Shown here: positions 1-64,000 of the stretch, piece after piece | Layout of the letters: the number at the start of each line of letters is the position of its first letter | How positions within the stretch are numbered: the stretch's first letter is position 1 | From: Halosimplex aquaticum | GTDB taxonomy: Archaea > Halobacteriota > Halobacteria > Halobacteriales > Haloarculaceae | Assembly: GCF_028747785.1 (NCBI RefSeq) | Contig: NZ_CP118158.1 | Span: forward strand, 4,588,001-4,652,000 | Length of the DNA: 64,000 bases | Reading direction: 5' to 3' | Position numbers and translations under genes: made by a program | The notes under the pieces: generated by a model | Told to the model about the DNA's origin: nothing | The model's input: the letters and a program-made list of their open reading frames with translations, nothing else | Database searches by the model: none

Positions 1-708
1 GACGACGAGGACCCCAACTCCGGCGGGCTCTCGCGGAAGGCCATCGAGCAGGAACTCGACAACTCCCTCGAACGGCTGGGCATGGACACTATCGACCTCT
101 ACCAGATCCACCGCTGGGACGACGACACGCCGATCGAGGAGACCCTGCGCGCGCTGGACGACGCCGTCCGCCGCGAGAAGGTCCGGTACATCGGCGCCTC
201 CTCGATGTGGACCTACCAGTTCGCCGACGCCCTGCAGACGAGCGATCGCCTCGGGCTGGAGCGGTTCGCCACGATGCAGAACCACTACAACCTGCTCTAC
301 CGCGAGGAGGAGCGAGAGATGCTCCCCTACTGCCAGCAGGAGGGGGTCGGCGTCATCCCGTGGTCGCCGCTGGCCCGCGGGTACCTCACCCGACCGCACG
401 AGGAGTACGACGCGACGACCCGCGGCGAGACCGACGACTACGCCCGCGAGCACCCCTACTTCGAGGGCGGCGGCCGCGAGATCAACGAGCGGTGCGAGGA
501 GTTGGCCGACGAGCACGGCGTCACGATGGCCCAGATCGGGCTGGCGTGGCTGCTCGACCAGGAGTGGGTCGACGCGCCCATCGTCGGCACCACGAGCGTC
601 GAGCACCTCGAACAGGCCGTCGAGGCGCTGGACATCTCGCTGTCGGACTCCGACGCCGAGTACCTCGAAGAACCGTACGAGCCGGTGCGGGTCTCCGGCC
701 ACGAGTGA
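1..708 (+). CDS. Aldo/keto reductase, C-terminal part (5' end outside window)
   Basis: The reading frame is open from base 1, so the N-terminus lies upstream; 235 residues to the stop are visible. The segment LYQIHRWDDDTPIEET is the typical aldo/keto reductase strand-helix after the catalytic region, and IVGTTSVEHLEQAVEAL near the C-terminus is the usual nucleotide-phosphate binding loop and final helix. The family reduces aldehydes or ketones with NAD(P)H in the cytoplasm. The catalytic Asp/Tyr/Lys/His positions are largely outside the window, so the substrate cannot be inferred. The next gene starts 44 nt downstream on the same strand but looks functionally unrelated. Confidence 0.85.
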   Translation, partial: DDEDPNSGGLSRKAIEQELDNSLERLGMDTIDLYQIHRWDDDTPIEETLRALDDAVRREKVRYIGASSMWTYQFADALQTSDRLGLERFATMQNHYNLLYREEEREMLPYCQQEGVGVIPWSPLARGYLTRPHEEYDATTRGETDDYAREHPYFEGGGREINERCEELADEHGVTMAQIGLAWLLDQEWVDAPIVGTTSVEHLEQAVEALDISLSDSDAEYLEEPYEPVRVSGHE

Positions 709-751
709 GCCGTCGGTACGACTTTACCGAGGCCGGCCCACGGACGAATCA

Positions 752-1492
752 ATGACAGATCCCCGCGACGACGGCGACGGCTCGAATCCGCCGCCAGACG
801 GCGTGACGGCCGACGAATCCGAGACGGCCGAGCCGGAGGCCGCGAACCCGCGGCCCACGGATTCGACGGCAGACGGGAGGGACGCAGCAAGCACCCGACC
901 GGCCGACGAGACGGTGTCGGCGGACGCGGATTCGACTCGGTCGTCGACGGAGTCACCCACCGGTCGCGCCGGCGGCGTCGAGTCCGTCGAGACGCCGGGC
1001 GAACCGCGGACGCTCGACCCGACGGTTCGCTACGAGTGGATCGTCGGGCCGCTGATCGGCACCGCAATCATGGCGCTGATCGTCGGAGCGGGGACGTGGG
1101 CAGTCGCTCACGAGTTCCTCCCGCTCGGGCGACTCGAGAGCGCCGCCGCGGTCGCTGTCGGGGTGTTCGTCGTCTTCACGCTCTACGGGATCGTTCGGTC
1201 GATCCTCCTCTACCGCTCCTGGCGCTACGTCGTCCGCGAGGAGTCGCTGTACCTGACCCGCGGCGTCTTCACCACGGTCCAGACGGTCGTCCCCTACGTG
1301 CGGGTCCAGCACATCGACACCCGCCGCTCGGCCTTCGAGCGGGTGCTCGGCCTCTCGACGCTGGTGGTCTACACCGCCGGTTCGCGCGGTGCGGACGTGA
1401 CGATCCCCGGTCTGCAGCCCGACACCGCCGAGGACCTGCAGTCCAGGCTCGAACGACTCGCGATCGCCTCCGAGGACGAAGACGCCGTATGA
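752..1492 (+). CDS. PH-domain membrane protein, YdbS-like
   Basis: This 246-residue protein has an acidic, low-complexity N-terminus (about 1-90), two predicted membrane helices (about 99-117 and 131-152) and a bacterial-type PH (bPH2) domain from about 158 to 235. The domain shows the family pattern RGVFTTVQTVVPYVRVQHIDT, then a Leu/Gly turn and VVYTAGS. In bacteria such proteins occur as YdbS/YdbT pairs; their function is poorly defined (membrane stress or lantibiotic resistance have been suggested). Its stop overlaps the next start by 4 nt (ATGA at 1489-1492), so the two are almost certainly co-translated and probably form one complex. The function remains unknown. Confidence 0.85.
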   Translation: MTDPRDDGDGSNPPPDGVTADESETAEPEAANPRPTDSTADGRDAASTRPADETVSADADSTRSSTESPTGRAGGVESVETPGEPRTLDPTVRYEWIVGPLIGTAIMALIVGAGTWAVAHEFLPLGRLESAAAVAVGVFVVFTLYGIVRSILLYRSWRYVVREESLYLTRGVFTTVQTVVPYVRVQHIDTRRSAFERVLGLSTLVVYTAGSRGADVTIPGLQPDTAEDLQSRLERLAIASEDEDAV

Positions 1493-3225
1493 GCGAAGAC
1501 GACCGTCCGGCCGACGACGCCGCGACCGACGCGCCGAACGGCAGTCCTCCGACCGGCGACCCGCCCGCCGACGGGACCGGGCGCGAGACGGTCAGCGAGG
1601 CCGCGGCCGAGGAAGCCGAGAGCGCCGGTCCCTCGCCGGCTACGCCGCGGATCGAGGGGCCGCAGAAGCTCCACCTGTTGACCGTCCCTTACCAGATCGC
1701 CCAGCAGGGTATCAGCATCGCCGTCGCGCTGTTCGTCTTCGGCGGGGGCGGCGTCACGGCGCTTTTCAGTTCGGGCCAAAGCCTGCTGGCGATCGGTGCC
1801 GCGGTCGCCGTCTTGCTCGGGATCGGGGCGTTCGTCGGCTACTTCGTCGCCCGCTACCGCCGCTTCGAGTACGAACTCACCGCCGACACCTTCGACATCC
1901 GGTCGGGCGTGCTCTCGCGGCGCAAACGCGAGATCCCGCTGCGGCGCATCCAGAACGTCGACATCAGCCAGAACGTCGTCCAGCGGGCCCTCGGTATCGC
2001 TCAGGTGAACCTCGAAACCGCCGGCGGCGGCGAGACCGAAGCCCAGCTCCAGTACGTCGGCGACGACGACGCAGAGCGCCTCCAGTCAGAGATCAGCCGG
2101 CTGAGCCGGGCGGCGAAGGCGAGCGAGGGCGCGACGGCGGCGGCCGTCGACGAGCGCTTCGAGACCATCTTCGAGATGACCCAGCGGGAACTGGGCGTGC
2201 TGGCGCTCATCTCCGTCGACCTCCGGATCGCCTCGTTCCTCTTCTTCGGCGCGTCGGTGTTCGCGCCGTCGGCTGTCTCGGCGTACGAACCGGACTCGAT
2301 CTGGGAGTTCGGGCTCGGGATCGAGAGCATCCTCGGGGCGATCCTCGGCCCCATCGCGGCGCTGGCCGCCATCGTCGCGCTCGCGCTGATCTCCGGCGCG
2401 CTCAACGCCGCCCGCTACTACGGGTTCAGGCTCGACCGCGGCGACGAGGAACTGCGCTACGAGCGCGGCCTCCTCCAGCGCTACCGCGGGACCATCCCGC
2501 TGTCGAAGGTGCAGACGATCACCGTCCGGGAGAACGTCCTCGCCCGCGCGCTGGGGTACGCGGCGCTGACGATCGAGACCGCGGGGTACACGCCCACGGG
2601 CGGCGAGTCCACTGGCTCGCAGTCGGCGATCCCGGTCGCCGAGCGCGACCGCGTCGTCACGCTGGCCCGTTCGCTCGAAGCGTTCGACGCGTCGGGCTTC
2701 GAGCGGCCCCCCAAGCGGGCGCGCCTCCGCTACGCGTTCCGGTACGCCATCGGCCTCGCGGTGATCGTGGCCCTGCTGTACGTCGGGACGCTCGCCACCG
2801 ACTACCAGTTGTTCTGGTACGTCCCGCTGCTCGCGACGCCGCTCATCCCCGTCGCGGCCCACCTCAAGTGGCGCAGCCGCGGCTACGCGCTCGGCGACGA
2901 GCACGTCGTCACGCGCAACGGGTTCTGGGTGCGGAAGCAGAAGGTCGTCCCCTACCACCGCGTCCAGACCGTCTTCACGACGCAGACGATTTTCCAGCGC
3001 CGCCGGGACCTCGCGACGGTGACCGTCGACACCGCGGGCTCCCAGAGCATCACCGGCGACGACGCGGAGGCCGTCGACATCGACGCCGAGACCGCCGAGC
3101 GGATCCGCGAACGGGTCCCCGACGAACTGTACGGTGCGCTCGCCCGTCGACGCCGGTCGGCCGCGGGGTCGAACGGACGGAGTCGCGGACCGACGGGCCC
3201 CACCGGCGGACAACTCGGCGACTGA
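1489..3225 (+). CDS. Triple PH-domain membrane protein, YdbT-like
   Basis: The frame is open further upstream, but the ATG at 1489 overlaps the preceding stop and begins a typical acidic haloarchaeal N-terminus, giving 578 residues. Three repeats follow, each a membrane hairpin plus a bPH2 domain: TM about 72-120 with PH around RKREIPLRRIQNVDISQ, TM about 240-305 with PH around YRGTIPLSKVQTITV, and TM about 420-460 with PH around KQKVVPYHRVQTVFT. This is the YdbT architecture. Together with the YdbS-like partner it forms a two-gene operon. The role is not known; localisation in the cytoplasmic membrane is inferred from the helices. Confidence 0.85.
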   Translation: MSEDDRPADDAATDAPNGSPPTGDPPADGTGRETVSEAAAEEAESAGPSPATPRIEGPQKLHLLTVPYQIAQQGISIAVALFVFGGGGVTALFSSGQSLLAIGAAVAVLLGIGAFVGYFVARYRRFEYELTADTFDIRSGVLSRRKREIPLRRIQNVDISQNVVQRALGIAQVNLETAGGGETEAQLQYVGDDDAERLQSEISRLSRAAKASEGATAAAVDERFETIFEMTQRELGVLALISVDLRIASFLFFGASVFAPSAVSAYEPDSIWEFGLGIESILGAILGPIAALAAIVALALISGALNAARYYGFRLDRGDEELRYERGLLQRYRGTIPLSKVQTITVRENVLARALGYAALTIETAGYTPTGGESTGSQSAIPVAERDRVVTLARSLEAFDASGFERPPKRARLRYAFRYAIGLAVIVALLYVGTLATDYQLFWYVPLLATPLIPVAAHLKWRSRGYALGDEHVVTRNGFWVRKQKVVPYHRVQTVFTTQTIFQRRRDLATVTVDTAGSQSITGDDAEAVDIDAETAERIRERVPDELYGALARRRRSAAGSNGRSRGPTGPTGGQLGD

Positions 3226-3310
3226 GCCGCGGCGGCCCTCCGCGGCCGGGTGGGACCCGACCGACGCGTTCGCCCCAAGGATTTCGGCCGTTGCTGACGC
3301 ATGTTATCGT

Positions 3311-4234
3311 ATGGCACGAGACGGCGGTGACGAGTTCGACCACGACGTAGAGACGGCGGTCGTGACCGGCGCGACGGGGTCCGTCGGGCCCTGGATCGTC
3401 GAGCGACTGGCCGACAGCGGCGTCCACGTCGTCGGAGTCGACCTGGAGCGGCCTGACGGCGAGCGGGCGAACGCCGAGTTCCGCGCTGTCGACCTGACGG
3501 ACCAGGGCGAGGCCTGGGAGACCATCCACGAGGCCGACCCCGACGCGGTCGTCCACGCGGCGGCCATCTCGGGCCCGCTCGACGACCCCGGGACGCGCGT
3601 CTTCGAGAACAACACGATGAGCGCCTACAACGCGCTCGTGGCCGCCGGACGCGTCGGCGCCGACGTCGTCTGGACCTCCTCGCAGGCGGCCTACGGCATG
3701 CTGTTCGCCGACGACCCCTGGCTCCCGGACTACCTGCCGGTCGACGAAGACCACGAGCGCCGGCCGGAGGACCCCTACGGCACGTCCAAGTACTGCGGCG
3801 AAGCCGTCGCCGGGATGGTCGCACGCCGGTACGACGTGCCGGTCACCACGATCCGGCCGGCGACTGTCTATGCGCCCGAGGCGTATCGTGCCCGTCCACA
3901 GCGCGAGGGATTCGACCTGGAATCGGGGTCGCTGAGCGGAAACCTCTGGTCCTACGTCGACGTGCGCGACGTGGCCCGAATGGTCGAGGCGGCGCTCGCT
4001 GCCGACGAGGAGGGCCACGAGACGTACCTCTGCGTCGCCGACGAGAACTACCTCGGCCAGCCCACCGCCGAGATCATCGAGTCGGTCGCGGGGGAGCTGC
4101 CAGAGCGCTGCGACCTGGAGGGCGAGCAGGCCGCGCTCTCGAACGCGAAGGCGAAAGCGCGGCTCGGCTGGGAGCCCGCCTACTCCTGGCGGGAAGCCGA
4201 CGACACGGCGTCGCCGGGGATCGGCTGGCGGTGA
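3311..4234 (+). CDS. NAD-dependent epimerase/dehydratase family protein
   Basis: This is a 307-residue extended short-chain dehydrogenase/reductase. The N-terminal Rossmann motif GATGSVG is at residues 20-26, an acidic residue follows strand 2 (VGVDLE, about 41-46), and the active-site Ser123/Ser124, Tyr156 and Lys160 (PYGTSKY) are present. Members epimerise or dehydrate nucleotide sugars or reduce sugar-like carbonyls using NAD(P). The ATG at 3311 was chosen because it starts just before the first beta strand and the upstream in-frame extension lies in the 3' flank of the previous gene. Nothing nearby fixes the substrate. Confidence 0.85.
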   Translation: MARDGGDEFDHDVETAVVTGATGSVGPWIVERLADSGVHVVGVDLERPDGERANAEFRAVDLTDQGEAWETIHEADPDAVVHAAAISGPLDDPGTRVFENNTMSAYNALVAAGRVGADVVWTSSQAAYGMLFADDPWLPDYLPVDEDHERRPEDPYGTSKYCGEAVAGMVARRYDVPVTTIRPATVYAPEAYRARPQREGFDLESGSLSGNLWSYVDVRDVARMVEAALAADEEGHETYLCVADENYLGQPTAEIIESVAGELPERCDLEGEQAALSNAKAKARLGWEPAYSWREADDTASPGIGWR

Positions 4235-4420
4235 CCGGCGTCGGCCCGACGCCGAGTCCGTGACCGAGGCGGAGGCCACGATCCGATTCCGGGGTCGAAA
4301 ACCGGTGACAACGGCCCCAGAGTGCCCGAAGCACTATACGGCCGGCGCGTAGATGTACGCGCCGTACGCACAGGGACCGCCCGCCGTCGCGGTTGCGTCG
4401 GGCGGCACAGGGCACTCACC

Positions 4421-5206
4421 ATGGCAGCTATCGAGACTCACGACCTGACGAAACGCTACGGCGACGTGACGGCGCTGGACGGTCTGTCGCTCTCGGTCCC
4501 CGAGGGCGAGCTGTTCGGCCTGCTCGGCCCGAACGGGTCCGGCAAGACGACGACGATCGAAATCCTCACCGGACAGCTCGACCCCACCGAGGGGACCGCT
4601 TCGGTCCTCGGCCACGATCCGGTGGCCGACCCGCAGGCCGTCCGCGAGGCGGTCGGCATCCTGCCAGAGCGCGAGGACCCGCCGAGCTTCCTCACGCCGC
4701 GGGAGTACCTCCAGTTCGTCGGCGACGTCCGCGGGTTCGACGCCGTCGACGACCGCATCGCCGAGTGGGCCGACCGCCTCGGGTTCGACCACAAGCTCGA
4801 CACGCTCTCGACGGACCTCTCGGAGGGCGAACGCCAGCGGGTCATGCTCGCCCAGACGTTCATCCACGAGCCCGACCTGGTCTTCATCGACGAACCCCTC
4901 GTCAACCTCGACCCGATCATGCAGGCGGAGGTCAAAGACCACATGCGCGAGTACTGCGAGCGGGGGAACACCCTGTTCCTCTCGACGCACTTCCTCGAAG
5001 TTGCCGAGGAGCTGTGCACGTCGGTCGGGATCATCCGCGACAGCGCCTTCGTGGCCGAGCGCGACCCGAGCGACCTCGACGGCGACGAGCAGCTCCTCGA
5101 TTACTTCCGCCAAGAGGTCGAGGAGTCCGGATCCGCCGACGCCGAGACCGCAGTGACCGACGGCGGCGACCGGTCGCTCGGAGCGGCCGGCGACACGGAC
5201 CGATGA
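4421..5206 (+). CDS. ABC transporter ATP-binding protein
   Basis: This 261-residue ABC-2-type ATPase has Walker A GPNGSGKT (36-43), signature LSEGE (133-137), Walker B LVFIDEP (153-159) and a switch His in FLSTHF. The ATG at 4421 is the first codon giving the normal start of such ATPases (ETHDLTKRYG). Its stop overlaps the start of the following membrane protein by 4 nt, so the two form one transporter. The subclass (single ATPase, separate permease) usually exports drugs, lipids or peptides; the substrate is not evident. The C-terminal 40 residues are an acidic, low-complexity tail. Confidence 0.92.
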   Translation: MAAIETHDLTKRYGDVTALDGLSLSVPEGELFGLLGPNGSGKTTTIEILTGQLDPTEGTASVLGHDPVADPQAVREAVGILPEREDPPSFLTPREYLQFVGDVRGFDAVDDRIAEWADRLGFDHKLDTLSTDLSEGERQRVMLAQTFIHEPDLVFIDEPLVNLDPIMQAEVKDHMREYCERGNTLFLSTHFLEVAEELCTSVGIIRDSAFVAERDPSDLDGDEQLLDYFRQEVEESGSADAETAVTDGGDRSLGAAGDTDR

Positions 5207-6675
5207 GCGGCGAAACCGGCGATCCCGGGGGCGGCACGGGTCGTCCCGGCGGCCGGACGGGCGACCGCGGAGGCGGCCTCTCGACGCGCCTGCTCGCGCG
5301 GATGATGCGCGAGGAGTGGCGCCTGCAGGCGGAGCTGTTCGGCGACCGCTTCGCCGCGTTCCCCTTCGCCGTGGCCGCGTTCGCCGGCGTCGGCGTGTGG
5401 CTGCTGACGATAACCGGGACGCCGATGGAGACGATCGCGGCCGGCCTCCACGGGCTGGTCTTCTTCTTCGGCCTGCAGGTCGGCACCATCGGCCTCGTCG
5501 GCCGAGACGCGCTGCGGGACGTGCTGGGCGACGTGACGCTGCTGGTCTTCTCCGCGCGGACGCTCCCGGTGAGCTGGCGGCGTCTACTGGCCGTCTTCCT
5601 CGTGAAAGACCTGCTGTACTACTCCGGGCTCTTCCTCGCGCCGCTCGCGCTGGGGTACGCCGCCGTCACGCTCTCGGCGGGGGTGCCCCCGGCGCACATC
5701 GCACTGTTCTGGCTGACCACGACGGGCACCTTCGCGCTCGGCGTCGGGACGAGTCTGACCCTCTCCGGCGTGGGGACGCGGAGTCGGGCGGTCGTGCTCG
5801 CGCTCGTCGCCGCGCTGGCCGCCGGCGTCGTGACGGGTCGTCTCGACCTCGCATCGCTGTCGCCATACGGGTTCTACCTCGACCCGTCGCTCCGAACTGC
5901 GGTGTCGGGCTTCGGCCCGGTCGTGGCGCTCGCGGTCGTCGGTCCGCTCGCGTTCCGGCCCGCCGACGACGGCGCCGCCCGGTCCGCGCCGGACCGGTAC
6001 AGTAGCCTGCGGTCGGCGATCCGCGACGACCGCGGGATCACGACGCGGACGGTGCTGGAGATCGCCCGCTCCAGCGGCTCGGTCTGGAAGGTGCTGTTCT
6101 CGATGGGCGTGCTGTTCGGCGTCACGGTCCTGCTCGTCCAGCAGGTCGCCGACGCGACCGCGCTGGCGCCCTCCTACGGCATCGCCGTCGGGACCTTCCT
6201 CGGGCTCGGCGCCTTCACGACCTACAGCAGGGTCACGCAGTTCGACAGCGCCGACGAGTACCTCCGCTATCCCGTCGCGATGGACGAGGTGTTCGCCGGC
6301 AAGCGCGCCGCGTACCTCCTGCTGTCGGTGCCCGCGGGGCTCGTCTACCTCGCGCTCTCGCTGGTCTGGCTCTCGCCAGCGGAGGTGGCCATCGGCGCGG
6401 TCATCTTCCCGCTCGTCGCCGTCTACGTCTTCGGCGTCACCGCCTACGTCACCGGCTTCTCGCCGAACGAACTCCTGTTCGACACGCCGCTTTTCGTCGC
6501 GTTCGGCGCCGCGCTGGCCGTCGTCTCGATCCCGCTGGTCGTCGCCGCGCTGGTCTACAGCGAGGCCCCGACGACCGCGACGCCGGTCGCGGTCGGCGTC
6601 TCACTCGTCGCCGCCCTCGTCGGCGTCGCTCTCTCGCGGCGCGCAGGCCCGCGCTGGAACCGGAAGCTCCGGTGA
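5203..6675 (+). CDS. ABC transporter permease (ABC-2 type)
   Basis: The 490-residue product is translationally coupled (ATGA, 5203-5206) to the ATPase upstream. After a Gly-rich N-terminus it has an amphipathic segment (LARMMREEWRLQAELFGDR) and about ten to twelve hydrophobic helices, consistent with a large integral membrane subunit. There is no signal peptide. The start was set at 5203 because the upstream extension in this frame runs inside the ATPase gene. It should form the translocation path for the ATPase at 4421; direction and cargo cannot be read from the sequence. Confidence 0.85.
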   Translation: MSGETGDPGGGTGRPGGRTGDRGGGLSTRLLARMMREEWRLQAELFGDRFAAFPFAVAAFAGVGVWLLTITGTPMETIAAGLHGLVFFFGLQVGTIGLVGRDALRDVLGDVTLLVFSARTLPVSWRRLLAVFLVKDLLYYSGLFLAPLALGYAAVTLSAGVPPAHIALFWLTTTGTFALGVGTSLTLSGVGTRSRAVVLALVAALAAGVVTGRLDLASLSPYGFYLDPSLRTAVSGFGPVVALAVVGPLAFRPADDGAARSAPDRYSSLRSAIRDDRGITTRTVLEIARSSGSVWKVLFSMGVLFGVTVLLVQQVADATALAPSYGIAVGTFLGLGAFTTYSRVTQFDSADEYLRYPVAMDEVFAGKRAAYLLLSVPAGLVYLALSLVWLSPAEVAIGAVIFPLVAVYVFGVTAYVTGFSPNELLFDTPLFVAFGAALAVVSIPLVVAALVYSEAPTTATPVAVGVSLVAALVGVALSRRAGPRWNRKLR

Positions 6676-6770
6676 CGCGACTCTCCCGCGGCGCAGTCGC
6701 GCCAGCGCGCTCCTCGCGCCCACCGGTGGGCTATTGACCCGACGGTCCGTAGACGCGTCCGATCCACCGA

Positions 6771-7583
6771 ATGACGGACACCGCCGAATCGACGCGAGCC
6801 GCTTGCGACGTGCGCGGCGTGATCGTGGACCTCGACGGCACGGTGTACCGCGGCGAGGGCGTCCTCCCGGGCGCCGCCGACGCGATCGCCGAACTCCGAG
6901 CGCGCGGGATCCGCGTCTGCTTCTGCTCGAACAACCCGACGAAGACGCCCGCGGAATACGTCGACAGGCTCGCGGGCATGGGCATCGAGGCCGAGGAGTC
7001 GGAGATCCTGCCCGCCTCGACGGTCACGCGGGACTTCCTGCGGGACCACAACCCCGACGATCCCACGTATCTGGTCGGCTCGGCGTCGCTGGCCGACTAC
7101 CTCCGCGAGGCCGGTCAGCGCCTGGTCGACGACCCCCGCGAGGCGGCCGTGTTCGTCACCTCCTGGGACGAGACGTTCGACTACGCCGCGATGACCGAGG
7201 CCCTTGCCGGCATCGACGCCGAGACGACGTTCGTCGGGACCGACCCGGACCGCACCATCCCGACCGCCGACGGGTTCGTGCCCGGGTCCGGCGCGATCAC
7301 CGGCGCCGTCGCCCGGACGGTCGGCCGCGAACCCGACCGCGTCCTCGGCAAGCCCTCCCCCGAAGCGGCCGCAGACGCGCTCGACCGCCTGGGCGTCCCC
7401 GCCGAGAACTGTCTCGTGGTCGGCGACCGGCTGGACACCGACCTCGCGATGGGCGCGCGGAACGGCATGGCGACCGCGCTCGTCCTCACGGGCGTCTCAG
7501 ACCGATCTGACGCCGCCGAGAGCGAGGTCGACCCCGACTTCGTACTCGACTCGCTGGCCGATCTCCCCTCCGTGCTCGCCTGA
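6771..7583 (+). CDS. HAD-IIA family sugar/nitrophenyl phosphatase
   Basis: This 270-residue HAD hydrolase has motif I DLDGTVYRG with nucleophile Asp20 and acid/base Asp22, motif II Ser/Asn in CFCSNNPT, and motif III/IV in GKPSPEAA plus VVGDRLDTDLAMG. The C2a cap between motifs II and III identifies the NagD/p-nitrophenyl-phosphatase subfamily. The enzymes dephosphorylate small phosphomonoesters (sugar phosphates, nucleotides, 2-phosphoglycolate) with Mg2+ in the cytoplasm. It is a stand-alone gene between the ABC exporter and a DJ-1-like gene, so the physiological substrate is open. Confidence 0.9.
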   Translation: MTDTAESTRAACDVRGVIVDLDGTVYRGEGVLPGAADAIAELRARGIRVCFCSNNPTKTPAEYVDRLAGMGIEAEESEILPASTVTRDFLRDHNPDDPTYLVGSASLADYLREAGQRLVDDPREAAVFVTSWDETFDYAAMTEALAGIDAETTFVGTDPDRTIPTADGFVPGSGAITGAVARTVGREPDRVLGKPSPEAAADALDRLGVPAENCLVVGDRLDTDLAMGARNGMATALVLTGVSDRSDAAESEVDPDFVLDSLADLPSVLA

Positions 7584-7696
7584 ATTTGGCATCTGACGAT
7601 TGGCGGCCCCTCCCCTCCCGATCCCGACAGGTCGAGGTACGCTTATACTGTCGCGCAGCTAACTAGTACGCAGATCCAGCGGGGGTCATCGAAACC

Positions 7697-8287
7697 ATGA
7701 GTGGACAGCGAATCCTGCTGATAACCGGCGACTTCGGGGAGGACCTCGAAGTCATGGTACCGTTCCAGGCGCTCCAGGCGGTCGGCCACCGGGTCGACGC
7801 GGTCTGTCCGGACAAGGAGGCCGGCGAGACGGTCAAGACGGCCGTCCACGACTTCCGCGGCGACCAGACGTACGTCGAAGAGCGAGGCCACGACTTCGAG
7901 TTGACGGCGACGCTGGAGGAGGTCGACCCGGCCGACTACGACGCGCTCGTCCTGCCGGGCGGTCGCGCGCCGGAGTACGTCCGCAACTACGACGCCGTGA
8001 TCGAGACGGTCCAGCACTTCTTCGCCGAGGACAAACCGGTGGCGGCCATCTGCCACGCGATGCAGATCCTCGCCGCCGCCGACGTGGTCGGGGGTCGTAC
8101 CTGTACCGCGTACCCGGCCCTCGAAGCCGACGTGCGCGGCGCCGGCGGCGAGTGGGCAGAGGGCGTCGTCCGCGACGGCAACCTCGTGACCGCGCAGGCC
8201 TGGCCCGACCACCCGGAGTGGATCGCCGAGTTCCTCGACGTGCTCGGGACGGAGATCCAGCACGGCCAGCCCGTCAGCGCCGACTGA
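7697..8287 (+). CDS. DJ-1/PfpI family protein
   Basis: This 196-residue alpha/beta protein of the class I glutamine amidotransferase-like fold carries the nucleophile elbow with Cys119 ([10 protein letters not shown]) and the acidic partner in the GDFGEDLE loop. The family includes deglycases, glyoxalase III-type enzymes and PfpI proteases, often stress-related. A TATA-like element (CTTATA, about 7641-7646) lies about 50 nt upstream of the ATG. The next gene is convergent, so this is a single-gene unit. The precise activity cannot be assigned. Confidence 0.85.
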
Positions 8288-8328
8288 GGGGCCGCCGGCC
8301 GTCACCTTACACCCCTCATTTTCCGCCG

Positions 8329-9768
8329 CTACGCGCCTCGCAGTCGGAAGACCGCGCCGCTGTCGCCGGAGAGTCCGGACTCGGCGGTGGTGCAGACGAG
8401 CACCTCTCCCTCGGGCGTCCGGCCGAACGAGAGGACGTTCGGGCCGAACTGCGCGTCGGAGTCGACGGCGACGGTCGTCGTCTCCCAGAGCCCCTCGTCG
8501 GCCTCGCGGGCGGCGTACAGGCGGCCCTGCGCCCGCCAGTCGGCGAAGACGTAGCGACCGCGGAGATCCGGTATCGCGTCGCCGTCGTAGAGATAGCCGC
8601 CGATGACTGCGATCCCGCTCACTTCGGCGCCGCCGTGGGGGTACTCGATCACGGGACTCCGGAGTTCGCGCCCGCGCGGACTCTCCTCGGGGCAGTCCTC
8701 GGCCTGGAAGCAGTGGGCGCCTTCCCTGACGTTCCAGCCGTAGTTCCCGCCGCGCTCGACGACGCTGACTTCTTCCCACTGGGTCTGCCCGACGTCCGCG
8801 ACGAACAGGCGCCCGTCCGGGCCGAACGAGAACCGCCAGGGGTTCCGGAAGCCCCAGGCGTACTGCTCGTCCAGGCCGTCCTCGCCGACCAGCGGGTTGT
8901 CCTCGGGGATAGCGTAGGGTCGGTCCTCGCCCTCGCCGTCGACGTCGATCCGCAGCATGCTGCCCAGCAGGTTCTCGGTCACGTCCTGGCCGTTGCCGCC
9001 GCCGACGGCGTCGTACCAGTCGTCGACGTGACCGTTGCCCTGATCGTTCGCCGCGCCCCCGTCGCCCGTCGCGACGTAGAGGTAGCCGTCCGGGCCGAAC
9101 GCCACCGCCCCGGCGTTGTGGTTGCGCTGGGGTTGCGGGATCTCCAGGATGGTCCTCTCCGAGTCGGGGTCCGCCGTCGCTCCGTCCGGGTCGGCGCGGA
9201 ACTCCGAGAGGACGAACGTGTGGGAGTAGTCGTCCGGCGTGTCATCGCGCGGCGGCGCGCTGTAGCGGACGAACAGCCGCCCGTTCTCGTCGAACGACGG
9301 GTGGAAGGCGAGCCCGAGGAGCCCCTGCTCCGTGTACCCGTCGCCGAGGTCGACCATCCGGTCGGTCACGTCGAGGAACGGCTCCTCGCGCAGCCCCTCG
9401 CCGTCGTGCAGTCGAACCTGTCCGGTCTGGTCCACGACGAATCGCCTGTCGGGCTGAGGGACCTCCACCGCGACCGGTGACGTGAACCCCGACGCGACCC
9501 GCTCTGCGCGGACGGTCAGGTCTTCGAACCCGGCCGTCCCGGTCCCCTCCCCGGTCGCGTCCGTCTCCGCTGTCCCGTCGGTCGATGCGTCCGTCCCCCT
9601 GTCCGTTTCGTCCACCGGGATCGGGGCCCCGGCCCCGTCTGCCGGACCGGTGGTCTCACCTGCCGGTCCCCCGCCGTCGCTCCCGCCGCCACAACCGGCC
9701 AGCGGAGTCGCGACGGCGAGTCCCGCGAGAGCGAGCGCGCGGCGTCGTGGCAGTCCGTCCTCGGTCAT
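8329..9768 (-). CDS. PQQ-dependent sugar (glucose/sorbosone-type) dehydrogenase, lipoprotein
   Basis: This 479-residue protein starts MTEDGLPRRRALALAGLAVATP with a twin-Arg-like run and a lipobox LAGC ending at Cys26, followed by a Ser/Thr/Asp-rich spacer, so it is a surface lipoprotein. From about residue 110 it shows the six-bladed propeller of soluble glucose/sorbosone dehydrogenases: GFTSPVAVEVPQP, LGLAFHP, NHNAGAVAFGPDGYLYVATGDGG, NPWRFSFGPDGRLFVADVG. These proteins oxidise sugars with PQQ outside the cell or have lost the cofactor. Upstream in-frame codons exist, but only the start at 9768 leaves the signal peptide at the N-terminus. Confidence 0.85.
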   Translation of the reverse strand: MTEDGLPRRRALALAGLAVATPLAGCGGGSDGGGPAGETTGPADGAGAPIPVDETDRGTDASTDGTAETDATGEGTGTAGFEDLTVRAERVASGFTSPVAVEVPQPDRRFVVDQTGQVRLHDGEGLREEPFLDVTDRMVDLGDGYTEQGLLGLAFHPSFDENGRLFVRYSAPPRDDTPDDYSHTFVLSEFRADPDGATADPDSERTILEIPQPQRNHNAGAVAFGPDGYLYVATGDGGAANDQGNGHVDDWYDAVGGGNGQDVTENLLGSMLRIDVDGEGEDRPYAIPEDNPLVGEDGLDEQYAWGFRNPWRFSFGPDGRLFVADVGQTQWEEVSVVERGGNYGWNVREGAHCFQAEDCPEESPRGRELRSPVIEYPHGGAEVSGIAVIGGYLYDGDAIPDLRGRYVFADWRAQGRLYAAREADEGLWETTTVAVDSDAQFGPNVLSFGRTPEGEVLVCTTAESGLSGDSGAVFRLRGA

Positions 9769-9895
9769 AGCCGGAGTTCGGTTCCCACGGACAGGAAGCT
9801 TTGGATCCGACTGACAGGACCCGGAGACAACGAGCAACGAGTTCATAGATGTGAATCTCGAACCTTTTTTACTGCACTGCCGACATGGTTCGTGT

Positions 9896-10147
9896 ATGGT
9901 TGACAGGCAAGACCTCAGAGAGCAGTTCACCGAAGCGTTCGAAGGCGCGGACTACCCGATCTCCAGTCCGATGGACCTCGTGCCGGCGCTCCCGAACGGT
10001 CCGGGCACGAAGTTCGAGTCCGGCGACTTCTCGATGACGGCGATGGAGCTCAACACGAAGCTCGGCAGCGGGAACTTCCCCTACGAGAACGTCGACGCGT
10101 TCGTCGACGACGTGATGGCCCAGCTCGACGACCAGGACCTCATCTAG
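9896..10147 (+). CDS. MTH865-like family small protein
   Basis: This 83-residue protein resembles the archaeal MTH865 family (a four-helix EF-hand-like fold of unknown function): QFTEAFEGADYPISSPMDLVPALPNGPGTKFESGDFSMTA is the conserved core. A T-rich TATA-like element lies at about 9863-9871, near -30 from the chosen ATG. The stop codon TAG (10145-10147) overlaps, on the other strand, the TAG stop of the next gene within the tetramer CTAG. The role is unknown; family recognition is from memory of the conserved pattern. Confidence 0.75.
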   Translation: MVDRQDLREQFTEAFEGADYPISSPMDLVPALPNGPGTKFESGDFSMTAMELNTKLGSGNFPYENVDAFVDDVMAQLDDQDLI

Positions 10148-10683
10148 AGGCGAGCGGCCAGGAGGACTGCGACCGTGACGGCGACCCCGGCCGTCAGCAG
10201 GACGAGGTTTGCCGCGACGTTGTCCGCACGACAGAGAGACACCGTGTAGTGTGCCCGCGAGACGGGCCGGAACGGCGTTATTCCTTTCGGCGTCAGCACG
10301 TCCCCGAGCAAGTGCGACGCGACGGCGAGGACGCCCAGCAGAAACCCGAACGCGCCCAGGCGGCCCGCCGTCGGAAGCCCGCCGACCGTATCGAGCGAGA
10401 CCCCGGCGCCGCCGCTCGGAGCGAGGCTACCGGCGGTGCTCGCACCCAGTGCGACCCCGGCCGCGCCGACGACGACTCCCACGAGCAGGGCGAATCCGAC
10501 CGTGTGGGTGGCGCCGCGGTGCTCGACGAACGGGAGGCCGTGATCCACGTCTGGCAGCGTCGACAGCGACACCACGACGAGACCACCCACGAGCGCGGCG
10601 GCGTCGAACCCGCCCGCCAGTAGCGTGGCCCCGACCGGTGCGTAGACGAGCAACGCGGCGCCGAAGTGTCCCCATCTGTGCAT
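10144..10683 (-). CDS. Membrane-bound metal-dependent hydrolase, YdjM (DUF457)-like
   Basis: This 179-residue integral membrane protein begins with the family hallmark MHRWGHFGAALL and continues with LSTLPDVDHGLPFVEHRGATHTVGF and ASHLLGDVLTPKGITPF. The His and Asp residues (His2, His6, Asp45, Asp47, His55, His60, His123, Asp127) match the predicted metal-binding pattern of the YdjM/LexA-binding family. Four to five hydrophobic helices are predicted. The biochemical activity of the family is not established. The gene converges on the MTH865-like gene, sharing a 4-bp stop overlap. Confidence 0.85.
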   Translation of the reverse strand: MHRWGHFGAALLVYAPVGATLLAGGFDAAALVGGLVVVSLSTLPDVDHGLPFVEHRGATHTVGFALLVGVVVGAAGVALGASTAGSLAPSGGAGVSLDTVGGLPTAGRLGAFGFLLGVLAVASHLLGDVLTPKGITPFRPVSRAHYTVSLCRADNVAANLVLLTAGVAVTVAVLLAARL

Positions 10684-10823
10684 CGACGTGTGGATCCGAG
10701 GGAGTCACGCGACTTACGGGTCACGGCCGCGGACCGGCAGTCTCCACGACGGTCTCCCGAACCGGGAGCGGCGTCGACGACACCGCCCGAGCACTGAAGG
10801 GCGTGCCGCCCGCGCTCTCAGGC

Positions 10824-11390
10824 ATGAGCGAACCAGCGATGACGCGGTTTCCGGTACCGGACGTCGACGACCTGCCGGAGGACCTCCGCGAGCGCATCGC
10901 CGCGGAGGAAGACGACGCGGGGTTCGTCCCGAACGTCTTCCTCGCCTACGCGTATCGGCCGTCGCACTTCCGGGCGTTCTTCCAGTACTACGACGCGCTC
11001 GTCGAGAACACCGAACTCGACCGGGCCGAGATCGAGATGGTCGTCGTCGCCGTCAGCGGCGCGAACGACTGCCTGTACTGCAACGTCGCCCACGGCGCGC
11101 TCTGTCGGATCTACGCCGACGACCCCCACCTCGCCGAGCAACTGGCGAGCAACCACCGGACCGCGAACGTCTCGGAGGACAGGCGGGCCATGCTCGACTT
11201 CGCCGTGAAACTCACCGAGGACCAGGCCGCGGTCGACGAGGAGGACTTCGAGCGGCTCCGCGAACACGGCTACTCCCGGCGGGCGATATGGGACATCGGG
11301 AGCGTCGCAGCCTTCTTCAACCTCTCGAACCGGATGGCCCACCTCGCCGACATGCGGCCCAACGAGGAGTTCTACGACCTGGGTCGGTAG
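10824..11390 (+). CDS. AhpD-like/carboxymuconolactone decarboxylase family peroxidase-related protein
   Basis: This 188-residue helical protein contains the AhpD signature CxxCxxxH (Cys83, Cys86, His90 in NDCLYCNVAH), preceded by EIEMVVVAVSG. Proteins with this layout are annotated as peroxidase-related enzymes and are thought to reduce alkyl hydroperoxides or act as thiol redox partners. The start was placed at 10824 (MSEPAMTRFPVPD) because the longer open frame upstream overlaps the divergent DUF457 gene. It lies directly before a metal-dependent repressor gene, which fits an oxidative-stress or metal-homeostasis context but does not prove it. Confidence 0.85.
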   Translation: MSEPAMTRFPVPDVDDLPEDLRERIAAEEDDAGFVPNVFLAYAYRPSHFRAFFQYYDALVENTELDRAEIEMVVVAVSGANDCLYCNVAHGALCRIYADDPHLAEQLASNHRTANVSEDRRAMLDFAVKLTEDQAAVDEEDFERLREHGYSRRAIWDIGSVAAFFNLSNRMAHLADMRPNEEFYDLGR

Positions 11391-11444
11391 CGCTCGATCG
11401 ATCGTCCTGGCGACGGCTGGCCGTCCCGAACACCGGGCAACACG

Positions 11445-11469
11445 CTTAAGGGTTGGATAAATCTAATCC
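11445..11469 (+). promoter_or_regulatory. Promoter and candidate operator of the DtxR/SirR-type gene
   Basis: A TATA-like CTTAAG at 11445-11450 is 26-31 nt upstream of the ATG, the usual position for a leaderless haloarchaeal gene. Immediately after it, 11453-11469 reads TTGGATAAATCTAATCC, an imperfect palindrome with perfect outer arms GGAT/ATCC. A dyad between TATA and start is where a repressor would act. Binding by the encoded protein is inferred only. Confidence 0.45.
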
Positions 11470-11475
11470 GGGTGA

Positions 11476-12171
11476 ATGCTCAGCGCCAAGATGGAGGATT
11501 ACCTGAAGGCGATCTACGAGCTACAGCGCGAGAGCGACGGGCCCGTCGCGACCTCGCACATCGCGGAGCTGCTGGACGTGACGCCGCCGACGGCGACCAG
11601 CATGATGGAGAAGCTGGCCGACCGCGAGCTCGTGGAGCGCGAGAAGTACAAGGGCGTCCGACTGACGCCCGAGGGCGAGACCGTGGCGCTGGAAGTGGTC
11701 CGACACCACCGACTGCTGGAGACGTACCTGACCGAGGAACTCGGCTACGACTGGGCCGAGGTCCACGACGAGGCCGACCGGCTCGAACACCACATCAGCG
11801 AGGAGTTCGAACGGCGGGTCGCGGAGGTGCTCGACGACCCCGCGGTCGACCCGCACGGCGACCCCATCCCAACCGACGCGCTCGACCCCGTAGACGAGTC
11901 GCCCGGATCGACCCTCGAAGAGTGCGCCGAGGGCGACACCGTCGTCGTCCAGCGAGTCAGCGACCGCGACCCGGAGGAACTGGCGTACCTCGACGACGCC
12001 GGGATCACGCCCGGGACGACGCTCGTCGTCGAGGAGGTCGCGCCCATCGGGATGGTCACCGCGGCCCTCGGCGAGACGGGCGAGACCGTCTCGCTGCCCG
12101 ACGGCGTCGCCGGGACTATCTTCGTCACCCACGCCGACGACTCGCTCGAACCCGCGGAAGGAGCCGTCTGA
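11476..12171 (+). CDS. Metal-dependent transcriptional regulator, DtxR/SirR family
   Basis: This 231-residue regulator has a winged-helix domain at residues 1-65 (MEDYLKAIYELQ, then SHIAELLDVTPPTATSMMEKL), a dimerisation/metal-binding helix domain at about 66-140 (ALEVVRHHRLLETYL, HDEADRLEHHISEEFE, with the metal-ligand-type His and Glu residues) and a C-terminal FeoA/SH3-like domain (about 155-225). The family represses iron or manganese uptake genes when loaded with Fe2+ or Mn2+. An imperfect inverted repeat lies between a TATA-like box and the ATG, suggesting autoregulation. Haloarchaeal Idr/SirR proteins have this length and architecture. Confidence 0.92.
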   Translation: MLSAKMEDYLKAIYELQRESDGPVATSHIAELLDVTPPTATSMMEKLADRELVEREKYKGVRLTPEGETVALEVVRHHRLLETYLTEELGYDWAEVHDEADRLEHHISEEFERRVAEVLDDPAVDPHGDPIPTDALDPVDESPGSTLEECAEGDTVVVQRVSDRDPEELAYLDDAGITPGTTLVVEEVAPIGMVTAALGETGETVSLPDGVAGTIFVTHADDSLEPAEGAV

Positions 12172-12207
12172 CTGCGGCTTCCGGGCACGTTTTCCCGCAC
12201 CCCCTCG

Positions 12208-12225
12208 TTCGCGATCAGAGGCGAA
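12208..12225. promoter_or_regulatory. Inverted repeat TTCGC-N8-GCGAA before the TRASH regulator
   Basis: Perfect 5-bp arms TTCGC (12208-12212) and GCGAA (12221-12225) separated by 8 nt lie 33-50 nt upstream of the regulator's ATG at 12258. They could be an autoregulatory operator, but arms this short can occur by chance in high-GC DNA. Confidence 0.25.
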
Positions 12226-12257
12226 ACCAGTTTGCCGGCGGACGGCCTGGTCTCGGT

Positions 12258-12851
12258 ATGCGCGACCTCGACGACACGGACCGGCGGATCCTGGGACTAC
12301 TGCTCGACGACGCCCGTCGCTCCTGGCGCGACATCGCGGACGCGGTGGACCTGTCGCCGCCCGCGGTCGCCGACCGGGTCGACCGGCTCGAAGACCTCGG
12401 CGTCGTCCGCGGGTTCACCGTCGACGTCGACCGGTCGAAGCTCCGGCGGGGCACCCAGACGCTCGTGACGCTGGACGTCGCGCCGCGCGCGGCGAGCGCC
12501 GTCGCCGACTCGCTGGCCGAGGCCGACGCCGTCGAACACGTCTTCACCACCGCGGAGGAGCGCGTCGTCTTCACCGGGACCGTCCCGACCGACGACGTGC
12601 TCTCGGTCCTCGACCCGAACGTCGCCGAGGACGTCCGCGACTACGAGGTGTCGCTGCTGGCCGACCGGTCGTGGAACCCCGCCGTCGACGACGCGGAGCT
12701 GGCGCTGACCTGCGACGAGTGCGGCAACACCGTCACGAGCGAGGGACAGACACGGGAACTCGACGGCGAGACGTACCACTTCTGCTGTGCGTCCTGCGAG
12801 GACTCGTTCGTGGAGATGTACGAGGATCTGCGCGAGGGCGTGGACGGCTGA
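12258..12851 (+). CDS. Lrp/AsnC-family regulator with C-terminal TRASH metal-binding domain (copper-responsive type)
   Basis: This 197-residue protein has an AsnC-type winged HTH (residues 1-60: LDDTDRRILGLLLDDARRSW), an RAM-like effector segment (about 65-135) and a TRASH domain with ligand cysteines Cys152-x2-Cys155 and Cys176-x3-Cys180 (TCDECGNTVT, YHFCCASCEDSF). In archaea TRASH domains bind copper or related metals, and in Halobacterium an Lrp protein with this domain is implicated in control of a copper ATPase. A Cu+-ATPase lies 2.3 kb downstream and a halocyanin follows it, supporting a copper role. The start at ATG 12258 removes a long in-frame extension that overlaps the DtxR gene. 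Confidence 0.88.
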   Translation: MRDLDDTDRRILGLLLDDARRSWRDIADAVDLSPPAVADRVDRLEDLGVVRGFTVDVDRSKLRRGTQTLVTLDVAPRAASAVADSLAEADAVEHVFTTAEERVVFTGTVPTDDVLSVLDPNVAEDVRDYEVSLLADRSWNPAVDDAELALTCDECGNTVTSEGQTRELDGETYHFCCASCEDSFVEMYEDLREGVDG

Positions 12852-12875
12852 GCGACGGGGTCGGACCGCGCCAGC

Positions 12876-14045
12876 TCAGTGCTGGGCCACGCGGACGACG
12901 TGTTCCGGCCCGGTCGCGACCGTCTCGACGGATCCGAACGGAGCGACGTGGCGGTCCAGCGAGAGCCCGCGGTGGTGGACGAACCAGAACCGTCCGTCCG
13001 GCGCGAGCACGTCGGCGACGCCCCGGAACAGGTCGGCCAGGACGCCGTCGCCGGCGTGGGTCGGCGGGTTGCAGATGACGGTGTCGAACGTGCTACCGGC
13101 GACGCCGGCGGTGCAGTCGGCCGTGACGACTCGACCGTCGACGCCGTTCTCGTCGAGCGTCCGCCGCGCGCAGGCCGCCGCGAGCGCGTCGTCGTCGGTG
13201 CAGTGCACTTCGCAGTCGGCCGCCGAACCCGCGTACGCGCCCAGCGGGCCGTACCCGCAGCAGCAATCGAGAACGGCGTCGCCGTCCTCGATTCGGGCCG
13301 TCTCCGCCAGGATCCGGGTTCCCGCGTCGAGTTCGGTCGGCGAGAACAGACCCGGAGCGGTCACGAGCGACAAGTCGACGCCGTCGACGGTGGCGTGGAT
13401 CCGCCGAAACGGCGGGTCGGCCGGGAGTTCGACGTGTGCCGGGGCCGTCGCCCGGAGGAGCGTCCAGTCGTCGCGCGTCCCGACCGCCGAGACCCCCTCC
13501 GCCGCGTCGCCGAGCGCGGACTCGTAGCGGGCGAGCCCGGTTTCCGCCTTCGCCGCGACGAAGAGGTCGCCGCCGGACGCGAGCGAGTCGAGCGCCGTCC
13601 GGATGCGGCGCGTCCCGAGTTCGATCGGGTCGTAGGCTTTGGGAACGAAAGTAGCGGTATCGACTGCTTCGAACCGGGGGTCGCCTGCCCGCGCTCCGTC
13701 GGCTGGCGTGGCCGCTACCGACCCGAGTCCGGTGGCGACCCGGACGGTCGCATCGGCACCGTTCGCGGCGACGTTCCGCTCGCAGAGCGCCGCGGAGCGC
13801 GCGCTGGAGGCGGTGATCTGGACGCTCGCCGCGACTTCGGTGAGGACGACGCCGACGACGCCGTACCGGGCGTCGATCGTTCGAAGGCGGCCGAGGTCGC
13901 GGTCCCAGAGGTGTTCGAGCGCGAGGAGTTCGCCCGGGCAGAACGCGTCGGCGTCCGGAACGCCGTCCGCGGTGTGAAACCGGAAGCGGTCCCGATCGGA
14001 GTCCGTCCGCGACCCGAGCACGAGCGGATCGGCCGCGGTGGTCAT
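12876..14045 (-). CDS. Class I SAM-dependent methyltransferase, RsmC-like
   Basis: This 389-residue protein has a degenerate N-terminal half and a C-terminal catalytic half with SAM motif VLDCCCGYGPLG, acidic residue in VHCTDDD, and the N6-adenine/guanine-N2 type motif NPPTH (ICNPPTHAG). Two tandem methyltransferase-like domains with NPPTH in the second is the RsmC/RlmG (16S/23S rRNA guanine-N2 methyltransferase) layout; this is the best guess. The start MTTAADPLVLG at 14045 is used because upstream in-frame sequence looks non-coding. It is convergent with the TRASH regulator gene. Confidence 0.75.
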   Translation of the reverse strand: MTTAADPLVLGSRTDSDRDRFRFHTADGVPDADAFCPGELLALEHLWDRDLGRLRTIDARYGVVGVVLTEVAASVQITASSARSAALCERNVAANGADATVRVATGLGSVAATPADGARAGDPRFEAVDTATFVPKAYDPIELGTRRIRTALDSLASGGDLFVAAKAETGLARYESALGDAAEGVSAVGTRDDWTLLRATAPAHVELPADPPFRRIHATVDGVDLSLVTAPGLFSPTELDAGTRILAETARIEDGDAVLDCCCGYGPLGAYAGSAADCEVHCTDDDALAAACARRTLDENGVDGRVVTADCTAGVAGSTFDTVICNPPTHAGDGVLADLFRGVADVLAPDGRFWFVHHRGLSLDRHVAPFGSVETVATGPEHVVRVAQH

Positions 14046-14563
14046 CGCTCCACCCCCGGCCGGGACGGCGGAAACCGGGACTTCGGAGCCGGACTGGGTA
14101 TCTGCGCGGTCGAGTGGCTGTCGGCACTGTGCGGTCGTGGGCGTGCGTGGCGTGGCATTCGGATGGTCGGCAGGGCTGGCGTTCGTCGACCGACTCAGAG
14201 CCGCACCTGCGGACCCGGACTGCCGAAAACCCACTCACGGCTGTCCGCAGAGCGCGGCGCCGGGTACCGAAAGCGCGACCGCGCGGAGAAGGAGACGCGT
14301 CCGGCAGCGACCCGGACGGCGAGTCCGCGCGGCGCACAGTCGGCGAGCCGGTCGAACCCGCCCTGGCCGCACGAGTCGTCGCTGCCGTCGACGGCTCACG
14401 CGGCGCGGAGGGCGCGGCCCGACCTCGGGCCCTTGTCCATCCTGTCGAGGAGTATCGACGGGTCCGGCAAATAGCTTGTGCCGGCGGAGTGGCGCGCTGC
14501 GTGGCTTGCTACGCCGTCTCAGACCGGGACAAAGCGTAAGCGTGACCGAACTGTTCGGCCGGT
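14046..14563. other. Gene-free stretch of about 518 bp
   Basis: GC-rich sequence between two gene starts (a minus-strand methyltransferase and a plus-strand GNAT gene). The open frames here have Arg/Pro-rich composition unlike the acidic proteins around them and no good start region, so they were not called. I saw no SRP, RNase P or tRNA signature. It should contain the two divergent promoters. Confidence 0.5.
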
Positions 14564-15028
14564 ATGGAACTCGTCGAGGCGACCCGCGAAGACGTCGAGA
14601 CGCTCGCCGAGTACTGGTACGCGCTGGCGACGGCGATGGAATCGTACGACGAACTGAACGAAGTCGCCTTCGACGGGGCCGAAAGCGCCGAATCCGGATT
14701 CGAGCGCCAGCTAGAGCGCGACGACGCGACGGTGTATCTGCTCGTCGCCGAGGAAACAGAAGTCGGCTACCTGCTCCTACGCGAGGACGAACACCCGTCG
14801 AGAGTTCACTCCGCCTACGCCGACATCGTCGACCTGTTCGTCGCGCCCGAACACAGGGGCCAGGGGTACGGCAGCGAAGCCCTCGACGCCGTGAAACAGA
14901 TCGCCAGCGACCGCGGTGCGGAATACGTCACCGTCTCCTGCGAGTGGCACAACGACGGCGCTCGCCGCTTCTACGAGGACAACGGCTTCACCGAGAAACA
15001 GGTGACCTACGCCCAGCGGCTCGACTGA
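14564..15028 (+). CDS. GNAT family N-acetyltransferase
   Basis: This 154-residue protein contains the GNAT core: strand YLLVAEETEVGYLLLRE, the acetyl-CoA pyrophosphate loop APEHRGQGYGSEAL (Q/RxxGxG/A motif A at about residues 91-100) and the C-terminal motif B segment HNDGARRFYEDNGFTEKQVTY. It transfers an acetyl group from acetyl-CoA to an amine of unknown identity. It sits immediately upstream of the copper ATPase on the same strand but 156 nt away, so a shared transcript is not obvious. Confidence 0.9.
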   Translation: MELVEATREDVETLAEYWYALATAMESYDELNEVAFDGAESAESGFERQLERDDATVYLLVAEETEVGYLLLREDEHPSRVHSAYADIVDLFVAPEHRGQGYGSEALDAVKQIASDRGAEYVTVSCEWHNDGARRFYEDNGFTEKQVTYAQRLD

Positions 15029-15129
15029 CCGCGGTGCCGACTCACGATCCGACGGTCGTCGCTCCCACGCTAGTCCGTTCGATCTCCGCCCGGATTCAGT
15101 TTCGTTCGGAAAGATTCCTCCATAGTGCA

Positions 15130-15143
15130 CTTTCGATTGAAAG
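15130..15143. promoter_or_regulatory. Inverted repeat upstream of copper ATPase
   Basis: CTTTC-GATT-GAAAG, perfect 5-bp arms with a 4-nt loop, is 42-55 nt upstream of the ATPase ATG. The heptamer TTTCGAT inside it recurs at 17879-17885, upstream of the halocyanin gene. It is a candidate copper-responsive operator for the TRASH regulator; this is inference only. Confidence 0.3.
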
Positions 15144-15184
15144 GGACAAACCGCATGAACGGGTAGCCCCTACCTAGAACCAAG

Positions 15185-17791
15185 ATGAACGAGCGCAGGG
15201 AACGACTGGAGCTCCACGGGATGAGTTGCGCGAACTGCTCGCAGACCATCGAGGAGTCGGTGAGCGCGCTCGACGGCGTCCGGGAGGTCGACGCGAACTT
15301 CGCGACGGACGAGGGGAGCGTGACCTACGACCCCGAGACCGTCTCGCTGCGCGAGATCTACGACGCTATCGAAGAGGCAGGCTACGAGGTCGCGAGCGAG
15401 ACGGTGACGGTCGCGATCACCGACATGACCTGTTCGAACTGCGCGGCCTCGAACGAGGAGTCGCTCCTGGGTACGCCGGGCGTCGTCGACGCCGACGTCA
15501 ACTTCGCCACCGACGAGGCGAAGGTGACGTACAACCCCGCCGAGGCCTCTGTCGAGGACATCTACGCCGCCATCGAGGACGCCGGCTACTCTCCCGTCCG
15601 CGCGGTCGACGAGTCCGAAGGCGAGTCGGCGCAGGAACACCAGGACGCGGCGCGGAACGAGGAGATCCGTCGCCAGCGGAACCTGACGCTGTTCGGCGCG
15701 GCGCTGTCGATCCCGCTCCTGGCGATGCTCGCCGGCCACCTGTTCGCCCCGGCGTGGATGGAGACCACCTTCGAGGGCATCCCGCTCGGGTGGATCGCGT
15801 TCGCGCTCGCGACGCCCGTGCAGATTCTGCTCGGCAAGGAGTTCTACGAGAACTCCTACAAGGCGGTCGTGAAGAACGGGACGGCGAACATGGACGTGCT
15901 GATCGCGCTCGGGTCGTCCACCGCGTACCTCTATTCCGTGGCGCGACTGCTCGGGTTCCCCGGCGAGGGGCTGTACTTCGACACCGCCGCGCTGATCCTC
16001 GTCTTCATCACGCTGGGGAACTACCTCGAAGCCCGCTCGAAGGGCCAGGCCTCCGAGGCGATCCGGCAGCTACTGGAGATGGAGGCCGACACCGCGACCG
16101 TCGTCCGCGACGACGGGACTGAAGAAGAAGTCCCGCTCTCCGAAGTCGAGGTCGGCGACCGCCTGAAGGTCCGGCCCGGCGAGAAGATCCCGACGGACGC
16201 AGAGGTCGTCGACGGCGACAGCGCGGTCGACGAGTCGATGGTCACCGGCGAGTCGGTGCCGGTGTCGAAGGGACCGGGCGACGAGGTGATCGGCGCGACG
16301 GTCAACCGGAACGGCGTGCTCGTCGTCGAAGCGACGAAGGTCGGCGAGGAGACGGCCATCCAGCAGATCGTCCAGCGCGTCAAGGACGCCCAGAGCCGCC
16401 AGCCCGAGATCCAGAACGTCGCCGACCGCATCTCCTCGTACTTCGTCCCCGCGGTCATCCTGAATGCGCTGTTCTGGGGCGGCCTCTGGTACGCGTTCCC
16501 CGAGGCGCTCTCCGGGTTCGTCACGTCGCTCCCGCTGTGGGGGCTCGCGGCGGGCGGTCCCGGGGCCGTCGGCGTCTTCGAGTTCGCGGTCGTGGTCTTC
16601 GCCTCCGCGGTGCTCATCGCCTGCCCCTGCGCGCTCGGGCTCGCGACACCCGCCGCGACGATGGTCGGGACGGCCATCGGCGCCCGCAACGGCGTCCTCT
16701 TCGAGGGCGGCGACATCCTCGAACGCGTCCGCGACGTCGACGCCGTCGTCTTCGACAAGACGGGCACGCTCACGGAGGGCGAGATGGAACTGACCGACGT
16801 GGTCGCGCTCCCGGCGACGGACGGGGGACGTGTCGACGGCGACGTGGCCGCCGACGGAGGCGCGCTCGCCGAACCCGAGGCCACCGAGGAGTTCGTCCTC
16901 GAAGTCGCCGCGAGCGCGGAGTCGGCCAGCGAGCACCCGCTGGCCGAGGCCATCGTCGAGGGCGCCCGCGAGCGCGGCATCAACGTCGAGAACCCCGAGG
17001 ACTTCGAGAACGTCCCCGGCCACGGCGTGAAGGCGACGACGAGCCACGGGCGCGTCCTCGTCGGAAACCGGAAGCTCCTGCGCGAGGAGGGCGTCGACGT
17101 GGACCCCGCCGCCGAGGCGATGGACCGCCTCGAACGCGAGGGCAAGACGGCGATGCTCGTCGCGCTCGCCGACGAGGGGCGCGACGAATACCGACTCCTC
17201 GGCGTGGTCGCCGACGCCGACACGGTCAAGCCGAGCGCCCGCGACGCGGTCGCCGCGCTCCGCGAGCGCGGCGTCGACGTCTGGATGATCACCGGCGACA
17301 ACGAGCGGACGGCGACTGCCGTCGCCGAGGAAGTCGGGATCGACCCCGACAACGTCATGGCGAGCGTCCTGCCGGAGGACAAGGCCGAGGCCGTCGAGGA
17401 CATCCAGTCCGACGGCCGGCGGGCGATGATGGTCGGCGACGGCGTCAACGACGCGCCGGCGCTCGCGACGGCGTTCGTCGGCTGCGCCATCGGGAGCGGG
17501 ACCGACGTGGCCATCGAGGCCTCCGACGTGACGCTGATGCGCGACGACCCGCTGGACGTGCTGAAGGCGATCCGCGTCTCGGAGGGGACGCTCTCGAAGA
17601 TCAAGCAGAACCTCTTCTGGGCGCTGGGCTACAACACCGCGATGATCCCGCTCGCCTCGCTGGGCCTGCTCCAGCCGGTGCTCGCGGCCGTCGCGATGGC
17701 CGTCTCCAGCGTCTCGGTCCTCGCCAACAGCCTGATCTTCCGCCGGTACACCCCCGACGAGGACTACCGGCTCCTCGGCTTCCTGCGCTGA
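15185..17791 (+). CDS. copA: Copper-translocating P1B-type ATPase
   Basis: This 868-residue pump has two N-terminal HMA domains with metal motifs GMSCANC (Cys15, Cys18) and DMTCSNC (Cys83, Cys86). Eight membrane helices carry the transport motif CPC (480-482), Tyr816-Asn817 in TM7 and Met838-x2-Ser841-Ser842 in TM8, the P1B-1 (Cu+/Ag+) signature. Catalytic motifs are TGES (354-357), DKTGT with phosphorylated Asp524, the ATP-binding HP (584-585) and GDGVNDAP (751-758). It exports Cu+ across the cytoplasmic membrane with ATP. Proximity to the TRASH regulator (12258) and halocyanin (17906) makes a copper homeostasis group. An upstream inverted repeat is a possible operator. Confidence 0.95.
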
Positions 17792-17905
17792 GGAGGCCGT
17801 CGCCCACCGCGGCGACCCCGTCGACCGAACCGCGGTGCGGCCGCCCCAGCAGGCCGAACACGTTTTTGGGAAGTCTCTTTTCGATGCTCCCCTAACCCTC
17901 GGAAC

Positions 17906-18406
17906 ATGGCGAGAGACATCCGGCGACGGCGACTGCTCGGCGGTATCGGAGCGGTGGTAACCACGGGGCTGTTCGCGGGATGTACGACGGATACGAGCGG
18001 CGATGGGGGCGACGGCGGGACCGAAGACGGCGGCGGGACGGCCGGCGGCACCGTCCCCAGTGCGGTCTCGGAATACCTCTCGGACACCTCGAACTTCGAC
18101 GGGCAACTGGCGGACCACACCGGCGAAGACGAGGTCACGGTGGCCGTCGGCGCAGAGGGCAACGGCGGGAACTTCGCGTTCGAACCGGCGGCCATCCGGA
18201 TCGACTCCGGGACGACGGTCGTCTGGGAGTGGACCGGCGAGGGCCAGTCCCACAACGTCGTCCACGAGGAGGGGGACTTCGAGAGCGAAACCACCGCGGA
18301 GGAAAGCTTCACCTTCGAACACGACTTCGGCGAGAGCGGCACCTATCGCTACTACTGTCTCCCGCACAAGACGATGGGCATGAAAGGCGCCGTCGTCGTC
18401 GAATAG
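17906..18406 (+). CDS. Halocyanin-type blue copper lipoprotein
   Basis: This 166-residue protein starts MARDIRRRRLLGG (Tat-like) with lipobox LFAGC (Cys26), an Asp/Gly/Thr linker and a plastocyanin-like domain (about 75-166). Type 1 copper ligands are His116 (SHNVVH), Cys151, His154 and Met159 (YYCLPHKTMGM), matching C-x2-H-x4-M of halocyanins. It is a membrane-anchored electron carrier on the outer face. It lies 114 nt after the copper ATPase, which suggests shared copper regulation or supply. Confidence 0.93.
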   Translation: MARDIRRRRLLGGIGAVVTTGLFAGCTTDTSGDGGDGGTEDGGGTAGGTVPSAVSEYLSDTSNFDGQLADHTGEDEVTVAVGAEGNGGNFAFEPAAIRIDSGTTVVWEWTGEGQSHNVVHEEGDFESETTAEESFTFEHDFGESGTYRYYCLPHKTMGMKGAVVVE

Positions 18407-18502
18407 GCGAGGCCGACTGGTTTCTTCGCGGCGCTCGTCGCTCCGGACGAGTCCGCCCGAATCGTCGAGCGTTCTTTGTCGACGCCCCTACAGACCCGAC
18501 AC

Positions 18503-18916
18503 GTGACAACCGACCACGCCGACCCGGAGTGCGCCGGCCAACTCCACCACGTCGAACTGTGCGCCGCGGACCTCGACGCGGCCGTCGACTTCTGGGACTG
18601 GCTGCTCGGAGAACTGGGATACGACCGGAAAGACGAGTGGGAGGGCGGACTGTCGTGGGAGAACGGGCCGACGTACGTCGTGCTCGTGCAGGCCGAGGCT
18701 GCAGATCGCCCGTTCGACCGGCGCGAAGCGGGGCTGAACCACCTCGCGTTCCACGCCGCCTCGCGCGAGCAGGTCGACGACATCACCGCCGGGATCCGGG
18801 AACGCGACGACGCGTCCCTGCTCTACGGGGAGCAGCATCCGTACGCCGGCGGATACTACGCGCTCTACTGCGAAGGCCCGGAATCGATCAAGATCGAAGT
18901 CGTCGCGCCCGAGTGA
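18503..18916 (+). CDS. VOC/glyoxalase-fold metalloprotein
   Basis: This 137-residue protein (GTG start at 18503, MTTDHADPEC; a TTG nine codons upstream is an alternative) contains vicinal-oxygen-chelate repeats: HHVELCAADLDAAVDFWDWLLGELGY at the N-terminus, GLNHLAFHAASREQVDDI in the middle and YYALYCEGPESIKIEVV at the end. The paired His and terminal Glu fit metal ligands of the family, which covers lyases, dioxygenases and resistance proteins. Substrate unknown. It is followed after 3 nt by the convergent purD stop. Confidence 0.8.
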   Translation: MTTDHADPECAGQLHHVELCAADLDAAVDFWDWLLGELGYDRKDEWEGGLSWENGPTYVVLVQAEAADRPFDRREAGLNHLAFHAASREQVDDITAGIRERDDASLLYGEQHPYAGGYYALYCEGPESIKIEVVAPE

Positions 18917-18919
18917 GGG

Positions 18920-20236
18920 TTACTCGCCGCGCAGTTCGGCCACGTGGTCGATGCGCTGCTGGACGAGGTCGGGCTTGCCGATGTCGTGGCGGATGCGTAG
19001 TCCCTCCTCGCCGGCGACGGCGAGCGCGTCCTCGGCGATCTCCTCGGCTTCGGTGATCGAGTCGGCGACGCCGACGACCGCGAACGACCGCGACGTGGTC
19101 GTGTAGATGCCGTCGTCGCGCTCGTCGACGCTGGCGTAGAACAGCAGCGCCTCGCCGCCCGAGCCCTCGGCGGCCGCGGCGGCGCTCTCCTCGTCGACTT
19201 TCACCTTCGCGCCGGCCTCGGGGTCGGTCGGGTAGCCGTCGGGGACGGCGTACTTGCAGACGGTAGCCTTCGGCGCGAAGGAGAGCTGCGGCAGCGACTC
19301 GCCGTCGCGGGCCGCCGTCAGCACGTCGAGGAAGTCCGTGTTGAGGACGGGCAGCGTGTTCATCGCTTCGGGGTCGCCGAATCGGGCGTTGAACTCGACG
19401 ACCTTGATGCCGTCGGCGGTGAGCATGAACTGGCCGTAGAGGACGCCCTTGTACCCCTCCAGCGCGTCGACGGTCGCTTCGAGCACGTCGACGGCGTCCA
19501 TGTAGTCGTCCTCGTCCATGAACGGGAGTTCGAGGGTCGCATCGGAGTAGCTACCCATCCCACCGGTGTTGGGCCCCTCGTCGCCCTCGTAGGCGCGCTT
19601 GTGGTCCTGGACGGCCGGCGTGACGCGGACCTCGCCGTTGGCGACGAGCGCCTGGACGGTGAACTCCTCGCCGACGAGGCGCTCTTCGAGGACGATCCGC
19701 TCGTAGTCGGACTCGCGGACGTACTCCTTGGCTTCCTCCTTGGAGATCTGATCGCCCGTGACGCGGACGCCTTTGCCGCCGGTGAGGCCGGCGGGCTTGA
19801 CCGCGAGGTCGCCGTCGTACTCGTCGATGAACTCGGCGGCGGCGTCCATGTCCTCGAAGGTCTCGAAGTCCGGACAGCCCGGGATGTCGTGTTCGCGCAT
19901 GAAGCGGCGCTGGAAGGCCTTGTCCGTCTCGATGCGGGCCTCGGCCTCCCGCGGACCGAACGCGTAGACGTCGGCGTCGTCGAGCGCGTCGGCGACGCCG
20001 GCGGCGAGCGGGGCCTCCGGACCGACGACGGCGAGCGTCGCGTCGACCTCGCGGGCGTAGGAGGTGACCGCGGTCGGGTTCGTCGTGTCGAGCGACTCGA
20101 AGCCCTCGGCGAGTCGAGCGATGCCGGGATTGCGGTTGCCCGCGCAGGCGTACAGGTCCGCGTCGGACTCGGCGAGCGCGCGAGCGACGGCGTGCTCGCG
20201 GCCGCCCCCGCCGACCAGCAGGACTGTCTCTGTCAT
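18920..20236 (-). CDS. purD: Phosphoribosylamine-glycine ligase (GARS)
   Basis: This 438-residue enzyme joins glycine to 5-phosphoribosylamine with ATP, the second step of purine synthesis. It begins ETVLLVGGGGREHAVARAL, the hallmark N-domain Gly loop, has the ATP-grasp part with KPAGLTGGKGVRVTG and EEFTVQALV, and the signature RFGDPEAMNTLP. Length matches the family. The ATG at 20236 was chosen because it starts one residue before the core strand; the upstream extension would overlap the divergent DUF255 gene. Confidence 0.96.
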   Translation of the reverse strand: MTETVLLVGGGGREHAVARALAESDADLYACAGNRNPGIARLAEGFESLDTTNPTAVTSYAREVDATLAVVGPEAPLAAGVADALDDADVYAFGPREAEARIETDKAFQRRFMREHDIPGCPDFETFEDMDAAAEFIDEYDGDLAVKPAGLTGGKGVRVTGDQISKEEAKEYVRESDYERIVLEERLVGEEFTVQALVANGEVRVTPAVQDHKRAYEGDEGPNTGGMGSYSDATLELPFMDEDDYMDAVDVLEATVDALEGYKGVLYGQFMLTADGIKVVEFNARFGDPEAMNTLPVLNTDFLDVLTAARDGESLPQLSFAPKATVCKYAVPDGYPTDPEAGAKVKVDEESAAAAAEGSGGEALLFYASVDERDDGIYTTTSRSFAVVGVADSITEAEEIAEDALAVAGEEGLRIRHDIGKPDLVQQRIDHVAELRGE

Positions 20237-20340
20237 ACGCGTAGGCCCGCATCCGGTCACCGTAAGTCCTGCGTTTCGACCGATATCCGGCCGCTCACCA
20301 CTCCGCCGGGGTTTACTGTCGGGACCGCCTACCCTCTTCC

Positions 20341-22500
20341 ATGACCGACGACGCCGACCCGACCGCGCGCAATCGGCTCGACGATGAGGAGAGTCCATAC
20401 CTCCGACAGCACGCCGACAATCCCGTCAACTGGCAGCCGTGGGACCAGCGAGCGCTCGACGCCGCGGAGGAACAGGACAAGCCCATCTTCCTCTCCATCG
20501 GCTACGCCGCCTGTCACTGGTGTCACGTCATGGAAGAGGAGAGCTTCCAGGACGAGGACGTCGCCGAACTGCTCAACGAGCACTTCGTCCCGATCAAGGT
20601 CGACCGCGAGGAGCGCCCCGACGTCGACAGCATCTACATGAGCATCTGCCAGCAGGTGACCGGCCGCGGCGGCTGGCCGCTCAACGCCTGGCTCACTCCC
20701 GACGGCGACCCGTTCTACGTGGGCACCTACTTCCCGCCCGAACCGAAGCGCAACGCGCCCGGCTTCCGCCAGCTCCTCGAAGACATCGCCGGCTCCTGGA
20801 GCGATACCGAGGAGCGCGAGGACATGGAGGAGCGCGCCCGTCAGTGGACCGACGCCATCGAGAGCGACCTGGAGGAGACGCCCGACCGGCCCGGCGACGC
20901 GCCCGAGGAGGGCGTGCTCGAAAACGCGGCCAGCGCAGCCCTCCGCGGGGCCGACCGCGAATTCGGCGGCTGGGGCCGCGGCCAGAAGTTCCCCCAGTCC
21001 GGTCGCCTGCACGCGCTGATGCGCGCCCACCGCGAGGGCGGTCGCGACGCCTACCGCGAGGTCGTCGAGGAGACGCTGGACGCGATGGCCGACGGCGGCC
21101 TCTACGACCACGTGGGCGGCGGCTTCCACCGCTACACGACCGACCGCGAGTGGGTCGTCCCCCACTTCGAGAAGATGCTCTACGACAACGCCGAACTCGC
21201 CCGCGTCTTCCTGACCGGTTTCCAGTTCACCGGCCGCGAGCGCTACCGCGAGACCGCCCGTGAGACGTTGGAGTTCGTCGAGCGCGAACTCACGCACCCC
21301 GACGGCGGGTTCTACAGCACGTTAGACGCCGAGAGTGAAGACGAAGACGGCGAACGCGAGGAGGGCGCCTTCTACGTCTGGACGCTCGAAGCAGTCGAAG
21401 AAGCCGTCGCCGAACACGGCCCTGACGCCGGTCTCGCGGACGACGAGGTCGACCTCGCCGCCGACCTGTTCTGCGACCGGTACGGCGTCACTCCGAGCGG
21501 TAACTTCGAGGGGACGACCGTGCTGACGCTGCGCACGCCCGTCGAGGAACTCGCCGACGAGTACGGACGTGACCAGGACGATGTCGAGGAACTGCTGAGC
21601 GCAGCGAAATCGGCCGTCTTCGAGGCGCGCGAACAGCGCCCTCGGCCGCCCCGCGACGAGAAGGTCCTCGCCGGCTGGAACGGCCTCATGGTCTCCGCGT
21701 TCGCCGAGGCGGCCATCGTCGATTCGGTGTCGTGGGCCGACACTGCGGTCGACGCGCTCGACTTCGCCCGCGAACACCAGTGGGACGAGGACAGCGGAGT
21801 GCTCCGTCGGCGGTTCAAGGACGGCGACGTGCGGATCGACGGCTACCTGGAGGACTACGCCTTCCTCGCCCGCGGCGCGTTCGACACCTACCAGGCCACC
21901 GGCGAGGTCGACCACCTCGCGTTCGCCCTCGACCTCGCCCGGACCATCGAGGAGGAGTTCTGGGACGACGAGGAGGAGACGCTGTACTTCACGCCCGCGA
22001 GCGGCGAGTCGCTCGTGGCGCGACCGCAGGAACTCGCCGACCAGTCGACGCCCTCCAGCGCCGGCGTGGCCGCCGAACTCCTGCTGTCGCTCGATCACTT
22101 CGTCGATCACGACCGCTTCGAGTCCGTCGCCGCCGGCGTGCTCGGGACCCACAGCAACCGCATCGAGTCCGACCCGGTCCAGCACCCGTCGCTCGCGCTC
22201 GCCGCCGACACCTACCGCTCCGGGAGTAACGAACTCACGCTCGCGGCGGAGTCGCTCCCCGACGACTGGCGCGAGACGCTCGCGGCGACCTACGTGCCGC
22301 GCAGGCTACTCGCGCCGCGTCCACCGACTGACGACGCGCTCGTCTCGTGGCTCGAATCGCTCGACCTCGACGACGCCCCGCCGATCTGGGCCGGCCGCGA
22401 GGCGCGAGACGGGGACCCGACGGTCTACGCCTGCCAGTCGCGGGCGTGTTCGCCGCCGACCCACTCCGTCGCCGAGGCGCTTGAGTGGTTCGGCGAGTGA
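20341..22500 (+). CDS. DUF255 thioredoxin-fold protein (YyaL/spermatogenesis-associated 20 family)
   Basis: The 719-residue protein starts with the conserved block NRLDDEESPYLRQHADNPVNWQ, then the thioredoxin-like part with CHWCH (Cys58, Cys61) and cis-Pro region GGWPLNAWLTPDG. Residues about 200-700 form an (alpha/alpha)6-barrel-like region (GGFHRYTTDREWVVPHFEKMLYDNA) as in glycosyl-hydrolase-like helical toroids. The family is widespread and its biochemical function is unresolved. The next gene is a convergent small thioredoxin; no operon partner gives a clue. Confidence 0.93.
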   Translation: MTDDADPTARNRLDDEESPYLRQHADNPVNWQPWDQRALDAAEEQDKPIFLSIGYAACHWCHVMEEESFQDEDVAELLNEHFVPIKVDREERPDVDSIYMSICQQVTGRGGWPLNAWLTPDGDPFYVGTYFPPEPKRNAPGFRQLLEDIAGSWSDTEEREDMEERARQWTDAIESDLEETPDRPGDAPEEGVLENAASAALRGADREFGGWGRGQKFPQSGRLHALMRAHREGGRDAYREVVEETLDAMADGGLYDHVGGGFHRYTTDREWVVPHFEKMLYDNAELARVFLTGFQFTGRERYRETARETLEFVERELTHPDGGFYSTLDAESEDEDGEREEGAFYVWTLEAVEEAVAEHGPDAGLADDEVDLAADLFCDRYGVTPSGNFEGTTVLTLRTPVEELADEYGRDQDDVEELLSAAKSAVFEAREQRPRPPRDEKVLAGWNGLMVSAFAEAAIVDSVSWADTAVDALDFAREHQWDEDSGVLRRRFKDGDVRIDGYLEDYAFLARGAFDTYQATGEVDHLAFALDLARTIEEEFWDDEEETLYFTPASGESLVARPQELADQSTPSSAGVAAELLLSLDHFVDHDRFESVAAGVLGTHSNRIESDPVQHPSLALAADTYRSGSNELTLAAESLPDDWRETLAATYVPRRLLAPRPPTDDALVSWLESLDLDDAPPIWAGREARDGDPTVYACQSRACSPPTHSVAEALEWFGE

Positions 22501-22552
22501 ACGCGACGGGAAGAGAGATCGGAGAAATCGGACCGAGAGGCGGCCAGGGCTG

Positions 22553-22942
22553 TCAGACCGAGTTGGCCAGCGCTTCGAGTTCCCGGCCGAGATAGACGGC
22601 GATCGGGACCGCCTCCTCTTCGACGAACCGCGCGACTTCCTCGCCGTCGCGCTCGACGACCACCGTCGGGATGTACTCGACGTCGTACTCCTCGACCTTC
22701 GGGCCGGTCTTGCTGCCGTCGTCTTCCTTCTCGACGGCGTACTCCTCGATCCGGTCGTCGGGCACGCCGGCGGCGTCGAGCGCCGCGCCGAAGTCCGGTA
22801 GCTGCGATCGGCAGTCGATGCACCAGTCGCCGCCCCAGACCTTGTAGGTGACCTCGTCTCTGAGCGCCGCGAGCACGTCGACCGTGTCGGCGTAGGCCTC
22901 CTCGGTCCACACCGGGTTCGGCTCCATGGTCTCCAGTGACAT
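22553..22942 (-). CDS. Thioredoxin family protein
   Basis: This 129-residue protein has the active-site motif WCIDC (Cys41, Cys44) after the first strand pair and a cis-Pro (Pro92 in EYIPTVVVE), so it is likely a disulfide reductase or thiol oxidoreductase of the cytoplasm. The -Ile-Asp- dipeptide between cysteines is unlike the CGPC of main thioredoxins, suggesting a specialised redox partner. It converges on the DUF255 gene, itself thioredoxin-like; a functional link is possible but unproven. Confidence 0.9.
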   Translation of the reverse strand: MSLETMEPNPVWTEEAYADTVDVLAALRDEVTYKVWGGDWCIDCRSQLPDFGAALDAAGVPDDRIEEYAVEKEDDGSKTGPKVEEYDVEYIPTVVVERDGEEVARFVEEEAVPIAVYLGRELEALANSV

Positions 22943-22994
22943 ACGTCCCTCTACCGGGCGGGGTGGCTTAACGACAACGCTCCGGCCAGCCTGG

Positions 22995-23435
22995 CTACTC
23001 GCCGCCGGTTCCGGCCCGTTCGCGGATCACGCCGTCGAGGATCCGCCGGTGACAGCGTTTCGACTCGCCCTCGAAGCAGACGAGCGCCACTGATTCGCCG
23101 TCCGCCACCCGCTTCGCGAGCGCGTCGACCGCGTCTCTGGCCGCCTCGTCGCTGGCGAGATGTTCGCGGTAGCGGGCTTCGAAGTCGGTCTCCCCCCAGG
23201 CGGCGTTGTGGGCTTCCTCGTCGCACAGGCCCTGCATCCGGAGGTCCTCCTGGCGCTCTTTGGTTTCCGAGAGGAGTGACTCCGGAGGGCCGAGCGCCGG
23301 CACGTTCTCGTCGACGAGCGCGCTGAACCACCCCGTCGGTCGCCGGACGACGCCGACCAGTCGCGCGTCGTCGGGCACCTCGGCGATGTCGTGCTGGAGC
23401 GCGGCCGCGTAGGTGTCCGTAACGGTCCCCGTCAC
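22995..23435 (-). CDS. DUF488 family protein
   Basis: This 146-residue protein ends with the DUF488 signature VALVCFEGESKRCHRRIL (Cys120, Cys128, His129, Arg130) and has the N-terminal basic motif VVRRPTGWF. The family is of unknown function, with a predicted nucleic acid- or nucleotide-binding character. The start is a GTG at 23435. The preceding 117 bp separates it from the Gln-rich gene on the same strand. Confidence 0.8.
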   Translation of the reverse strand: MTGTVTDTYAAALQHDIAEVPDDARLVGVVRRPTGWFSALVDENVPALGPPESLLSETKERQEDLRMQGLCDEEAHNAAWGETDFEARYREHLASDEAARDAVDALAKRVADGESVALVCFEGESKRCHRRILDGVIRERAGTGGE

Positions 23436-23552
23436 ACCCGGGTCTCCGGCCGAGACGGCGGAAAAAGTTTCGACGCTACGGGCGGCTACTGCGCGATATC
23501 AGACGGGATCGAACGGGCGGTACAACGGGACGGCGGGCGTCGTCGGCGGCGA

Positions 23553-24542
23553 TCAGTCCTTGCCAGTGAAGTGGCCCTGTTCGTCGCGCTCCTGCTCCTG
23601 GGCGGAGTGTTTGCCGCCGCGCGAGCGGGCTTCCTGCGTCAGGCCCTGGGTGTTGCCGCCGCTGTTCTGGTTGCTGCTACTCTGGTTGTCGCCGCGGTCG
23701 CTCTGGCTCGAGCGGCTCTGGTTCTGCTGGCTCTGCTGGCCCTGCTGGCCGCCCTGCTGGTGTCGCTGCTGACTCTGCTGGTGCTGCTGGCCACCCTGGT
23801 GGCCGGTGAACTGGCCGTGCTGGTCGCGCTGCTGGGAGTGGGCCGAGTGCTGACCGCCGATCGAGCGGCCCTGCTGGCCGCCGAACTGCTGGCCGCCCTG
23901 CTGACCCTGTTGCTGCTGACGGTGCTGGCCGCCCTGCTGTTGCTGGCCGCCCCGCTGCTGACCGCCCTGTTGCTGCTGACGGTGCTGGCCGCCCTGCTGT
24001 TGGTGTCGCTGCTGGCCCTGTTGCTGGCCGCCCCGCTGCTGGCCGCCCTGCTGGTTGGGCGACATGAACTGGCCGGACTCGTCACGCGGGAGCTGCTGGG
24101 CGATCTGCCGGTGTTCCTGTCGGAACTGCTGGGAGTGACGCTGGTCCTGGGCGCCCTGGTCGGCGCCGCGGCCCTGCTGGCCGGGGAAGCCGGCCTGCCG
24201 ACCGCTCGGCTGCTGCTGGGCCGGGATGTACCCCTGCTGTTGCTGGCCCTGGCGGCCCTGCTGGCCCTGCTGATAGTTCTGCTGTCCGCCGAACTGCTGG
24301 CCCTGCTGCTGTCGTCGCTGCTGGCCGCCCTGCTGGTGCTGCTGGCCGCCTTGCTGGTGCTGCTGGCCGCCTTGCTGGTGCTGCTGGCCGCCTTGCTGGT
24401 GCTGCTGGCTGCCCTGGTGGCCGGTGAACTGGCCCTGCTGGTCGCGCTGCTGGGAGTGGGCCGAGTGCCGGCCACCCCGGGAACGGCCCTGCTGCTGGTT
24501 GTGCTGACTTTGCTGTCGACGGTTGTTGTTGTTCTGGGACAT
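23553..24542 (-). CDS. Gln-rich, low-complexity protein with repeated RSxGGxHSAxxQxRDxxGxFTG motif
   Basis: This 329-residue protein is dominated by Gln, Gly, His, Arg and Ser and has almost no hydrophobic core, so it should be intrinsically disordered. Three copies of a conserved block of about 22 residues are visible: 20-41 (RSRGGRHSAHSQQRDQQGQF), 226-247 and 306-327, plus a partial one at 151-161 (LPRDESGQFMS). Between them are QQHQQGG heptads (four in tandem, about 47-74) and QQQGG/QHRQQQ runs. The RGGxHS..RDxxGQF blocks resemble KGG-type stress-protein repeats and RDE.GQF motifs, from memory. It is a candidate condensate- or aggregate-forming protein. The opposite strand is a long Leu-rich open frame caused only by CTG/CAG complementarity. 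Confidence 0.8.
   Translation of the reverse strand: MSQNNNNRRQQSQHNQQQGRSRGGRHSAHSQQRDQQGQFTGHQGSQQHQQGGQQHQQGGQQHQQGGQQHQQGGQQRRQQQGQQFGGQQNYQQGQQGRQGQQQQGYIPAQQQPSGRQAGFPGQQGRGADQGAQDQRHSQQFRQEHRQIAQQLPRDESGQFMSPNQQGGQQRGGQQQGQQRHQQQGGQHRQQQQGGQQRGGQQQQGGQHRQQQQGQQGGQQFGGQQGRSIGGQHSAHSQQRDQHGQFTGHQGGQQHQQSQQRHQQGGQQGQQSQQNQSRSSQSDRGDNQSSSNQNSGGNTQGLTQEARSRGGKHSAQEQERDEQGHFTGKD
24331..24414. repeat. Four tandem copies of a 21-bp unit inside the Gln-rich gene
   Basis: The unit TGCTGGTGCTGCTGGCCGCC plus T repeats at 24331, 24352, 24373 and 24394, the last copy with one substitution and a diverging end. It encodes the QQHQQGG heptads on the minus strand. Being in-frame and nearly identical, copy number is likely variable by slippage. 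Confidence 0.9.
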
Positions 24543-24738
24543 GGTTGATCTGGAGTACGCGGTGAACCCCGTCCGACGAAGTCCGTCGAACGGTGTACCC
24601 ACACGTTACCTCGGGACCCACATCCCCGTTCGGCCTGCAATAGAAACCCGGCTAGATTGGCCCCCTCGACGGGATGATCTGCCGTTTCGGCGATAGTTCG
24701 TCACTGACGGCCGCACTCCCTGCCGCTGCCACGGCCCA

Positions 24739-24744
24739 TTTAAG
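24739..24744 (+). promoter_or_regulatory. TATA box of the cysteine synthase gene
   Basis: TTTAAG lies 24-29 nt upstream of the GTG start at 24768 with no Shine-Dalgarno in between, as expected for a leaderless haloarchaeal transcript; it supports the GTG start. Confidence 0.5.
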
Positions 24745-24767
24745 GGCACACACCGTATCCCGCCGTA

Positions 24768-25676
24768 GTGTACGCGAGCATCCTCGATACGATCGGGTCG
24801 CCGCTGGTGGAGGTCGACGCGCCGGACGGCGCCACCATCGCGGCGAAAGTGGAATCGTACAACCCCGGCGGGTCGGCCAAGGACCGCCCGGCGAAGGAGA
24901 TGGTCGAAGCCGCCGAACGCGACGGGGTGCTCACCGAGGGCGACGGCATCATCGAACCCACGAGCGGCAACACGGGCATCGGACTCGCCGTGGTCGGCGC
25001 CGCGAAGGGCTACGACGTGACGCTCGTCATGCCGTCCTCGAAGTCGCCCGAGCGCCGGCAGATCATGCGCGCCTACGGCGCCGACATCGAACTCGTCGAC
25101 GGCGACATCTCCGACGCCAAAGACCGCGCCGACGAACTGGAGGCCGAGGACGGCTACGTCCAACTCCGCCAGTTCGAGAACCCGGCCAACCCCGAGGCGC
25201 ACTATCGCTCGACGGGCCCGGAGATCCTCGACGAGATCGGCGACCGGGAGATCGACGCGTTCGTCGCAGGCGTCGGCACCGGCGGGACGCTCACCGGTAT
25301 CGGCCGTCGGCTCCGGGAGACGTTCCCCGACGTGGAGATCGTGGCGGTCGAACCGGCGAGCAACGCCGTCCTCTCCACGGGCGAGGCCGGCGACGACGAC
25401 TTCCAGGGGATGGGCCCGGGGTTCGTCAGCGACAACCTCGACCGCGAGCTGATCGACGACGTCGAGACGGTCGAACTCGACGCCGCCGAAGCGGAGTGCC
25501 GTCGGCTCGCCCGCGAGGAGGGGATCCTCGTCGGCCAGTCCTCGGGCGGGACGAACCTCGTCGCCAGGCGCGTGGCCGAGCGCCTCGCCGTCGAAGACGC
25601 GGTCGAGGACCCCCTCGTCGTCACCGTCTACTGGGACAGCGGCGAACGGTACATGTCGACCGGCATGTTCGACTGA
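24768..25676 (+). CDS. PLP-dependent cysteine synthase
   Basis: This 302-residue fold-type II PLP enzyme has Schiff-base Lys38 (PGGSAKDRPA), substrate loop TSGNTG (65-70) and phosphate-binding loop GVGTGGT (168-174). The length and the QFENPANPEAHYRSTGPE segment fit O-acetylserine sulfhydrylase/cysteine synthase, making cysteine from O-acetyl- or O-phosphoserine and sulfide; cystathionine beta-synthase activity cannot be excluded. It is divergently placed from the Gln-rich gene. The start is a GTG. Confidence 0.9.
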   Translation: MYASILDTIGSPLVEVDAPDGATIAAKVESYNPGGSAKDRPAKEMVEAAERDGVLTEGDGIIEPTSGNTGIGLAVVGAAKGYDVTLVMPSSKSPERRQIMRAYGADIELVDGDISDAKDRADELEAEDGYVQLRQFENPANPEAHYRSTGPEILDEIGDREIDAFVAGVGTGGTLTGIGRRLRETFPDVEIVAVEPASNAVLSTGEAGDDDFQGMGPGFVSDNLDRELIDDVETVELDAAEAECRRLAREEGILVGQSSGGTNLVARRVAERLAVEDAVEDPLVVTVYWDSGERYMSTGMFD

Positions 25677-25740
25677 CGCCGTCGACCGCCACTTCTCGAC
25701 ACCGACCAGTCGCCCGCACTCGACACAGCCCGGCCCCCCG

Positions 25741-26418
25741 CTACTCCTCGACGCCGTTCGCGTTCGAGTCGTCGCCCGCGGACTCGTCGGCCCCCTCACC
25801 GCGCGGACGCCGCCCGTTCTCCTGCGCGGCCTCGAACGCCCGGAGTTCGCCGCTGACACGCTCGTCGGCCTGGCCGTGCATATACCGGCCGAGCGCCGCC
25901 GCGAGTCCGGCGACGACGAGCGCGACCCCGGTCACGGCCCCCACCGCGATCTGGAGATCGCCGCTCGCGGCGCCCCGGTCGCCGATTCGCAGGCCGACGG
26001 GGATGAGGGCGGTCCCCGCGGCGATGAGGTAGAGGCTCCGGGCGAACGCCTCCGCCGGGACGCGGGCCCGGGCGAGGTAGGCGGCGGGCGCGAGCCAGCC
26101 ACCCAGGAACACGAGCGGCGCGGTCCAGACCGACAGCGGCCGGACCGTGCTCACCAGGAACAGACTTAGCGGCGCGAGCGGGACGGCGACGGCCAGGCCG
26201 GCGACGACCATGACGCGCCCGGACGCCCGCCGCTCGCCGCCCTCCACCGAGAGAAATTCGGGCTGTTCGTCCTCGAACAGGCCGTCGAGTTCCGAGAGGT
26301 CGACTGCCTCCTCGCCGGCGCTGCGGGGACTGCCGTCTCCCGTGCCGGCGCTGTCGACGCCGTCGTCAGCGCGACCGTCGCCGTCTTCCCCGTCGCGTTC
26401 GTCCGACTGGTCGGCCAT
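25741..26418 (-). CDS. Hypothetical four-helix membrane protein
   Basis: This 225-residue protein has an acidic N-terminus (about 1-65), four predicted membrane helices (VMVVAGLAVAVPLAPLSLFL, WTAPLVFLGGWLAPAAYLA, LYLIAAGTALIPVGLRI, AVGAVTGVALVVAGLAAALG) and an acidic C-terminal tail. I do not recognise a family. It converges on cysteine synthase and is divergent from the MutS-like gene; no functional hint. Confidence 0.75.
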   Translation of the reverse strand: MADQSDERDGEDGDGRADDGVDSAGTGDGSPRSAGEEAVDLSELDGLFEDEQPEFLSVEGGERRASGRVMVVAGLAVAVPLAPLSLFLVSTVRPLSVWTAPLVFLGGWLAPAAYLARARVPAEAFARSLYLIAAGTALIPVGLRIGDRGAASGDLQIAVGAVTGVALVVAGLAAALGRYMHGQADERVSGELRAFEAAQENGRRPRGEGADESAGDDSNANGVEE

Positions 26419-26541
26419 GGCACCTCGTTTGCGCCCGGTCGACAAGAATCCCGGTCACGCGACCGTCGACCGGCGCCGAGGGCAGCGACGGCGGCGCGGC
26501 GACGAGAAACGACTATACCGGCGCACGCCCACGCAACTGGC

Positions 26542-28293
26542 ATGCGACTGGAGGACTACTGGGGAATCGGGCCGAAGACCCGGGACCTGCTCGCCGAACA
26601 GCTGGGCGTCGAGCGAGCGCTGGCGGCCATCGAGTCGGCGGACACCCGGGCGCTGGTCGACGCGGGCCTCTCGCAGGGACGGGCCACGCGGATCCTCCGG
26701 CGGGCGCAGGGCGGCGAGGCGATGGACGTGCTCGCGACGCGGGACACCCGCGAGGTGTACAAGGAGATCCTCGACCTCGCCGGCGAGTACGCCCTCACGG
26801 AGGACGCCGCCAGCCGGATCCGCATCCTCACGCCGTTGGGCTCCCGCGAGGAGATGGCCGAGCGCATCGACCGGATCCTCGAAGCCCGCGACTCGTGGAC
26901 GGCGCTCGACGACGAGATGCGGACGGCCGTCGAGGAGGCGTTCGAGGAGAACGCCGCCGGCGGCGAACTCGCCGCCGTCCGGACCGCGCTCGCGCTCTCC
27001 GAGGCCGGCGTCTCCGCGGGCGTCTTCGAACCGATCGCCGACCTGGACGACGAGACCCTGGAGGACGCGGCGGCCGCGCTCGCGGGGCTCCGCAACGGCG
27101 GCGACAGCATCGGCGAAGGGGCCGACGACCGACTCGACTCGCTCCGGGGAGCGCTCGCCGACATCGAGGACATGGCCGCGACGCCCGAACGCGTCGCCGA
27201 GGAGGTGCAGTCGGGTGCCCGCGGCCCGGACGACTTCCGGGAGACGCTCGTCCGTCACGTCACGAGCGAGACCGAGGTGGACGTGACACGGGTCCGCGAG
27301 GCGATGCCCGGCGAGGCGACCGACGCCGGCGACTTCGTGGCCGAGACGCTCCGGTCGCTGGCCGGCGATCTGCGGACGGCCGTCGACGAGCGGGAGGTCG
27401 AAGTCGCCGACCGACTCGAAGGGACAGTCGAGACCGCCAGGGAGGAGATAGACGCCGCGGTGACCGCGGTCGACGACGTGGCCCTGTACGTCTCGCTGGC
27501 TCGCTTCGCCGAGGCGTACGACCTCCAGCGGCCCGAGTTCGTCGACCGGGAGACCGTCGCCGTCGAGAACGCGCGCAACCTCTCGCTGGTCGCCGGGGGC
27601 GTGCCGGTCCAGCCCGTCACCTACGGCATCGGCGACCACGACCTCGACGTCGCCACCGCCGACGCGCCGCCGCGCGACCACCGCGTCGCCGTGCTCACCG
27701 GCGCGAACTCCGGTGGGAAGACCACCCTCCTCGAAACGCTCTGTCAGGTGCAACTGCTCGCCCAGATGGGCCTGCCGGTGCCCGCCGACAGCGCCGAGGT
27801 GGGCGTCGTCGACGCCGTCGTCTTCCACCGGCGCCACGCGAGTTTCAACGCCGGCGTGCTCGAATCGACGCTCCGGTCGGTCGTGCCGCCGCTGACCGAC
27901 GAGGGCCGGACGCTGATGCTCGTCGACGAGTTCGAGGCCATCACCGAACCCGGCAGTGCAGCCGATCTGCTCCACGGCCTCGTCCGGCTGAGTGTCGATC
28001 GCGGCGCGCTCGGCGTGTTCGTCACGCACCTCGCCGACGACCTCGAACCCCTCCCGCCGGAAGCGCGCGTCGACGGCATCTTCGCGGAGGGGCTGACCCC
28101 GGATCTCGACCTGGAAGTCGACTACCAGCCGCGCTTCGAGACGGTGGGCCGGTCGACGCCGGAATTCATCGTCTCGCGGCTTGTCGCCAACGCCGGCGAC
28201 CGCAGCGAGCGGGCCGGCTTCGAGACGCTCGCCGAGGCCGTCGGCGAGGAGGCCGTCCAGCGGACGCTCTCGGACGCCCGCTGGACGGCCTGA
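26542..28293 (+). CDS. MutS-related ATPase with N-terminal helix-hairpin-helix
   Basis: This 583-residue protein carries the MutS-family ATPase at its C-terminus: Walker A GANSGGKTT (387-395), Walker B LMLVDEFEA (458-466) and a His in VTHLADDL. Residues 5-55 (YWGIGPKTRDLLAEQLG, GLSQGRATRILRR) form a helix-hairpin-helix DNA-binding element; the middle is a helical lever/clamp region (about 170-310). There is no mismatch-recognition domain and no C-terminal Smr nuclease, so it is neither MutS1 nor standard MutS2. Such short MutS-like proteins are seen in haloarchaea and may act on recombination intermediates or branched DNA; this is inference. Confidence 0.85.
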   Translation: MRLEDYWGIGPKTRDLLAEQLGVERALAAIESADTRALVDAGLSQGRATRILRRAQGGEAMDVLATRDTREVYKEILDLAGEYALTEDAASRIRILTPLGSREEMAERIDRILEARDSWTALDDEMRTAVEEAFEENAAGGELAAVRTALALSEAGVSAGVFEPIADLDDETLEDAAAALAGLRNGGDSIGEGADDRLDSLRGALADIEDMAATPERVAEEVQSGARGPDDFRETLVRHVTSETEVDVTRVREAMPGEATDAGDFVAETLRSLAGDLRTAVDEREVEVADRLEGTVETAREEIDAAVTAVDDVALYVSLARFAEAYDLQRPEFVDRETVAVENARNLSLVAGGVPVQPVTYGIGDHDLDVATADAPPRDHRVAVLTGANSGGKTTLLETLCQVQLLAQMGLPVPADSAEVGVVDAVVFHRRHASFNAGVLESTLRSVVPPLTDEGRTLMLVDEFEAITEPGSAADLLHGLVRLSVDRGALGVFVTHLADDLEPLPPEARVDGIFAEGLTPDLDLEVDYQPRFETVGRSTPEFIVSRLVANAGDRSERAGFETLAEAVGEEAVQRTLSDARWTA

Positions 28294-28312
28294 GGCGGCG
28301 CCGCGGCGCGGA

Positions 28313-28453
28313 TCAGACCGCCCCGACCGTCGTGAGATCGCCGCCGTCGGCGGCGTCGTCTTCGCTCTCTGTCTCGCTGTCCGTACCGCCGTCGGTTGAT
28401 CGCCGGTGGTCGTCGTCGGCCGACTCGTACTCCGGCGCGATGATGCACAACAT
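28313..28453 (-). CDS. Possible 46-residue acidic small protein
   Basis: An ATG at 28453 is preceded, with 5-nt spacing, by GGTGA (28463-28459), a good Shine-Dalgarno. The product starts MLCIIAPEYESADDDHRR and is rich in Asp, Glu, Ser and Thr, matching local protein composition. The longer frame upstream runs through a structured tRNA-like element and becomes Arg/Pro-rich, so only the short form is credible. No family recognised. It lies 19 bp from the MutS-like stop, convergent. Confidence 0.4.
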   Translation of the reverse strand: MLCIIAPEYESADDDHRRSTDGGTDSETESEDDAADGGDLTTVGAV

Positions 28454-28464
28454 GGCTCTCACCA

Positions 28465-28536
28465 GGCTCTCCGGCGGGGATCGAACCCGCCGCTCCGGCT
28501 CGGGGCCGGCGTCACACCGCTGTGACCGCGGAGAGC
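28465..28536 (-). ncRNA. tRNA-shaped structured element (non-canonical; pseudo-tRNA or 5'-UTR regulator)
   Basis: Read on the minus strand, this 72-nt segment has a 7-bp outer stem GCTCTCC/GGAGAGC, a GTCACA-GCGG-TGTGAC hairpin, a GCCGG/CCGG(A) hairpin and a stem GGCGGG with loop TTCGATC, which is a perfect tRNA T-loop. The layout and size are those of a tRNA. However U8 and U33 are missing, the third-arm loop (CCCCGAG) cannot serve as a normal anticodon loop, and the variable region would be too short, so a functional tRNA is doubtful. It lies 11 nt upstream of the 46-residue ORF start. Confidence 0.4.
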
Positions 28537-28587
28537 AAAGGGTCGGGACGGTCCGCTGGGGGAACCGTCGCCGATAGTTCGCGCCGT

Positions 28588-28905
28588 TCACGACTCGTCC
28601 GCGTCGGCCGCGTCGGCGACGAGGACGGTCGCCTCCATGATGCCGAAGCCGTCTTCGAGCGTCTCGCGGACGGCGTCGGCGTCGGGCGCGTGGTCGGGGA
28701 AGACGAGCCAGACGGTGGCCGTCACCCGGATGTCCGTCGCGCGAGGCGTCACGTCGGTCACGCCGGTGACTTCGGCCGTCTCGACGCCGTCAACGTCGGC
28801 GACGACCGTCCGGACGCCGCTCTCCAGGTCGGCCATGGTGTCCCGGGGGACCCACAGGTCGACTTCCGCCGTCGATTCCACCGCGGTTGTGGCATGGACT
28901 GCCAT
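28588..28905 (-). CDS. Hypothetical acidic protein, 105 residues
   Basis: The product alternates short beta-like strands and helices (AEVDLWVPRDTMADLESG, DIRVTATVWLVFPDHAPDADAVRETL), suggesting a small alpha/beta ferredoxin-like or ACT-like fold. The composition is typically haloarchaeal. No catalytic motif and no recognised family. It is separate from the neighbouring genes. Confidence 0.65.
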   Translation of the reverse strand: MAVHATTAVESTAEVDLWVPRDTMADLESGVRTVVADVDGVETAEVTGVTDVTPRATDIRVTATVWLVFPDHAPDADAVRETLEDGFGIMEATVLVADAADADES

Positions 28906-29590
28906 AGACGCCCGGCGCGAGTCGAACGCGCGTCGCCTGAGCGACCGCCGTGCGGGCGTCGGGGCGCGCAGTGATGCCTCTCTCCGGCACCGCTGGCGCT
29001 GGTTCGCCGACCGCGCTCCCCGCCCGAGCCGGACGCGACGACGGAGGCCGCGTCAGCGACCGGGAGTCGGGGGAGCGCGGACCGGGCGTGCGTGGGCCGA
29101 TGGGGACGCGGCGAAGCGCGGATCCATCGGTGGGACGAGACCTGTCGTCACGCGAGACGGGCCGGTGGCCACGACGTCGGGGTCACAGGAAGAGCCGAGA
29201 TCGGCTCGAACCGACAGCCGTCGACCGGACTGGGAGCCCGGACGGCCCGCGCGGGTTCACGCGGCGACGGTCGGTTCGAGCAGGCGGTTGCCCCCGGCAG
29301 ACCGACCGATCGATAGATCCTTCCCGCTGGGATCCACCGCGCCGAACCCCGCCGTGCAGGCGGCGTCGGCATACCCGACGGTGTCGCCTGACGGGCCGTG
29401 TGCCCGGGCGAGCATGGGAGTCGGGTTGAGGTCGGTCATTCGGGATCACCGCTCGCACCGTTAGTGGTGGAACGTACTCGATACGTCTACACGGGAATAT
29501 ATTAAATTTTTTCCACGTATGCGAGGGGCTGTCATGCAGGGAACTTTCGGGAGGGCCACACTTATGGGCCAGATACTCCTAGTACGAGGC
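28906..29590. other. Gene-poor stretch of about 685 bp
   Basis: Most open frames here are Arg/Pro-rich shadows. A 60-residue frame at 29257-29439 on the minus strand (start MTDLNPTPMLARAHG) has a plausible composition and is listed separately. An AT-rich block at about 29493-29514 (ATATATTAAATTTTTT) may hold a promoter. No RNA gene was recognised. Confidence 0.45.
29257..29439 (-). CDS. Doubtful small ORF, 60 residues
   Basis: The product, beginning MTDLNPTPMLARAHGPSG, is less Arg-rich than other frames in this gap and has an ATG start, but no Shine-Dalgarno, no clear TATA at the leaderless distance and no recognisable family. It may be non-coding. Confidence 0.2.
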   Translation of the reverse strand: MTDLNPTPMLARAHGPSGDTVGYADAACTAGFGAVDPSGKDLSIGRSAGGNRLLEPTVAA

Positions 29591-29821
29591 ATGAAGAAAC
29601 GCCTGAAACGGATCCTGAGTCGTGCTCGCTACGCAGCCATCGGTGCCGCCGTCGGCGCCGGGATCGGCGGTCTCGTCGGCCGCAACGCCGCGAGTACCGG
29701 CGGCGCGCTCGGCGCTATCGTCGGCGCGACCATCGGCGAGAAGCGCGTCACCGTCGACTCGTTCATCGAAGACGTGAAAGAACGGCGTGCGGAACGGGTC
29801 GAACTGGCCGACGAGGACTGA
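29591..29821 (+). CDS. Small glycine-zipper membrane protein
   Basis: This 76-residue protein has a basic N-terminus (MKKRLKRILSRARY), a Gly/Ala-rich helical hairpin with GxxxG spacing (AAIGAAVGAGIGGLVG and GGALGAIVGATIG) and a charged C-terminal helix. A CTTATG element at 29561-29566 is 25-30 nt upstream of the chosen ATG, so I prefer it to in-frame ATGs further 5'. Glycine-zipper hairpins suggest membrane association; the function is unknown. Confidence 0.7.
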   Translation: MKKRLKRILSRARYAAIGAAVGAGIGGLVGRNAASTGGALGAIVGATIGEKRVTVDSFIEDVKERRAERVELADED

Positions 29822-29881
29822 CGACCCGGCTCGTCCGCCGCGACCGGTGGCTCCCCTTCGGCCCTGACGGATCTGCCGGCC

Positions 29882-30193
29882 TCAGACTCGTTCTTCGACG
29901 TGCAGCCGAGTGACGTGACCGCCGCAGCCGCACTGCTCGACGTACTCGTACCGGACGGCGTCGCCGAACGCCTCCGCGAGTTCGTCGTAGAGATACGTCT
30001 CCGGGTGACCGTGGTCGCCGTGGGTCACGAGGTTGACGTGGTTGCCCGGCGCGGTGTGTTCGACCGCGTCGAGCGCCTGTGAGACGACGAGTTCGCGGTC
30101 CTCGCCGTGGTGCGGTTTCTCCAGGTTCGCCGACCAGGAGTTCTCGTGGACGTGGTCGGTCACGGGCTCGACATCGTCGTGGCTGACGGACAT
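29882..30193 (-). CDS. CGCGG-motif small protein (putative radical-SAM-modified RiPP family)
   Basis: This 103-residue protein, rich in His and acidic residues, ends EYVEQCGCGGHVTRLHVEE. The C-terminal CGCGG motif and the SHDDVEPVTDHVHENSW N-terminal region match what I recall of the haloarchaeal CGCGG family of putative radical-SAM-modified peptides. The ATG at 30193 gives the usual N-terminus (MSVSHDD); longer starts are unlikely. No radical SAM gene is in this window, so modification is unproven. It follows the helicase gene on the same strand with a 60-nt gap and could share its transcript. Confidence 0.7.
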   Translation of the reverse strand: MSVSHDDVEPVTDHVHENSWSANLEKPHHGEDRELVVSQALDAVEHTAPGNHVNLVTHGDHGHPETYLYDELAEAFGDAVRYEYVEQCGCGGHVTRLHVEERV

Positions 30194-30253
30194 ACCGTTC
30201 GATAGGCGTCTCGAACGCATACCCACAGCGCCGAACACGTTCGGCCGGGGCCG

Positions 30254-32167
30254 TTAGTCGACGTGACTGTCGTCGTCCGTCCGGTCGTCCGCGTCGTCCT
30301 CGCCGTCCTCGCCGTCCTCGCTGTCCTCGTCCGGTTCCTCGACCGTTCGTTCCTGTACCTGGACGCCCTTTCCGGCGAGATACCGCATCTGCCGCCGGGC
30401 GAACTCCTCCTCGCGGGCGCCCTGGGTCGCGAGGACGTACATCAGCGCGCGGCCGGCGGGTCGCATCGTCCGCCCCGCGCGCTGGGTCCCCTGTCGGCGC
30501 GACCCGCCGAGTCCGGAGGCGACGACGGCGAGCGAGGCGTCCGGGAGGTCGATCCCCTCGTCGCCCACCCGGGAGACGACCAGCGTCCGGAGCGACCCGT
30601 CGCGGAACTGCTGGAACAGCCGCTCGCGCTCGTGGTGCGGCGTGTCTCCGCTGATGAACGGCACGTCGAGAGCGGCCGAGAGGTCCCGTCCCTGGTCGAG
30701 GTAGTCGACGAAGACCAGCGCCTTCTGCTCGGGATGCCGGGTGAGGATCCGACGCGTCTCGTCGATCTTCGCGGGGTTCGAGGCGGCGATCTGGCGGCGC
30801 TCGTGGCCCTCGCTGCCCACGTACTCGTTGCGGCTCTCTTCGTCGGTCCACGGCACGTACCGGATCTCGACGCGCGGTTCGGCGACGAACCCCTCGTCGA
30901 ACAGCGAGTCCCAGTCGGTCCCGATCGGCGGGCCGATGAGCGTGAAGATTTCCTCCTGGAGATCGTCCTCGCGGACGGGCGACGCCGAGAGCCCGAGTCG
31001 GTGGCGGGTCTGGAGGTTGGCGCTCCGCCGGTAGACGTCGCTGGGGACGTGCTGGACCTCGTCGTAGACGATGAGTCCCCACTCCCTGGAGTCGAACAGG
31101 TGTCGGTGACGGTCCATCCCGGCGGTCTGGTACGTCGCGATGGTGACGGGTCGAACGTCCTTCTTCCCGCCGTGGTACTCCCCGACCTGGGACTCGTCGA
31201 GGGTCGTGTGAGCCAAGATCTCGTCGCGCCACTGACGGACGAGTTCACGGCTGGGGACCAGGATCAACGTCTCGCCGCCGACGCGCTCCAGGATACCCAT
31301 CGCGGCGACCGTCTTGCCGCTGCCCGGCGGGCCGACGAGCACGCCCGATTTACTCTCCATGAACCGCTGGACCCAGTCGTGCTGGTACTCGCGCAGATCC
31401 AGCGTGAGCGAGAGCTCCAGCGGGTCGCCGGATTCGAGGTCCCGCTCGTCCTGGACGGGATAGCCGGCCTCGTAGAGGATCCGCTTGACCTCGGCGGTGG
31501 CCTCCTCGGCGACCCAGCTCTCGGTGTCCGAGATGGGTGCCCGGAGGTGGTGGTCGTCGAGTTTCTGCCGGGCGACGTTGCCCATCAGGTTCTCCGTCGC
31601 CGCTTCGAGCACGGTGTACCCGTCCTCGTGCGTCCGGAGCGTGAACTGGTGGGCGCGCTTCCACTGTTCGGCGATCCACTCTTCGAGGTCTGGGTAGCGC
31701 TGGGGCAACACGTCGCGGACGGTCCCGAGGAGGCCCTCCACGTCGTCGTAGGGCGCCTGCCAGATATCGGAGTCCGCCATCTCGTAGACGTACCCGCGGT
31801 CGCCGTTCGTATCGACCAGGCGGGCGAACTGCGAGAGCTGCGCCCGTGTGAACTGCGCAGGCCTGTCGACGACGATCTGGCGGCGGTTCGGGAAGACGAC
31901 GAACCGCTCGCGGTCGGCGTACTCGGTCCACTCCGCGGGGTACCACACCGTCGGGTCCTGGGAGACGTCCCGACTCACGACCCCGCCCTCCCGTTCGAGG
32001 TCCGCGAGCCACGGTTCGGTTTCATCCCGGGATTGGTCCAGTCGACGCGCGATCTCGTCGGTCGTCAGGACTGGCCGACCCGCCCGTTCGACCGCCTCGT
32101 GGAACCGATCGAGCGACGCGTCGTCCTGGTCGTCTGTCACACCCGCCCGTTGGCCGCCCCGCGACAT
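30254..32167 (-). CDS. Superfamily 2 DNA helicase, XPB/Rad25-like
   Basis: This 637-residue helicase has an N-terminal accessory region (about 1-250), then Walker A GPPGSGKT (279-286), motif II DEVQH (369-373), motif III LGLSASP, and the second RecA domain with ALVFVDYLDQG, VVSRVGDEGIDLPDA and motif VI QRAGRTMRP. The LREYQHDWVQRFM box before Walker A and DEVxH place it with archaeal XPB-type helicases in repair or transcription. The acidic C-terminal tail is haloarchaeal. The ATG at 32167 was chosen; a GTG at 32200 is possible given the TATA-like TATTATA at about 32229-32236. Confidence 0.9.
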   Translation of the reverse strand: MSRGGQRAGVTDDQDDASLDRFHEAVERAGRPVLTTDEIARRLDQSRDETEPWLADLEREGGVVSRDVSQDPTVWYPAEWTEYADRERFVVFPNRRQIVVDRPAQFTRAQLSQFARLVDTNGDRGYVYEMADSDIWQAPYDDVEGLLGTVRDVLPQRYPDLEEWIAEQWKRAHQFTLRTHEDGYTVLEAATENLMGNVARQKLDDHHLRAPISDTESWVAEEATAEVKRILYEAGYPVQDERDLESGDPLELSLTLDLREYQHDWVQRFMESKSGVLVGPPGSGKTVAAMGILERVGGETLILVPSRELVRQWRDEILAHTTLDESQVGEYHGGKKDVRPVTIATYQTAGMDRHRHLFDSREWGLIVYDEVQHVPSDVYRRSANLQTRHRLGLSASPVREDDLQEEIFTLIGPPIGTDWDSLFDEGFVAEPRVEIRYVPWTDEESRNEYVGSEGHERRQIAASNPAKIDETRRILTRHPEQKALVFVDYLDQGRDLSAALDVPFISGDTPHHERERLFQQFRDGSLRTLVVSRVGDEGIDLPDASLAVVASGLGGSRRQGTQRAGRTMRPAGRALMYVLATQGAREEEFARRQMRYLAGKGVQVQERTVEEPDEDSEDGEDGEDDADDRTDDDSHVD

Positions 32168-32200
32168 GGCGCTTTCGTCTGCCAAACCGGCCGGGACCAC

Positions 32201-32735
32201 GTCCGAGAGGACGGAGTAATTTCAGATAGATATAATAGTTTCCAACCGATCATTATGGCCTGCACCGCTACTCACCGTCCCTGACGGTGGCGTAATTCCA
32301 CCAGTCAGGAAATCGGAATAGCGGCCCCTATATGCCGTCATTGGCCGTTAGGACGGTATTTTCCAGAGGTTCCGGCGGGCATCGATCGCTGGTGTCTCGT
32401 CACCCGTCCGCTATCGATACTGAAGATAAATCCTGGTTATGGGGGTTATTCTGACCGGTATCACGTTCTCGGCGAAGATCTCACGCAACGAGACGTATCC
32501 GGATTTGATCCACCCCGATCGCATAATCATTTTTATATTATTGTGAAAACATAGGTATTAGAGTATATCTTCTGAGGGGCCAGTTCAGGTATGGGTACAG
32601 ACCGATGCGGTCGGATCAGGGTTTCCGGTCGATCGATCGCTAACAAAAACGGCGGCCGAGATTGGTGGCGCAGTCCGGTCGGTGTGTGGCTCGGGGCGAA
32701 TCGGCGGCGGGAACGTCGACGCCGCGGGTCCGGCG
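32201..32735. other. AT-rich gene-free gap at the edge of the hemicellulose island
   Basis: About 535 bp with no credible gene and clearly lower GC than its flanks (for example 32526-32545 and 32560-32575). It carries the helicase promoter at its left and the 3' end of an IclR gene at its right. No transposase remnant or tRNA was found here; it marks the transition from housekeeping to sugar genes. Confidence 0.6.
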
Positions 32736-33500
32736 TTACGAGTACGTGACGTTCAGTTCGAGGACGTTCGCGGTTTCGAGGACTCGCTTGGGGAGTTCCT
32801 CGCGGAAGCGCTCGTTCTCGAAGCGGTGGGACGGGCCGGAGACGCTGATCGCACCGAGGACGCGGTCGTCGTTGCTGAGGACCGGTGCGGCGACGCACCG
32901 CAGTCCGGACAGGCGTTCCTCGTCGTCGAACGCGACGCCGCGCTCGCGGATGTCCGCAAGCGTCTCGAACAGTTCGTCGCGGTCGGTGACCGTCCGATCG
33001 GTGGTTTCCGGCAGGCCGTGGCGGTCGATGATCTCGTCGACGCGTTCCTCGGAGAGGTGCGCGAGAATGGCCTTCCCGAGCGCCGTGCTGTGCAGGCAGA
33101 CGCGGTTACCGACGTGTTCTTTCACGCGGACCGCGTTCTCGCCGCGGGTTCGATATAGGTAGGTGCCCTTGCCGTGCTCCTCGACGAGGAGGTTGCAGAG
33201 TTCGCCCGTCTCGTTCGCGAGGCGGTCGAGTTCGGGCCGGGCTATCTCGAAGATCTGCGACTGGTTGCGCGCGTACGCGCCGTGTTCGAGGAACCGCAGG
33301 CCGATGCGGTACTGGTCGTCGGCCTTGACGACGTAGGCCTCCTGTTCGAGCGTGCTCAGGTAGTTGTGGACGGTGCTTTTGGGGAGGTCGAGGTGCGTCG
33401 ACAGTTCCGTCACTCCCGCGCCGCCGAGCTCCTGGAGACCGCCGATGATCCGGAATGTGCGTTCGACCGACTTTACCGTGTTTCGCGCGGACTGCGCCAT
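32736..33500 (-). CDS. IclR family transcriptional regulator (XacR-like)
   Basis: This 254-residue regulator has an N-terminal winged HTH (about 10-70: GVTELSTHLDLPKSTVHNYLSTL) and a C-terminal IclR ligand-binding domain (about 85-254: LHSTALGKAILAHLSEERVDEII, RCVAAPVLSNDDRVLGAISVSGP). In Haloferax an IclR protein (XacR) controls xylose/arabinose degradation genes. Here it lies directly downstream of the fumarylacetoacetase-fold dehydratase and near pentose genes, supporting a similar job. A TATA-like ATTAAG (33525-33530, minus strand) is at -25 to -30, and a perfect 10-bp palindrome AACGGCCGTT (33546-33555) is just upstream. Confidence 0.88.
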   Translation of the reverse strand: MAQSARNTVKSVERTFRIIGGLQELGGAGVTELSTHLDLPKSTVHNYLSTLEQEAYVVKADDQYRIGLRFLEHGAYARNQSQIFEIARPELDRLANETGELCNLLVEEHGKGTYLYRTRGENAVRVKEHVGNRVCLHSTALGKAILAHLSEERVDEIIDRHGLPETTDRTVTDRDELFETLADIRERGVAFDDEERLSGLRCVAAPVLSNDDRVLGAISVSGPSHRFENERFREELPKRVLETANVLELNVTYS

Positions 33501-33593
33501 ATCGAGCGAGAGACACCCCGCTGTCTTAATCGTTCTGCAATCGCAAACGGCCGTTCAGATATTCACTCGGCTCCGAGAAAATCCCTCGTGACG

Positions 33594-34457
33594 TCAGACG
33601 GTCGTAACCGGGTTAGTAAGCGTACCGATCCCTTCGATGTCGATCTCGATCTCGTCGCCTTCGCGGAGAGTGAAATCGCCTTCCGGGACGAGCGCTGTTC
33701 CGGTCAACAGAACAGTCAGCCGGGGGACGACGTTGTGGCGGGTGAGATAGGAGGTCAGTTCCTCGCACGTGCGGACCATCTCGCTGGTGTTGGTGGTCCC
33801 CTCGTAGGCGACCTCGCCGTCGCGGTGGATCTGCATGGTCATCTCCAGGTCGTGGGGGTCGTCGACTTCCGAGAGGGAGACGACGCAGGGGCCGAGCGAA
33901 CAGCAGCGGTCGTAGACCTTGGCCTGGGGGAGATAGAGCGGATTCTCGCCCTCGATGGAGCGGCTGCTCATGTCGTTCCCGATGGTGAAGCCGACCATCT
34001 CGCCGTCGAAGAGGACGACGCCGAGTTCCGGTTCGGGCGTGTCCCAGGTGGAGTCGGCCCGGATGCCGACCGCCTCGTCGGGGCCGACCGTCCGGCTCGG
34101 CGTCGCCTTGAAGAATATCTCCGGGCGCTCGCTCTCGTAGACGTCGATGTAGACGTCAGGCTTGTCACTCTCTTCCTGGCGCGCTTCCTCGCTGATCTGG
34201 TAGGTGACGCCGGAGGCCCACACCTCCGGCGGTTCGACGGGCAGGACGACGTCGTCGTCGTCGAACTCGCACTCCTCGGCGTCGTCGAGGTACGCCTCGG
34301 CGCTCTCGTCGAGGCCCTGGCGCGCCTCGTCGGCGCTCGCGAGTAGCTCCTCTACTGTCGCGGGGCCACCCGACGCGCTCGTGAGGTCGTAGGCCGTCTC
34401 TCCGTCGGACGCGACCAGTCGCTGGTCGCTCCCCCGCGTCACTCGGAAGTATCTCAT
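33594..34457 (-). CDS. Fumarylacetoacetase-fold protein, probable 2-keto-3-deoxypentonate dehydratase
   Basis: This 287-residue FAH-superfamily enzyme has the metal-binding Glu pair in TPEPELGVVL (Glu142, Glu144), NDMSSR (161-166) and the KATPSRTVGPDE loop. In haloarchaeal pentose oxidation a FAH-family enzyme converts 2-keto-3-deoxyxylonate/arabinonate to alpha-ketoglutarate semialdehyde; the length and the neighbouring IclR gene agree with that role, but other FAH hydrolases are possible. The start at 34457 follows a TATA (TTAAATA, minus strand, 34483-34489) at leaderless distance and a perfect inverted repeat. It is divergent from the isomerase gene. Confidence 0.75.
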   Translation of the reverse strand: MRYFRVTRGSDQRLVASDGETAYDLTSASGGPATVEELLASADEARQGLDESAEAYLDDAEECEFDDDDVVLPVEPPEVWASGVTYQISEEARQEESDKPDVYIDVYESERPEIFFKATPSRTVGPDEAVGIRADSTWDTPEPELGVVLFDGEMVGFTIGNDMSSRSIEGENPLYLPQAKVYDRCCSLGPCVVSLSEVDDPHDLEMTMQIHRDGEVAYEGTTNTSEMVRTCEELTSYLTRHNVVPRLTVLLTGTALVPEGDFTLREGDEIEIDIEGIGTLTNPVTTV

Positions 34458-34463
34458 GTGTTG

Positions 34464-34489
34464 TACTGCATTGGACAGGCAGTATTTAA
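34464..34489 (-). promoter_or_regulatory. Promoter and perfect inverted repeat upstream of the FAH-fold gene
   Basis: TACTGC (34464-34469) and GCAGTA (34479-34484) form perfect 6-bp arms with a 9-nt spacer. The TATA sequence TTAAATA (minus strand, 34483-34489) abuts it, and the start codon is at 34457. A dyad between TATA and start is a good operator candidate for the adjacent IclR regulator. Confidence 0.5.
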
Positions 34490-34583
34490 GTGTGCCGGGC
34501 GTGATCCGCCAACGGCGGCCAGGGCGGAGCGGCCGGTCGCCCGCTCTCGCGGGGCCCGCGGCGAGGGGTACCGGCACCGCAAG

Positions 34584-34598
34584 AGTTTTTGAACGTTC
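34584..34598 (+). promoter_or_regulatory. TATA-like element and GAACGTTC palindrome before the isomerase
   Basis: AGTTTTTG (34584-34591) is about 25-32 nt upstream of the ATG at 34616. It is followed at once by the 8-bp palindrome GAACGTTC (34591-34598) and by GAGGTGA (34604-34610), a Shine-Dalgarno. The palindrome may be an operator. Confidence 0.35.
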
Positions 34599-34615
34599 GA
34601 GAGAGGTGAACAAAC

Positions 34616-35581
34616 ATGGACGTAGGTGTGCTGACCGTGGCGCTCGGCGGCGAATCGCTCGAAGACGCGTTCGCGTACCTCTCGGACCAGGGGGTCGACG
34701 CGGTCGAACTCGGGTGCGGCGGGTTCGTCGGCGACGACCACCTCCCCCGCGAGGAGTACCTCGACGACGACGATGCACAGGCCGAACTGCAGGACCTGCT
34801 CGACGAGCACGACCTCTACGTGTCCGCGCTCGCGACGCACAACAACCCGCTCCACCCCGACGACGAGCGGGCCGAACGCGCCGACACGGAACTTCGCGAG
34901 GCCATCACGCTCGCCGACCAGCTCGGCGTCGACGCCGTCACGTGCTTCTCGGGCCTGCCCGCCGGCGGCCCGAACGACGAGACGCCGAACTGGATCACGG
35001 CCCCGTGGCCGAACGAGCACCACGAGGCCCACCAGTACCAGTGGGAGGTCGCGGAGGAGTACTGGTCCGGTCTAGCCGAACACGCGGCCGACCACGACGT
35101 GAAGGTCGCCATCGAGATGCACCCCAACATGCTGGTCTACGAGCCGACCGGCATGCTCGAACTCCGCGAGCGCACGAACGAGTACATCGGCGCGAACTTC
35201 GACCCCTCGCACCTGTTCTGGCAGGGCATCGACATCACCGAGGCCATCCGCTTCCTGGGCGAGGAGGACGCCGTCCACCACTTCCACGCCAAGGACACGA
35301 AGGTCTACGAGGCCAACAGCCGCGTGAAGGGGGTCCTCGATACCGAACCGTACACCGAGGAACCGGACCGCTCGTGGCTGTTCCGTTCCATCGGCTACGG
35401 CCACGGCGAGGAGTTCTGGAAGGACGTCGTCTCGACGCTCCGGATGATCGACTACGACGGCGCCCTCTCCATCGAACACGAGGACTCGCTCACGTCGCCG
35501 AACGAGGGCCTGAAGAAGGCCATCGACGTGCTCCAGCGCTCCGTCTTCGAGACCACCCCCGGCGACGCATACTGGGCCTGA
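34616..35581 (+). CDS. Sugar phosphate isomerase/epimerase (xylose isomerase-like TIM barrel)
   Basis: This 321-residue TIM-barrel protein carries the four metal-ligand positions of the AP-endonuclease-2/xylose-isomerase-like family: Glu in VAIEMHPN, Asp in NFDPSHLFWQ, His in HHFHAKDTK and Glu in SIEHEDS. Such enzymes isomerise or epimerise free or keto sugars and inositols. The gene starts a run of three same-strand genes (the next ATG is 10 nt downstream of its stop) with two Gfo/Idh/MocA oxidoreductases, a classic pairing in inositol and 3-keto-sugar pathways. The substrate is not determined. Confidence 0.85.
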   Translation: MDVGVLTVALGGESLEDAFAYLSDQGVDAVELGCGGFVGDDHLPREEYLDDDDAQAELQDLLDEHDLYVSALATHNNPLHPDDERAERADTELREAITLADQLGVDAVTCFSGLPAGGPNDETPNWITAPWPNEHHEAHQYQWEVAEEYWSGLAEHAADHDVKVAIEMHPNMLVYEPTGMLELRERTNEYIGANFDPSHLFWQGIDITEAIRFLGEEDAVHHFHAKDTKVYEANSRVKGVLDTEPYTEEPDRSWLFRSIGYGHGEEFWKDVVSTLRMIDYDGALSIEHEDSLTSPNEGLKKAIDVLQRSVFETTPGDAYWA

Positions 35582-35591
35582 GGTGACCGAG

Positions 35592-36746
35592 ATGAGTGAC
35601 ACACCCCTCTCCGTCGGCGTGCTCGGGTACCGCTTCATGGGCAAAGCTCACGCGAACGCGCTCGCGCGTCTGCCGATGTTCTTCCCGGAGGCGCCGGAAG
35701 TCGAACGGGAAGTCATCGTCGGGCGCGACGAGGAAGCCCTCGCCGAGGCGGCGGACCGACTCGGCTTCGAGCGCTACGCGACCGACTGGGAAGACGTGGT
35801 CGAGGAGGTCGACGTGTTCTACAACCTCGGGCCGAACAACGTCCACGCCGACCCGTCGATCGCCGCGCTGGAAGCCGACACGCACGTCTTCTGCGAGAAA
35901 CCGCTCGCGCACACCCTCGAAGACGCCGAGCGGATGCGCGACGCCGCCCGCGACTCGGAGGCGACCGCCGGCATCGCCTTCAACTACCGGTTCATCCCGG
36001 CGATCCAGTACGCCAAGAACCTGATCGACGCGGGCGAACTCGGCGAGATCCACCACGTCCGCGGGACGTACCTCCAGGACTGGCTCGTCGACCCCGAGGC
36101 GCCGTGGAGCTGGCGTAACTCGAAGGAACTGGCCGGGTCGGGCGCTCTCGGCGATCTGGGCGCTCACACCATCGACCTGACGCGCTTCCTCGTCGGGGAC
36201 CGGGCAGGGGACATCGCCCGCCTGTCGGGCCAGCTACAGACCTTCGTCGACGAGCGGCCCGTTCCCGGCGGTGACGACGGCTCCCTGTCGGGCGAGGGCG
36301 GCGACTCGGCCGAGACCCGCGAGGTGACCGTCGACGACGCCTACACCGCCCAGGTCGAGTTCGAGAACGGCGCCGTCGCCACCTACGAGGCGTCGCGGTT
36401 CGCCACCGGTTGCAAGAACGACCACAGCGTCGAGATCAACGGCTCGAAGGGCAGCCTGAAGTTCTCGCTCGAACGGCTGAACGAACTCGAACTCCTCCTG
36501 GAGGGCGACCGCGGTTTCCAGACGATCAACGTGACGGAGGCCGACGACCCGTACATGGAGCACTGGTGGCCCGTCGGCCACGTCCTCGGCTGGGAGCACA
36601 CGTTCGTCCACGAGAACTACGAGTTCCTCACGGCCGCGGCCGCCGGCGAGGAGCACTCCCCGTCCTTCGAGGACGGCTATCGCGTCCAGGAACTGCTCGC
36701 CGCAATCGAGGAGTCCGACGCCTCCGGCCAGTGGCTCGAAGTCTGA
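35592..36746 (+). CDS. Gfo/Idh/MocA family oxidoreductase (1)
   Basis: This 384-residue NAD(P)-dependent dehydrogenase has an N-terminal Rossmann domain (VGVLGYRFMGKAHANAL, about 8-24), the EKP motif (CEKPLAHTLED, about 98-108) and the catalytic segment GALGDLGAHTIDLTRF with the conserved Asp/His pair. ATG 35592 is preceded by GGTGA 5 nt upstream; a GTG at 35583 is less likely. It is probably co-transcribed with the isomerase (10-nt gap) and followed by another member at 36842, so it likely oxidises or reduces a sugar C-OH in the same pathway. Confidence 0.88.
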   Translation: MSDTPLSVGVLGYRFMGKAHANALARLPMFFPEAPEVEREVIVGRDEEALAEAADRLGFERYATDWEDVVEEVDVFYNLGPNNVHADPSIAALEADTHVFCEKPLAHTLEDAERMRDAARDSEATAGIAFNYRFIPAIQYAKNLIDAGELGEIHHVRGTYLQDWLVDPEAPWSWRNSKELAGSGALGDLGAHTIDLTRFLVGDRAGDIARLSGQLQTFVDERPVPGGDDGSLSGEGGDSAETREVTVDDAYTAQVEFENGAVATYEASRFATGCKNDHSVEINGSKGSLKFSLERLNELELLLEGDRGFQTINVTEADDPYMEHWWPVGHVLGWEHTFVHENYEFLTAAAAGEEHSPSFEDGYRVQELLAAIEESDASGQWLEV

Positions 36747-36810
36747 GACGAGCGGCCGCCGGCTGAGCCGAGTTCGAGGGCGAACCCGGCAGGAATCACT
36801 CGCGGCGGCA

Positions 36811-36819
36811 CCTTTTTCG
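36811..36819 (+). promoter_or_regulatory. TATA-like element of the second Gfo/Idh/MocA gene
   Basis: CCTTTTTCG lies 23-31 nt upstream of the ATG at 36842, suggesting its own leaderless transcript in addition to possible read-through. Confidence 0.35.
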
Positions 36820-36841
36820 CGCTCCTGCGATTTGGTAGCCT

Positions 36842-37918
36842 ATGACGCTGACAGCTGCTGTCATCGGTGCGGGACCGGATCCTGACAACCCCAGCGGCGA
36901 GGGCTACGCGATGGGGTATCGCCACGCCGACGCCTACGAGGCGGTCGACGGCGTCGAACTCCTCGCGGTCGCGGACATCGTCCCCGAGAACGCCCGCGCG
37001 TTCGCGGACGAGTACGGCCTCGGCGACGACCGCGTCTTCGAGGACTACGAGTCGATGCTCGACGCGGTCGAACCGGACGTCGTCAGCGTGACCGTTCCGC
37101 CGGCGCTCCACGCGGACATCTCGCTCGGGTGCATCCGGAGCGGCGTCGTCGAGGCCGTCCACTGCGAGAAGCCGATGTCGCGCACCTGGGCCGAGGCCCG
37201 CGCGATGGCCGAGGAAGCGGACAGTCACGACGTCCAGCTGACGTTCAACCACCAGCGCCGCTTCGGCGAGCCGTTCCGCCGGGCGAAGGAACTGCTCGAC
37301 GACGGCGAGATCGGCGACCTCGAACGCGTCGAGTTCTCCGCGCCCAACGTCTACGACTACGGGAGTCACTCGTTCGACCTCTGTTCGTTCTACAACGACG
37401 AGGCCGAGGCGGAGTGGGTGCTCGCGAGCGTCGACTACCGCGAGGAGGACGTCCTCTTCGGCGCCCACAACGAGAACCACGCCGTCGTCCAGTGGCGCTA
37501 CGAGAACGGCGTCACCGGCCTGGCGACGACCGGCGTGGGAGCGGAGACGGTCGCCTGTCACAACAGGCTGGTCGGCAGCGACGGCGTCATCGAAGTCGGC
37601 CCCGGCGGCGTCGCCGCCTCGGAACCCCTCCGGATCCGCCGCGACGGCGAGGGCTGGGAGTCTATCGACTGCGACGAGGGAGTCCACGGCGGCGACTGCA
37701 TCCGGCGTGCGATCGCCGACGTCGTCGAGGGCGTCGAAACGGGCGACGCCTCGGAGCTGTGTGCCCAGAATGCCCTCGTCGGCACGGAGCTGATATTCGG
37801 CGCCTGGGAGTCCGCGCGCCGCCGCGGCCGCGTCGACTTCCCCCTGGAGATCGACGACAACCCCCTCGAATCGATGGTCGAATCGGGCGACCTGACGCCG
37901 GAATCCGGCGAGTCCTGA
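36842..37918 (+). CDS. Gfo/Idh/MocA family oxidoreductase (2)
   Basis: This 358-residue protein starts TAAVIGAGPDPDNPSGEGYAM, a Rossmann Gly motif interrupted by a short insertion typical of some haloarchaeal members. It has EKP (HCEKPMSRTW, about 104-108), a FNHQRRF segment and NVYDYGSHSFDL with the catalytic Asp/His pair. The second domain is the usual open beta sheet. It follows the first Gfo/Idh/MocA gene on the same strand; a hairpin after the stop may end the transcript. Either protein could supply the fructuronate reductase step missing from the island; this is a guess. Confidence 0.85.
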   Translation: MTLTAAVIGAGPDPDNPSGEGYAMGYRHADAYEAVDGVELLAVADIVPENARAFADEYGLGDDRVFEDYESMLDAVEPDVVSVTVPPALHADISLGCIRSGVVEAVHCEKPMSRTWAEARAMAEEADSHDVQLTFNHQRRFGEPFRRAKELLDDGEIGDLERVEFSAPNVYDYGSHSFDLCSFYNDEAEAEWVLASVDYREEDVLFGAHNENHAVVQWRYENGVTGLATTGVGAETVACHNRLVGSDGVIEVGPGGVAASEPLRIRRDGEGWESIDCDEGVHGGDCIRRAIADVVEGVETGDASELCAQNALVGTELIFGAWESARRRGRVDFPLEIDDNPLESMVESGDLTPESGES

Positions 37919-37923
37919 CGCAT

Positions 37924-37940
37924 CGTCCTCCGTTAGGACG
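37924..37940 (+). terminator. Hairpin after the Gfo/Idh/MocA gene
   Basis: CGTCCT-CCGTT-AGGACG, a perfect 6-bp stem with a 5-nt loop, begins 6 nt after the stop codon. No strong T-tract follows, so it may stabilise the mRNA end rather than terminate transcription. Confidence 0.35.
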
Positions 37941-38552
37941 CTACGATCACCGCGACAGACGGACCGCAAAACCAGGCGGGTCTGCCGAACGGAGTATCGA
38001 TCTGCGCGACCGACAGTTCCACCAGCCCGTTACCACGTCCCGCGGAGGTGAACCGTTTGGTTACCATACTCACAGACGTTCTCCATTCCGGTTATCTGTT
38101 TTCTAAAGCATCTTAGGCCCACACTATTAGAGAACAGAGGCGATCTCGCGGTCGACTGCCGATCTGGTGTTGCCGTCCCCGGTAACTCGCGCCTACGACC
38201 TCGCGGTCGGATGCAGTCACTTGGCCCTATCCGGTCTGACATCGGGAAATATTCGGAATTCGGTTGTCGTTTCCGATTGACAATCACACGCAAAGCCGTG
38301 CGTGGAACTCGTTCGATTACAAGATTACGGATGTAATACCGACGAGAATGGTCGCCCCAGCCCCACAATATACAGATCATTGTTCTCTATATCTCACAAA
38401 GGATCGATCCCGGATGGCAGGCCGGTCAATCGGACTGAGACCCGAACGGGAGTGCGGAACGAAGTCGGCGAGAGCGGGATCGAGAAGGCGGACGGACTGA
38501 GAGACGGGACTGGAGGGTTCGAAATTGGGGACGAGGCGGAGAGTGGGCCGTC
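37941..38552. other. Gene-free gap of about 610 bp
   Basis: Mixed GC with AT-rich parts (about 38090-38130 and 38365-38400). Open frames on both strands lack haloarchaeal composition. There is no transposase or RNA signature. It separates the isomerase/oxidoreductase run from the minus-strand GH2 gene whose 3' end is at 38553. Confidence 0.5.
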
Positions 38553-40262
38553 CTACCGTCGTCCGTCGAGCAGGTCGACGAGCGTCCAGTAGGCGTCTTT
38601 CGGTCGGCGGTACTCGGTGACGATCCCCTTGTTGTTCCGCGAGCGCGGTCGGGTCATCGCGTGGTCGGGGTTCCCGAGCGTGTCGCAGAACTGCCAGACG
38701 GTGAACCCGGCGACGCCGTCGCGCTCGCGGAACAGTTCGACGCAGTCGGCGAGGAGTTCGGCCTGGTAGGTCTCGGACCACTTCCGGCCGGCGTGGGTCC
38801 GCTCGCCGGGGACGGCGCCGGCGCCGAACTCGGAGACGACGATCGGTTTCTCGTCGTACGAATCCTCGATGCGGTCGAGGTGCTCCGACCAGTCGCCGTC
38901 GTCGCGGTACCAGCCCCAGTAGGCGTTCACGCAGAGGAAGTCGCAGTACTGGAACGCGCGGTCGGTCTCGCCTTCCCAGTCGGCGTTCGAGGCGACAGTG
39001 ACCAGCCGGGAGTCGTCGAGGCCGTCGACGATCTCGCGGAGCTGGCTCGTCGCGTCCGCGACGGTCCGCTGTTCGTTCGCGCACTCGTTCGAGAGACTCC
39101 AGGCGAATATCGACGGGTGGTGGCGATCCCGCTCGACCATCTCGACGAGCGTCTGCTGACCGACTTGCTCGCACCCGGTCACGGTTGACTCGTCGACCTG
39201 CCAGAGCGGGATCTCTTCGATGACGAGGATCCCCTCCTCGTCGCACAGGTCCAGAAAACGGGGGTGGTTCGGGTAGTGCGAACAGCGGATCGTGTTACAT
39301 CCCGCCCGCTGGATGATATCCAGGTCCTGCTGCTGGATGCGAAGCGGCTGGGCCGCGCCCCAGTCGGGGTGGTCCTCGTGGCGGTTGACGCCCGCGAGAG
39401 AGACGGGTTCGCCGTTGAGCAGGATGTCCCGACCGTCGACCGCTACCTCGCGGAACCCGATGCGGTCGCGGAGGTCGTCCGCGAACGTCTCGCCCTCGCG
39501 GTCTTCGCTCTGGGCACCCCGAAGCTCGGCTTCGACGTCGTACAGCGTCGGGTCGTCGAGCGTCCAGCGGTCTACGTCGTCTATTTCGAGCGTTACCGTC
39601 GTCGTCTGGGCGTCCATCCCGTCGACGCCGACGGACTCGGCCACCGTCGCCTCGCCGACGGACACGGCGAGTTCGGGTTCGGCCGGCCGCGGGCCGAGGT
39701 TGTTGAGAGTTACCTCCGCATCGACGGTCGCCGCGTCCCCGGACAGTTCGTACTCCAGCGCGAGGTCCCGGAGGAAGACGTCGGGGACGGCCTCGACGAC
39801 GACCTCGCGGTAGATCCCGCCGTGGGGGAACCAGTCGACGTCGTCGTGCGGGACCGTCGTCTCGGTGTGAGTGTTGTCCGCGCGGACGACCAGCTCGTGC
39901 TCGCCGGCGTCGAGGTCACGGGCCAGCCCGGTGAACGGCGTGTAGCCGCCGACGTGACTGGTCAGTTCCTCGCCGTCGAGATAGACGGTGGCCTCGCGGG
40001 CGACGCCGTGAAACGTGACGAGGACCGACCCCGCGTCGCGGAGGCCGAAGGTCCGCCGGTACCACGCCGGCCCGACGTAATCCGCGTGTTCGGTCCGCGC
40101 TTCCCACGAACTCGGGACCGCGATCCGGTCGGCCGCCTCGCTCGGAAAGTCCTCGTGATACCCCGCCTCGCGCCCCTCGTCGTCGGGGTCGGTGACGAAC
40201 TCCCACGGTCCGTCCAGCGTCTGTCGTCGGCGTTCCGTCGTGGTCTCGAAGGTCCTGTGCAT
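38553..40262 (-). CDS. Glycoside hydrolase family 2 (beta-glucuronidase/galactosidase-like)
   Basis: This 569-residue enzyme has the GH2 architecture: jelly-roll (about 15-165), Ig-like domain (about 170-275) and TIM barrel. The GVNRHEDHPDWG motif, acid/base Glu393 (SLSNECANE) and nucleophile Glu478 (VVSEFGAGAVPG) are visible. The following AGRKWSETYQAELL and GFTVWQFCDT segments resemble beta-glucuronidases (UidA) more than LacZ. There is no signal peptide, so it acts inside the cell on imported oligosaccharides. A uronide substrate would fit glucuronoxylan breakdown but is not certain. Confidence 0.85.
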   Translation of the reverse strand: MHRTFETTTERRRQTLDGPWEFVTDPDDEGREAGYHEDFPSEAADRIAVPSSWEARTEHADYVGPAWYRRTFGLRDAGSVLVTFHGVAREATVYLDGEELTSHVGGYTPFTGLARDLDAGEHELVVRADNTHTETTVPHDDVDWFPHGGIYREVVVEAVPDVFLRDLALEYELSGDAATVDAEVTLNNLGPRPAEPELAVSVGEATVAESVGVDGMDAQTTTVTLEIDDVDRWTLDDPTLYDVEAELRGAQSEDREGETFADDLRDRIGFREVAVDGRDILLNGEPVSLAGVNRHEDHPDWGAAQPLRIQQQDLDIIQRAGCNTIRCSHYPNHPRFLDLCDEEGILVIEEIPLWQVDESTVTGCEQVGQQTLVEMVERDRHHPSIFAWSLSNECANEQRTVADATSQLREIVDGLDDSRLVTVASNADWEGETDRAFQYCDFLCVNAYWGWYRDDGDWSEHLDRIEDSYDEKPIVVSEFGAGAVPGERTHAGRKWSETYQAELLADCVELFRERDGVAGFTVWQFCDTLGNPDHAMTRPRSRNNKGIVTEYRRPKDAYWTLVDLLDGRR

Positions 40263-40368
40263 ACGTGAGCCCCGCTCGCCGGCGGCAGATAAACGTTACC
40301 ACGCCTCGGTCGCCGGCGCCGACGGCAGCGAGCGCCAGTTCTATGCTCCCGCGGTCGAAGTGGGGGAC

Positions 40369-40611
40369 ATGGAACTCACGTCGCAGGACGGTGCGGTGCT
40401 CATCTACACCTTCGGTGTGATGGTCAGCGCGCTCTGGCTCTCGACGCCCGGCAATCCGAAACTGACGCCCGTCGTCGTGGCCCTCTTCGGGGTCGTGTCG
40501 ATCGGCTGGACGGCCTACTTCAAGTGGCGGATCGCGCCGCAGTACGAGGAGGACGACGAAGAGGAGGAAGACGAGGAAGAGGACCTGACGCCGCCGACGG
40601 TCGAGAACTGA
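40369..40611 (+). CDS. Small two-helix membrane protein with polyacidic tail
   Basis: This 80-residue protein (ATG at 40369) has two predicted membrane helices (VLIYTFGVMVSALWLS and LTPVVVALFGVVSIGWTAYF) and a C-terminal tail with an uninterrupted Glu/Asp run (about 59-72). The longer in-frame start overlaps the divergent GH2 gene region and was rejected. No family recognised. It sits between GH2 and ThuA genes but has no evident carbohydrate role. Confidence 0.65.
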   Translation: MELTSQDGAVLIYTFGVMVSALWLSTPGNPKLTPVVVALFGVVSIGWTAYFKWRIAPQYEEDDEEEEDEEEDLTPPTVEN

Positions 40612-40654
40612 CGCGTCGGTCTGGGACGGTCCCGCGGCCCCGTCGCTCGTCCGA

Positions 40655-41404
40655 TCAGTGGACGGTGCGGTCGTCGCTGGTGTCGATGTCCTCGCGGGGC
40701 TCGGCGTTGCCCTGGCTGTAGGTCGCGCGCTCGTCGCTCGGCGCGGCCCACTCGACGGCGTTGGCGACGACACGCTGGATCTCCTCGTCGTGGTACACCG
40801 GGTAGGTCTCGTGGCCGGGTCGGAAGTAGAAGATCCGGCCGTCGCCGCGGCGGTAGGTACAGCCCGAGCGGAACACCTCGCCGCCCTCGAACCAGGAGTT
40901 GAACACCAGCGTCTCGGGCTGGGGGACGTCGAAGCGCTCGCCGTACATCTCCGCCTCGTCGAGTTCGATGCAGTCGTCGATGCCCTCGGCGATGGGGTGG
41001 CTCGGCTCGATGACCCACAGGCGCTCGCGCTCGGCTGCCTCGCGCCACTTGAGCGCGCACGTCGTCCCCATCAGCTCGCGGAAGATCTTCGAGAAGTGCG
41101 CCGAGTGGAGGACGATCAGGCCCATGCCGTCGAGGACGTGCTCCTTGACGCGCTCGACGACCGCGTCGTCGACCTCGTCGTGGGCGGCGTGGCCCCACCA
41201 CGTCAGGACGTCGGTCTCGTCGAGGACGTCCTCGGTGAGCCCGTGCTCGGGTTCCTGCAGGGTCGCCGTCTCGGTGTCGAAGCCGCGCTCGGCGAGCGCG
41301 TCGGCGATGGCCCCGTGGATCCCGTCCGGGTAGATCTCGGCGACGGTGTCGTTTTCCTGCTCGTGGACGAACTCGTTCCAGACCGTGACGCGGGTGTCGG
41401 GCAT
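40655..41404 (-). CDS. ThuA domain-containing protein
   Basis: This 249-residue class I glutamine amidotransferase-like protein shows the ThuA pattern: [11 protein letters not shown] at the N-terminus, [43 protein letters not shown] and the final [31 protein letters not shown]. ThuA acts with Gfo/Idh/MocA dehydrogenases in trehalose and 3-keto-sugar catabolism in rhizobia and other bacteria. Its presence here, with two such oxidoreductases and a sugar isomerase 4-6 kb away, suggests an oxidative glycoside pathway. The exact chemistry is inferred. Confidence 0.88.
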
Positions 41405-41573
41405 GTTCGCACCCTCGCCTCCCGCCGACTTGCGGGTTCGGCAAGCGGCAAAACTAGACGGGGGCGTTCAGCTAGATCGAACGGGTCGCCCACCGGGTTC
41501 CGCAGGCAGGCGATACGCGTTCGGACGACGAGATCGGGAAGGCGGGACAGTTCCGTGGGAGGTCGGGCCCGAT

Positions 41574-43700
41574 CTACCCGGCGAGTTCCACGGCGGCGAA
41601 CGCCGAGGGGTTGTCCCAGGAGTCGTCCTTCTCGTTGTACCAGTTCATCTTGGCGTCGCGGCCGTCGCCCGAGTCGTCGTCGTTGACGTGGACGTCGAAG
41701 CCGAGGAGGTGGCCGGCTTCGATGGTCTCCTCGGGGGCGAGCGCCGACCACGGGATCGCCGCTTCGAGCGCGTAGCCGTCTTCGGTGTCGCTCCAGGCCA
41801 TCTCCAGGCTCGGATCGTTCGGCAGCGTCCCCGTGACGCTGGGGGCGTCGCGCGGGAAGACGATCTGGAAGTCGTTCGAGCCGTCGTAGCTCGACAGGTT
41901 CGAGTAGTCGCCGTCGACGTACACCTCGATGGCGTCGTCGTTGTACTTGGCCTCCGAGTCGACCGACTTCCGGTCGTCGACCACGTCGACGTGGACGTAC
42001 AGCGCGTCGGCGTCCCAGCGGGCTCGCCAGCCGCCGCCGAGGTCGCCGTCGCCGTCGAGTTCACCGATGACGGTGTGCTGGAAGTCGGTGCGCTCCTGGT
42101 CGGACCACGAGTCGTCGAGTTCGCCGTCGATCGTCGGCGGCGAGTCGGCCTTGGGTATCTCGGCGACGACGTCCACCTCGCCGGAGACCTTGTGCGTCTT
42201 CATCCGGCTGATGATCGACTCGTTGCTGCAGCTGTCGACGGCGCTCAGGTGGATCTTGTACGTCTCGCCGGGCGTGAACCCTTCGAGCGTCGTCTCGAAT
42301 CGCAGGTCCTCCGCCGCGAAGGCGTTCTCGGCGTCGACCTCGTTCAACAGGCTGATCGTGTCGATCTGCTGCCGCAGTTCGTCGTTGACGAAGACGTTGT
42401 AGTGCATGACCCGCGTGTCGGCGTCGGTGACCTGGTCCCACGCGAGCGTCACGGATCCGTCGTCGTTGGGCGTGAGCTCGAGGTTCTCGGGGATCGGCGG
42501 CGCCTCCGTGTCGCTCGGTCCCTCGTAGTCGGCGCCGTCGCGCGCGATGGCGTCGGGGACGTTGTCCTCGCGGGTCTCGGCCAGCCACTGTTTGACGAAG
42601 TGGCCGTGGTATAGCTCGCCGCCGGTCACGTTGTGGTCGAAGTCGAGCATCGTCGGGTGCCAGTGTGAGTCGAGACACCACGCGGTCCACCCGATGTTCT
42701 CGCGCCCGTCGAGCCACTGCTTGAACGGCTCGCCGAAGTTCGAGCGCGTCCCCGGCTGGACGTCGTCGATGGCGTCGAAGCCCCACTCGGTGATCATCAC
42801 CGGGACCTCGTCGGCGGGCGCGCCGTAGTCTTCTTCGAAGACCTGAGCGCTCTTGCCGTCGCCGGGGTAGATGTGCCCGGCGTAGATGAGGTTCTCGCCC
42901 TCGAAGGGGCTCTCGGCCGCGTACTTCGTCAGCGACGTCCAGTTCGGCGAGCCGACGATGATCGGCGTGTCGGGAGCGTCATCCCGGATGCGGTCGACCA
43001 GCGGCTGGGCGACCTCCTTCCACGCGTTCCAGTTCTCCAGCGTGTCGTCGGCCGGTTCCTGCGGCTCGTTCCAGAACTCGTAGAGCACGTGAGGCTCGTC
43101 GGCGTACCGGGGAGCGAAGAAGTCCCAGAACTCCCGGACGTCCGCGTGGACGGACTCGTCGTCCCAGTTCTGGATGATGTGGTAGTCGACGATGCAGTAG
43201 ACACCCTGCTCCTTACAGTGCTCGACCGTCGGGTCGACGTACCTGGTCGCGTACTCCTCGTAGCCGAGTTCGTCGATAGCGTAGTTCGTGAGCGGGAGGC
43301 GCAGGACGTTGTTGTACCACGCGTCGGCCGTGTCGGTCGCCAGTTCGAGCGTGTCCATGTAGGTCCCACCCCGGTTTCGCTCGTTCTGGTCGCCGAACAG
43401 CGGCTCGATGAGGTTCGCGCCCCGCGGCGTGAACCGCTCGCCGTCCTCCGTGACGATCCAACTGCCCTCGGTCCGGAGCCGCGGGAGTCGTCCCGAGGCC
43501 GAGTCCGTCTCGGCGTCGGTCTCCTCGTCCGTGCCCTCCGCGGGCGACTCGGTCGGACTGTGTGTCGGCGTCGGGTCGTCGGTCGCGTCGCTGCCGCCGC
43601 CGTCGGTCGTTGTCGATTCACCCTCTCCACCCGGACACCCTGCGAGTCCGACCGTCGCCGCCGCGGCGAGGCCCGACTGCAGGAACCTTCGTCGGTGCAT
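41574..43700 (-). CDS. GH5-like endoglycanase lipoprotein with Fn3 and CBM9-like domains
   Basis: This 708-residue exported protein begins MHRRRFLQSGLAAAATVGLAGC (Tat-like, lipobox ending Cys22) and a Thr/Asp/Ser linker to about 70. A GH5 (cellulase-type) barrel spans about 80-390, with acid/base Glu212 (EFWNEPQ) and nucleophile Glu305 (VMITEWGF). Then follow an Fn3-like module (about 405-500: PPIPENLELTPNDDGSVTLA) and a CBM9-like sugar-binding domain (about 515-708: PPTIDGELDDSWSD, ALYVHVDVVDD). It is anchored outside the cell and probably cleaves beta-1,4-glucan, mannan or xyloglucan. It is divergent from a solute-binding protein gene. Confidence 0.88.
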   Translation of the reverse strand: MHRRRFLQSGLAAAATVGLAGCPGGEGESTTTDGGGSDATDDPTPTHSPTESPAEGTDEETDAETDSASGRLPRLRTEGSWIVTEDGERFTPRGANLIEPLFGDQNERNRGGTYMDTLELATDTADAWYNNVLRLPLTNYAIDELGYEEYATRYVDPTVEHCKEQGVYCIVDYHIIQNWDDESVHADVREFWDFFAPRYADEPHVLYEFWNEPQEPADDTLENWNAWKEVAQPLVDRIRDDAPDTPIIVGSPNWTSLTKYAAESPFEGENLIYAGHIYPGDGKSAQVFEEDYGAPADEVPVMITEWGFDAIDDVQPGTRSNFGEPFKQWLDGRENIGWTAWCLDSHWHPTMLDFDHNVTGGELYHGHFVKQWLAETREDNVPDAIARDGADYEGPSDTEAPPIPENLELTPNDDGSVTLAWDQVTDADTRVMHYNVFVNDELRQQIDTISLLNEVDAENAFAAEDLRFETTLEGFTPGETYKIHLSAVDSCSNESIISRMKTHKVSGEVDVVAEIPKADSPPTIDGELDDSWSDQERTDFQHTVIGELDGDGDLGGGWRARWDADALYVHVDVVDDRKSVDSEAKYNDDAIEVYVDGDYSNLSSYDGSNDFQIVFPRDAPSVTGTLPNDPSLEMAWSDTEDGYALEAAIPWSALAPEETIEAGHLLGFDVHVNDDDSGDGRDAKMNWYNEKDDSWDNPSAFAAVELAG

Positions 43701-43918
43701 GTCCGGCCCGACATCTGGATGTATGCCAGTTAATCCTTTTTATTCATCGACCAATTTCCGGGCGCAGACGCCGTCAGATTCATGTATCCGGATCGCTCCC
43801 GCCCCGTCACCCCGACCGGAGGTCTCCCGCTGCTCCGTCCCGCTGGCCCGCCTGCCAACCGCAGAAATATCACAAATATTTAGAAAGTTTGAAATGCGGC
43901 GCCTCAGTCGTCCAACCC

Positions 43919-46057
43919 ATGCGAGGCGTTGACAACGATCGTGGAGAGCGGATATCGCGCCGCCAGTACGCCCAGATACTGGCCGGAATGGGGACGGTCG
44001 CACTCGCGGGGTGTCCGAGCGGCGGCGGAGACACGGCGACTCCCGACGGCGACGCTACGGGCGACGCCACCACCACGGAGACGGCCGGCTCCGATGGAGA
44101 CGGCGGAACGTCGACCGACGGTACCGACGCCGGCGCGGGAACCGACCGACAGCCGGTCCGCGACACGATCCGGGTTGCGGTCAACAACTCGCCGGACGTG
44201 TTCAACTGGAACCCGTGGACCCCGCAGGACAACACCACCGGCGACAACTGGATGTCGGAACTCAACGGGCTCACGAACGTCCACACGCCGGAGAACGCCT
44301 ACAGCGGGACGACCGTCCCGACCCCGCACAAGCCCGACCACGAGGAGGTCGAGCTGATGACGTGGATCAAGGAGTGGACGGTCGAGGAGCCCTACGACTG
44401 GCGCCACCACCTCGACGACCGGGCGTCGTTCTGGAACGGCGACCCCTACGACGCGCCGACGCTGGTCACCCACAACCACGTCGCGTGGATGTTCAACGGC
44501 AACAAGTTCACAGAGGGGGAGACGTTCAACGAGGAAGCCGAGGACCAGTGGACCCGCCACGGCTGGTTCGACAAGGGCGAAGTGCCGGCGCAGGACCCGA
44601 ACCCCGTCGCCAAGCCGATTCTCGAAGCCCAGGCCAAGGGACTCCTGTTCAACCCGCCGCTGCACACCGACTACACGAAACCGTACCTCGAACGGTACCA
44701 GGACGCCGGTTCCTCCGACCAGGTCTCGACGGTCTCCGACGACCTGACGAGCGACCGCGTCTCCCTCCAGCGAATCAGCGAGGAGGGCTGGGGGTCGGGC
44801 ATGTACGTCCTCGAGTCGGTGGACGACATCGGCTCGGAGTCCATGACGCTCCGCCTCGACGACGAACACCCCAACGCCGGGCACACGAACGTCAAGAACC
44901 TCGAACTCCGCTGGGCCGAGTCCTCACGCCGCCAGACGCTGGCGTCGAACGGCGACATCGACGTCAACAGCGGCATCGTCGCGCCGACGGCGGACTACAA
45001 CCGCGAGACGCTCCCCGACCACATGCAGGAGCTGACCCGGTGGCTCAACGCCACGCTGGGGACCCAGTGGCTGATGAACTGGCACAACCAGCACCTCCAG
45101 CGCCTGTGGGTCCGCCGCGCGCTCGTCGAGGCGGTCGACTGGAACGCGGTCGTCGCCAACGGCTGGGGCAAACAGACCGGGCGGACCACCTCCTACGACA
45201 CGTTCCTGATGGACGCCGAGTCCGAGAGCACCTTCTCCTCGGACTTCCTGAACAAGCTCCACACCTACTCGCGCGCCCAGAACCTCGACAACGCGACGCA
45301 GTACATGCAGAACGCCGGCTACTCGAAACAGGGCGGGCAGTGGGTCGACCCCAACGGGAACACGGCCAGCATCGACCTCATCGCGCCGTCGAACGATTCG
45401 AGCTACATCCAGGCGGCCCAGTCGATCAAGGCGAACCTCTCGAAGTGGGGCTTCGGCGTCAACTTCTCCTCGCAGGGGTTCTCGACGTGGTCGAACAACC
45501 TCAACCCGGAGGGCAGCGGGCTGAACTTCGACACGTCCATCTTCTGGTCGGACACCGCGACCGTCTTCGGCAAGTACAACGACCGCGGCGCGTGGTGGGG
45601 CGAGGCGCTGCTCGGCGGCAGCCCCTCCGCCGGCAGCGTCTTCCGCCTCACGGAGGACGACGAGCGGGACACCCAGAACAAGCCGATCACCGTCGAACTC
45701 CCGAAGGAGGTCGGCTCGATCGACGCGCCGAACGAGGCCGGTGCCGATCCCGACCTGAAGAACGGCCGCGAGGTCGACATGCTTGAGGTCGTCAACGGGA
45801 TCCGTAAACCGGGGAAGTCCGAAGAAGAGATCAACCGGCTCTACCGCACCTGCGCGCAGTACTACAACTTCTACCTCCCCGACTTCGTGTTCGCGCAGTC
45901 GATATCGGGGGCGTGGGGCAACGTTCGAGACTTCGACTGGCCTGGTCCGGACGAGCAGGCGCTCGACTACGCCCGCAACGTCAGCATCCCGGTCGGGACG
46001 GTGATGACCGGGCTGACGCAAGCCAGTACCGACACCGAATTCGAACCGCCCGAGTGA
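43919..46057 (+). CDS. ABC transporter substrate-binding lipoprotein (extracellular family 5-like)
   Basis: This 712-residue protein starts with a twin-Arg and lipobox signal (ISRRQYAQILAGMGTVALAGC, Cys32) and a Thr/Asp/Gly linker. The body has the family-5 (oligopeptide/oligosaccharide-binding) pattern: TIRVAVNNSPDVFNWNPWTP, DWRHHLDDRASFWNGDPYDA, WVRRALVEAVDWNAVV, and a long C-terminal lobe. In haloarchaea such proteins import oligosaccharides or peptides. The location beside a secreted GH5 suggests an oligosaccharide ligand. No permease or ATPase gene is adjacent, so the partner transporter lies elsewhere. Confidence 0.82.
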   Translation: MRGVDNDRGERISRRQYAQILAGMGTVALAGCPSGGGDTATPDGDATGDATTTETAGSDGDGGTSTDGTDAGAGTDRQPVRDTIRVAVNNSPDVFNWNPWTPQDNTTGDNWMSELNGLTNVHTPENAYSGTTVPTPHKPDHEEVELMTWIKEWTVEEPYDWRHHLDDRASFWNGDPYDAPTLVTHNHVAWMFNGNKFTEGETFNEEAEDQWTRHGWFDKGEVPAQDPNPVAKPILEAQAKGLLFNPPLHTDYTKPYLERYQDAGSSDQVSTVSDDLTSDRVSLQRISEEGWGSGMYVLESVDDIGSESMTLRLDDEHPNAGHTNVKNLELRWAESSRRQTLASNGDIDVNSGIVAPTADYNRETLPDHMQELTRWLNATLGTQWLMNWHNQHLQRLWVRRALVEAVDWNAVVANGWGKQTGRTTSYDTFLMDAESESTFSSDFLNKLHTYSRAQNLDNATQYMQNAGYSKQGGQWVDPNGNTASIDLIAPSNDSSYIQAAQSIKANLSKWGFGVNFSSQGFSTWSNNLNPEGSGLNFDTSIFWSDTATVFGKYNDRGAWWGEALLGGSPSAGSVFRLTEDDERDTQNKPITVELPKEVGSIDAPNEAGADPDLKNGREVDMLEVVNGIRKPGKSEEEINRLYRTCAQYYNFYLPDFVFAQSISGAWGNVRDFDWPGPDEQALDYARNVSIPVGTVMTGLTQASTDTEFEPPE

Positions 46058-46094
46058 CGGCGGACGGACCCGAAATTTCTCGTCGACCCGCTTC

Positions 46095-48566
46095 TCAGCG
46101 GTCGACGTCGACCGTCGTCTCCGACCCGTCGTAGGAGACAGTCTCGTCACTTTCGGACGCTTCGACGCCGACGCCGCGGCCCTCGCCGACGGCGACGACC
46201 TCGAAGCCGCGTTCCTCGACGAGTTCCGGGAACGACCCGTCGCGGTCGCCGATCGTCAGTTCGCTCGCCGCGTCGGCCCAGCGGATCGGGGTGAACGCGA
46301 ACGCGCCGTCCTCGTAGTCGTAGCCGTCGCCGGCGTCCTCGTAGACGTCGAACTCGCCGTCGCGACCGGGGTAGACGCGCAGTTCCCAGTCGGCGTCCGG
46401 GCGCTCGCCGGTGTGCTGGACGACCGGCCCCATCGGCACGACGCTCCCGGCCTTCACGAACAGCGGGACCTTCTCCAGGGGCGCGTCGGCGAGGACCCTC
46501 TGGCCGCCCTCGTAGCGCTCGCCCGTCCAGAAGTCGTACCAGTCGGTGTCCTCGGGGAGGTACACCTCGCGCGCCTCGGCCGTCTCGTCGAGCGGTTCGG
46601 AGTCGGGGCCGTAGTACATCGGTTCGGTGACCGGACAGACCATGAACGCCGGGCCGAACATGAACTGGTCGCCCACCTCGTGGGCCGTCTCGTCGTCGGG
46701 GAACTCCAGCGCGAGGTGGCGGTACATCGTGTAGTCGCGGTGGGTCTCCCAGCCGGCCAGCGAGTAGATGTACGGCAGCAGGCGGTAGCGCAGGCGGTCG
46801 AACTTCACGAGCGTGTCGTAGGTTCGCTCGCCGGGCTCGCCGAAGCGCCACATCTCGCGGGCGGTGTGGGTCCCGTGCGAGCGGAACAGCGGCAGGAAGG
46901 CGCCGTACTGGAACCAGCGGACGTACAGTTCGCGGTAGCCGGCGTCCTCGTTGCCCTCGTCGAAGTCGCCGTCGATGATCCACGAGTAGTCGGCGTTGCC
47001 GGCGAAGAACGCGCCGATGTCGAGCGTCCACTTCGGGTTGCCCGCGGCCGTGAACTGCAGGCCGTCGGTGATCTGCGTGCGGTAGCGCTCCCACGTCGCC
47101 TCGATGTCGCCCGACCACGTGATCGCGCCGTAGCGCTGCTGGCCCGGATAGCCCGAGCGAGTGAGGTTGATGACGCGCTTGTCGTCGGTCGCCTCGCGCT
47201 GGCCCTCGTACATCCCCTTCGCCTGGTGCAGCGAGTAGGTGTTGAGGTAGCCCGGGTCGAGGACGTGCTTGAACGCGTCCGTCGTGTGCTGAACCAGGCG
47301 GTGGGGCTCCGGACACGTGGGGAGCGTCCACGTCGGGTCGTACGGCTCCGTGGAGTCGCACCACCACGCGTCGACGCCGTGGTCGAACAGGCCCTCCTTC
47401 GCCTGGTTCCAGTAGATGTCCCGCGCTTCCTCGGAGAAGGCGTCGTAGTAGCGCTGCTCGTTACCCGGCGCCGGCACGTCCTCGTCGTCGAGGATGTGGC
47501 CGGCCGCGCGCATCTCGTCGTAGTTCTCGCCGGCGAGCATGTTCGGCCAGATGGAGATCATCAGGCGGACGTTCCGCTCGTGGAGGTCGTCCATCATCGC
47601 CGACGGGTCGGGGAACCGGTCGGGGGCGAACGACTTCTGGCCCCACTGGCCCCAGTCGCCCTCGGGGCCGTCCCACTCCTCGAAGTTCGGGTGGTGGTCC
47701 TCGGTGTCGGGCCAGTACTGCCAGTCCTGGACGATGCAGTCGATCGGGATCTCCCGCTCGCGGTACTCGTCGACGACCTCGACCAGTTCCTCGGCGGTCT
47801 TGTACCGCTCCTTCGACTGGACGTAGCCGTAGGACCACTTCGGGAGCATCGTCGATTCGCCGGTCAACTGGCGGAATCCGGCGATCACCTCGTCGGGCTC
47901 GCCGGCGACGAAGAACACGTCGAGGGCGTCGTCACACTCCGTCCAGACGAACGAGCCGTGCTGGTCGTCGTGGAAGGACGTCGTCGACCCCGTGTTCCAC
48001 AGCATCCCGTAGCCGCGCGTCGAGAGGAACGCCGGCATCGCGACCTTCGTGTTCCCCTGATAGAGGGTCTGCTCCTCGCCGCGGTAGTTGGCGACGCCGT
48101 CGTCGTGCTGGCCGAGACCGAGGATGGCCTCGTCGTCGGCGAACTCCAGGTCCAGCCGTGTCGAGTACGCCTCGCGGTCGAGCGAGTCGCGCGGCGTCGC
48201 CACCTCGCTGTCCCCGACCGTCAGTTCCTCGGGCGACACGCGGACGACGGACTTGCCGCCCTCCTCGGGTTCGCTCACGAGGCGCCGCCCGTCGACGTCG
48301 CGCCAGGTGATCGCGCCGGTCTCGCGGTCGAGTTCGACGCGCAGTTCGCCGGTGCGGAGTTCGAACTCCCTCTCGCGCTCTATCAGGTCCCATTCGTCGC
48401 TCGGTTCCTGCTCGACGACCATCGGACTCTCGGCGTCCGGGATCGCCTCCCCGGCCGTGTACACCAGGCGAACGACGTTCTCGTCGAGGACCTGCAGTTT
48501 GATGCGATTCCCACCCGCCTCGAACAGCGGACCGTCCGTCTCCCTTCCCAGGGTGTCGACGTGCAT
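46095..48566 (-). CDS. Glycoside hydrolase family 31, alpha-xylosidase-like
   Basis: This 823-residue enzyme has the GH31 N-terminal beta domain, TIM barrel and C-terminal beta domains. The nucleophile region GVDAWWCDSTEPYD has Asp404; the acid/base region is around DGDFDEG/FRSHGTH. WWxDSTEP is the version I recall from alpha-xylosidases and related transglucosylases rather than maltases. There is no signal peptide, so imported xyloglucan or isoprimeverose-type oligosaccharides are likely substrates. The start at 48566 (MHVDTLGRE) has a TATA-like AACATAAAG (minus strand, 48591-48599) at -25 to -33. It is divergent from the GH10 gene. Confidence 0.88.
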   Translation of the reverse strand: MHVDTLGRETDGPLFEAGGNRIKLQVLDENVVRLVYTAGEAIPDAESPMVVEQEPSDEWDLIEREREFELRTGELRVELDRETGAITWRDVDGRRLVSEPEEGGKSVVRVSPEELTVGDSEVATPRDSLDREAYSTRLDLEFADDEAILGLGQHDDGVANYRGEEQTLYQGNTKVAMPAFLSTRGYGMLWNTGSTTSFHDDQHGSFVWTECDDALDVFFVAGEPDEVIAGFRQLTGESTMLPKWSYGYVQSKERYKTAEELVEVVDEYREREIPIDCIVQDWQYWPDTEDHHPNFEEWDGPEGDWGQWGQKSFAPDRFPDPSAMMDDLHERNVRLMISIWPNMLAGENYDEMRAAGHILDDEDVPAPGNEQRYYDAFSEEARDIYWNQAKEGLFDHGVDAWWCDSTEPYDPTWTLPTCPEPHRLVQHTTDAFKHVLDPGYLNTYSLHQAKGMYEGQREATDDKRVINLTRSGYPGQQRYGAITWSGDIEATWERYRTQITDGLQFTAAGNPKWTLDIGAFFAGNADYSWIIDGDFDEGNEDAGYRELYVRWFQYGAFLPLFRSHGTHTAREMWRFGEPGERTYDTLVKFDRLRYRLLPYIYSLAGWETHRDYTMYRHLALEFPDDETAHEVGDQFMFGPAFMVCPVTEPMYYGPDSEPLDETAEAREVYLPEDTDWYDFWTGERYEGGQRVLADAPLEKVPLFVKAGSVVPMGPVVQHTGERPDADWELRVYPGRDGEFDVYEDAGDGYDYEDGAFAFTPIRWADAASELTIGDRDGSFPELVEERGFEVVAVGEGRGVGVEASESDETVSYDGSETTVDVDR

Positions 48567-48590
48567 GAATTTACTCACTTTCGGGTCCGT

Positions 48591-48636
48591 CTTTATGTTT
48601 CCTGTCGCGTCCGTCGGTCTGCCCGATATCTTTTTC
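48591..48636. promoter_or_regulatory. Back-to-back TATA elements of the GH31/GH10 divergent promoter
   Basis: CTTTATGTT (48591-48599, read AACATAAAG on the minus strand) serves GH31; GATATCTTTTTC (48625-48636) is 25-36 nt upstream of the GH10 ATG. Both are at leaderless distances, so one regulator in the 25 bp between them could control both genes. Confidence 0.45.
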
Positions 48637-48660
48637 CGGGACGGATTCACCTGTTACGGT

Positions 48661-49647
48661 ATGGCTGACGAGCCCAGACTCCGAGACGTAGCCGCGGATC
48701 GGGACTTCGAGATCGGCGCCGCCGTCGCGGCCGAACCGCTCCGGACCGACGCCTCCTACAAGAAGATCCTCCGCAACGAGTTCAACTACGTCACCGCCGA
48801 GAACGCGCTGAAGATGGGGCCGCTCCGCCCCGCTCGACACACCTACGACTTCCGCGACGCTGACGCGGTGGTCGACTACGCCCGGGAGCACGACCAGACA
48901 GTCCGCGCGCACACGCTCGCGTGGCACAACCAGACGCCCGAGTGGTTCCAGGAGTGGGACTACACGGACGGCCAGCTCGAAGACTTCCTGCGCGACCACG
49001 TCCACACGACGGCCGGCCGCTACCGGAGCAGAGTCGACGCCTGGGACGTGGTGAACGAGGCCGTCGCGGACGACGGGACGATGCGTGACAACCTCTGGTA
49101 CGACGCCATGGGCGAGAGATACCTCGACAGGGCCTTCGAGTGGGCCGACGAGGTGGCGTCCGAGACGGACCTCTACTACAACGACTACGGCGCCGACGGC
49201 GTCAACGAGAAGTCCGACGCGATATACGACCTGGTCTCCCGGATGCTCGACCGCGGCGTCCCGATCGACGGCGTCGGTCTCCAGCTGCACGCGCTCCACG
49301 AGAAGCCCGCCCCCGAGTCCGTCGCCGAGAACGTCCGCCGATTCAGAGAGCTGGACCTCGACGTGCAGATCACGGAGATGGACGTGGCCTACACGCCCGC
49401 AGACGACCCCGGCGACAGGGACGCCCGCTGGGAGAAGCAGGCCGAGTACTACCGGGCGATCACGGAGGTCTGTCTCGACGAGGGCGTCGACACGCTCGTC
49501 GTCTGGGGCGTCCGCGACTCCGACTCGTGGGTTTCGAGCTGGTTCGAATCGCTGACCGGCGACCCGCTGCTGTTCGACGCCGGCAACGACCCGAAGCCCG
49601 CCTACCACGCGATCAAAGAGACGCTCGAAACGTACGAGCCGAACTGA
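48661..49647 (+). CDS. Endo-1,4-beta-xylanase, GH10, cytoplasmic type
   Basis: This 328-residue GH10 TIM barrel has acid/base Glu133 (WDVVNEAV) and nucleophile Glu239 (VQITEMDVAY), with the substrate-binding HTLAWHNQTPEW and LQLHALHE segments. It starts MADEPRLRDVAADRDF with no signal peptide, so it probably degrades imported xylo-oligosaccharides rather than polymer, as in bacterial intracellular GH10 enzymes. The long upstream in-frame extension overlaps GH31 and was rejected. It is paired with divergent GH31 and the downstream convergent xylose dehydrogenase-like gene. Confidence 0.93.
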   Translation: MADEPRLRDVAADRDFEIGAAVAAEPLRTDASYKKILRNEFNYVTAENALKMGPLRPARHTYDFRDADAVVDYAREHDQTVRAHTLAWHNQTPEWFQEWDYTDGQLEDFLRDHVHTTAGRYRSRVDAWDVVNEAVADDGTMRDNLWYDAMGERYLDRAFEWADEVASETDLYYNDYGADGVNEKSDAIYDLVSRMLDRGVPIDGVGLQLHALHEKPAPESVAENVRRFRELDLDVQITEMDVAYTPADDPGDRDARWEKQAEYYRAITEVCLDEGVDTLVVWGVRDSDSWVSSWFESLTGDPLLFDAGNDPKPAYHAIKETLETYEPN

Positions 49648-49671
49648 CCGACGAGCGCTGCCGGCGGTTTT

Positions 49672-50739
49672 TCACAGGTCGACGCGCTCGCCGGTCTCGG
49701 CGGACTCGTAGACTGCCTCGGTCGTGCGCACGTCGAAGTGGCCGTGTTCGCCGTCGGGACCGATCTCCATGTCGGTCAGGACGCCGGTCGCGAAGTAGTC
49801 GAACTCCTCGACCATCTCCGACGGTTCGTCGACGTCGACCGCCGTCTCCTCGCCCTCCTGTTCGACGGTGATCCGGCGGTCGCCGTCGACGTCGAACGGC
49901 CGGTCTACGCGGATCCGACCGCGCGTGCCGCCGACCTCGAAGTAGTTGGTCCCCGCGACTTCGTAGCCGGTGTCGCACTGGGCGACCGGCCCGTCCGGGA
50001 ACTCCATCGTGAACGCGCAGTACTTCTCCAGGCCGTCGAACTCGGGCGGCCCCTCCACGGTCGAGGCGTGGACGGCGACCGGATCAGAATCGAGGACGAA
50101 CCGCGCGGTGTTGAGCGGGTATATCCCGAGGTCCATCAGCGGACCGCCCCCCGCGAGATCGGGGTCGAGGCGCCACTGGTCCGTGTCCTCGCCGGCCGCG
50201 ATCAGGTTGTACCCGAACGCGCCGCGCACCTGCACCGGGTCGCCGATGGCACCGTCCTGCACGGTGTCGCGGACCCATCTGACGGAGCGGGTCGTCTGCA
50301 TCCGGTAGGCGGTCATCAGTTCGACGCCCGCTTCGTCGCAGGCCTCTACGCACTGCCGCGCGCGGTCGGCGGTCGCCTCCAGCGGTTTCTCGCAGAGGAC
50401 GTGTTTCCCAAGGTCGGCCGCGGTCTCGACGTGCGGCAGGTGGAGCGCGTTGGGCGTGACGACGTAGACGGCGTCGTAGGCGTCGGCGGCCTCGCCGTCC
50501 GCGAAGTCGTCGTAGGTCAGCGCGTGCTCGACGTCCTTCTCGTCGGCGACCCGCTCGGCCTTCGCCCGGTCGCCGCTGACGACGGTCGTCGTCTCGCAGT
50601 AGTCCGACTCGGCGATGGCCGGGATCGCGACGTCCGGACCGAACCACCCGAGGCCCACGACGGCGAATCGCAGGGGCCCGCCGTCCACCGGTCGCTCCCA
50701 GTCCCGCTCGTCGAACGCAGTCGGTACTTCCAGGTCCAT
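49672..50739 (-). CDS. D-xylose 1-dehydrogenase (NADP+), Gfo6-like
   Basis: This 355-residue Gfo/Idh/MocA enzyme begins with an extension AFDERDWERP before the Rossmann motif VVGLGWFG (about 27-34), then CEKPLEAT and GGPLMDLGIYPLN with the catalytic acidic residue. The N-terminal FDxRDW extension and overall length match the haloarchaeal D-xylose dehydrogenases known from Haloarcula and Haloferax, as I recall them. It oxidises D-xylose (or arabinose/glucose) to the lactone as the first step of oxidative pentose breakdown. A TATA-like CATTTTTG (minus strand, 50763-50770) is at -24 to -31. It is convergent with GH10. Confidence 0.78.
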   Translation of the reverse strand: MDLEVPTAFDERDWERPVDGGPLRFAVVGLGWFGPDVAIPAIAESDYCETTTVVSGDRAKAERVADEKDVEHALTYDDFADGEAADAYDAVYVVTPNALHLPHVETAADLGKHVLCEKPLEATADRARQCVEACDEAGVELMTAYRMQTTRSVRWVRDTVQDGAIGDPVQVRGAFGYNLIAAGEDTDQWRLDPDLAGGGPLMDLGIYPLNTARFVLDSDPVAVHASTVEGPPEFDGLEKYCAFTMEFPDGPVAQCDTGYEVAGTNYFEVGGTRGRIRVDRPFDVDGDRRITVEQEGEETAVDVDEPSEMVEEFDYFATGVLTDMEIGPDGEHGHFDVRTTEAVYESAETGERVDL

Positions 50740-50762
50740 ACGACGACAAGTTCGGCCACGAG

Positions 50763-50770
50763 CAAAAATG
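50763..50770 (-). promoter_or_regulatory. TATA-like element of the xylose dehydrogenase gene
   Basis: CATTTTTG on the minus strand, 24-31 nt upstream of the start at 50739, without a Shine-Dalgarno; consistent with a leaderless transcript. Confidence 0.35.
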
Positions 50771-50826
50771 GGGACGGTCGCGAAAGCGCGGGGATCGGAT
50801 CGCCGCGGTCGTCGCGGCTCGGCCGC

Positions 50827-52191
50827 TCAGAACCCGTACAGCTCTTTTGGGCGCTCGTAGGCGACGTGGTTGACCAGATCCTCGGCCACGTCGAGGGGCA
50901 TCTGCCCGCGCTCGACCTTCGTCCCGACGACGTTCGCGAGCGTCCGTCGGAACATCTCGAATCGGGAGCCGAACGAGAGGAGCTTGCGCGAGTCGCTGAC
51001 CATGCCGGCGTGGTTGGCCAGCAGGTCGACGCTACCGACGTAGTCGAGCTGGTGGTCCATCCCGAACGGGCTGTCGTTGTACCACCACGCGGGGCCGACG
51101 CTGACGTTCGGGAACGCCCGCGCGATGGTCGTGATCGAGGGGTAGTGCGTCGGGTCGACGACGTAGAGGACCAGCTCGCCCTCGCCGTCGAAGCGATTGA
51201 CGAGGTGGCGCAGTCCCTCGGTCAGATTCAGGTCCCCCGTCGTCGCCGTGCCGCCCGCCGCCGGGCCGATCGTCTCGTAGAGTTCCTGCCGGTAGTGGCG
51301 GACCGGGCCCATGTGGAGTTGGGTGACCCAGCCTTTCTCGACGTTCAGTTCGGTCACGAACTCCAGCATGTACGCCTGGAAGTCCTCGATCTCCCGTTCG
51401 CTCAACTGCTCGCCCGAGCGGCGCTTCTCGAATATCTCCCGGGCGCGCTCGTCGCTGACGGGCCGCGAGACGGGCTCCCTGATGCCGATGTCGCAGGCGA
51501 CGCAGCCGCGCTCGGCGAAGTGGTCGTGGGTCGCCTCCAGCGCGGCGCGGAAGCCGTCGAAGTCCTCGGGGTCGTGGTCGGTCGCGTCGTCGAGGTCCGC
51601 GACGAACTCGTCGAAGTCGGCGTTCTGGACGTTGACGGCGCGGTCGCCCCGCCACGTCGGCCGGACGTCGACGCCCTCGACCTCCGTCTCGGCGCGCTCG
51701 TGGTACGCGAGGTCGTCCGTCGGGTCGTCCGTCGTCCCGACGACCTCGACGTTCATCTCTCGCAGGAGTTCCTGCGGGCGCATGTCGTCCCCGGCGAGTT
51801 GCTCGCTCGTCTCCTCCCATATCTCGTCGGCTGTCTCGGCGGAGACGGGCTGATCGATGCCGAATCGCCGCTTCAGGTCGAGGTGGAGCCACTCGTAGAC
51901 CGGGTTGCCGGCCATCTCGGGGACGACCTCGGCGAAGGCGTCCCACTTCTCCCGGTTGCTCCCGTCGCCGGTGATCAGCTCCTCGTCGACGCCGCGCTTT
52001 CGCATCATCGACCAGACGTAGTGGTCGGTCGCGCCCTGGACTTCCCAGATGTCGTCCCAGCCGTCGTTCTCGACGATCTCGACGACGTCGGCGTGGGTGT
52101 GCGGGTCGAGGATCGGTCGGTCCGCGATGTCATCGTAGAGCGTCTCTGCCGCCTCGGTTTCGAGCAGGTACGTCTCGTCGAGGAAGCTCAT
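50827..52191 (-). CDS. uxaC: Glucuronate isomerase
   Basis: This 454-residue amidohydrolase-fold isomerase converts D-glucuronate to D-fructuronate (or galacturonate to tagaturonate). It shows RPILDPHTHADV with the metal His pair near residue 30, KRRFGID, the VTQLHMGPVRH motif, YVVDPTHYPSI, and NVSVGPAWWYNDSPFGM plus GMVSDSRKLLSFGSRFEMFRR at the end, all hallmarks of UxaC. The start at 52191 (MSFLDETYLLE) is one strand before the core. It is the first catabolic step for uronic acid released by the GH67 enzyme at 61477. Confidence 0.94.
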   Translation of the reverse strand: MSFLDETYLLETEAAETLYDDIADRPILDPHTHADVVEIVENDGWDDIWEVQGATDHYVWSMMRKRGVDEELITGDGSNREKWDAFAEVVPEMAGNPVYEWLHLDLKRRFGIDQPVSAETADEIWEETSEQLAGDDMRPQELLREMNVEVVGTTDDPTDDLAYHERAETEVEGVDVRPTWRGDRAVNVQNADFDEFVADLDDATDHDPEDFDGFRAALEATHDHFAERGCVACDIGIREPVSRPVSDERAREIFEKRRSGEQLSEREIEDFQAYMLEFVTELNVEKGWVTQLHMGPVRHYRQELYETIGPAAGGTATTGDLNLTEGLRHLVNRFDGEGELVLYVVDPTHYPSITTIARAFPNVSVGPAWWYNDSPFGMDHQLDYVGSVDLLANHAGMVSDSRKLLSFGSRFEMFRRTLANVVGTKVERGQMPLDVAEDLVNHVAYERPKELYGF

Positions 52192-52374
52192 GGCGCGTCG
52201 TACCGCCGAGTAACAGATAAAGGTACGCGTCCGATCGCGAGCGTTCCGCCGTCGCGGTCGATCATCACCGTCCGCGGTGTTCGAATCAACGACGGTGCCC
52301 CCCGAGCGGAACGAGTCAACGCATTCGAACGTCCGCCTTTTTTGTAGCCACCGGGCGCAGGGCACACGTCACCA

Positions 52375-53856
52375 ATGCCAGTGGATACCGTTCACATCAG
52401 CCGCCACGACACGATCGGTCGCGTCGAACCAGAAGTCCACGGCCACTTCGCCGAACACCTCGGCCGCTGTATCTACGGGGGAATCTGGGTCGGCGAGGAC
52501 GACCGGGTGCCCACCGACGACGGGTTCCGGACAGACACGGTCGAACTGCTCACCGACCTCGACCTCCGACTGCTCCGGTGGCCCGGCGGCTGTTTCGCCG
52601 ACGACTACCACTGGCGCGACGGGGTCGGTCCCCGCGAGGAGCGCTCGCCCCAGCCCAACCACTTCTGGGCGCAGGGACGCGAGAAGTCCAACGTCGAGTC
52701 TAACGAGTTCGGCACGGAGGAGTTCATGCGGCTCTGCGAACGCGTCGACGCCGAACCGATGCTGGCCGCCAACGTCGGCTCCGGGACGCCCGCCGAAGCC
52801 CAGAACTGGGTCGAGTACTGCAACAGCGACACGGACGTCGCACTCGGCCAGGAGCGGGCCGAGAACGGCCACTCCGAACCGCACGACGTGACCTACTGGG
52901 GCGTCGGCAACGAGAACTGGGGCTGCGGCGGCAACTTCGACCCGGAGACCTATGCACGGGAGTTCAGGCGGTTCGCCCACTTCATGCGGCTGGCCGGCGC
53001 GGAGGAGACCATCGCCTGCGGTCACATCGAGGACGACTGGAACCGGCGGTTCCTCGCGGAACTCACCGAACCGGACATGCTGGACCACCTCTCGATCCAC
53101 CGCTACTTCGGCCGCTTCGGCCGGGACTGCGGCAGCGCCACCGAGTTCGACGAGGAGCAGTACTACCTGCTCCTGGCCGAGTCGCTGAAGGTCGGCCGCG
53201 ACGTCGACCGCGCGGCCGCGGCCATCGAGACCTACGCGTCGACCGACGACGTGGGCATCGCCGTCGACGAGTGGGGCGCGTGGCACCCGGAGGCGACCAG
53301 CGACAACGGCCTCGAACAGGAGAACAGCGTCCGCGACGCCGTCGCAGCGGCAGGCGTCCTCGACGACTTCAACCACCGGGCGGACCTGGTGTCGATGGCG
53401 AACATCGCCCAGACGGTCAACGTCCTCCAGTGCGTCGTCCAGACCGACGAGGAGGCCGCGTGGCCGACTCCGACCTACCGGCTGTTCGACCTGTATCGGC
53501 CGCATGCGGGCGCGACAGCGCTCCGCACCACTGTCGACACGGACGCGGTCGAGACGGACCTGTGGGAGGTTCCGCTCGTCAGCGCGTCGGCTACCACCGA
53601 CGACGACGGCACGTACGTGACCCTCAGCAACCGCGCGCTCGACGAGGAGCGGGCGGTCCGAGTCGCCCTCGACCGCGAAGTCAGCGACGCGACGGGGGAA
53701 GTCCTGTTCGCCGACCACGACCCGGCCGACTACTCCACCCGCGAGAACGCCGAGGAGTTCGAAGCGACCGACCTCGACGTGTCGATCGAAGACGGAGCCC
53801 CGGTCGTCGAACTCCCGCCGAACAGCGTCGCAGGCCTGTCGGTCGAGTCGGCGTGA
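52375..53856 (+). CDS. Alpha-L-arabinofuranosidase, GH51
   Basis: This 493-residue GH51 enzyme starts with the family block EVHGHFAEHLGRCIYGGIWVG, has acid/base Glu180 (GVGNENWGCGG), HRYFG, and nucleophile Glu299 (IAVDEWGAWHP), and ends with the C-terminal beta domain. It removes arabinofuranosyl side chains from arabinoxylan or arabino-oligosaccharides. No signal peptide, so it acts in the cytoplasm. It is divergent from uxaC (183 bp) and followed by a separately promoted LLM oxidoreductase gene. Confidence 0.93.
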   Translation: MPVDTVHISRHDTIGRVEPEVHGHFAEHLGRCIYGGIWVGEDDRVPTDDGFRTDTVELLTDLDLRLLRWPGGCFADDYHWRDGVGPREERSPQPNHFWAQGREKSNVESNEFGTEEFMRLCERVDAEPMLAANVGSGTPAEAQNWVEYCNSDTDVALGQERAENGHSEPHDVTYWGVGNENWGCGGNFDPETYAREFRRFAHFMRLAGAEETIACGHIEDDWNRRFLAELTEPDMLDHLSIHRYFGRFGRDCGSATEFDEEQYYLLLAESLKVGRDVDRAAAAIETYASTDDVGIAVDEWGAWHPEATSDNGLEQENSVRDAVAAAGVLDDFNHRADLVSMANIAQTVNVLQCVVQTDEEAAWPTPTYRLFDLYRPHAGATALRTTVDTDAVETDLWEVPLVSASATTDDDGTYVTLSNRALDEERAVRVALDREVSDATGEVLFADHDPADYSTRENAEEFEATDLDVSIEDGAPVVELPPNSVAGLSVESA

Positions 53857-53922
53857 GCGGGCGGACAGCGCACGACTTTCGAGCGATGGCGGTGGTCCCG
53901 GCCACGGCCCTGGAGGGATCAG

Positions 53923-53944
53923 TTATTTAATCCGATCGGCCGAT
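53923..53944 (+). promoter_or_regulatory. TATA box and 10-bp palindrome before the LLM oxidoreductase
   Basis: TTATTTAAT (53923-53931) is 23-31 nt upstream of the ATG at 53954. ATCGGCCGAT (53935-53944), a perfect palindrome, follows directly. Its CGGCCG centre is shared with the palindrome upstream of the first IclR gene (33546-33555). Confidence 0.45.
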
Positions 53945-53953
53945 GCTCGGAGT

Positions 53954-55036
53954 ATGAGTCAGCGAGACCCGCAGGACCTTCGTTTCGGTTGCCAAGTCGT
54001 GACGTACGGAGACGTACAGGGGACTGTCGAGGACGCCGTCAGGGCCGAAGAAGCGGGCTTCGAGGTGATCACCGTCCCGGACCACCTGTTCCACCCGACC
54101 GGCTCGGAGGAGTTCCTGGTCGACCCGCCGTGGGAGGCGTTCACCGTCCTCGCCGCGATCGCCCAGCACACCGACGAGGCGATGCTGATGCCCGGCGTCA
54201 CCGACTCGGTGCGCCGGCATCCGACCGAACTCGCGCACGTCGGCGCGACGCTGGACCGGATGACCGACGGCCGGTTCGGTCTCGGCATCGGCGCCGGCGA
54301 GGCGTTCAACTTCACGCCGATCGAGGACATCGACTGGTCTGACCCGTTCGGCCGGTTCAGCGAGGCGTTCGAGGTGATCGACGAACTCTGGGACTCGACC
54401 GCCGACGATCCGGTGGACTTCCACGGCGATTTCTACGAGCTGAACCGGGCGCACATGGGGCTGAAACCCGTGCAGGATCCCCGGCCGCCGATGTGGGTCG
54501 GCGGGTACGGTCCGAGCATGCGCGGGTTCACCGGCGCGCACGCCGACGGCTGGTTCCCGTGGATCCACGCGCCCGACCAGTACGAACAGGACCTCCAGCG
54601 GGTCCTCGACGTGGCCGACGACCGCGGGCGCGACCCCGAGGACATCGACCGCGCGGTGATGATCCCGACCACGGTCTCGGAGGACGGCGACGAGGCCCGG
54701 GAGGCCGCGATCGAGCGCAACCGGACGAGCCTCGCCCTGCGTCCGCCGCTGCTGGACAAGATGGGCTACGAGGACATCGCAGCGGACACGCCGATCATGT
54801 TCGAGATGGCCTTCGACGAGGAGCAAGAGGAGCGGCTGCTCGCCGCCGCCGAGCGGATCCCCGACGAGGCGGTCGAGGAGGTGACTGTCTCCGGGACGCC
54901 CGAGGACGCCATCGACGACCTCGAACGCTGGGTCGACGCGGGGCTTGACAACGCCGTCCTCATCCCCGTCGGCGACTTCGAGGAGACGATGCGCCACTAC
55001 GAGGAGACGATCATCCCGCACTTCCGCGGGGAGTGA
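53954..55036 (+). CDS. LLM-class (F420-type) oxidoreductase
   Basis: This 360-residue luciferase-like monooxygenase-fold protein has DLRFGCQVVTYGD at the N-terminus, EAGFEVITVPDHLF, the ATLDRMTDGRFGLGIGAG phosphate-binding region and PPMWVGGYGPSMRG. In haloarchaea this family usually uses coenzyme F420 as hydride carrier, and some members oxidise sugar phosphates or alcohols (for example F420-dependent glucose-6-phosphate dehydrogenase). Its place between GH51 and an IclR gene with its own promoter suggests a sugar redox step. Substrate unknown. Confidence 0.85.
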   Translation: MSQRDPQDLRFGCQVVTYGDVQGTVEDAVRAEEAGFEVITVPDHLFHPTGSEEFLVDPPWEAFTVLAAIAQHTDEAMLMPGVTDSVRRHPTELAHVGATLDRMTDGRFGLGIGAGEAFNFTPIEDIDWSDPFGRFSEAFEVIDELWDSTADDPVDFHGDFYELNRAHMGLKPVQDPRPPMWVGGYGPSMRGFTGAHADGWFPWIHAPDQYEQDLQRVLDVADDRGRDPEDIDRAVMIPTTVSEDGDEAREAAIERNRTSLALRPPLLDKMGYEDIAADTPIMFEMAFDEEQEERLLAAAERIPDEAVEEVTVSGTPEDAIDDLERWVDAGLDNAVLIPVGDFEETMRHYEETIIPHFRGE

Positions 55037-55067
55037 ACAGCACGGAGCCCGGCGAGGATTTTCGGGC

Positions 55068-55841
55068 TCAGTCGTAGGCGTACTTCACCTCGACGACGTT
55101 GACGGTGTTCCGCAGTTCCGGGAGGAGTTCGTTCGCGATCCGGTCGTCGTCCAGGCGTTCCTTCGGGCCGGAGACGGAGATAGCGCCGACGACGGTGTCC
55201 TCGACGACGATGGGGCTCGCGAGCGAGCGGATACCCTCGCGTCGCTCCTCGTCTTCGAGGGCGTAGTTCCGGTCGAGGATACGCGCCAGTTCCTCGTCCA
55301 GGTGGTCGCGGTCCGTGATGGTCGCCTCGCGAGCGCCGGGCAGCCCGTAGGTCTCGACGATCTGGTCGACGTACGACTCGGGGAGGTGGGCGAGTATCGC
55401 CTTGCCGAGAGCGGTCCAGTGCATGTTGGTGTACTCGCCGATCGGGGCGTTGTCGTAGACGGCCTCGGTGCCCTCGGCCTGGTAGAGGATGACCCGCTGA
55501 CCGTTCTCCTCGATCCCGAGGTTGGCGACCTCGCCGGTCTTCTCCGCGAGCGCGTCTATCTCGGACCTTGTCGCCCGGTAGACGTTCTTGCGACTCCGGA
55601 CGGTCACGCCGTCGCGGAGGAACCGACAGCTCAGCCGGTAGCCGTCGGCGTCCCTGACGACGTATCCCACCGATTCGAGCGTCTTGAGGTGGACGTGCGC
55701 GGTGCTCGTGGGGATATCGAGCGCCGCCGACACGTCGTCGATCCTGACGGTTCCCTCCGCCCGCAACACGTCGACGACCTCGAAGGCTCGCTCTACCGAC
55801 TGCACCAGTTTGTCGCTGTCGCCCGGCCGCGTGATCTCCAT
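55068..55841 (-). CDS. IclR family transcriptional regulator (second copy)
   Basis: This 257-residue IclR protein has a winged HTH at about 12-75 (RIDDVSAALDIPTSTAHVHLKTL) and a ligand domain (MHWTALGKAILAHLPESYVDQIV, SLASPIVVEDTVVGAISVSGPKERL). It is a paralogue of the regulator at 32736, sharing LGKAILAHL and GAISVSGP segments. It probably responds to a sugar acid or pentose metabolite and controls nearby hemicellulase or uronate genes. A TATA (TTTTATTA, minus strand, 55864-55871) precedes the start at 55841 by 23-30 nt, with a TACT-N8-AGTA dyad between them. Confidence 0.88.
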   Translation of the reverse strand: MEITRPGDSDKLVQSVERAFEVVDVLRAEGTVRIDDVSAALDIPTSTAHVHLKTLESVGYVVRDADGYRLSCRFLRDGVTVRSRKNVYRATRSEIDALAEKTGEVANLGIEENGQRVILYQAEGTEAVYDNAPIGEYTNMHWTALGKAILAHLPESYVDQIVETYGLPGAREATITDRDHLDEELARILDRNYALEDEERREGIRSLASPIVVEDTVVGAISVSGPKERLDDDRIANELLPELRNTVNVVEVKYAYD

Positions 55842-55849
55842 ACCGGTTC

Positions 55850-55872
55850 TACTGATTCGTGAGTAATAAAAT
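55850..55872 (-). promoter_or_regulatory. Promoter and dyad upstream of the second IclR gene
   Basis: TACTGATTCGTGAGTA (55850-55865) contains TACT/AGTA arms with 8 nt between. The TATA, TAATAAAAT on the plus strand (55864-55872), lies next to it. This is a typical repressor position and may be an autoregulatory site. Confidence 0.4.
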
Positions 55873-56216
55873 CCACTGATGTTGGAAACACCGCTCCAGA
55901 TTACAGTACTATGTATGTTTTCCATCAACCCGCTCACGTGACCAGTTAGCTCGGGGAGACGAAGAGCGCCTCGGCGTGACTCGGGGCTGTGACGGCGTTA
56001 TTTATAATGGTCTATCGTGACTGGCGAGATCCACTATCGTTGGATACGATTGTGCGGATAGATACCACGCCGAACGGTGGCTACTCGTCCCAGGCGGACC
56101 GGAGAACAGTTCGGTCGGAGTCACTCACCGGGGATCGCTTCGCAGAGAACGAGGGGTGCCAGGCGTCGGATCGCGACGGGCGGCCGGACCGAGGACGTGT
56201 CGAGTGCGGTCCCGTA
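55873..56216. other. Gene-free stretch between the second IclR gene and uxuA
   Basis: About 340 bp. It contains a strong TATA-like TTATTTATAAT at about 55999-56009 on the plus strand but no downstream frame with haloarchaeal composition; a small RNA promoter is possible. Otherwise nothing was recognised. Confidence 0.4.
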
Positions 56217-57272
56217 TCACCGGGACTGATCTGACCGCATCGCCCGGAGCATACCGCGGATGTAACCGACGGTGAACGCGCGGCCGCGGTGTTCCCAGTC
56301 GGTGTCGTCTTCCAGATGCGGGGTGTGGTCGGGGATCATCAGCCCGGAAAAGTCCACTTCGTCGAGGAGTTGCAACAGCGCGTACTCGTCGTAGTTGCCC
56401 TCGTCGAGGAAGTCTTCGGAAAAGCGCGGGACCGTCCCGGAGACGTCGCGGAAGTGGACGTAGACGATCTCGTCGCGCTCGCCGAAGTAGCGGACGACCT
56501 CGTCGAGCGGTTCGCCCATCTCCGACCAACAGCCCAGACAGAGGTCGAGCCCGTGATAGTCGCTCTCGCGGTAGGTCATCGCTCGCTTGAAGTTCTCGAA
56601 GTTGCGGAACAGCTGCGGGACCCCGCCGAGTCGCTCCATCGGCGGGTCGCTCGGGTGCAGCGCCAGCGTGACGCCCGCCTGTTCGGCGACGGGGAGTATC
56701 TCGTCGAGAAAGTACTCGTAGTTCTCCCAGAGTTCTGCCTCGGAGTACTCCCGGCCGTGAGTCAGTTCGTCGGCGTCGGCAGCGTCCGCGTCGAACACGG
56801 ACACCTCCGCGCCGCCGCGAGCCGTTTCCCACCCCGTCCGCCAGACGCCCGCGGGCGCCCAGTGATACCCGAAAATCGGGATCCCCGCCTCGCCCATGTT
56901 CCGGATCGTCTCCTTGAGTCGGCCCAGCTGTCCGTCGCGCTCGGGCCCGCCGAGCATCACGTCCTCGTAGTAGGAGACCGGGACGTTCTCGATGGCGTTG
57001 AGGCGCAGGCCCTCGGCCTCGACGCGCTCGCGGAGGTCACGCAGCGCGTCGACCGACCACGCATCCTCGCCCGACAGCGGTACCCGCTCGTCGTCGGGCA
57101 TGTGCTCGTAGTCCGGGTCGTCTACCTGGTACATGTTCAACAGCACGTCGGACCCGCCCAGTTGCTTGACGTATCGCAGGCGCTCGGAGGTCGGGTCCAT
57201 GAACTGCCCCGCTCCCACCCGCATCGGTAGCTCCGCTCGGGAGGGGAGCGGCTCACTGCCTTCAGTAGCCAT
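56217..57272 (-). CDS. uxuA: Mannonate dehydratase
   Basis: This 351-residue TIM-barrel enzyme dehydrates D-mannonate to 2-keto-3-deoxygluconate. Recognised segments are NAIENVPVSYYEDVMLGGPERD, IPIFGYHWAPAGVWRT, LALHPSDPPMERLGG, CLGCWSEMG and YVHFRDVSGTVPRFSEDFLDEGNYD, with the metal-binding His, Cys, His and Asp of UxuA. With glucuronate isomerase it completes two of the three steps from glucuronate to KDG; fructuronate reductase (UxuB) is not visible. A TATA-like GTTTTATG (minus strand) at 57296-57303 is at -24 to -31. Confidence 0.93.
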   Translation of the reverse strand: MATEGSEPLPSRAELPMRVGAGQFMDPTSERLRYVKQLGGSDVLLNMYQVDDPDYEHMPDDERVPLSGEDAWSVDALRDLRERVEAEGLRLNAIENVPVSYYEDVMLGGPERDGQLGRLKETIRNMGEAGIPIFGYHWAPAGVWRTGWETARGGAEVSVFDADAADADELTHGREYSEAELWENYEYFLDEILPVAEQAGVTLALHPSDPPMERLGGVPQLFRNFENFKRAMTYRESDYHGLDLCLGCWSEMGEPLDEVVRYFGERDEIVYVHFRDVSGTVPRFSEDFLDEGNYDEYALLQLLDEVDFSGLMIPDHTPHLEDDTDWEHRGRAFTVGYIRGMLRAMRSDQSR

Positions 57273-57280
57273 ACGCCTCG

Positions 57281-57303
57281 TACTGCGTTCACCGACATAA
57301 AAC
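57281..57303 (-). promoter_or_regulatory. Promoter region of uxuA with GCAGTA half-site
   Basis: The TATA-like GTTTTATG (minus strand, 57296-57303) and the hexamer GCAGTA (minus strand, 57286-57281) lie upstream of the start. The same hexamer sits at the same distance (about 8-14 nt) from the start of the FAH-fold gene at 34457, where it is one arm of a perfect inverted repeat. Confidence 0.4.
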
Positions 57304-57471
57304 TCGGTCCCGGCGGGAGCCCCGACCGGGCGCGGTCTGGTCCCCTATGAGTGGATTCAATACGGCGCCGGCGGATGCTCGGTCCATGCCACGAACCGCG
57401 ACGCCCCCGCTGGGACGCTGGCCGACCGACGCGATACCTACTCACGTGCGGTCCTCACTCTCCGTGTATCG

Positions 57472-59871
57472 ATGACGGACGGCTCTCACACCGACCGCCT
57501 GTGGTACGACGGACCCGCGAGCGAGTGGGTCGAGGCGCTGCCGATCGGAAACGGCCGCCTCGGCGGGATGGTCCACGGGCGACCCGGCGCCGAGCGGGTC
57601 GCGCTCAACGAGGAGCGACTGTGGGCCGGAGACCACGCCGACCGCACGGCCGAGGGCGGGCCCGCGGACCTCCGGGCGGTCCGCGACCGGCTCTGGGCCG
57701 GCGAGTTCGAGCAGGCGCAGCGCCTCTGCAACGAGTTCTTCGTCACCGAAGCGCAGGGCGTCCCGCCGTACCAGCCCTTCGGCGACCTCCTGATCGACCT
57801 CCCGGGGCACGACGACCCCGCGACGTACCGCCGCTCGCTCGACCTCCGCGACGGGATCGCCCGGGCCGAGTACACCGTCGACGGGGCCCGATTCGAGCGC
57901 GAGTACCTCGCGAGCGCGCCGGACGACGCGCTCGCCGTCCGACTGGAGAGCGACGAACCGGGCGCGCTCGACGCCCGGATCCGGCTCGACCGCGACCGCT
58001 GCGCCCGGACCGCGGTCGTGGACGACACGGTCGTCCTCCGCGGACAGGTCGTCGGCGTCCCCGGCGACGACGAGGACGTCGAACCCGGCGGCTGGGGACC
58101 GCGCTTCGAAGGCCGCGCGCGGGTCCGCGCCGAGGGCGGCAGCGTCGTCGCCGCCTCCGAAATCGAGGCCGAAGCCGAGCGTGACGACGAGGGAACCGCT
58201 GGGTTCCTCGCGGGCGACGAGGGCATCGTCGTCCGCGACGCCGACGCGGTGACCGTGCTGTTCACCGCCGAGACCGTCCCTTCGGACGGCGACCCGACGA
58301 CGGACTGCCGGGAGACGCTCGCCGCGCTCGCGGGCGAGGACTACGCGAGCATCCGCGAGCGCCACGTCGGTGACCACCGCGAGTACATGGAGCGCGTGAC
58401 GCTGGACGTCGGCGAGCCGATCGATCTGCCGACCGACGAGCGGCTCGACCGGGTCCGCGGCGGCGCCCGCGACCCGCACCTCGAACGGCTGTACTTCCAG
58501 TACGGTCGGTACCTCCTGCTGGGCTCCTCGCGACCGGGGACGCTCCCGGCGAACCTCCAGGGGATCTGGAACGAGGAGTACCACCCGCCGTGGGACTGCA
58601 ACTACACGCTCGACGTCAACCTGGAGATGAACTACTGGCACGCGGAGGCGACGAACCTCGCCGAGTGCGCCGAGCCGCTGGTCTCGTTCGTCGATGACCT
58701 CCGCGAGCCGGGCCGCCGGACCGCTCGCGACCGCTACGGCTGTGGGGGCTTCTGCGTGCACCTCCAGAGCGACCGCTGGCACACGACGAGCCAGACGGTA
58801 GACGCCCACTGGGGCCACTGGCCGACGGGCGCCGCGTGGCTCTGCCAGAACCTCTGGGAGCGCTACGCCTTCTCCGGGGACGAAGCGGACCTCGAACGGG
58901 TCTACCCGACGCTCAGGGAAGCGGCCGAGTTCCTGCTCAACTACCTCGTCGAGCACCCGGAGAGGGACTGGCTGGTGACCGCGCCGTCGGCGTCGCCGGA
59001 GAACCAGTTCCGGACGGCCGACGGTCAGGAGGCGACGACCTGCGTCATGCCGACGATGGACGTCCAGTTGACGCGCGACCTGTTCGGCCACTGTATCGAG
59101 GCGGCCGAACGGCTCGACCGCGACGCCGGCTTCGCCGCCGACCTCCGCGACGCGCTCGATCGACTCCCGCCGATGCAGGTCGGCGACGACGGTGCCCTGC
59201 AGGAGTGGCTTGAAGACTACGCGGAGGTGAACCCGGGCCACCGACACGTCTCCCACCTCGTGGGGTTCTATCCGGCCGACGTGCTCTTCGGGGACGACCT
59301 GGCGCTGGACCGTTCGGAACTCCGCGACGCCGTCCGCGCGTCGCTGGAGCGGCGTCTCGACAACGGAGGCGGACACACCGGGTGGTCCTGCGCGTGGACT
59401 ATCGCTCTGTTCGCTCGCCTGGGCGACGGCGAGGGCGTCGCCGACCACGTGCACAAACTCCTGGCCGACTCGACGTACGACTCGCTGCTCGACTCGCACC
59501 CGCCCTACCAGATCGACGGTAACTTCGGCGGGGCGGCGGGCATCGCCGAGGCGCTCGTCGGGAGCCACGGCAGCGAACTGCGACTCCTCCCGGCGCTCCC
59601 CGAGGGGTGGGAGGACGGAGCAGTCAGCGGACTGCGCGCCCGCGGCGGGTTCGAGGTGGACCTCGCCTGGAGCGACGGCCGACTCGACGAGGCCACCGTT
59701 CGCGCCGAGCGCGACGGGCCCTGTCGGGTCCGCGTCCCGGAGGCGGGAATCGATCGGGTCGAGACGGCCGACGGAACGCCCGTCGAGATCGAACGCGAGA
59801 ACGGCGTGCTCGCCTTCGAGGCGTCGGCGGGCGAGACCTACGCGCTCGCGGTCGACCGGGCGGACCCGTGA
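57472..59871 (+). CDS. Glycoside hydrolase family 95 (alpha-L-fucosidase/galactosidase-like)
   Basis: This 799-residue protein shows the GH95 order: N-terminal beta domain starting RLWYDGPASEWVEALPIGNGRLGGM, linker, and the (alpha/alpha)6 barrel with NYTLDVNLEMNYWHAEATNLAE (about 376-397), EWLEDYAEVNPGHRHVSHL and SHPPYQIDGNFGG, which supply the family's catalytic Asn/Glu/Asp residues. GH95 members remove alpha-1,2-fucose or alpha-L-galactose, for example from xyloglucan side chains. No signal peptide is present, so it is predicted to be cytoplasmic. It is divergent from uxuA. Confidence 0.9.
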   Translation: MTDGSHTDRLWYDGPASEWVEALPIGNGRLGGMVHGRPGAERVALNEERLWAGDHADRTAEGGPADLRAVRDRLWAGEFEQAQRLCNEFFVTEAQGVPPYQPFGDLLIDLPGHDDPATYRRSLDLRDGIARAEYTVDGARFEREYLASAPDDALAVRLESDEPGALDARIRLDRDRCARTAVVDDTVVLRGQVVGVPGDDEDVEPGGWGPRFEGRARVRAEGGSVVAASEIEAEAERDDEGTAGFLAGDEGIVVRDADAVTVLFTAETVPSDGDPTTDCRETLAALAGEDYASIRERHVGDHREYMERVTLDVGEPIDLPTDERLDRVRGGARDPHLERLYFQYGRYLLLGSSRPGTLPANLQGIWNEEYHPPWDCNYTLDVNLEMNYWHAEATNLAECAEPLVSFVDDLREPGRRTARDRYGCGGFCVHLQSDRWHTTSQTVDAHWGHWPTGAAWLCQNLWERYAFSGDEADLERVYPTLREAAEFLLNYLVEHPERDWLVTAPSASPENQFRTADGQEATTCVMPTMDVQLTRDLFGHCIEAAERLDRDAGFAADLRDALDRLPPMQVGDDGALQEWLEDYAEVNPGHRHVSHLVGFYPADVLFGDDLALDRSELRDAVRASLERRLDNGGGHTGWSCAWTIALFARLGDGEGVADHVHKLLADSTYDSLLDSHPPYQIDGNFGGAAGIAEALVGSHGSELRLLPALPEGWEDGAVSGLRARGGFEVDLAWSDGRLDEATVRAERDGPCRVRVPEAGIDRVETADGTPVEIERENGVLAFEASAGETYALAVDRADP

Positions 59872-60062
59872 GGCCGCCGAGATTCGTCGCCTGAGGCGGC
59901 TTGTCGACGCCCCCATCGACGCACGAGCCGATCCACCGTGTTCTTGGCAGGCGCATTTCGTCGAGCGACCAGCGGCGACATCACTTCGTTCCGAACCCGC
60001 ATTCGACCTCGGTAGTCTCCCGATGCGTAGTGACAGCTAATAATTAATTCGTAAAATAATAT

Positions 60063-60081
60063 CTTATAGTGCAAAATTTTA
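60063..60081 (+). promoter_or_regulatory. AT-rich promoter of the GH11 xylanase gene
   Basis: Within an AT-rich block (about 60038-60090), CTTATA (60063-60068) and AAAATTTTA (60073-60081) are TATA candidates 41-59 nt before the GTG, giving a leader of roughly 20-30 nt that includes the Shine-Dalgarno. Confidence 0.4.
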
Positions 60082-60107
60082 TGTGCATTACTTGCGACGT
60101 ACGTACT

Positions 60108-60114
60108 GGAGGTG
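60108..60114 (+). promoter_or_regulatory. Strong Shine-Dalgarno GGAGGTG deciding the GH11 start
   Basis: GGAGGTG is 7 nt before the GTG at 60122. Few genes in this window have so complete an anti-16S match; it points to a leadered, strongly translated mRNA. A GTG 13 codons upstream lacks such a site and was rejected. Confidence 0.7.
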
Positions 60115-60121
60115 CGACACT

Positions 60122-61330
60122 GTGACAGAAGAGAGCGAACACCACGGAGCAGAGGCATCAGCGGACGACCACGCGGGCGGACTCGACCGCCGGGACTACA
60201 TGCGAGCGATGGCGGCCGCCGCGGCAACCGGCGTCGGCGCCGGCGTCACGGCGACCACGGCCACCGCCGCCATCACCTCGAACCAGACCGGAACCGACGA
60301 CGGCTACTACTACTCGTTCTGGACCAACGACGAGGGTACCGTCTCGATGACGCTGGGAGACGGCGGCAACTACAGCGTCGACTGGAACAACACGGGCAAC
60401 TTCGTCTGTGGCAAAGGCTGGGAGACCGGCGCTCGCCGAAACGTCGACTACAACGCGTCGACGTTCAATCCGGGGAGTAACGGGTACCTGTGTCTCTACG
60501 GCTGGACCACGGACCCGCTGGTCGAGTACTACATCGTCGAGGATCACGGTAGCTACCGGCCCGAACACGACTACAAAGGGACGGTCGACACCGACGGGGG
60601 GACCTACGACATCTACGAGTCGCTACGGGAGAACGCCCCCTCGATCGAGGGGACCGCCACCTTCCCACAGTACTGGAGCGTCCGACAGAACACGCGGACG
60701 AGCGGCACGATCACCACCGGCAACCACTTCGACGCGTGGGCCAGCAACGGCATGGACATGGGCAGCCACGACTACCAGATCCTGGCCACAGAGGGCTACC
60801 AGAGCAGCGGGAGCTCCGACGTCACGGTGGGTGACGCCGGCGGCGGTGACGGCGGTGATGGCGGTTCGGGCGGCGACGACGGCAGCGGTTCGTCCGGGTC
60901 CGTCGCGAACGGCACCTACAGCATCCGGAACGTCAACAGCGGCAAGGCGCTGGACGTCGCCGGCGAGTCGACCGAAGACGGTGCCAACGTCCAGCAGTAC
61001 AGCTACTGGGGCGGATCGAACCAGCAGTGGAACGTCGAGGACACCGGCAACGGCGAGTACCGCATCGAGAACGTCAACAGCGGGAAGGTGCTCGACGTCT
61101 CCGGCTCCTCGACCTCCGACGGGGCGAACGTCCAGCAGTACGCCGACGGCGGCGGCGACAACCAGCGGTTCCACCTGCACGACCAGGGCGGCGGCGAGTA
61201 CCACGTCCAGCCCGTCCACAGCGACAAGGCCGTCGAGGTCGAGGGGTCCTCGACCGACGATGGCGCCAACGTCCAGCAGTACAGCTGGTCCGGCAACGGC
61301 AACCAGCTGTGGACCTTCGAATCCGTCTGA
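60122..61330 (+). CDS. Secreted endo-1,4-beta-xylanase GH11 with CBM13 ricin-type lectin domain
   Basis: The 402-residue protein has a Tat signal ([17 protein letters not shown], cleaved near TATAA at about residue 50). A GH11 jelly roll (about 52-236) follows, with nucleophile Glu135 ([10 protein letters not shown]) and acid/base Glu224 ([14 protein letters not shown]). A Gly/Asp/Ser linker (about 237-260) leads to a beta-trefoil CBM13 (261-402) with three repeats containing [24 protein letters not shown] and the QxW positions (NQQWNV, NQRFHL, NQLWTF). It would cleave polymeric xylan outside the cell and bind it through the lectin. GH11 is otherwise mostly bacterial and fungal, so acquisition by transfer is plausible. 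Confidence 0.94.
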
Positions 61331-61476
61331 TCCCCGGAGAACGACCCGAGCCCCGAGACGAACGCGGTCGCGACGAACTCCCACGACGAGCGCAGGATCT
61401 CGGGACGTGAACTGACCCCTCAGGGCCGGTCACCACGACCGGCCCGGCGAGCGCGAGGGCCGCGGACGTCGCTCGC

Positions 61477-63552
61477 TCAGTCCTCGCGGGGGACTCGCCC
61501 CTTCTCGTCGGCGATCCCGGAGTAGTCGTAGAAGAAGTCCGTCAGCCGGTCGCGCCAGATCCCGGCGTGTTCGACCTGCTCGTCGAAGCGCTCGGCGACG
61601 TGGCGGTACCGCTCTTCGTCGATCTCACCCTCCAGCGTCCGCCACTCCTCGCGGAGTCGCCGGGCCTCCTCGACGCCGGCGTGACAGTTGTCGTACAGCG
61701 TCTGGACGACGGTCCGGCCGTCCGATAGTTCGTAGTCCCAGGGGAGGTGGTGGAAGAACAGGAGCAACTCCTTCGGACAGGACTCCGGGTCGTCGTACAG
61801 GTCGGCGAGGGCGTCGGGGTACTGCTGGGCGTACCCGTTGCCCTCCGAGTTGCGGTCCTTCCCGATCCCGTCCTCGGTCGCGCCGGTGTATCCGGGCCAC
61901 TCCTCGGGACCGGGGTCGTAGTGGTTCTCCAGGTAGGCCTCGCCGTTGTACATCATGTGCATCAGGCCGATACCGCCGGTCGAGTAGTCGATGACTGCCG
62001 GCCACGTGTCGTGCATGATGTCGGTGACCGTCTCCACCACGTCGGGGTCGTGGCCGAACGTCTGGCGGACCCACTCGTCGGTGATCGCCTCGGTTTCGAG
62101 GTCGGGATCCCACGCGAGGCGGCCGTAGCCGTAGAGGTTCGCCTGCGCGAGGTAGTGGCCGGTCCAGCTTCTGTCCTCGCCGGGACCGCCGACTCCGGCC
62201 ATCCCGGTCCCCTCGTCGGTGAACAGGTCCTTCACTTTCGTGCCGTGGCCCTCGGGGTCGGTGTCGAACTCCAGGACCTCCTTCCACATCGGGACGTGAT
62301 AGCAGGCGTGGACGTGCTGACCGGTGTACTCCCCGGTGATCTGGAGTTCCAGCCCAAGTTCGGTCTCGGGCATCTGCCCGAACACCGGCGAGACGGGCTC
62401 GCGGGGCTGGAAGTCGATGGGGCCGTTCTTGACCTGGATCGTGACGTTGTCGCGGAACTCGCCGTCGAGTGGTTCGAAGGTGTCGTACTGCTGGACGGCG
62501 CGGTCCTTGTGCGAGCCGTAGACGAACGCGCGCCACCAGACGCGGCCGCCGTGGGGTTCCAGCGCCTCGGCGAGGACGTTCGCGCCGTCGACGTGGTCGG
62601 CGTCGTAGTTGTACGGTCCCGGTTGGCCCTCCGAGTCGGCCTTGACGAGAAAGCCGCCGAAGTCGGGGATCAGGTCGTAGATCTCGTCGGCTTTCTCGGC
62701 CCACCACTGCGCGACTTCGGGGTCGTTGGGGTCCGAGGTGTCGAGGCCGCCGATCTTCTCGGGCGCGCCGAAGTTGACCGAGAGGTAGGTCGTGGTGCCG
62801 TACCGGCGGAGGAGGGAAGCGAGACCGGTCAGCTTCTCCAGATAGCGCGTTTCGAGCAGGCGCCACCCCTCCAGTACGTCCATCGCCTCGTTGGCGCTGT
62901 CGCGGCCCGGGATCTGCGTGTTGACGTTGTTGAGGACGATCCCGTTGATCCCGACCGACGCGAGCAGCCGCGCGTAGTCGCGGTAGCGCTCCCGGAGATC
63001 CGGCAGCGTCTCGAAGTCGAAGACGGACTGGCCGGCGTAGCCCCGCTCGACCGACCCGCGGAAGGGGTTGTCCCAGTGATTGATCAGCCGGTCGGGCGAG
63101 GCGGGTTCCTCGACGACGTGGACGTCCTCGATCGGCTCGTGATTCGACAGCAGCCGCAACAGGTGGAAGGTACCGTAGACGAGCCCGCTGTCCGACGACG
63201 CGGAGACGACGAGCACGTCGGTTCCCTCCCACTCGCCGGTCGTGATCACGTAGCCGCCCTCGGCGAGGTCGGCGACGCGCTCCTCGTCGACGCACTGGGC
63301 CACCACGTCCATGTCCGCTGGCGTACCGACGGCGAGGAAGCCGTCGGTCGTGCGGGGCGGGTGCTGCCAGAGGTGCGGGTCGCGCCCGAGCAGGCCGCCG
63401 AGGCCGCGACGGAGTTCCTCGCGGACCGCTCCGAGTTCGCGGGACTGCTCGGAGACGTAGGCGTGCGAACAGAGACGCCGGTAGGACGCCCGGAGGGCCT
63501 CGTCGCGGACCTCGCGGTATCGGAGCCAGCAGTCGTCGTAATCGGGTTGCAT
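61477..63552 (-). CDS. Alpha-glucuronidase, GH67
   Basis: This 691-residue enzyme removes (4-O-methyl-)glucuronic acid from the non-reducing end of xylo-oligosaccharides. The catalytic residues align with those known for GH67: Glu308 (VKADSEGQPGP), Asp380 (KNGPIDFQPREP) and Glu408 (ITGEYTG), with spacing (72 and 28) close to the characterised Cellvibrio enzyme. N-terminal GFLAVGT and LLRLLSNHEP and the central INHWDNPFRGSVERGYAG block are also typical. No signal peptide. The start at 63552 (MQPDYDDCWLRY) is preferred over seven extra residues. It feeds uxaC and uxuA and is convergent with GH11. Confidence 0.95.
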   Translation of the reverse strand: MQPDYDDCWLRYREVRDEALRASYRRLCSHAYVSEQSRELGAVREELRRGLGGLLGRDPHLWQHPPRTTDGFLAVGTPADMDVVAQCVDEERVADLAEGGYVITTGEWEGTDVLVVSASSDSGLVYGTFHLLRLLSNHEPIEDVHVVEEPASPDRLINHWDNPFRGSVERGYAGQSVFDFETLPDLRERYRDYARLLASVGINGIVLNNVNTQIPGRDSANEAMDVLEGWRLLETRYLEKLTGLASLLRRYGTTTYLSVNFGAPEKIGGLDTSDPNDPEVAQWWAEKADEIYDLIPDFGGFLVKADSEGQPGPYNYDADHVDGANVLAEALEPHGGRVWWRAFVYGSHKDRAVQQYDTFEPLDGEFRDNVTIQVKNGPIDFQPREPVSPVFGQMPETELGLELQITGEYTGQHVHACYHVPMWKEVLEFDTDPEGHGTKVKDLFTDEGTGMAGVGGPGEDRSWTGHYLAQANLYGYGRLAWDPDLETEAITDEWVRQTFGHDPDVVETVTDIMHDTWPAVIDYSTGGIGLMHMMYNGEAYLENHYDPGPEEWPGYTGATEDGIGKDRNSEGNGYAQQYPDALADLYDDPESCPKELLLFFHHLPWDYELSDGRTVVQTLYDNCHAGVEEARRLREEWRTLEGEIDEERYRHVAERFDEQVEHAGIWRDRLTDFFYDYSGIADEKGRVPRED

Positions 63553-63749
63553 ACGAGTCCCAATCACCGTCACTCACTTAAACGCTACCGACGAGGGGCT
63601 CGCGGGCGCCGAACGAGGGGAGAGCGGTCGATTCCGTACCGCTCGCCCTTCGCGCCACGTCTCGTGCGCCGGCGGTCTCCTCCCGGTCGGTTCCGTTAGT
63701 CAAGGGGAAAACATTTATGTGTGATATTCACCACGTTCGAGGCATATCC

Positions 63750-64000
63750 ATGCCAGCCGGCGATCCATCAGGATCGGACAGTACCGACAGCGACGGTGCC
63801 GCTATCGGCCGCCGGCCGTTGCTGGGGGCGCTCGCGGCCGTCGGCCTCGCGGGGTGTCCTGGACAGAGCGGGGACGGTGAGACGGATTCACCGGGCGACG
63901 ACAGCGAGGTGACGGAACCCGCGACGGACGGCGTCGGCGGGACGACCCCGCGGACGGCGGCAGACGGCTGGCCGGACGTCGCGGACCCGTACTACGGGCG
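63750..64000 (+). CDS. Lipoprotein N-terminus, truncated by window end
   Basis: The frame opens with ATG 63750 and stays open to the last base: MPAGDPSGSDSTDSDG, then GRRPLLGALAAVGLAGC, a signal with lipobox ending at Cys36, and an acidic Thr/Ser/Gly linker, ending in PDVADPYYGR. The signal closely resembles those of the GH5 lipoprotein and the solute-binding protein in this island. A TATA-like CATTTATG is at about 63711-63718. The catalytic or binding domain is beyond the window, so only exported, membrane-anchored location can be claimed. Confidence 0.7.
   Translation, partial: MPAGDPSGSDSTDSDGAAIGRRPLLGALAAVGLAGCPGQSGDGETDSPGDDSEVTEPATDGVGGTTPRTAADGWPDVADPYYG

What the first reader, a model, noticed from the sequence alone, without database searches (positions are those of the whole stretch)
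32736..64000. Hemicellulose utilisation island in a haloarchaeon
Within 31 kb lie GH11+CBM13, GH10, GH67, GH51, GH31, GH95, GH2 and a GH5 lipoprotein, with xylose dehydrogenase-like, FAH-fold dehydratase, UxaC, UxuA, a binding lipoprotein and two IclR regulators. Catalytic residues are present in each glycosidase checked. This is a polysaccharide-utilisation-locus-like arrangement for glucurono-arabinoxylan and xyloglucan, with exported depolymerases and intracellular side-chain enzymes. It suggests a haloarchaeon able to use plant polymers at high salt.
Basis: partly seen in the sequence, partly recalled or inferred. Interest (0 to 1): 0.8.

Follow-up and report, generated by a model that had tools for sequence, protein, structure and literature searches.

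The report
Haloarchaeal xylan-degradation gene island
A salt-loving archaeon (genus Halosimplex) carries a gene island, shared by its sister species, for breaking down plant xylan, and one overlooked gene in it may be a new kind of enzyme filling a missing step in glucuronic acid breakdown.

Summary
In detail: Pfam confirms the named glycosidases, UxaC, a UxuA-like protein and two IclR regulators in 32.7-63.6 kb. The island continues past the window to about 89.8 kb, adding a second GH10, GH3, an Opp/Dpp-type ABC transporter, an enolase-type dehydratase and the haloarchaeal 2,5-dioxovalerate dehydrogenase. Its core was found in 6 of 6 further Halosimplex genomes examined. The core is glucuronoxylan; xyloglucan is less sure, as GH5 was in 0 of 6. 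GH67-UxaC-UxuA adjacency in a haloarchaeon was published in 2011 (PMC3102087).

New here: the classical fructuronate reductase is absent (0 of 391 genomes), although 48 of 391 have UxaC. A luciferase-like, F420-type oxidoreductase (53954-55036), not mentioned in the finding, lies within 6 kb of UxaC in 9 genomes. It was never found together with the SDR-type D-mannonate oxidoreductase (19 and 18 of 391; both 0). A prediction for four Halosimplex genomes came true. I propose an F420-dependent fructuronate reductase (about 0.45). Against: eight carriers lack UxaC.

The parts
32736..33500 (-). IclR-family regulator 1
   Evidence: Pfam IclR_C/HTH_IclR; 96-97% identical in 5 of 6 congeners; in the sixth (G007) the fetched stretch ends before its place
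33594..34463 (-). FAH-fold enzyme, candidate 2-keto-3-deoxy-xylonate dehydratase (ORF runs to 34778; start set from the 289-aa ORF of G002)
   Evidence: PF01557; ORF length in G002; function inferred
34616..35581 (+). xylose-isomerase-like TIM barrel (AP_endonuc_2)
   Evidence: PF01261; 93-95% identical in 6 of 6 congeners
35583..36746 (+). Gfo/Idh/MocA dehydrogenase, levoglucosan-dehydrogenase-like
   Evidence: NF052479 361 bits, cut-off 650 not met; best PDB chain 4h3v 'oxidoreductase', E 1e-105
36842..37918 (+). second Gfo/Idh/MocA dehydrogenase, patchy
   Evidence: PF01408; in 1 of 6 congeners
38553..40262 (-). GH2, beta-galacturonidase/beta-glucuronidase-like
   Evidence: PF02836; PDB 6ncw E 4e-92
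40655..41404 (-). ThuA domain protein
   Evidence: PF06283
41574..43700 (-). GH5 + fn3 + CBM9, TAT-type lipoprotein
   Evidence: Pfam; 0 of 6 congeners
43919..46057 (+). solute-binding lipoprotein SBP_bac_5 (ORF from 43562, likely start 43919)
   Evidence: PF00496; RR...LAGC N-terminus by eye
46095..48650 (-). GH31, alpha-xylosidase-like
   Evidence: PF01055; PDB 5jou/7kmp/2xvg alpha-xylosidases, E 6e-152 or better
48661..49647 (+). GH10 without signal peptide, likely intracellular (ORF from 48088)
   Evidence: PF00331 E 6e-97; N-terminus by eye
49672..50739 (-). D-xylose 1-dehydrogenase Gfo6
   Evidence: NF041392 440 bits, over cut-off 350
50827..52191 (-). glucuronate isomerase UxaC (ORF begins at 52365; likely start at 52191)
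   Evidence: PF02614 E 3e-142; start by eye
52375..53856 (+). GH51-type alpha-L-arabinofuranosidase
   Evidence: PF06964; in 1 of 6 congeners
53954..55036 (+). luciferase-like F420-type oxidoreductase, proposed fructuronate reductase
   Evidence: PF00296; distribution; motifs
55068..55937 (-). IclR-family regulator 2
56217..57272 (-). UxuA-like mannonate dehydratase
   Evidence: PF03786 175 bits; NCBIfam cut-offs not met
57472..59871 (+). GH95
   Evidence: PF22124 E 7e-161; PDB 7kmq E 3e-162
60083..61330 (+). GH11 xylanase + ricin-B (CBM13-like), TAT-type N-terminus
   Evidence: PF00457, PF14200; N-terminus by eye
61477..63573 (-). GH67 alpha-glucuronidase
   Evidence: PF07488; PDB 1mqp E 3e-184
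63717..63998 (+). start of second GH10 (lipoprotein, 713 aa, ends at 65858 in window coordinates, outside the window)
   Evidence: PF00331 on L034:1717-3858

Best explanation
A genus-conserved glucuronoxylan-utilisation island of about 57 kb (32.7 to 89.8 kb in window coordinates). Inferred working: TAT-exported GH11-CBM13 and GH10 lipoproteins cut xylan outside; binding lipoproteins and an Opp/Dpp-type ABC transporter import oligosaccharides; intracellular GH10, GH3, GH67 and (here) GH51, GH31, GH95 trim them. Xylose goes by the oxidative route (Gfo6 dehydrogenase, enolase-type dehydratase, FAH-fold dehydratase, 2,5-dioxovalerate dehydrogenase). Glucuronate goes UxaC, then a reductase, then the UxuA-like dehydratase to KDG. 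Shown here: gene content, order, conservation and family membership. Inferred: substrates, transport, regulation. The least certain step, given its own odds in the section on the most novel reading and not part of this confidence, is that the reductase is the F420-type luciferase-like protein at 53954-55036.
For: Families. Same gene order around GH67 in G002, G003, G004 (H. pelagicum) and G006, bounded by ordinary XPB and MutS genes on the left. GH67, UxuA, UxaC, Gfo6, FAH, GH10, GH11, GH31, GH2, GH3, transporter genes, MR_MLE dehydratase and dioxovalerate dehydrogenase found in 6 of 6 congeners. Gfo6 (440 vs 350 bits) and dioxovalerate dehydrogenase (804 vs 750 bits) pass equivalog cut-offs. 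GH67 matches solved alpha-glucuronidases over nearly its whole length. GH67, UxaC, GH10, GH11 and GH3 recur together in other haloarchaeal genera, for example L082, L086, L088.
Against: No expression or growth data. The MR_MLE dehydratase (216 vs cut-off 311) and the UxuA-like protein (143 vs 191; 87 vs 199.6) miss their NCBIfam cut-offs. GH5, GH51 and one Gfo/Idh are patchy, so not all genes serve one substrate. A chaperonin-like gene (by eye) and a MoxR-type AAA gene interrupt the right-hand part.
Confidence: 0.82

Rival explanations
1. The luciferase-like protein is an F420-dependent hexuronate (or sugar) 1-dehydrogenase, feeding an aldarate branch, not a fructuronate reductase.
For: F420-dependent glucose-6-phosphate dehydrogenase is a relative in the PDB search (5lxe, E 1e-17). 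In 8 of 19 carriers there is no UxaC and no UxuA-type protein above 50% identity; in seven of these eight it stands beside GH4 and one or two enolase-type dehydratases.
Against: Does not explain why it was never found with the SDR D-mannonate oxidoreductase, nor what fills the reductase step. In G392 and G182 an NAD epimerase/dehydrogenase-family protein (Epim17 group) stands close to it already.
Confidence: 0.2
2. The luciferase-like protein is a monooxygenase that removes the 4-O-methyl group of methylglucuronate released by GH67.
For: The same superfamily includes FMN-dependent monooxygenases; in Halosimplex it sits in a GH67 island.
Against: Closest solved relatives are F420 enzymes; it is linked to UxaC also in L083, L094 and L100, where no GH67 was found in the 20 kb read; seven GH67-bearing UxaC loci lack it (L085, L087, L088, L109, L111, L113, L116).
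Confidence: 0.07
3. The fructuronate reductase is one of the Gfo/Idh/MocA proteins of the island or an unlinked SDR, and the luciferase-like gene has an unrelated role.
For: Two further SDR groups (SDR40, SDR13) occur in 5 of 11 and 5 of 11 luciferase-like carriers with UxaC.
Against: The second Gfo/Idh gene is in only 1 of 6 congeners; the levoglucosan-dehydrogenase-like one is in all 7 genomes, so it cannot explain the swap. G000 had no hit for the three SDR types (candidates scored: 6 of 48, 55 of 68, 50 of 50).
Confidence: 0.25
4. The cluster is a loose pile of carbohydrate genes without a common substrate.
For: Patchy GH5, GH51, GH4 and varying GH10 copy number.
Against: Conserved order across the genus and recurring GH67/UxaC/UxuA/GH10/GH3 linkage in other genera.
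Confidence: 0.07

Closest known systems
Halorhabdus utahensis GH67-UxaC-UxuA cluster (PMC3102087, passages read)
   Same: alpha-glucuronidase, glucuronate isomerase and mannonate dehydratase adjacent in a haloarchaeon; GH10 and GH11 xylanases in the genome
   Different: H. utahensis uses xylose isomerase; here the oxidative xylose route is in the island. That paper's main text has no 'fructuronate' or 'F420'.
E. coli / B. subtilis Uxa-Uxu hexuronate pathway (recalled)
   Same: UxaC and UxuA-like steps
   Different: No Mannitol_dh_C (PF08125) reductase in 391 Halobacteria genomes; the SDR kind (NF006132, which rings in B. subtilis among the controls) in 18 of 391
F420-dependent alcohol dehydrogenase (1rhc) and F420-dependent glucose-6-phosphate dehydrogenase (5lxe, 3b4y)
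   Same: Superfamily; with 1rhc, aligned FHP and GAGEA segments
   Different: Distant by score (1rhc 91 bits); the tryptophan after FHP in 1rhc is a threonine here
Geobacillus glucuronoxylan cluster and Bacteroidetes PULs (recalled)
   Same: Exported xylanase, intracellular GH10 and GH67, ABC import (Geobacillus)
   Different: No SusC/SusD-like hit in the 20 island ORFs or the 10 right-hand ORFs

Membership tests
Haloarchaeal oxidative xylose pathway | Gfo6 D-xylose dehydrogenase | tested here: met
   NF041392 440 vs 350 bits
Haloarchaeal oxidative xylose pathway | 2,5-dioxovalerate (ketoglutarate semialdehyde) dehydrogenase | tested here: met
   NF052305 804 vs 750 bits, L035:6314-7792
Haloarchaeal oxidative xylose pathway | xylonate dehydratase and 2-keto-3-deoxy-xylonate dehydratase | tested here: inconclusive
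   MR_MLE and FAA_hydrolase families only; no NCBIfam cut-off met
GH67 alpha-glucuronidase | match over all three family domains | tested here: met
   PF07488/PF07477/PF03648; 1mqp residues 3-675 of 679
UxaC glucuronate isomerase | family profile | tested here: met
   PF02614 475 bits, cut-off 25
UxuA mannonate dehydratase | curated NCBIfam cut-off | tested here: not met
   143 vs 191 and 87 vs 199.6 bits; the Pfam PF03786 cut-off is met, so called UxuA-like only
Classical UxuB/UxaB reductase | Mannitol_dh_C domain in the genome | tested here: not met
   0 of 1 own genome, 0 of 391 of the class; control genomes ring in 7 of 14
SDR-type D-mannonate oxidoreductase | NF006132 over cut-off in this genome | tested here: not met
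   no hit in G000 (6 of 48 first-look candidates were scored); present in 18 of 391
F420-dependent luciferase-like oxidoreductases | Bac_luciferase family profile | tested here: met
   PF00296 208 bits
F420-dependent luciferase-like oxidoreductases | use of F420 as cofactor | not testable with these tools
   closest solved sequences are F420 enzymes, but no F420 NCBIfam cut-off is met among the 25 families shown (best 134.5 vs 166.9)
Bacteroidetes PUL | SusC/SusD pair | tested here: not met
   no such Pfam hit in 20 + 10 ORFs

The most novel reading that the evidence does not exclude
The luciferase-like protein at 53954-55036 is an F420-dependent 5-keto-hexuronate (fructuronate, perhaps tagaturonate) reductase: a non-homologous replacement of UxuB and of the Bacillus-type SDR, linking archaeal uronate breakdown to the deazaflavin F420. 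Where UxaC and UxuA are absent it may serve beside altronate-dehydratase-type proteins.
Probability: 0.45. Interest if true: 0.72.

Novelty: new variant of a known kind. Interest (0 to 1): 0.5.

Why it matters
The island makes Halosimplex a testable archaeal glucuronoxylan degrader. The distribution data point to a specific missing enzyme in archaeal glucuronate breakdown and to one candidate gene; if right, it adds a sugar-acid reductase to the F420 enzymes and an example of the same step being filled by at least three unrelated protein families.

Tried and rejected
Structure of the luciferase-like protein: AlphaFold2 with three sequences gave mean pLDDT 43.1, so no fold search was made and nothing rests on it.

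SDR40 and SDR13 as further exclusive partners: rejected at genome level; each occurs in 5 of 11 luciferase-like carriers with UxaC (Fisher p 0.74 and 1.0).

A second luciferase-like protein (about 33%) first looked like a substitute in G002 and G007; it is also in G006, which has the main one, so rejected as compensation.

A separate clade for UxaC-linked luciferase-like proteins: not found; the UxaC-linked copies need 4 label changes, and of 23 inner branches 3 are well supported and 9 open.

Paper searches: the ThuA / glycoside 3-dehydrogenase search matched 6,062 papers, of which the 8 listed are on place and food names. F420 with mannonate gave 3 papers, none on topic by title; F420-dependent with haloarchaea and luciferase-like gave 0; 'fructuronate reductase' with 'archaea' listed 8, none opened.

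tRNA-Leu inside GH2: no Rfam match in the window, treated as false.
Full report
WHERE IT LIES. The window is bases 4,588,001-4,652,000 of a 4.82-Mb contig in a 5.16-Mb genome. GH67 is 87-90% identical to Halosimplex salinum, H. carlsbadense and H. pelagicum, and the tool places seven other genomes in the same genus, one of them (G004) with the contig length of H. pelagicum R2, so this is a Halosimplex. GC3 of the likely genes is about 0.9 and the proteins are acidic.

OBSERVATION. The enzymes named in the finding are there and pass Pfam cut-offs. Several long ORFs begin too early: by eye, GH10 probably starts at 48661 and has no signal peptide, the SBP starts at 43919, UxaC (minus strand) at 52191 and the FAH protein (minus strand) at 34463. 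Exported proteins, judged by eye from twin-arginine and lipobox-like N-termini, are GH11-CBM13, GH5-CBM9, the SBP and the second GH10.

THE ISLAND IS LARGER THAN THE WINDOW. To the right follow a second GH10 lipoprotein (63717-65858), GH3, binding proteins, two BPD_transp permeases and two ATPases, a third IclR, an enolase-superfamily dehydratase (86945-88228) and an aldehyde dehydrogenase (88314-89792) that passes the haloarchaeal 2,5-dioxovalerate dehydrogenase cut-off (coordinates beyond 64000 are window coordinates continued; one ATPase, the thermosome-like gene, the IclR and one binding protein without a Pfam hit were named from BLAST likeness or their N-terminus). With Gfo6 and the FAH-fold protein these make up the oxidative xylose route, as far as family membership can say. 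In four congeners read over 80 kb the same order holds, with XPB and MutS on the left, and PALP where the stretch reaches. In six congeners (G002-G007) the core genes were found in 6 of 6; GH95 in 5 of 6, GH51 and the second Gfo/Idh in 1 of 6, GH5 in 0 of 6 (in the stretches fetched, which do not all reach the left border). In the three congeners whose genes I listed, GH10-lipoprotein copies vary and a GH4 is present that is missing here. G001 of the same genus (71% complete, no GH67) was not examined further.

SUBSTRATE. The conserved core (GH10, GH11, GH67, GH3, Gfo6, UxaC, UxuA-like) fits glucuronoxylan. GH31 is closest to solved alpha-xylosidases and GH95 to solved GH95 enzymes including alpha-L-fucosidases, so xyloglucan side chains are possible. 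GH5 matches many GH5 cellulase/endoglucanase structures (best E 4e-24) and none of the 39 hits is named as a xyloglucanase. GH2 is closest to a beta-galacturonidase.

THE MISSING REDUCTASE. The glucuronate route needs a reductase between UxaC and UxuA (recalled). The classical one has a Mannitol_dh_C domain: 0 of 1 in this genome and 0 of 391 Halobacteria genomes, while the same search rings in 7 of 14 control genomes. UxaC is in 48 of 391, at 53 places once two fragment rows of G131 are dropped. I read neighbourhoods of 40 places, nine more and the islands of G000, G002 and G006, that is 52 of 53. One recurring neighbour is a short-chain dehydrogenase whose representative passes the curated D-mannonate oxidoreductase cut-off (368 vs 281 bits). 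Another is a luciferase-like protein, the orthologue of window 53954-55036, which the finding did not mention.

DISTRIBUTION. Orthologues of the luciferase-like protein (70-100% identity) are in 19 of 391 genomes; a 20th hit, G080 at 48%, I dropped. The SDR of NF006132 is over cut-off in 18 of 391, and all 18 have UxaC. No genome has both. Two cautions: these class searches scored only the best 5 or 6 first-look candidates per genome, and I take it from the equal counts and shared handles that the four class searches drew the same 391 genomes. Among the 48 UxaC genomes 11 have the luciferase-like protein, 18 the SDR, 19 neither (Fisher p 0.0034; luciferase-like with UxaC p 1e-6). Relatedness is not corrected for in these p-values. 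At the 53 UxaC places, within 6 kb: luciferase-like 9, NF006132 SDR 10, two other SDR groups 10 and 9, nothing of these 15, never two kinds at one place (luciferase-like against any SDR p 0.0003). The two other SDR groups are not exclusive genome-wide, and their function is a guess.

A PREDICTION THAT COULD HAVE FAILED. Of the Halosimplex genomes, G002 lacks the luciferase-like gene and has the SDR, while G000 and G006 are the reverse. G007 was known to lack the gene in the island, and G003-G005 to have it. I wrote down that G007 should have the SDR and G003, G004, G005 should not. The search, with every candidate scored, gave exactly that, and a whole-genome search found the luciferase-like gene in G003-G006 and not in G002 or G007. 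So 7 of 7 examined genomes have one and not the other: 5 and 2 (for G000, G002 and G006 the SDR result is). The SDR lies at the same chromosomal place in G002 and G007, so this may be one event, not two. Seven UxaC genomes with neither (G055, G194, G036, G319, G347, G407, G270) were searched again at E 1e-30: 0 of 7 had the luciferase-like gene. Beside UxaC of G055 there is a 58-residue piece matching the SDR, and G407 has none of the four candidates, so a further reductase must exist or the step is missing there.

AGAINST THE REDUCTASE READING. Eight of the 19 carriers have no UxaC (six of one genus, plus G311 and G392), and the best UxuA-type protein in these eight is 50% identical. Even G284, where the gene is next to UxaC, has a UxuA-type protein of only 49%. 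In the six-species genus and in G392 the gene follows GH4 and one or two enolase-type dehydratases (in G236 my gene caller did not list the gene, though one search places it there). In G175 and G182, the two read by Pfam, a split altronate/galactarate dehydratase (GD_AH, SAF) stands nearby, which would fit a tagaturonate reductase, but with no UxaC in the six-species genus the supply of tagaturonate is unexplained. In G182 and G378 the gene is unlinked to UxaC and an SDR40 is the neighbour instead.

MECHANISM. The protein is in the Bac_luciferase family and its closest solved relatives are F420 enzymes: methylene-tetrahydromethanopterin reductase, F420-dependent alcohol dehydrogenase, and further down F420-dependent glucose-6-phosphate dehydrogenase. 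The alignment with the alcohol dehydrogenase keeps FHP and GAGEA segments. PDHLFHPT, DSVRRHP and GIGAGEAFNF are invariant in 22 orthologues. The alcohol dehydrogenase interconverts a ketone and a secondary alcohol, which is the chemistry of fructuronate/mannonate (recalled). That haloarchaea make F420 is recalled, not tested. The step from this to 'fructuronate reductase' is inference from context and distribution.

LITERATURE. PMC3102087 (passages) proposed the E. coli-like glucuronate pathway for H. utahensis and H. turkmenica and noted GH67 adjacent to UxaC and mannonate dehydratase in H. utahensis; the words fructuronate and F420 do not occur in its main text. PMC9726719 (passages) gives xylan and xyloglucan growth of haloarchaea and names Halosimplex among cellulose users. 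The listings (8 of 6,062 seen) showed no paper, by title, on a haloarchaeal fructuronate reductase or on this island; only the two papers named were opened, and the library holds open-licence PubMed Central papers only.

VERDICT. The finding is real and its main reading (xylan island in a haloarchaeon) is right, but it is of a kind already described and is cut short by the window. The more interesting part is the overlooked gene at 53954-55036.

Noticed in passing
window 34616-36746 and 40655-41404; L173 5688-18000: AP_endonuc_2, levoglucosan-dehydrogenase-like Gfo/Idh and ThuA (79-83% identical) with FAH recur near GH31 and UxaC in G378, a genome of another family; this may be a 3-keto-glycoside type pathway (recalled analogy) of unknown substrate.
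   Followed up: partly
window 39671-39745: ARAGORN calls a tRNA-Leu(gag) antisense inside the GH2 gene; Rfam finds nothing, so probably a false call.
   Followed up: yes
window coordinates 90461-126602 (L004, L005): Right of the island GC3 drops to about 0.5-0.8 after a gene that looks like a site-specific recombinase by eye; perhaps a mobile region, not searched.
   Followed up: no
G006, G002, G007 islands between ThuA and GH31: A second luciferase-like protein, about 33% identical to the first, with an adjacent protein of 627-666 aa that had no match in my small annotation set.
   Followed up: partly
G002, G006, G007 islands between UxuA/GH95 and GH11: A GH4 gene (71-72% to the other haloarchaeal GH4) present in these three congeners is missing from this window.
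   Followed up: no
L101, L104, L097 and others: Two further SDR groups (SDR13, SDR40) sit within 6 kb of UxaC in 19 of 53 places and may be additional, independent reductases.
   Followed up: partly
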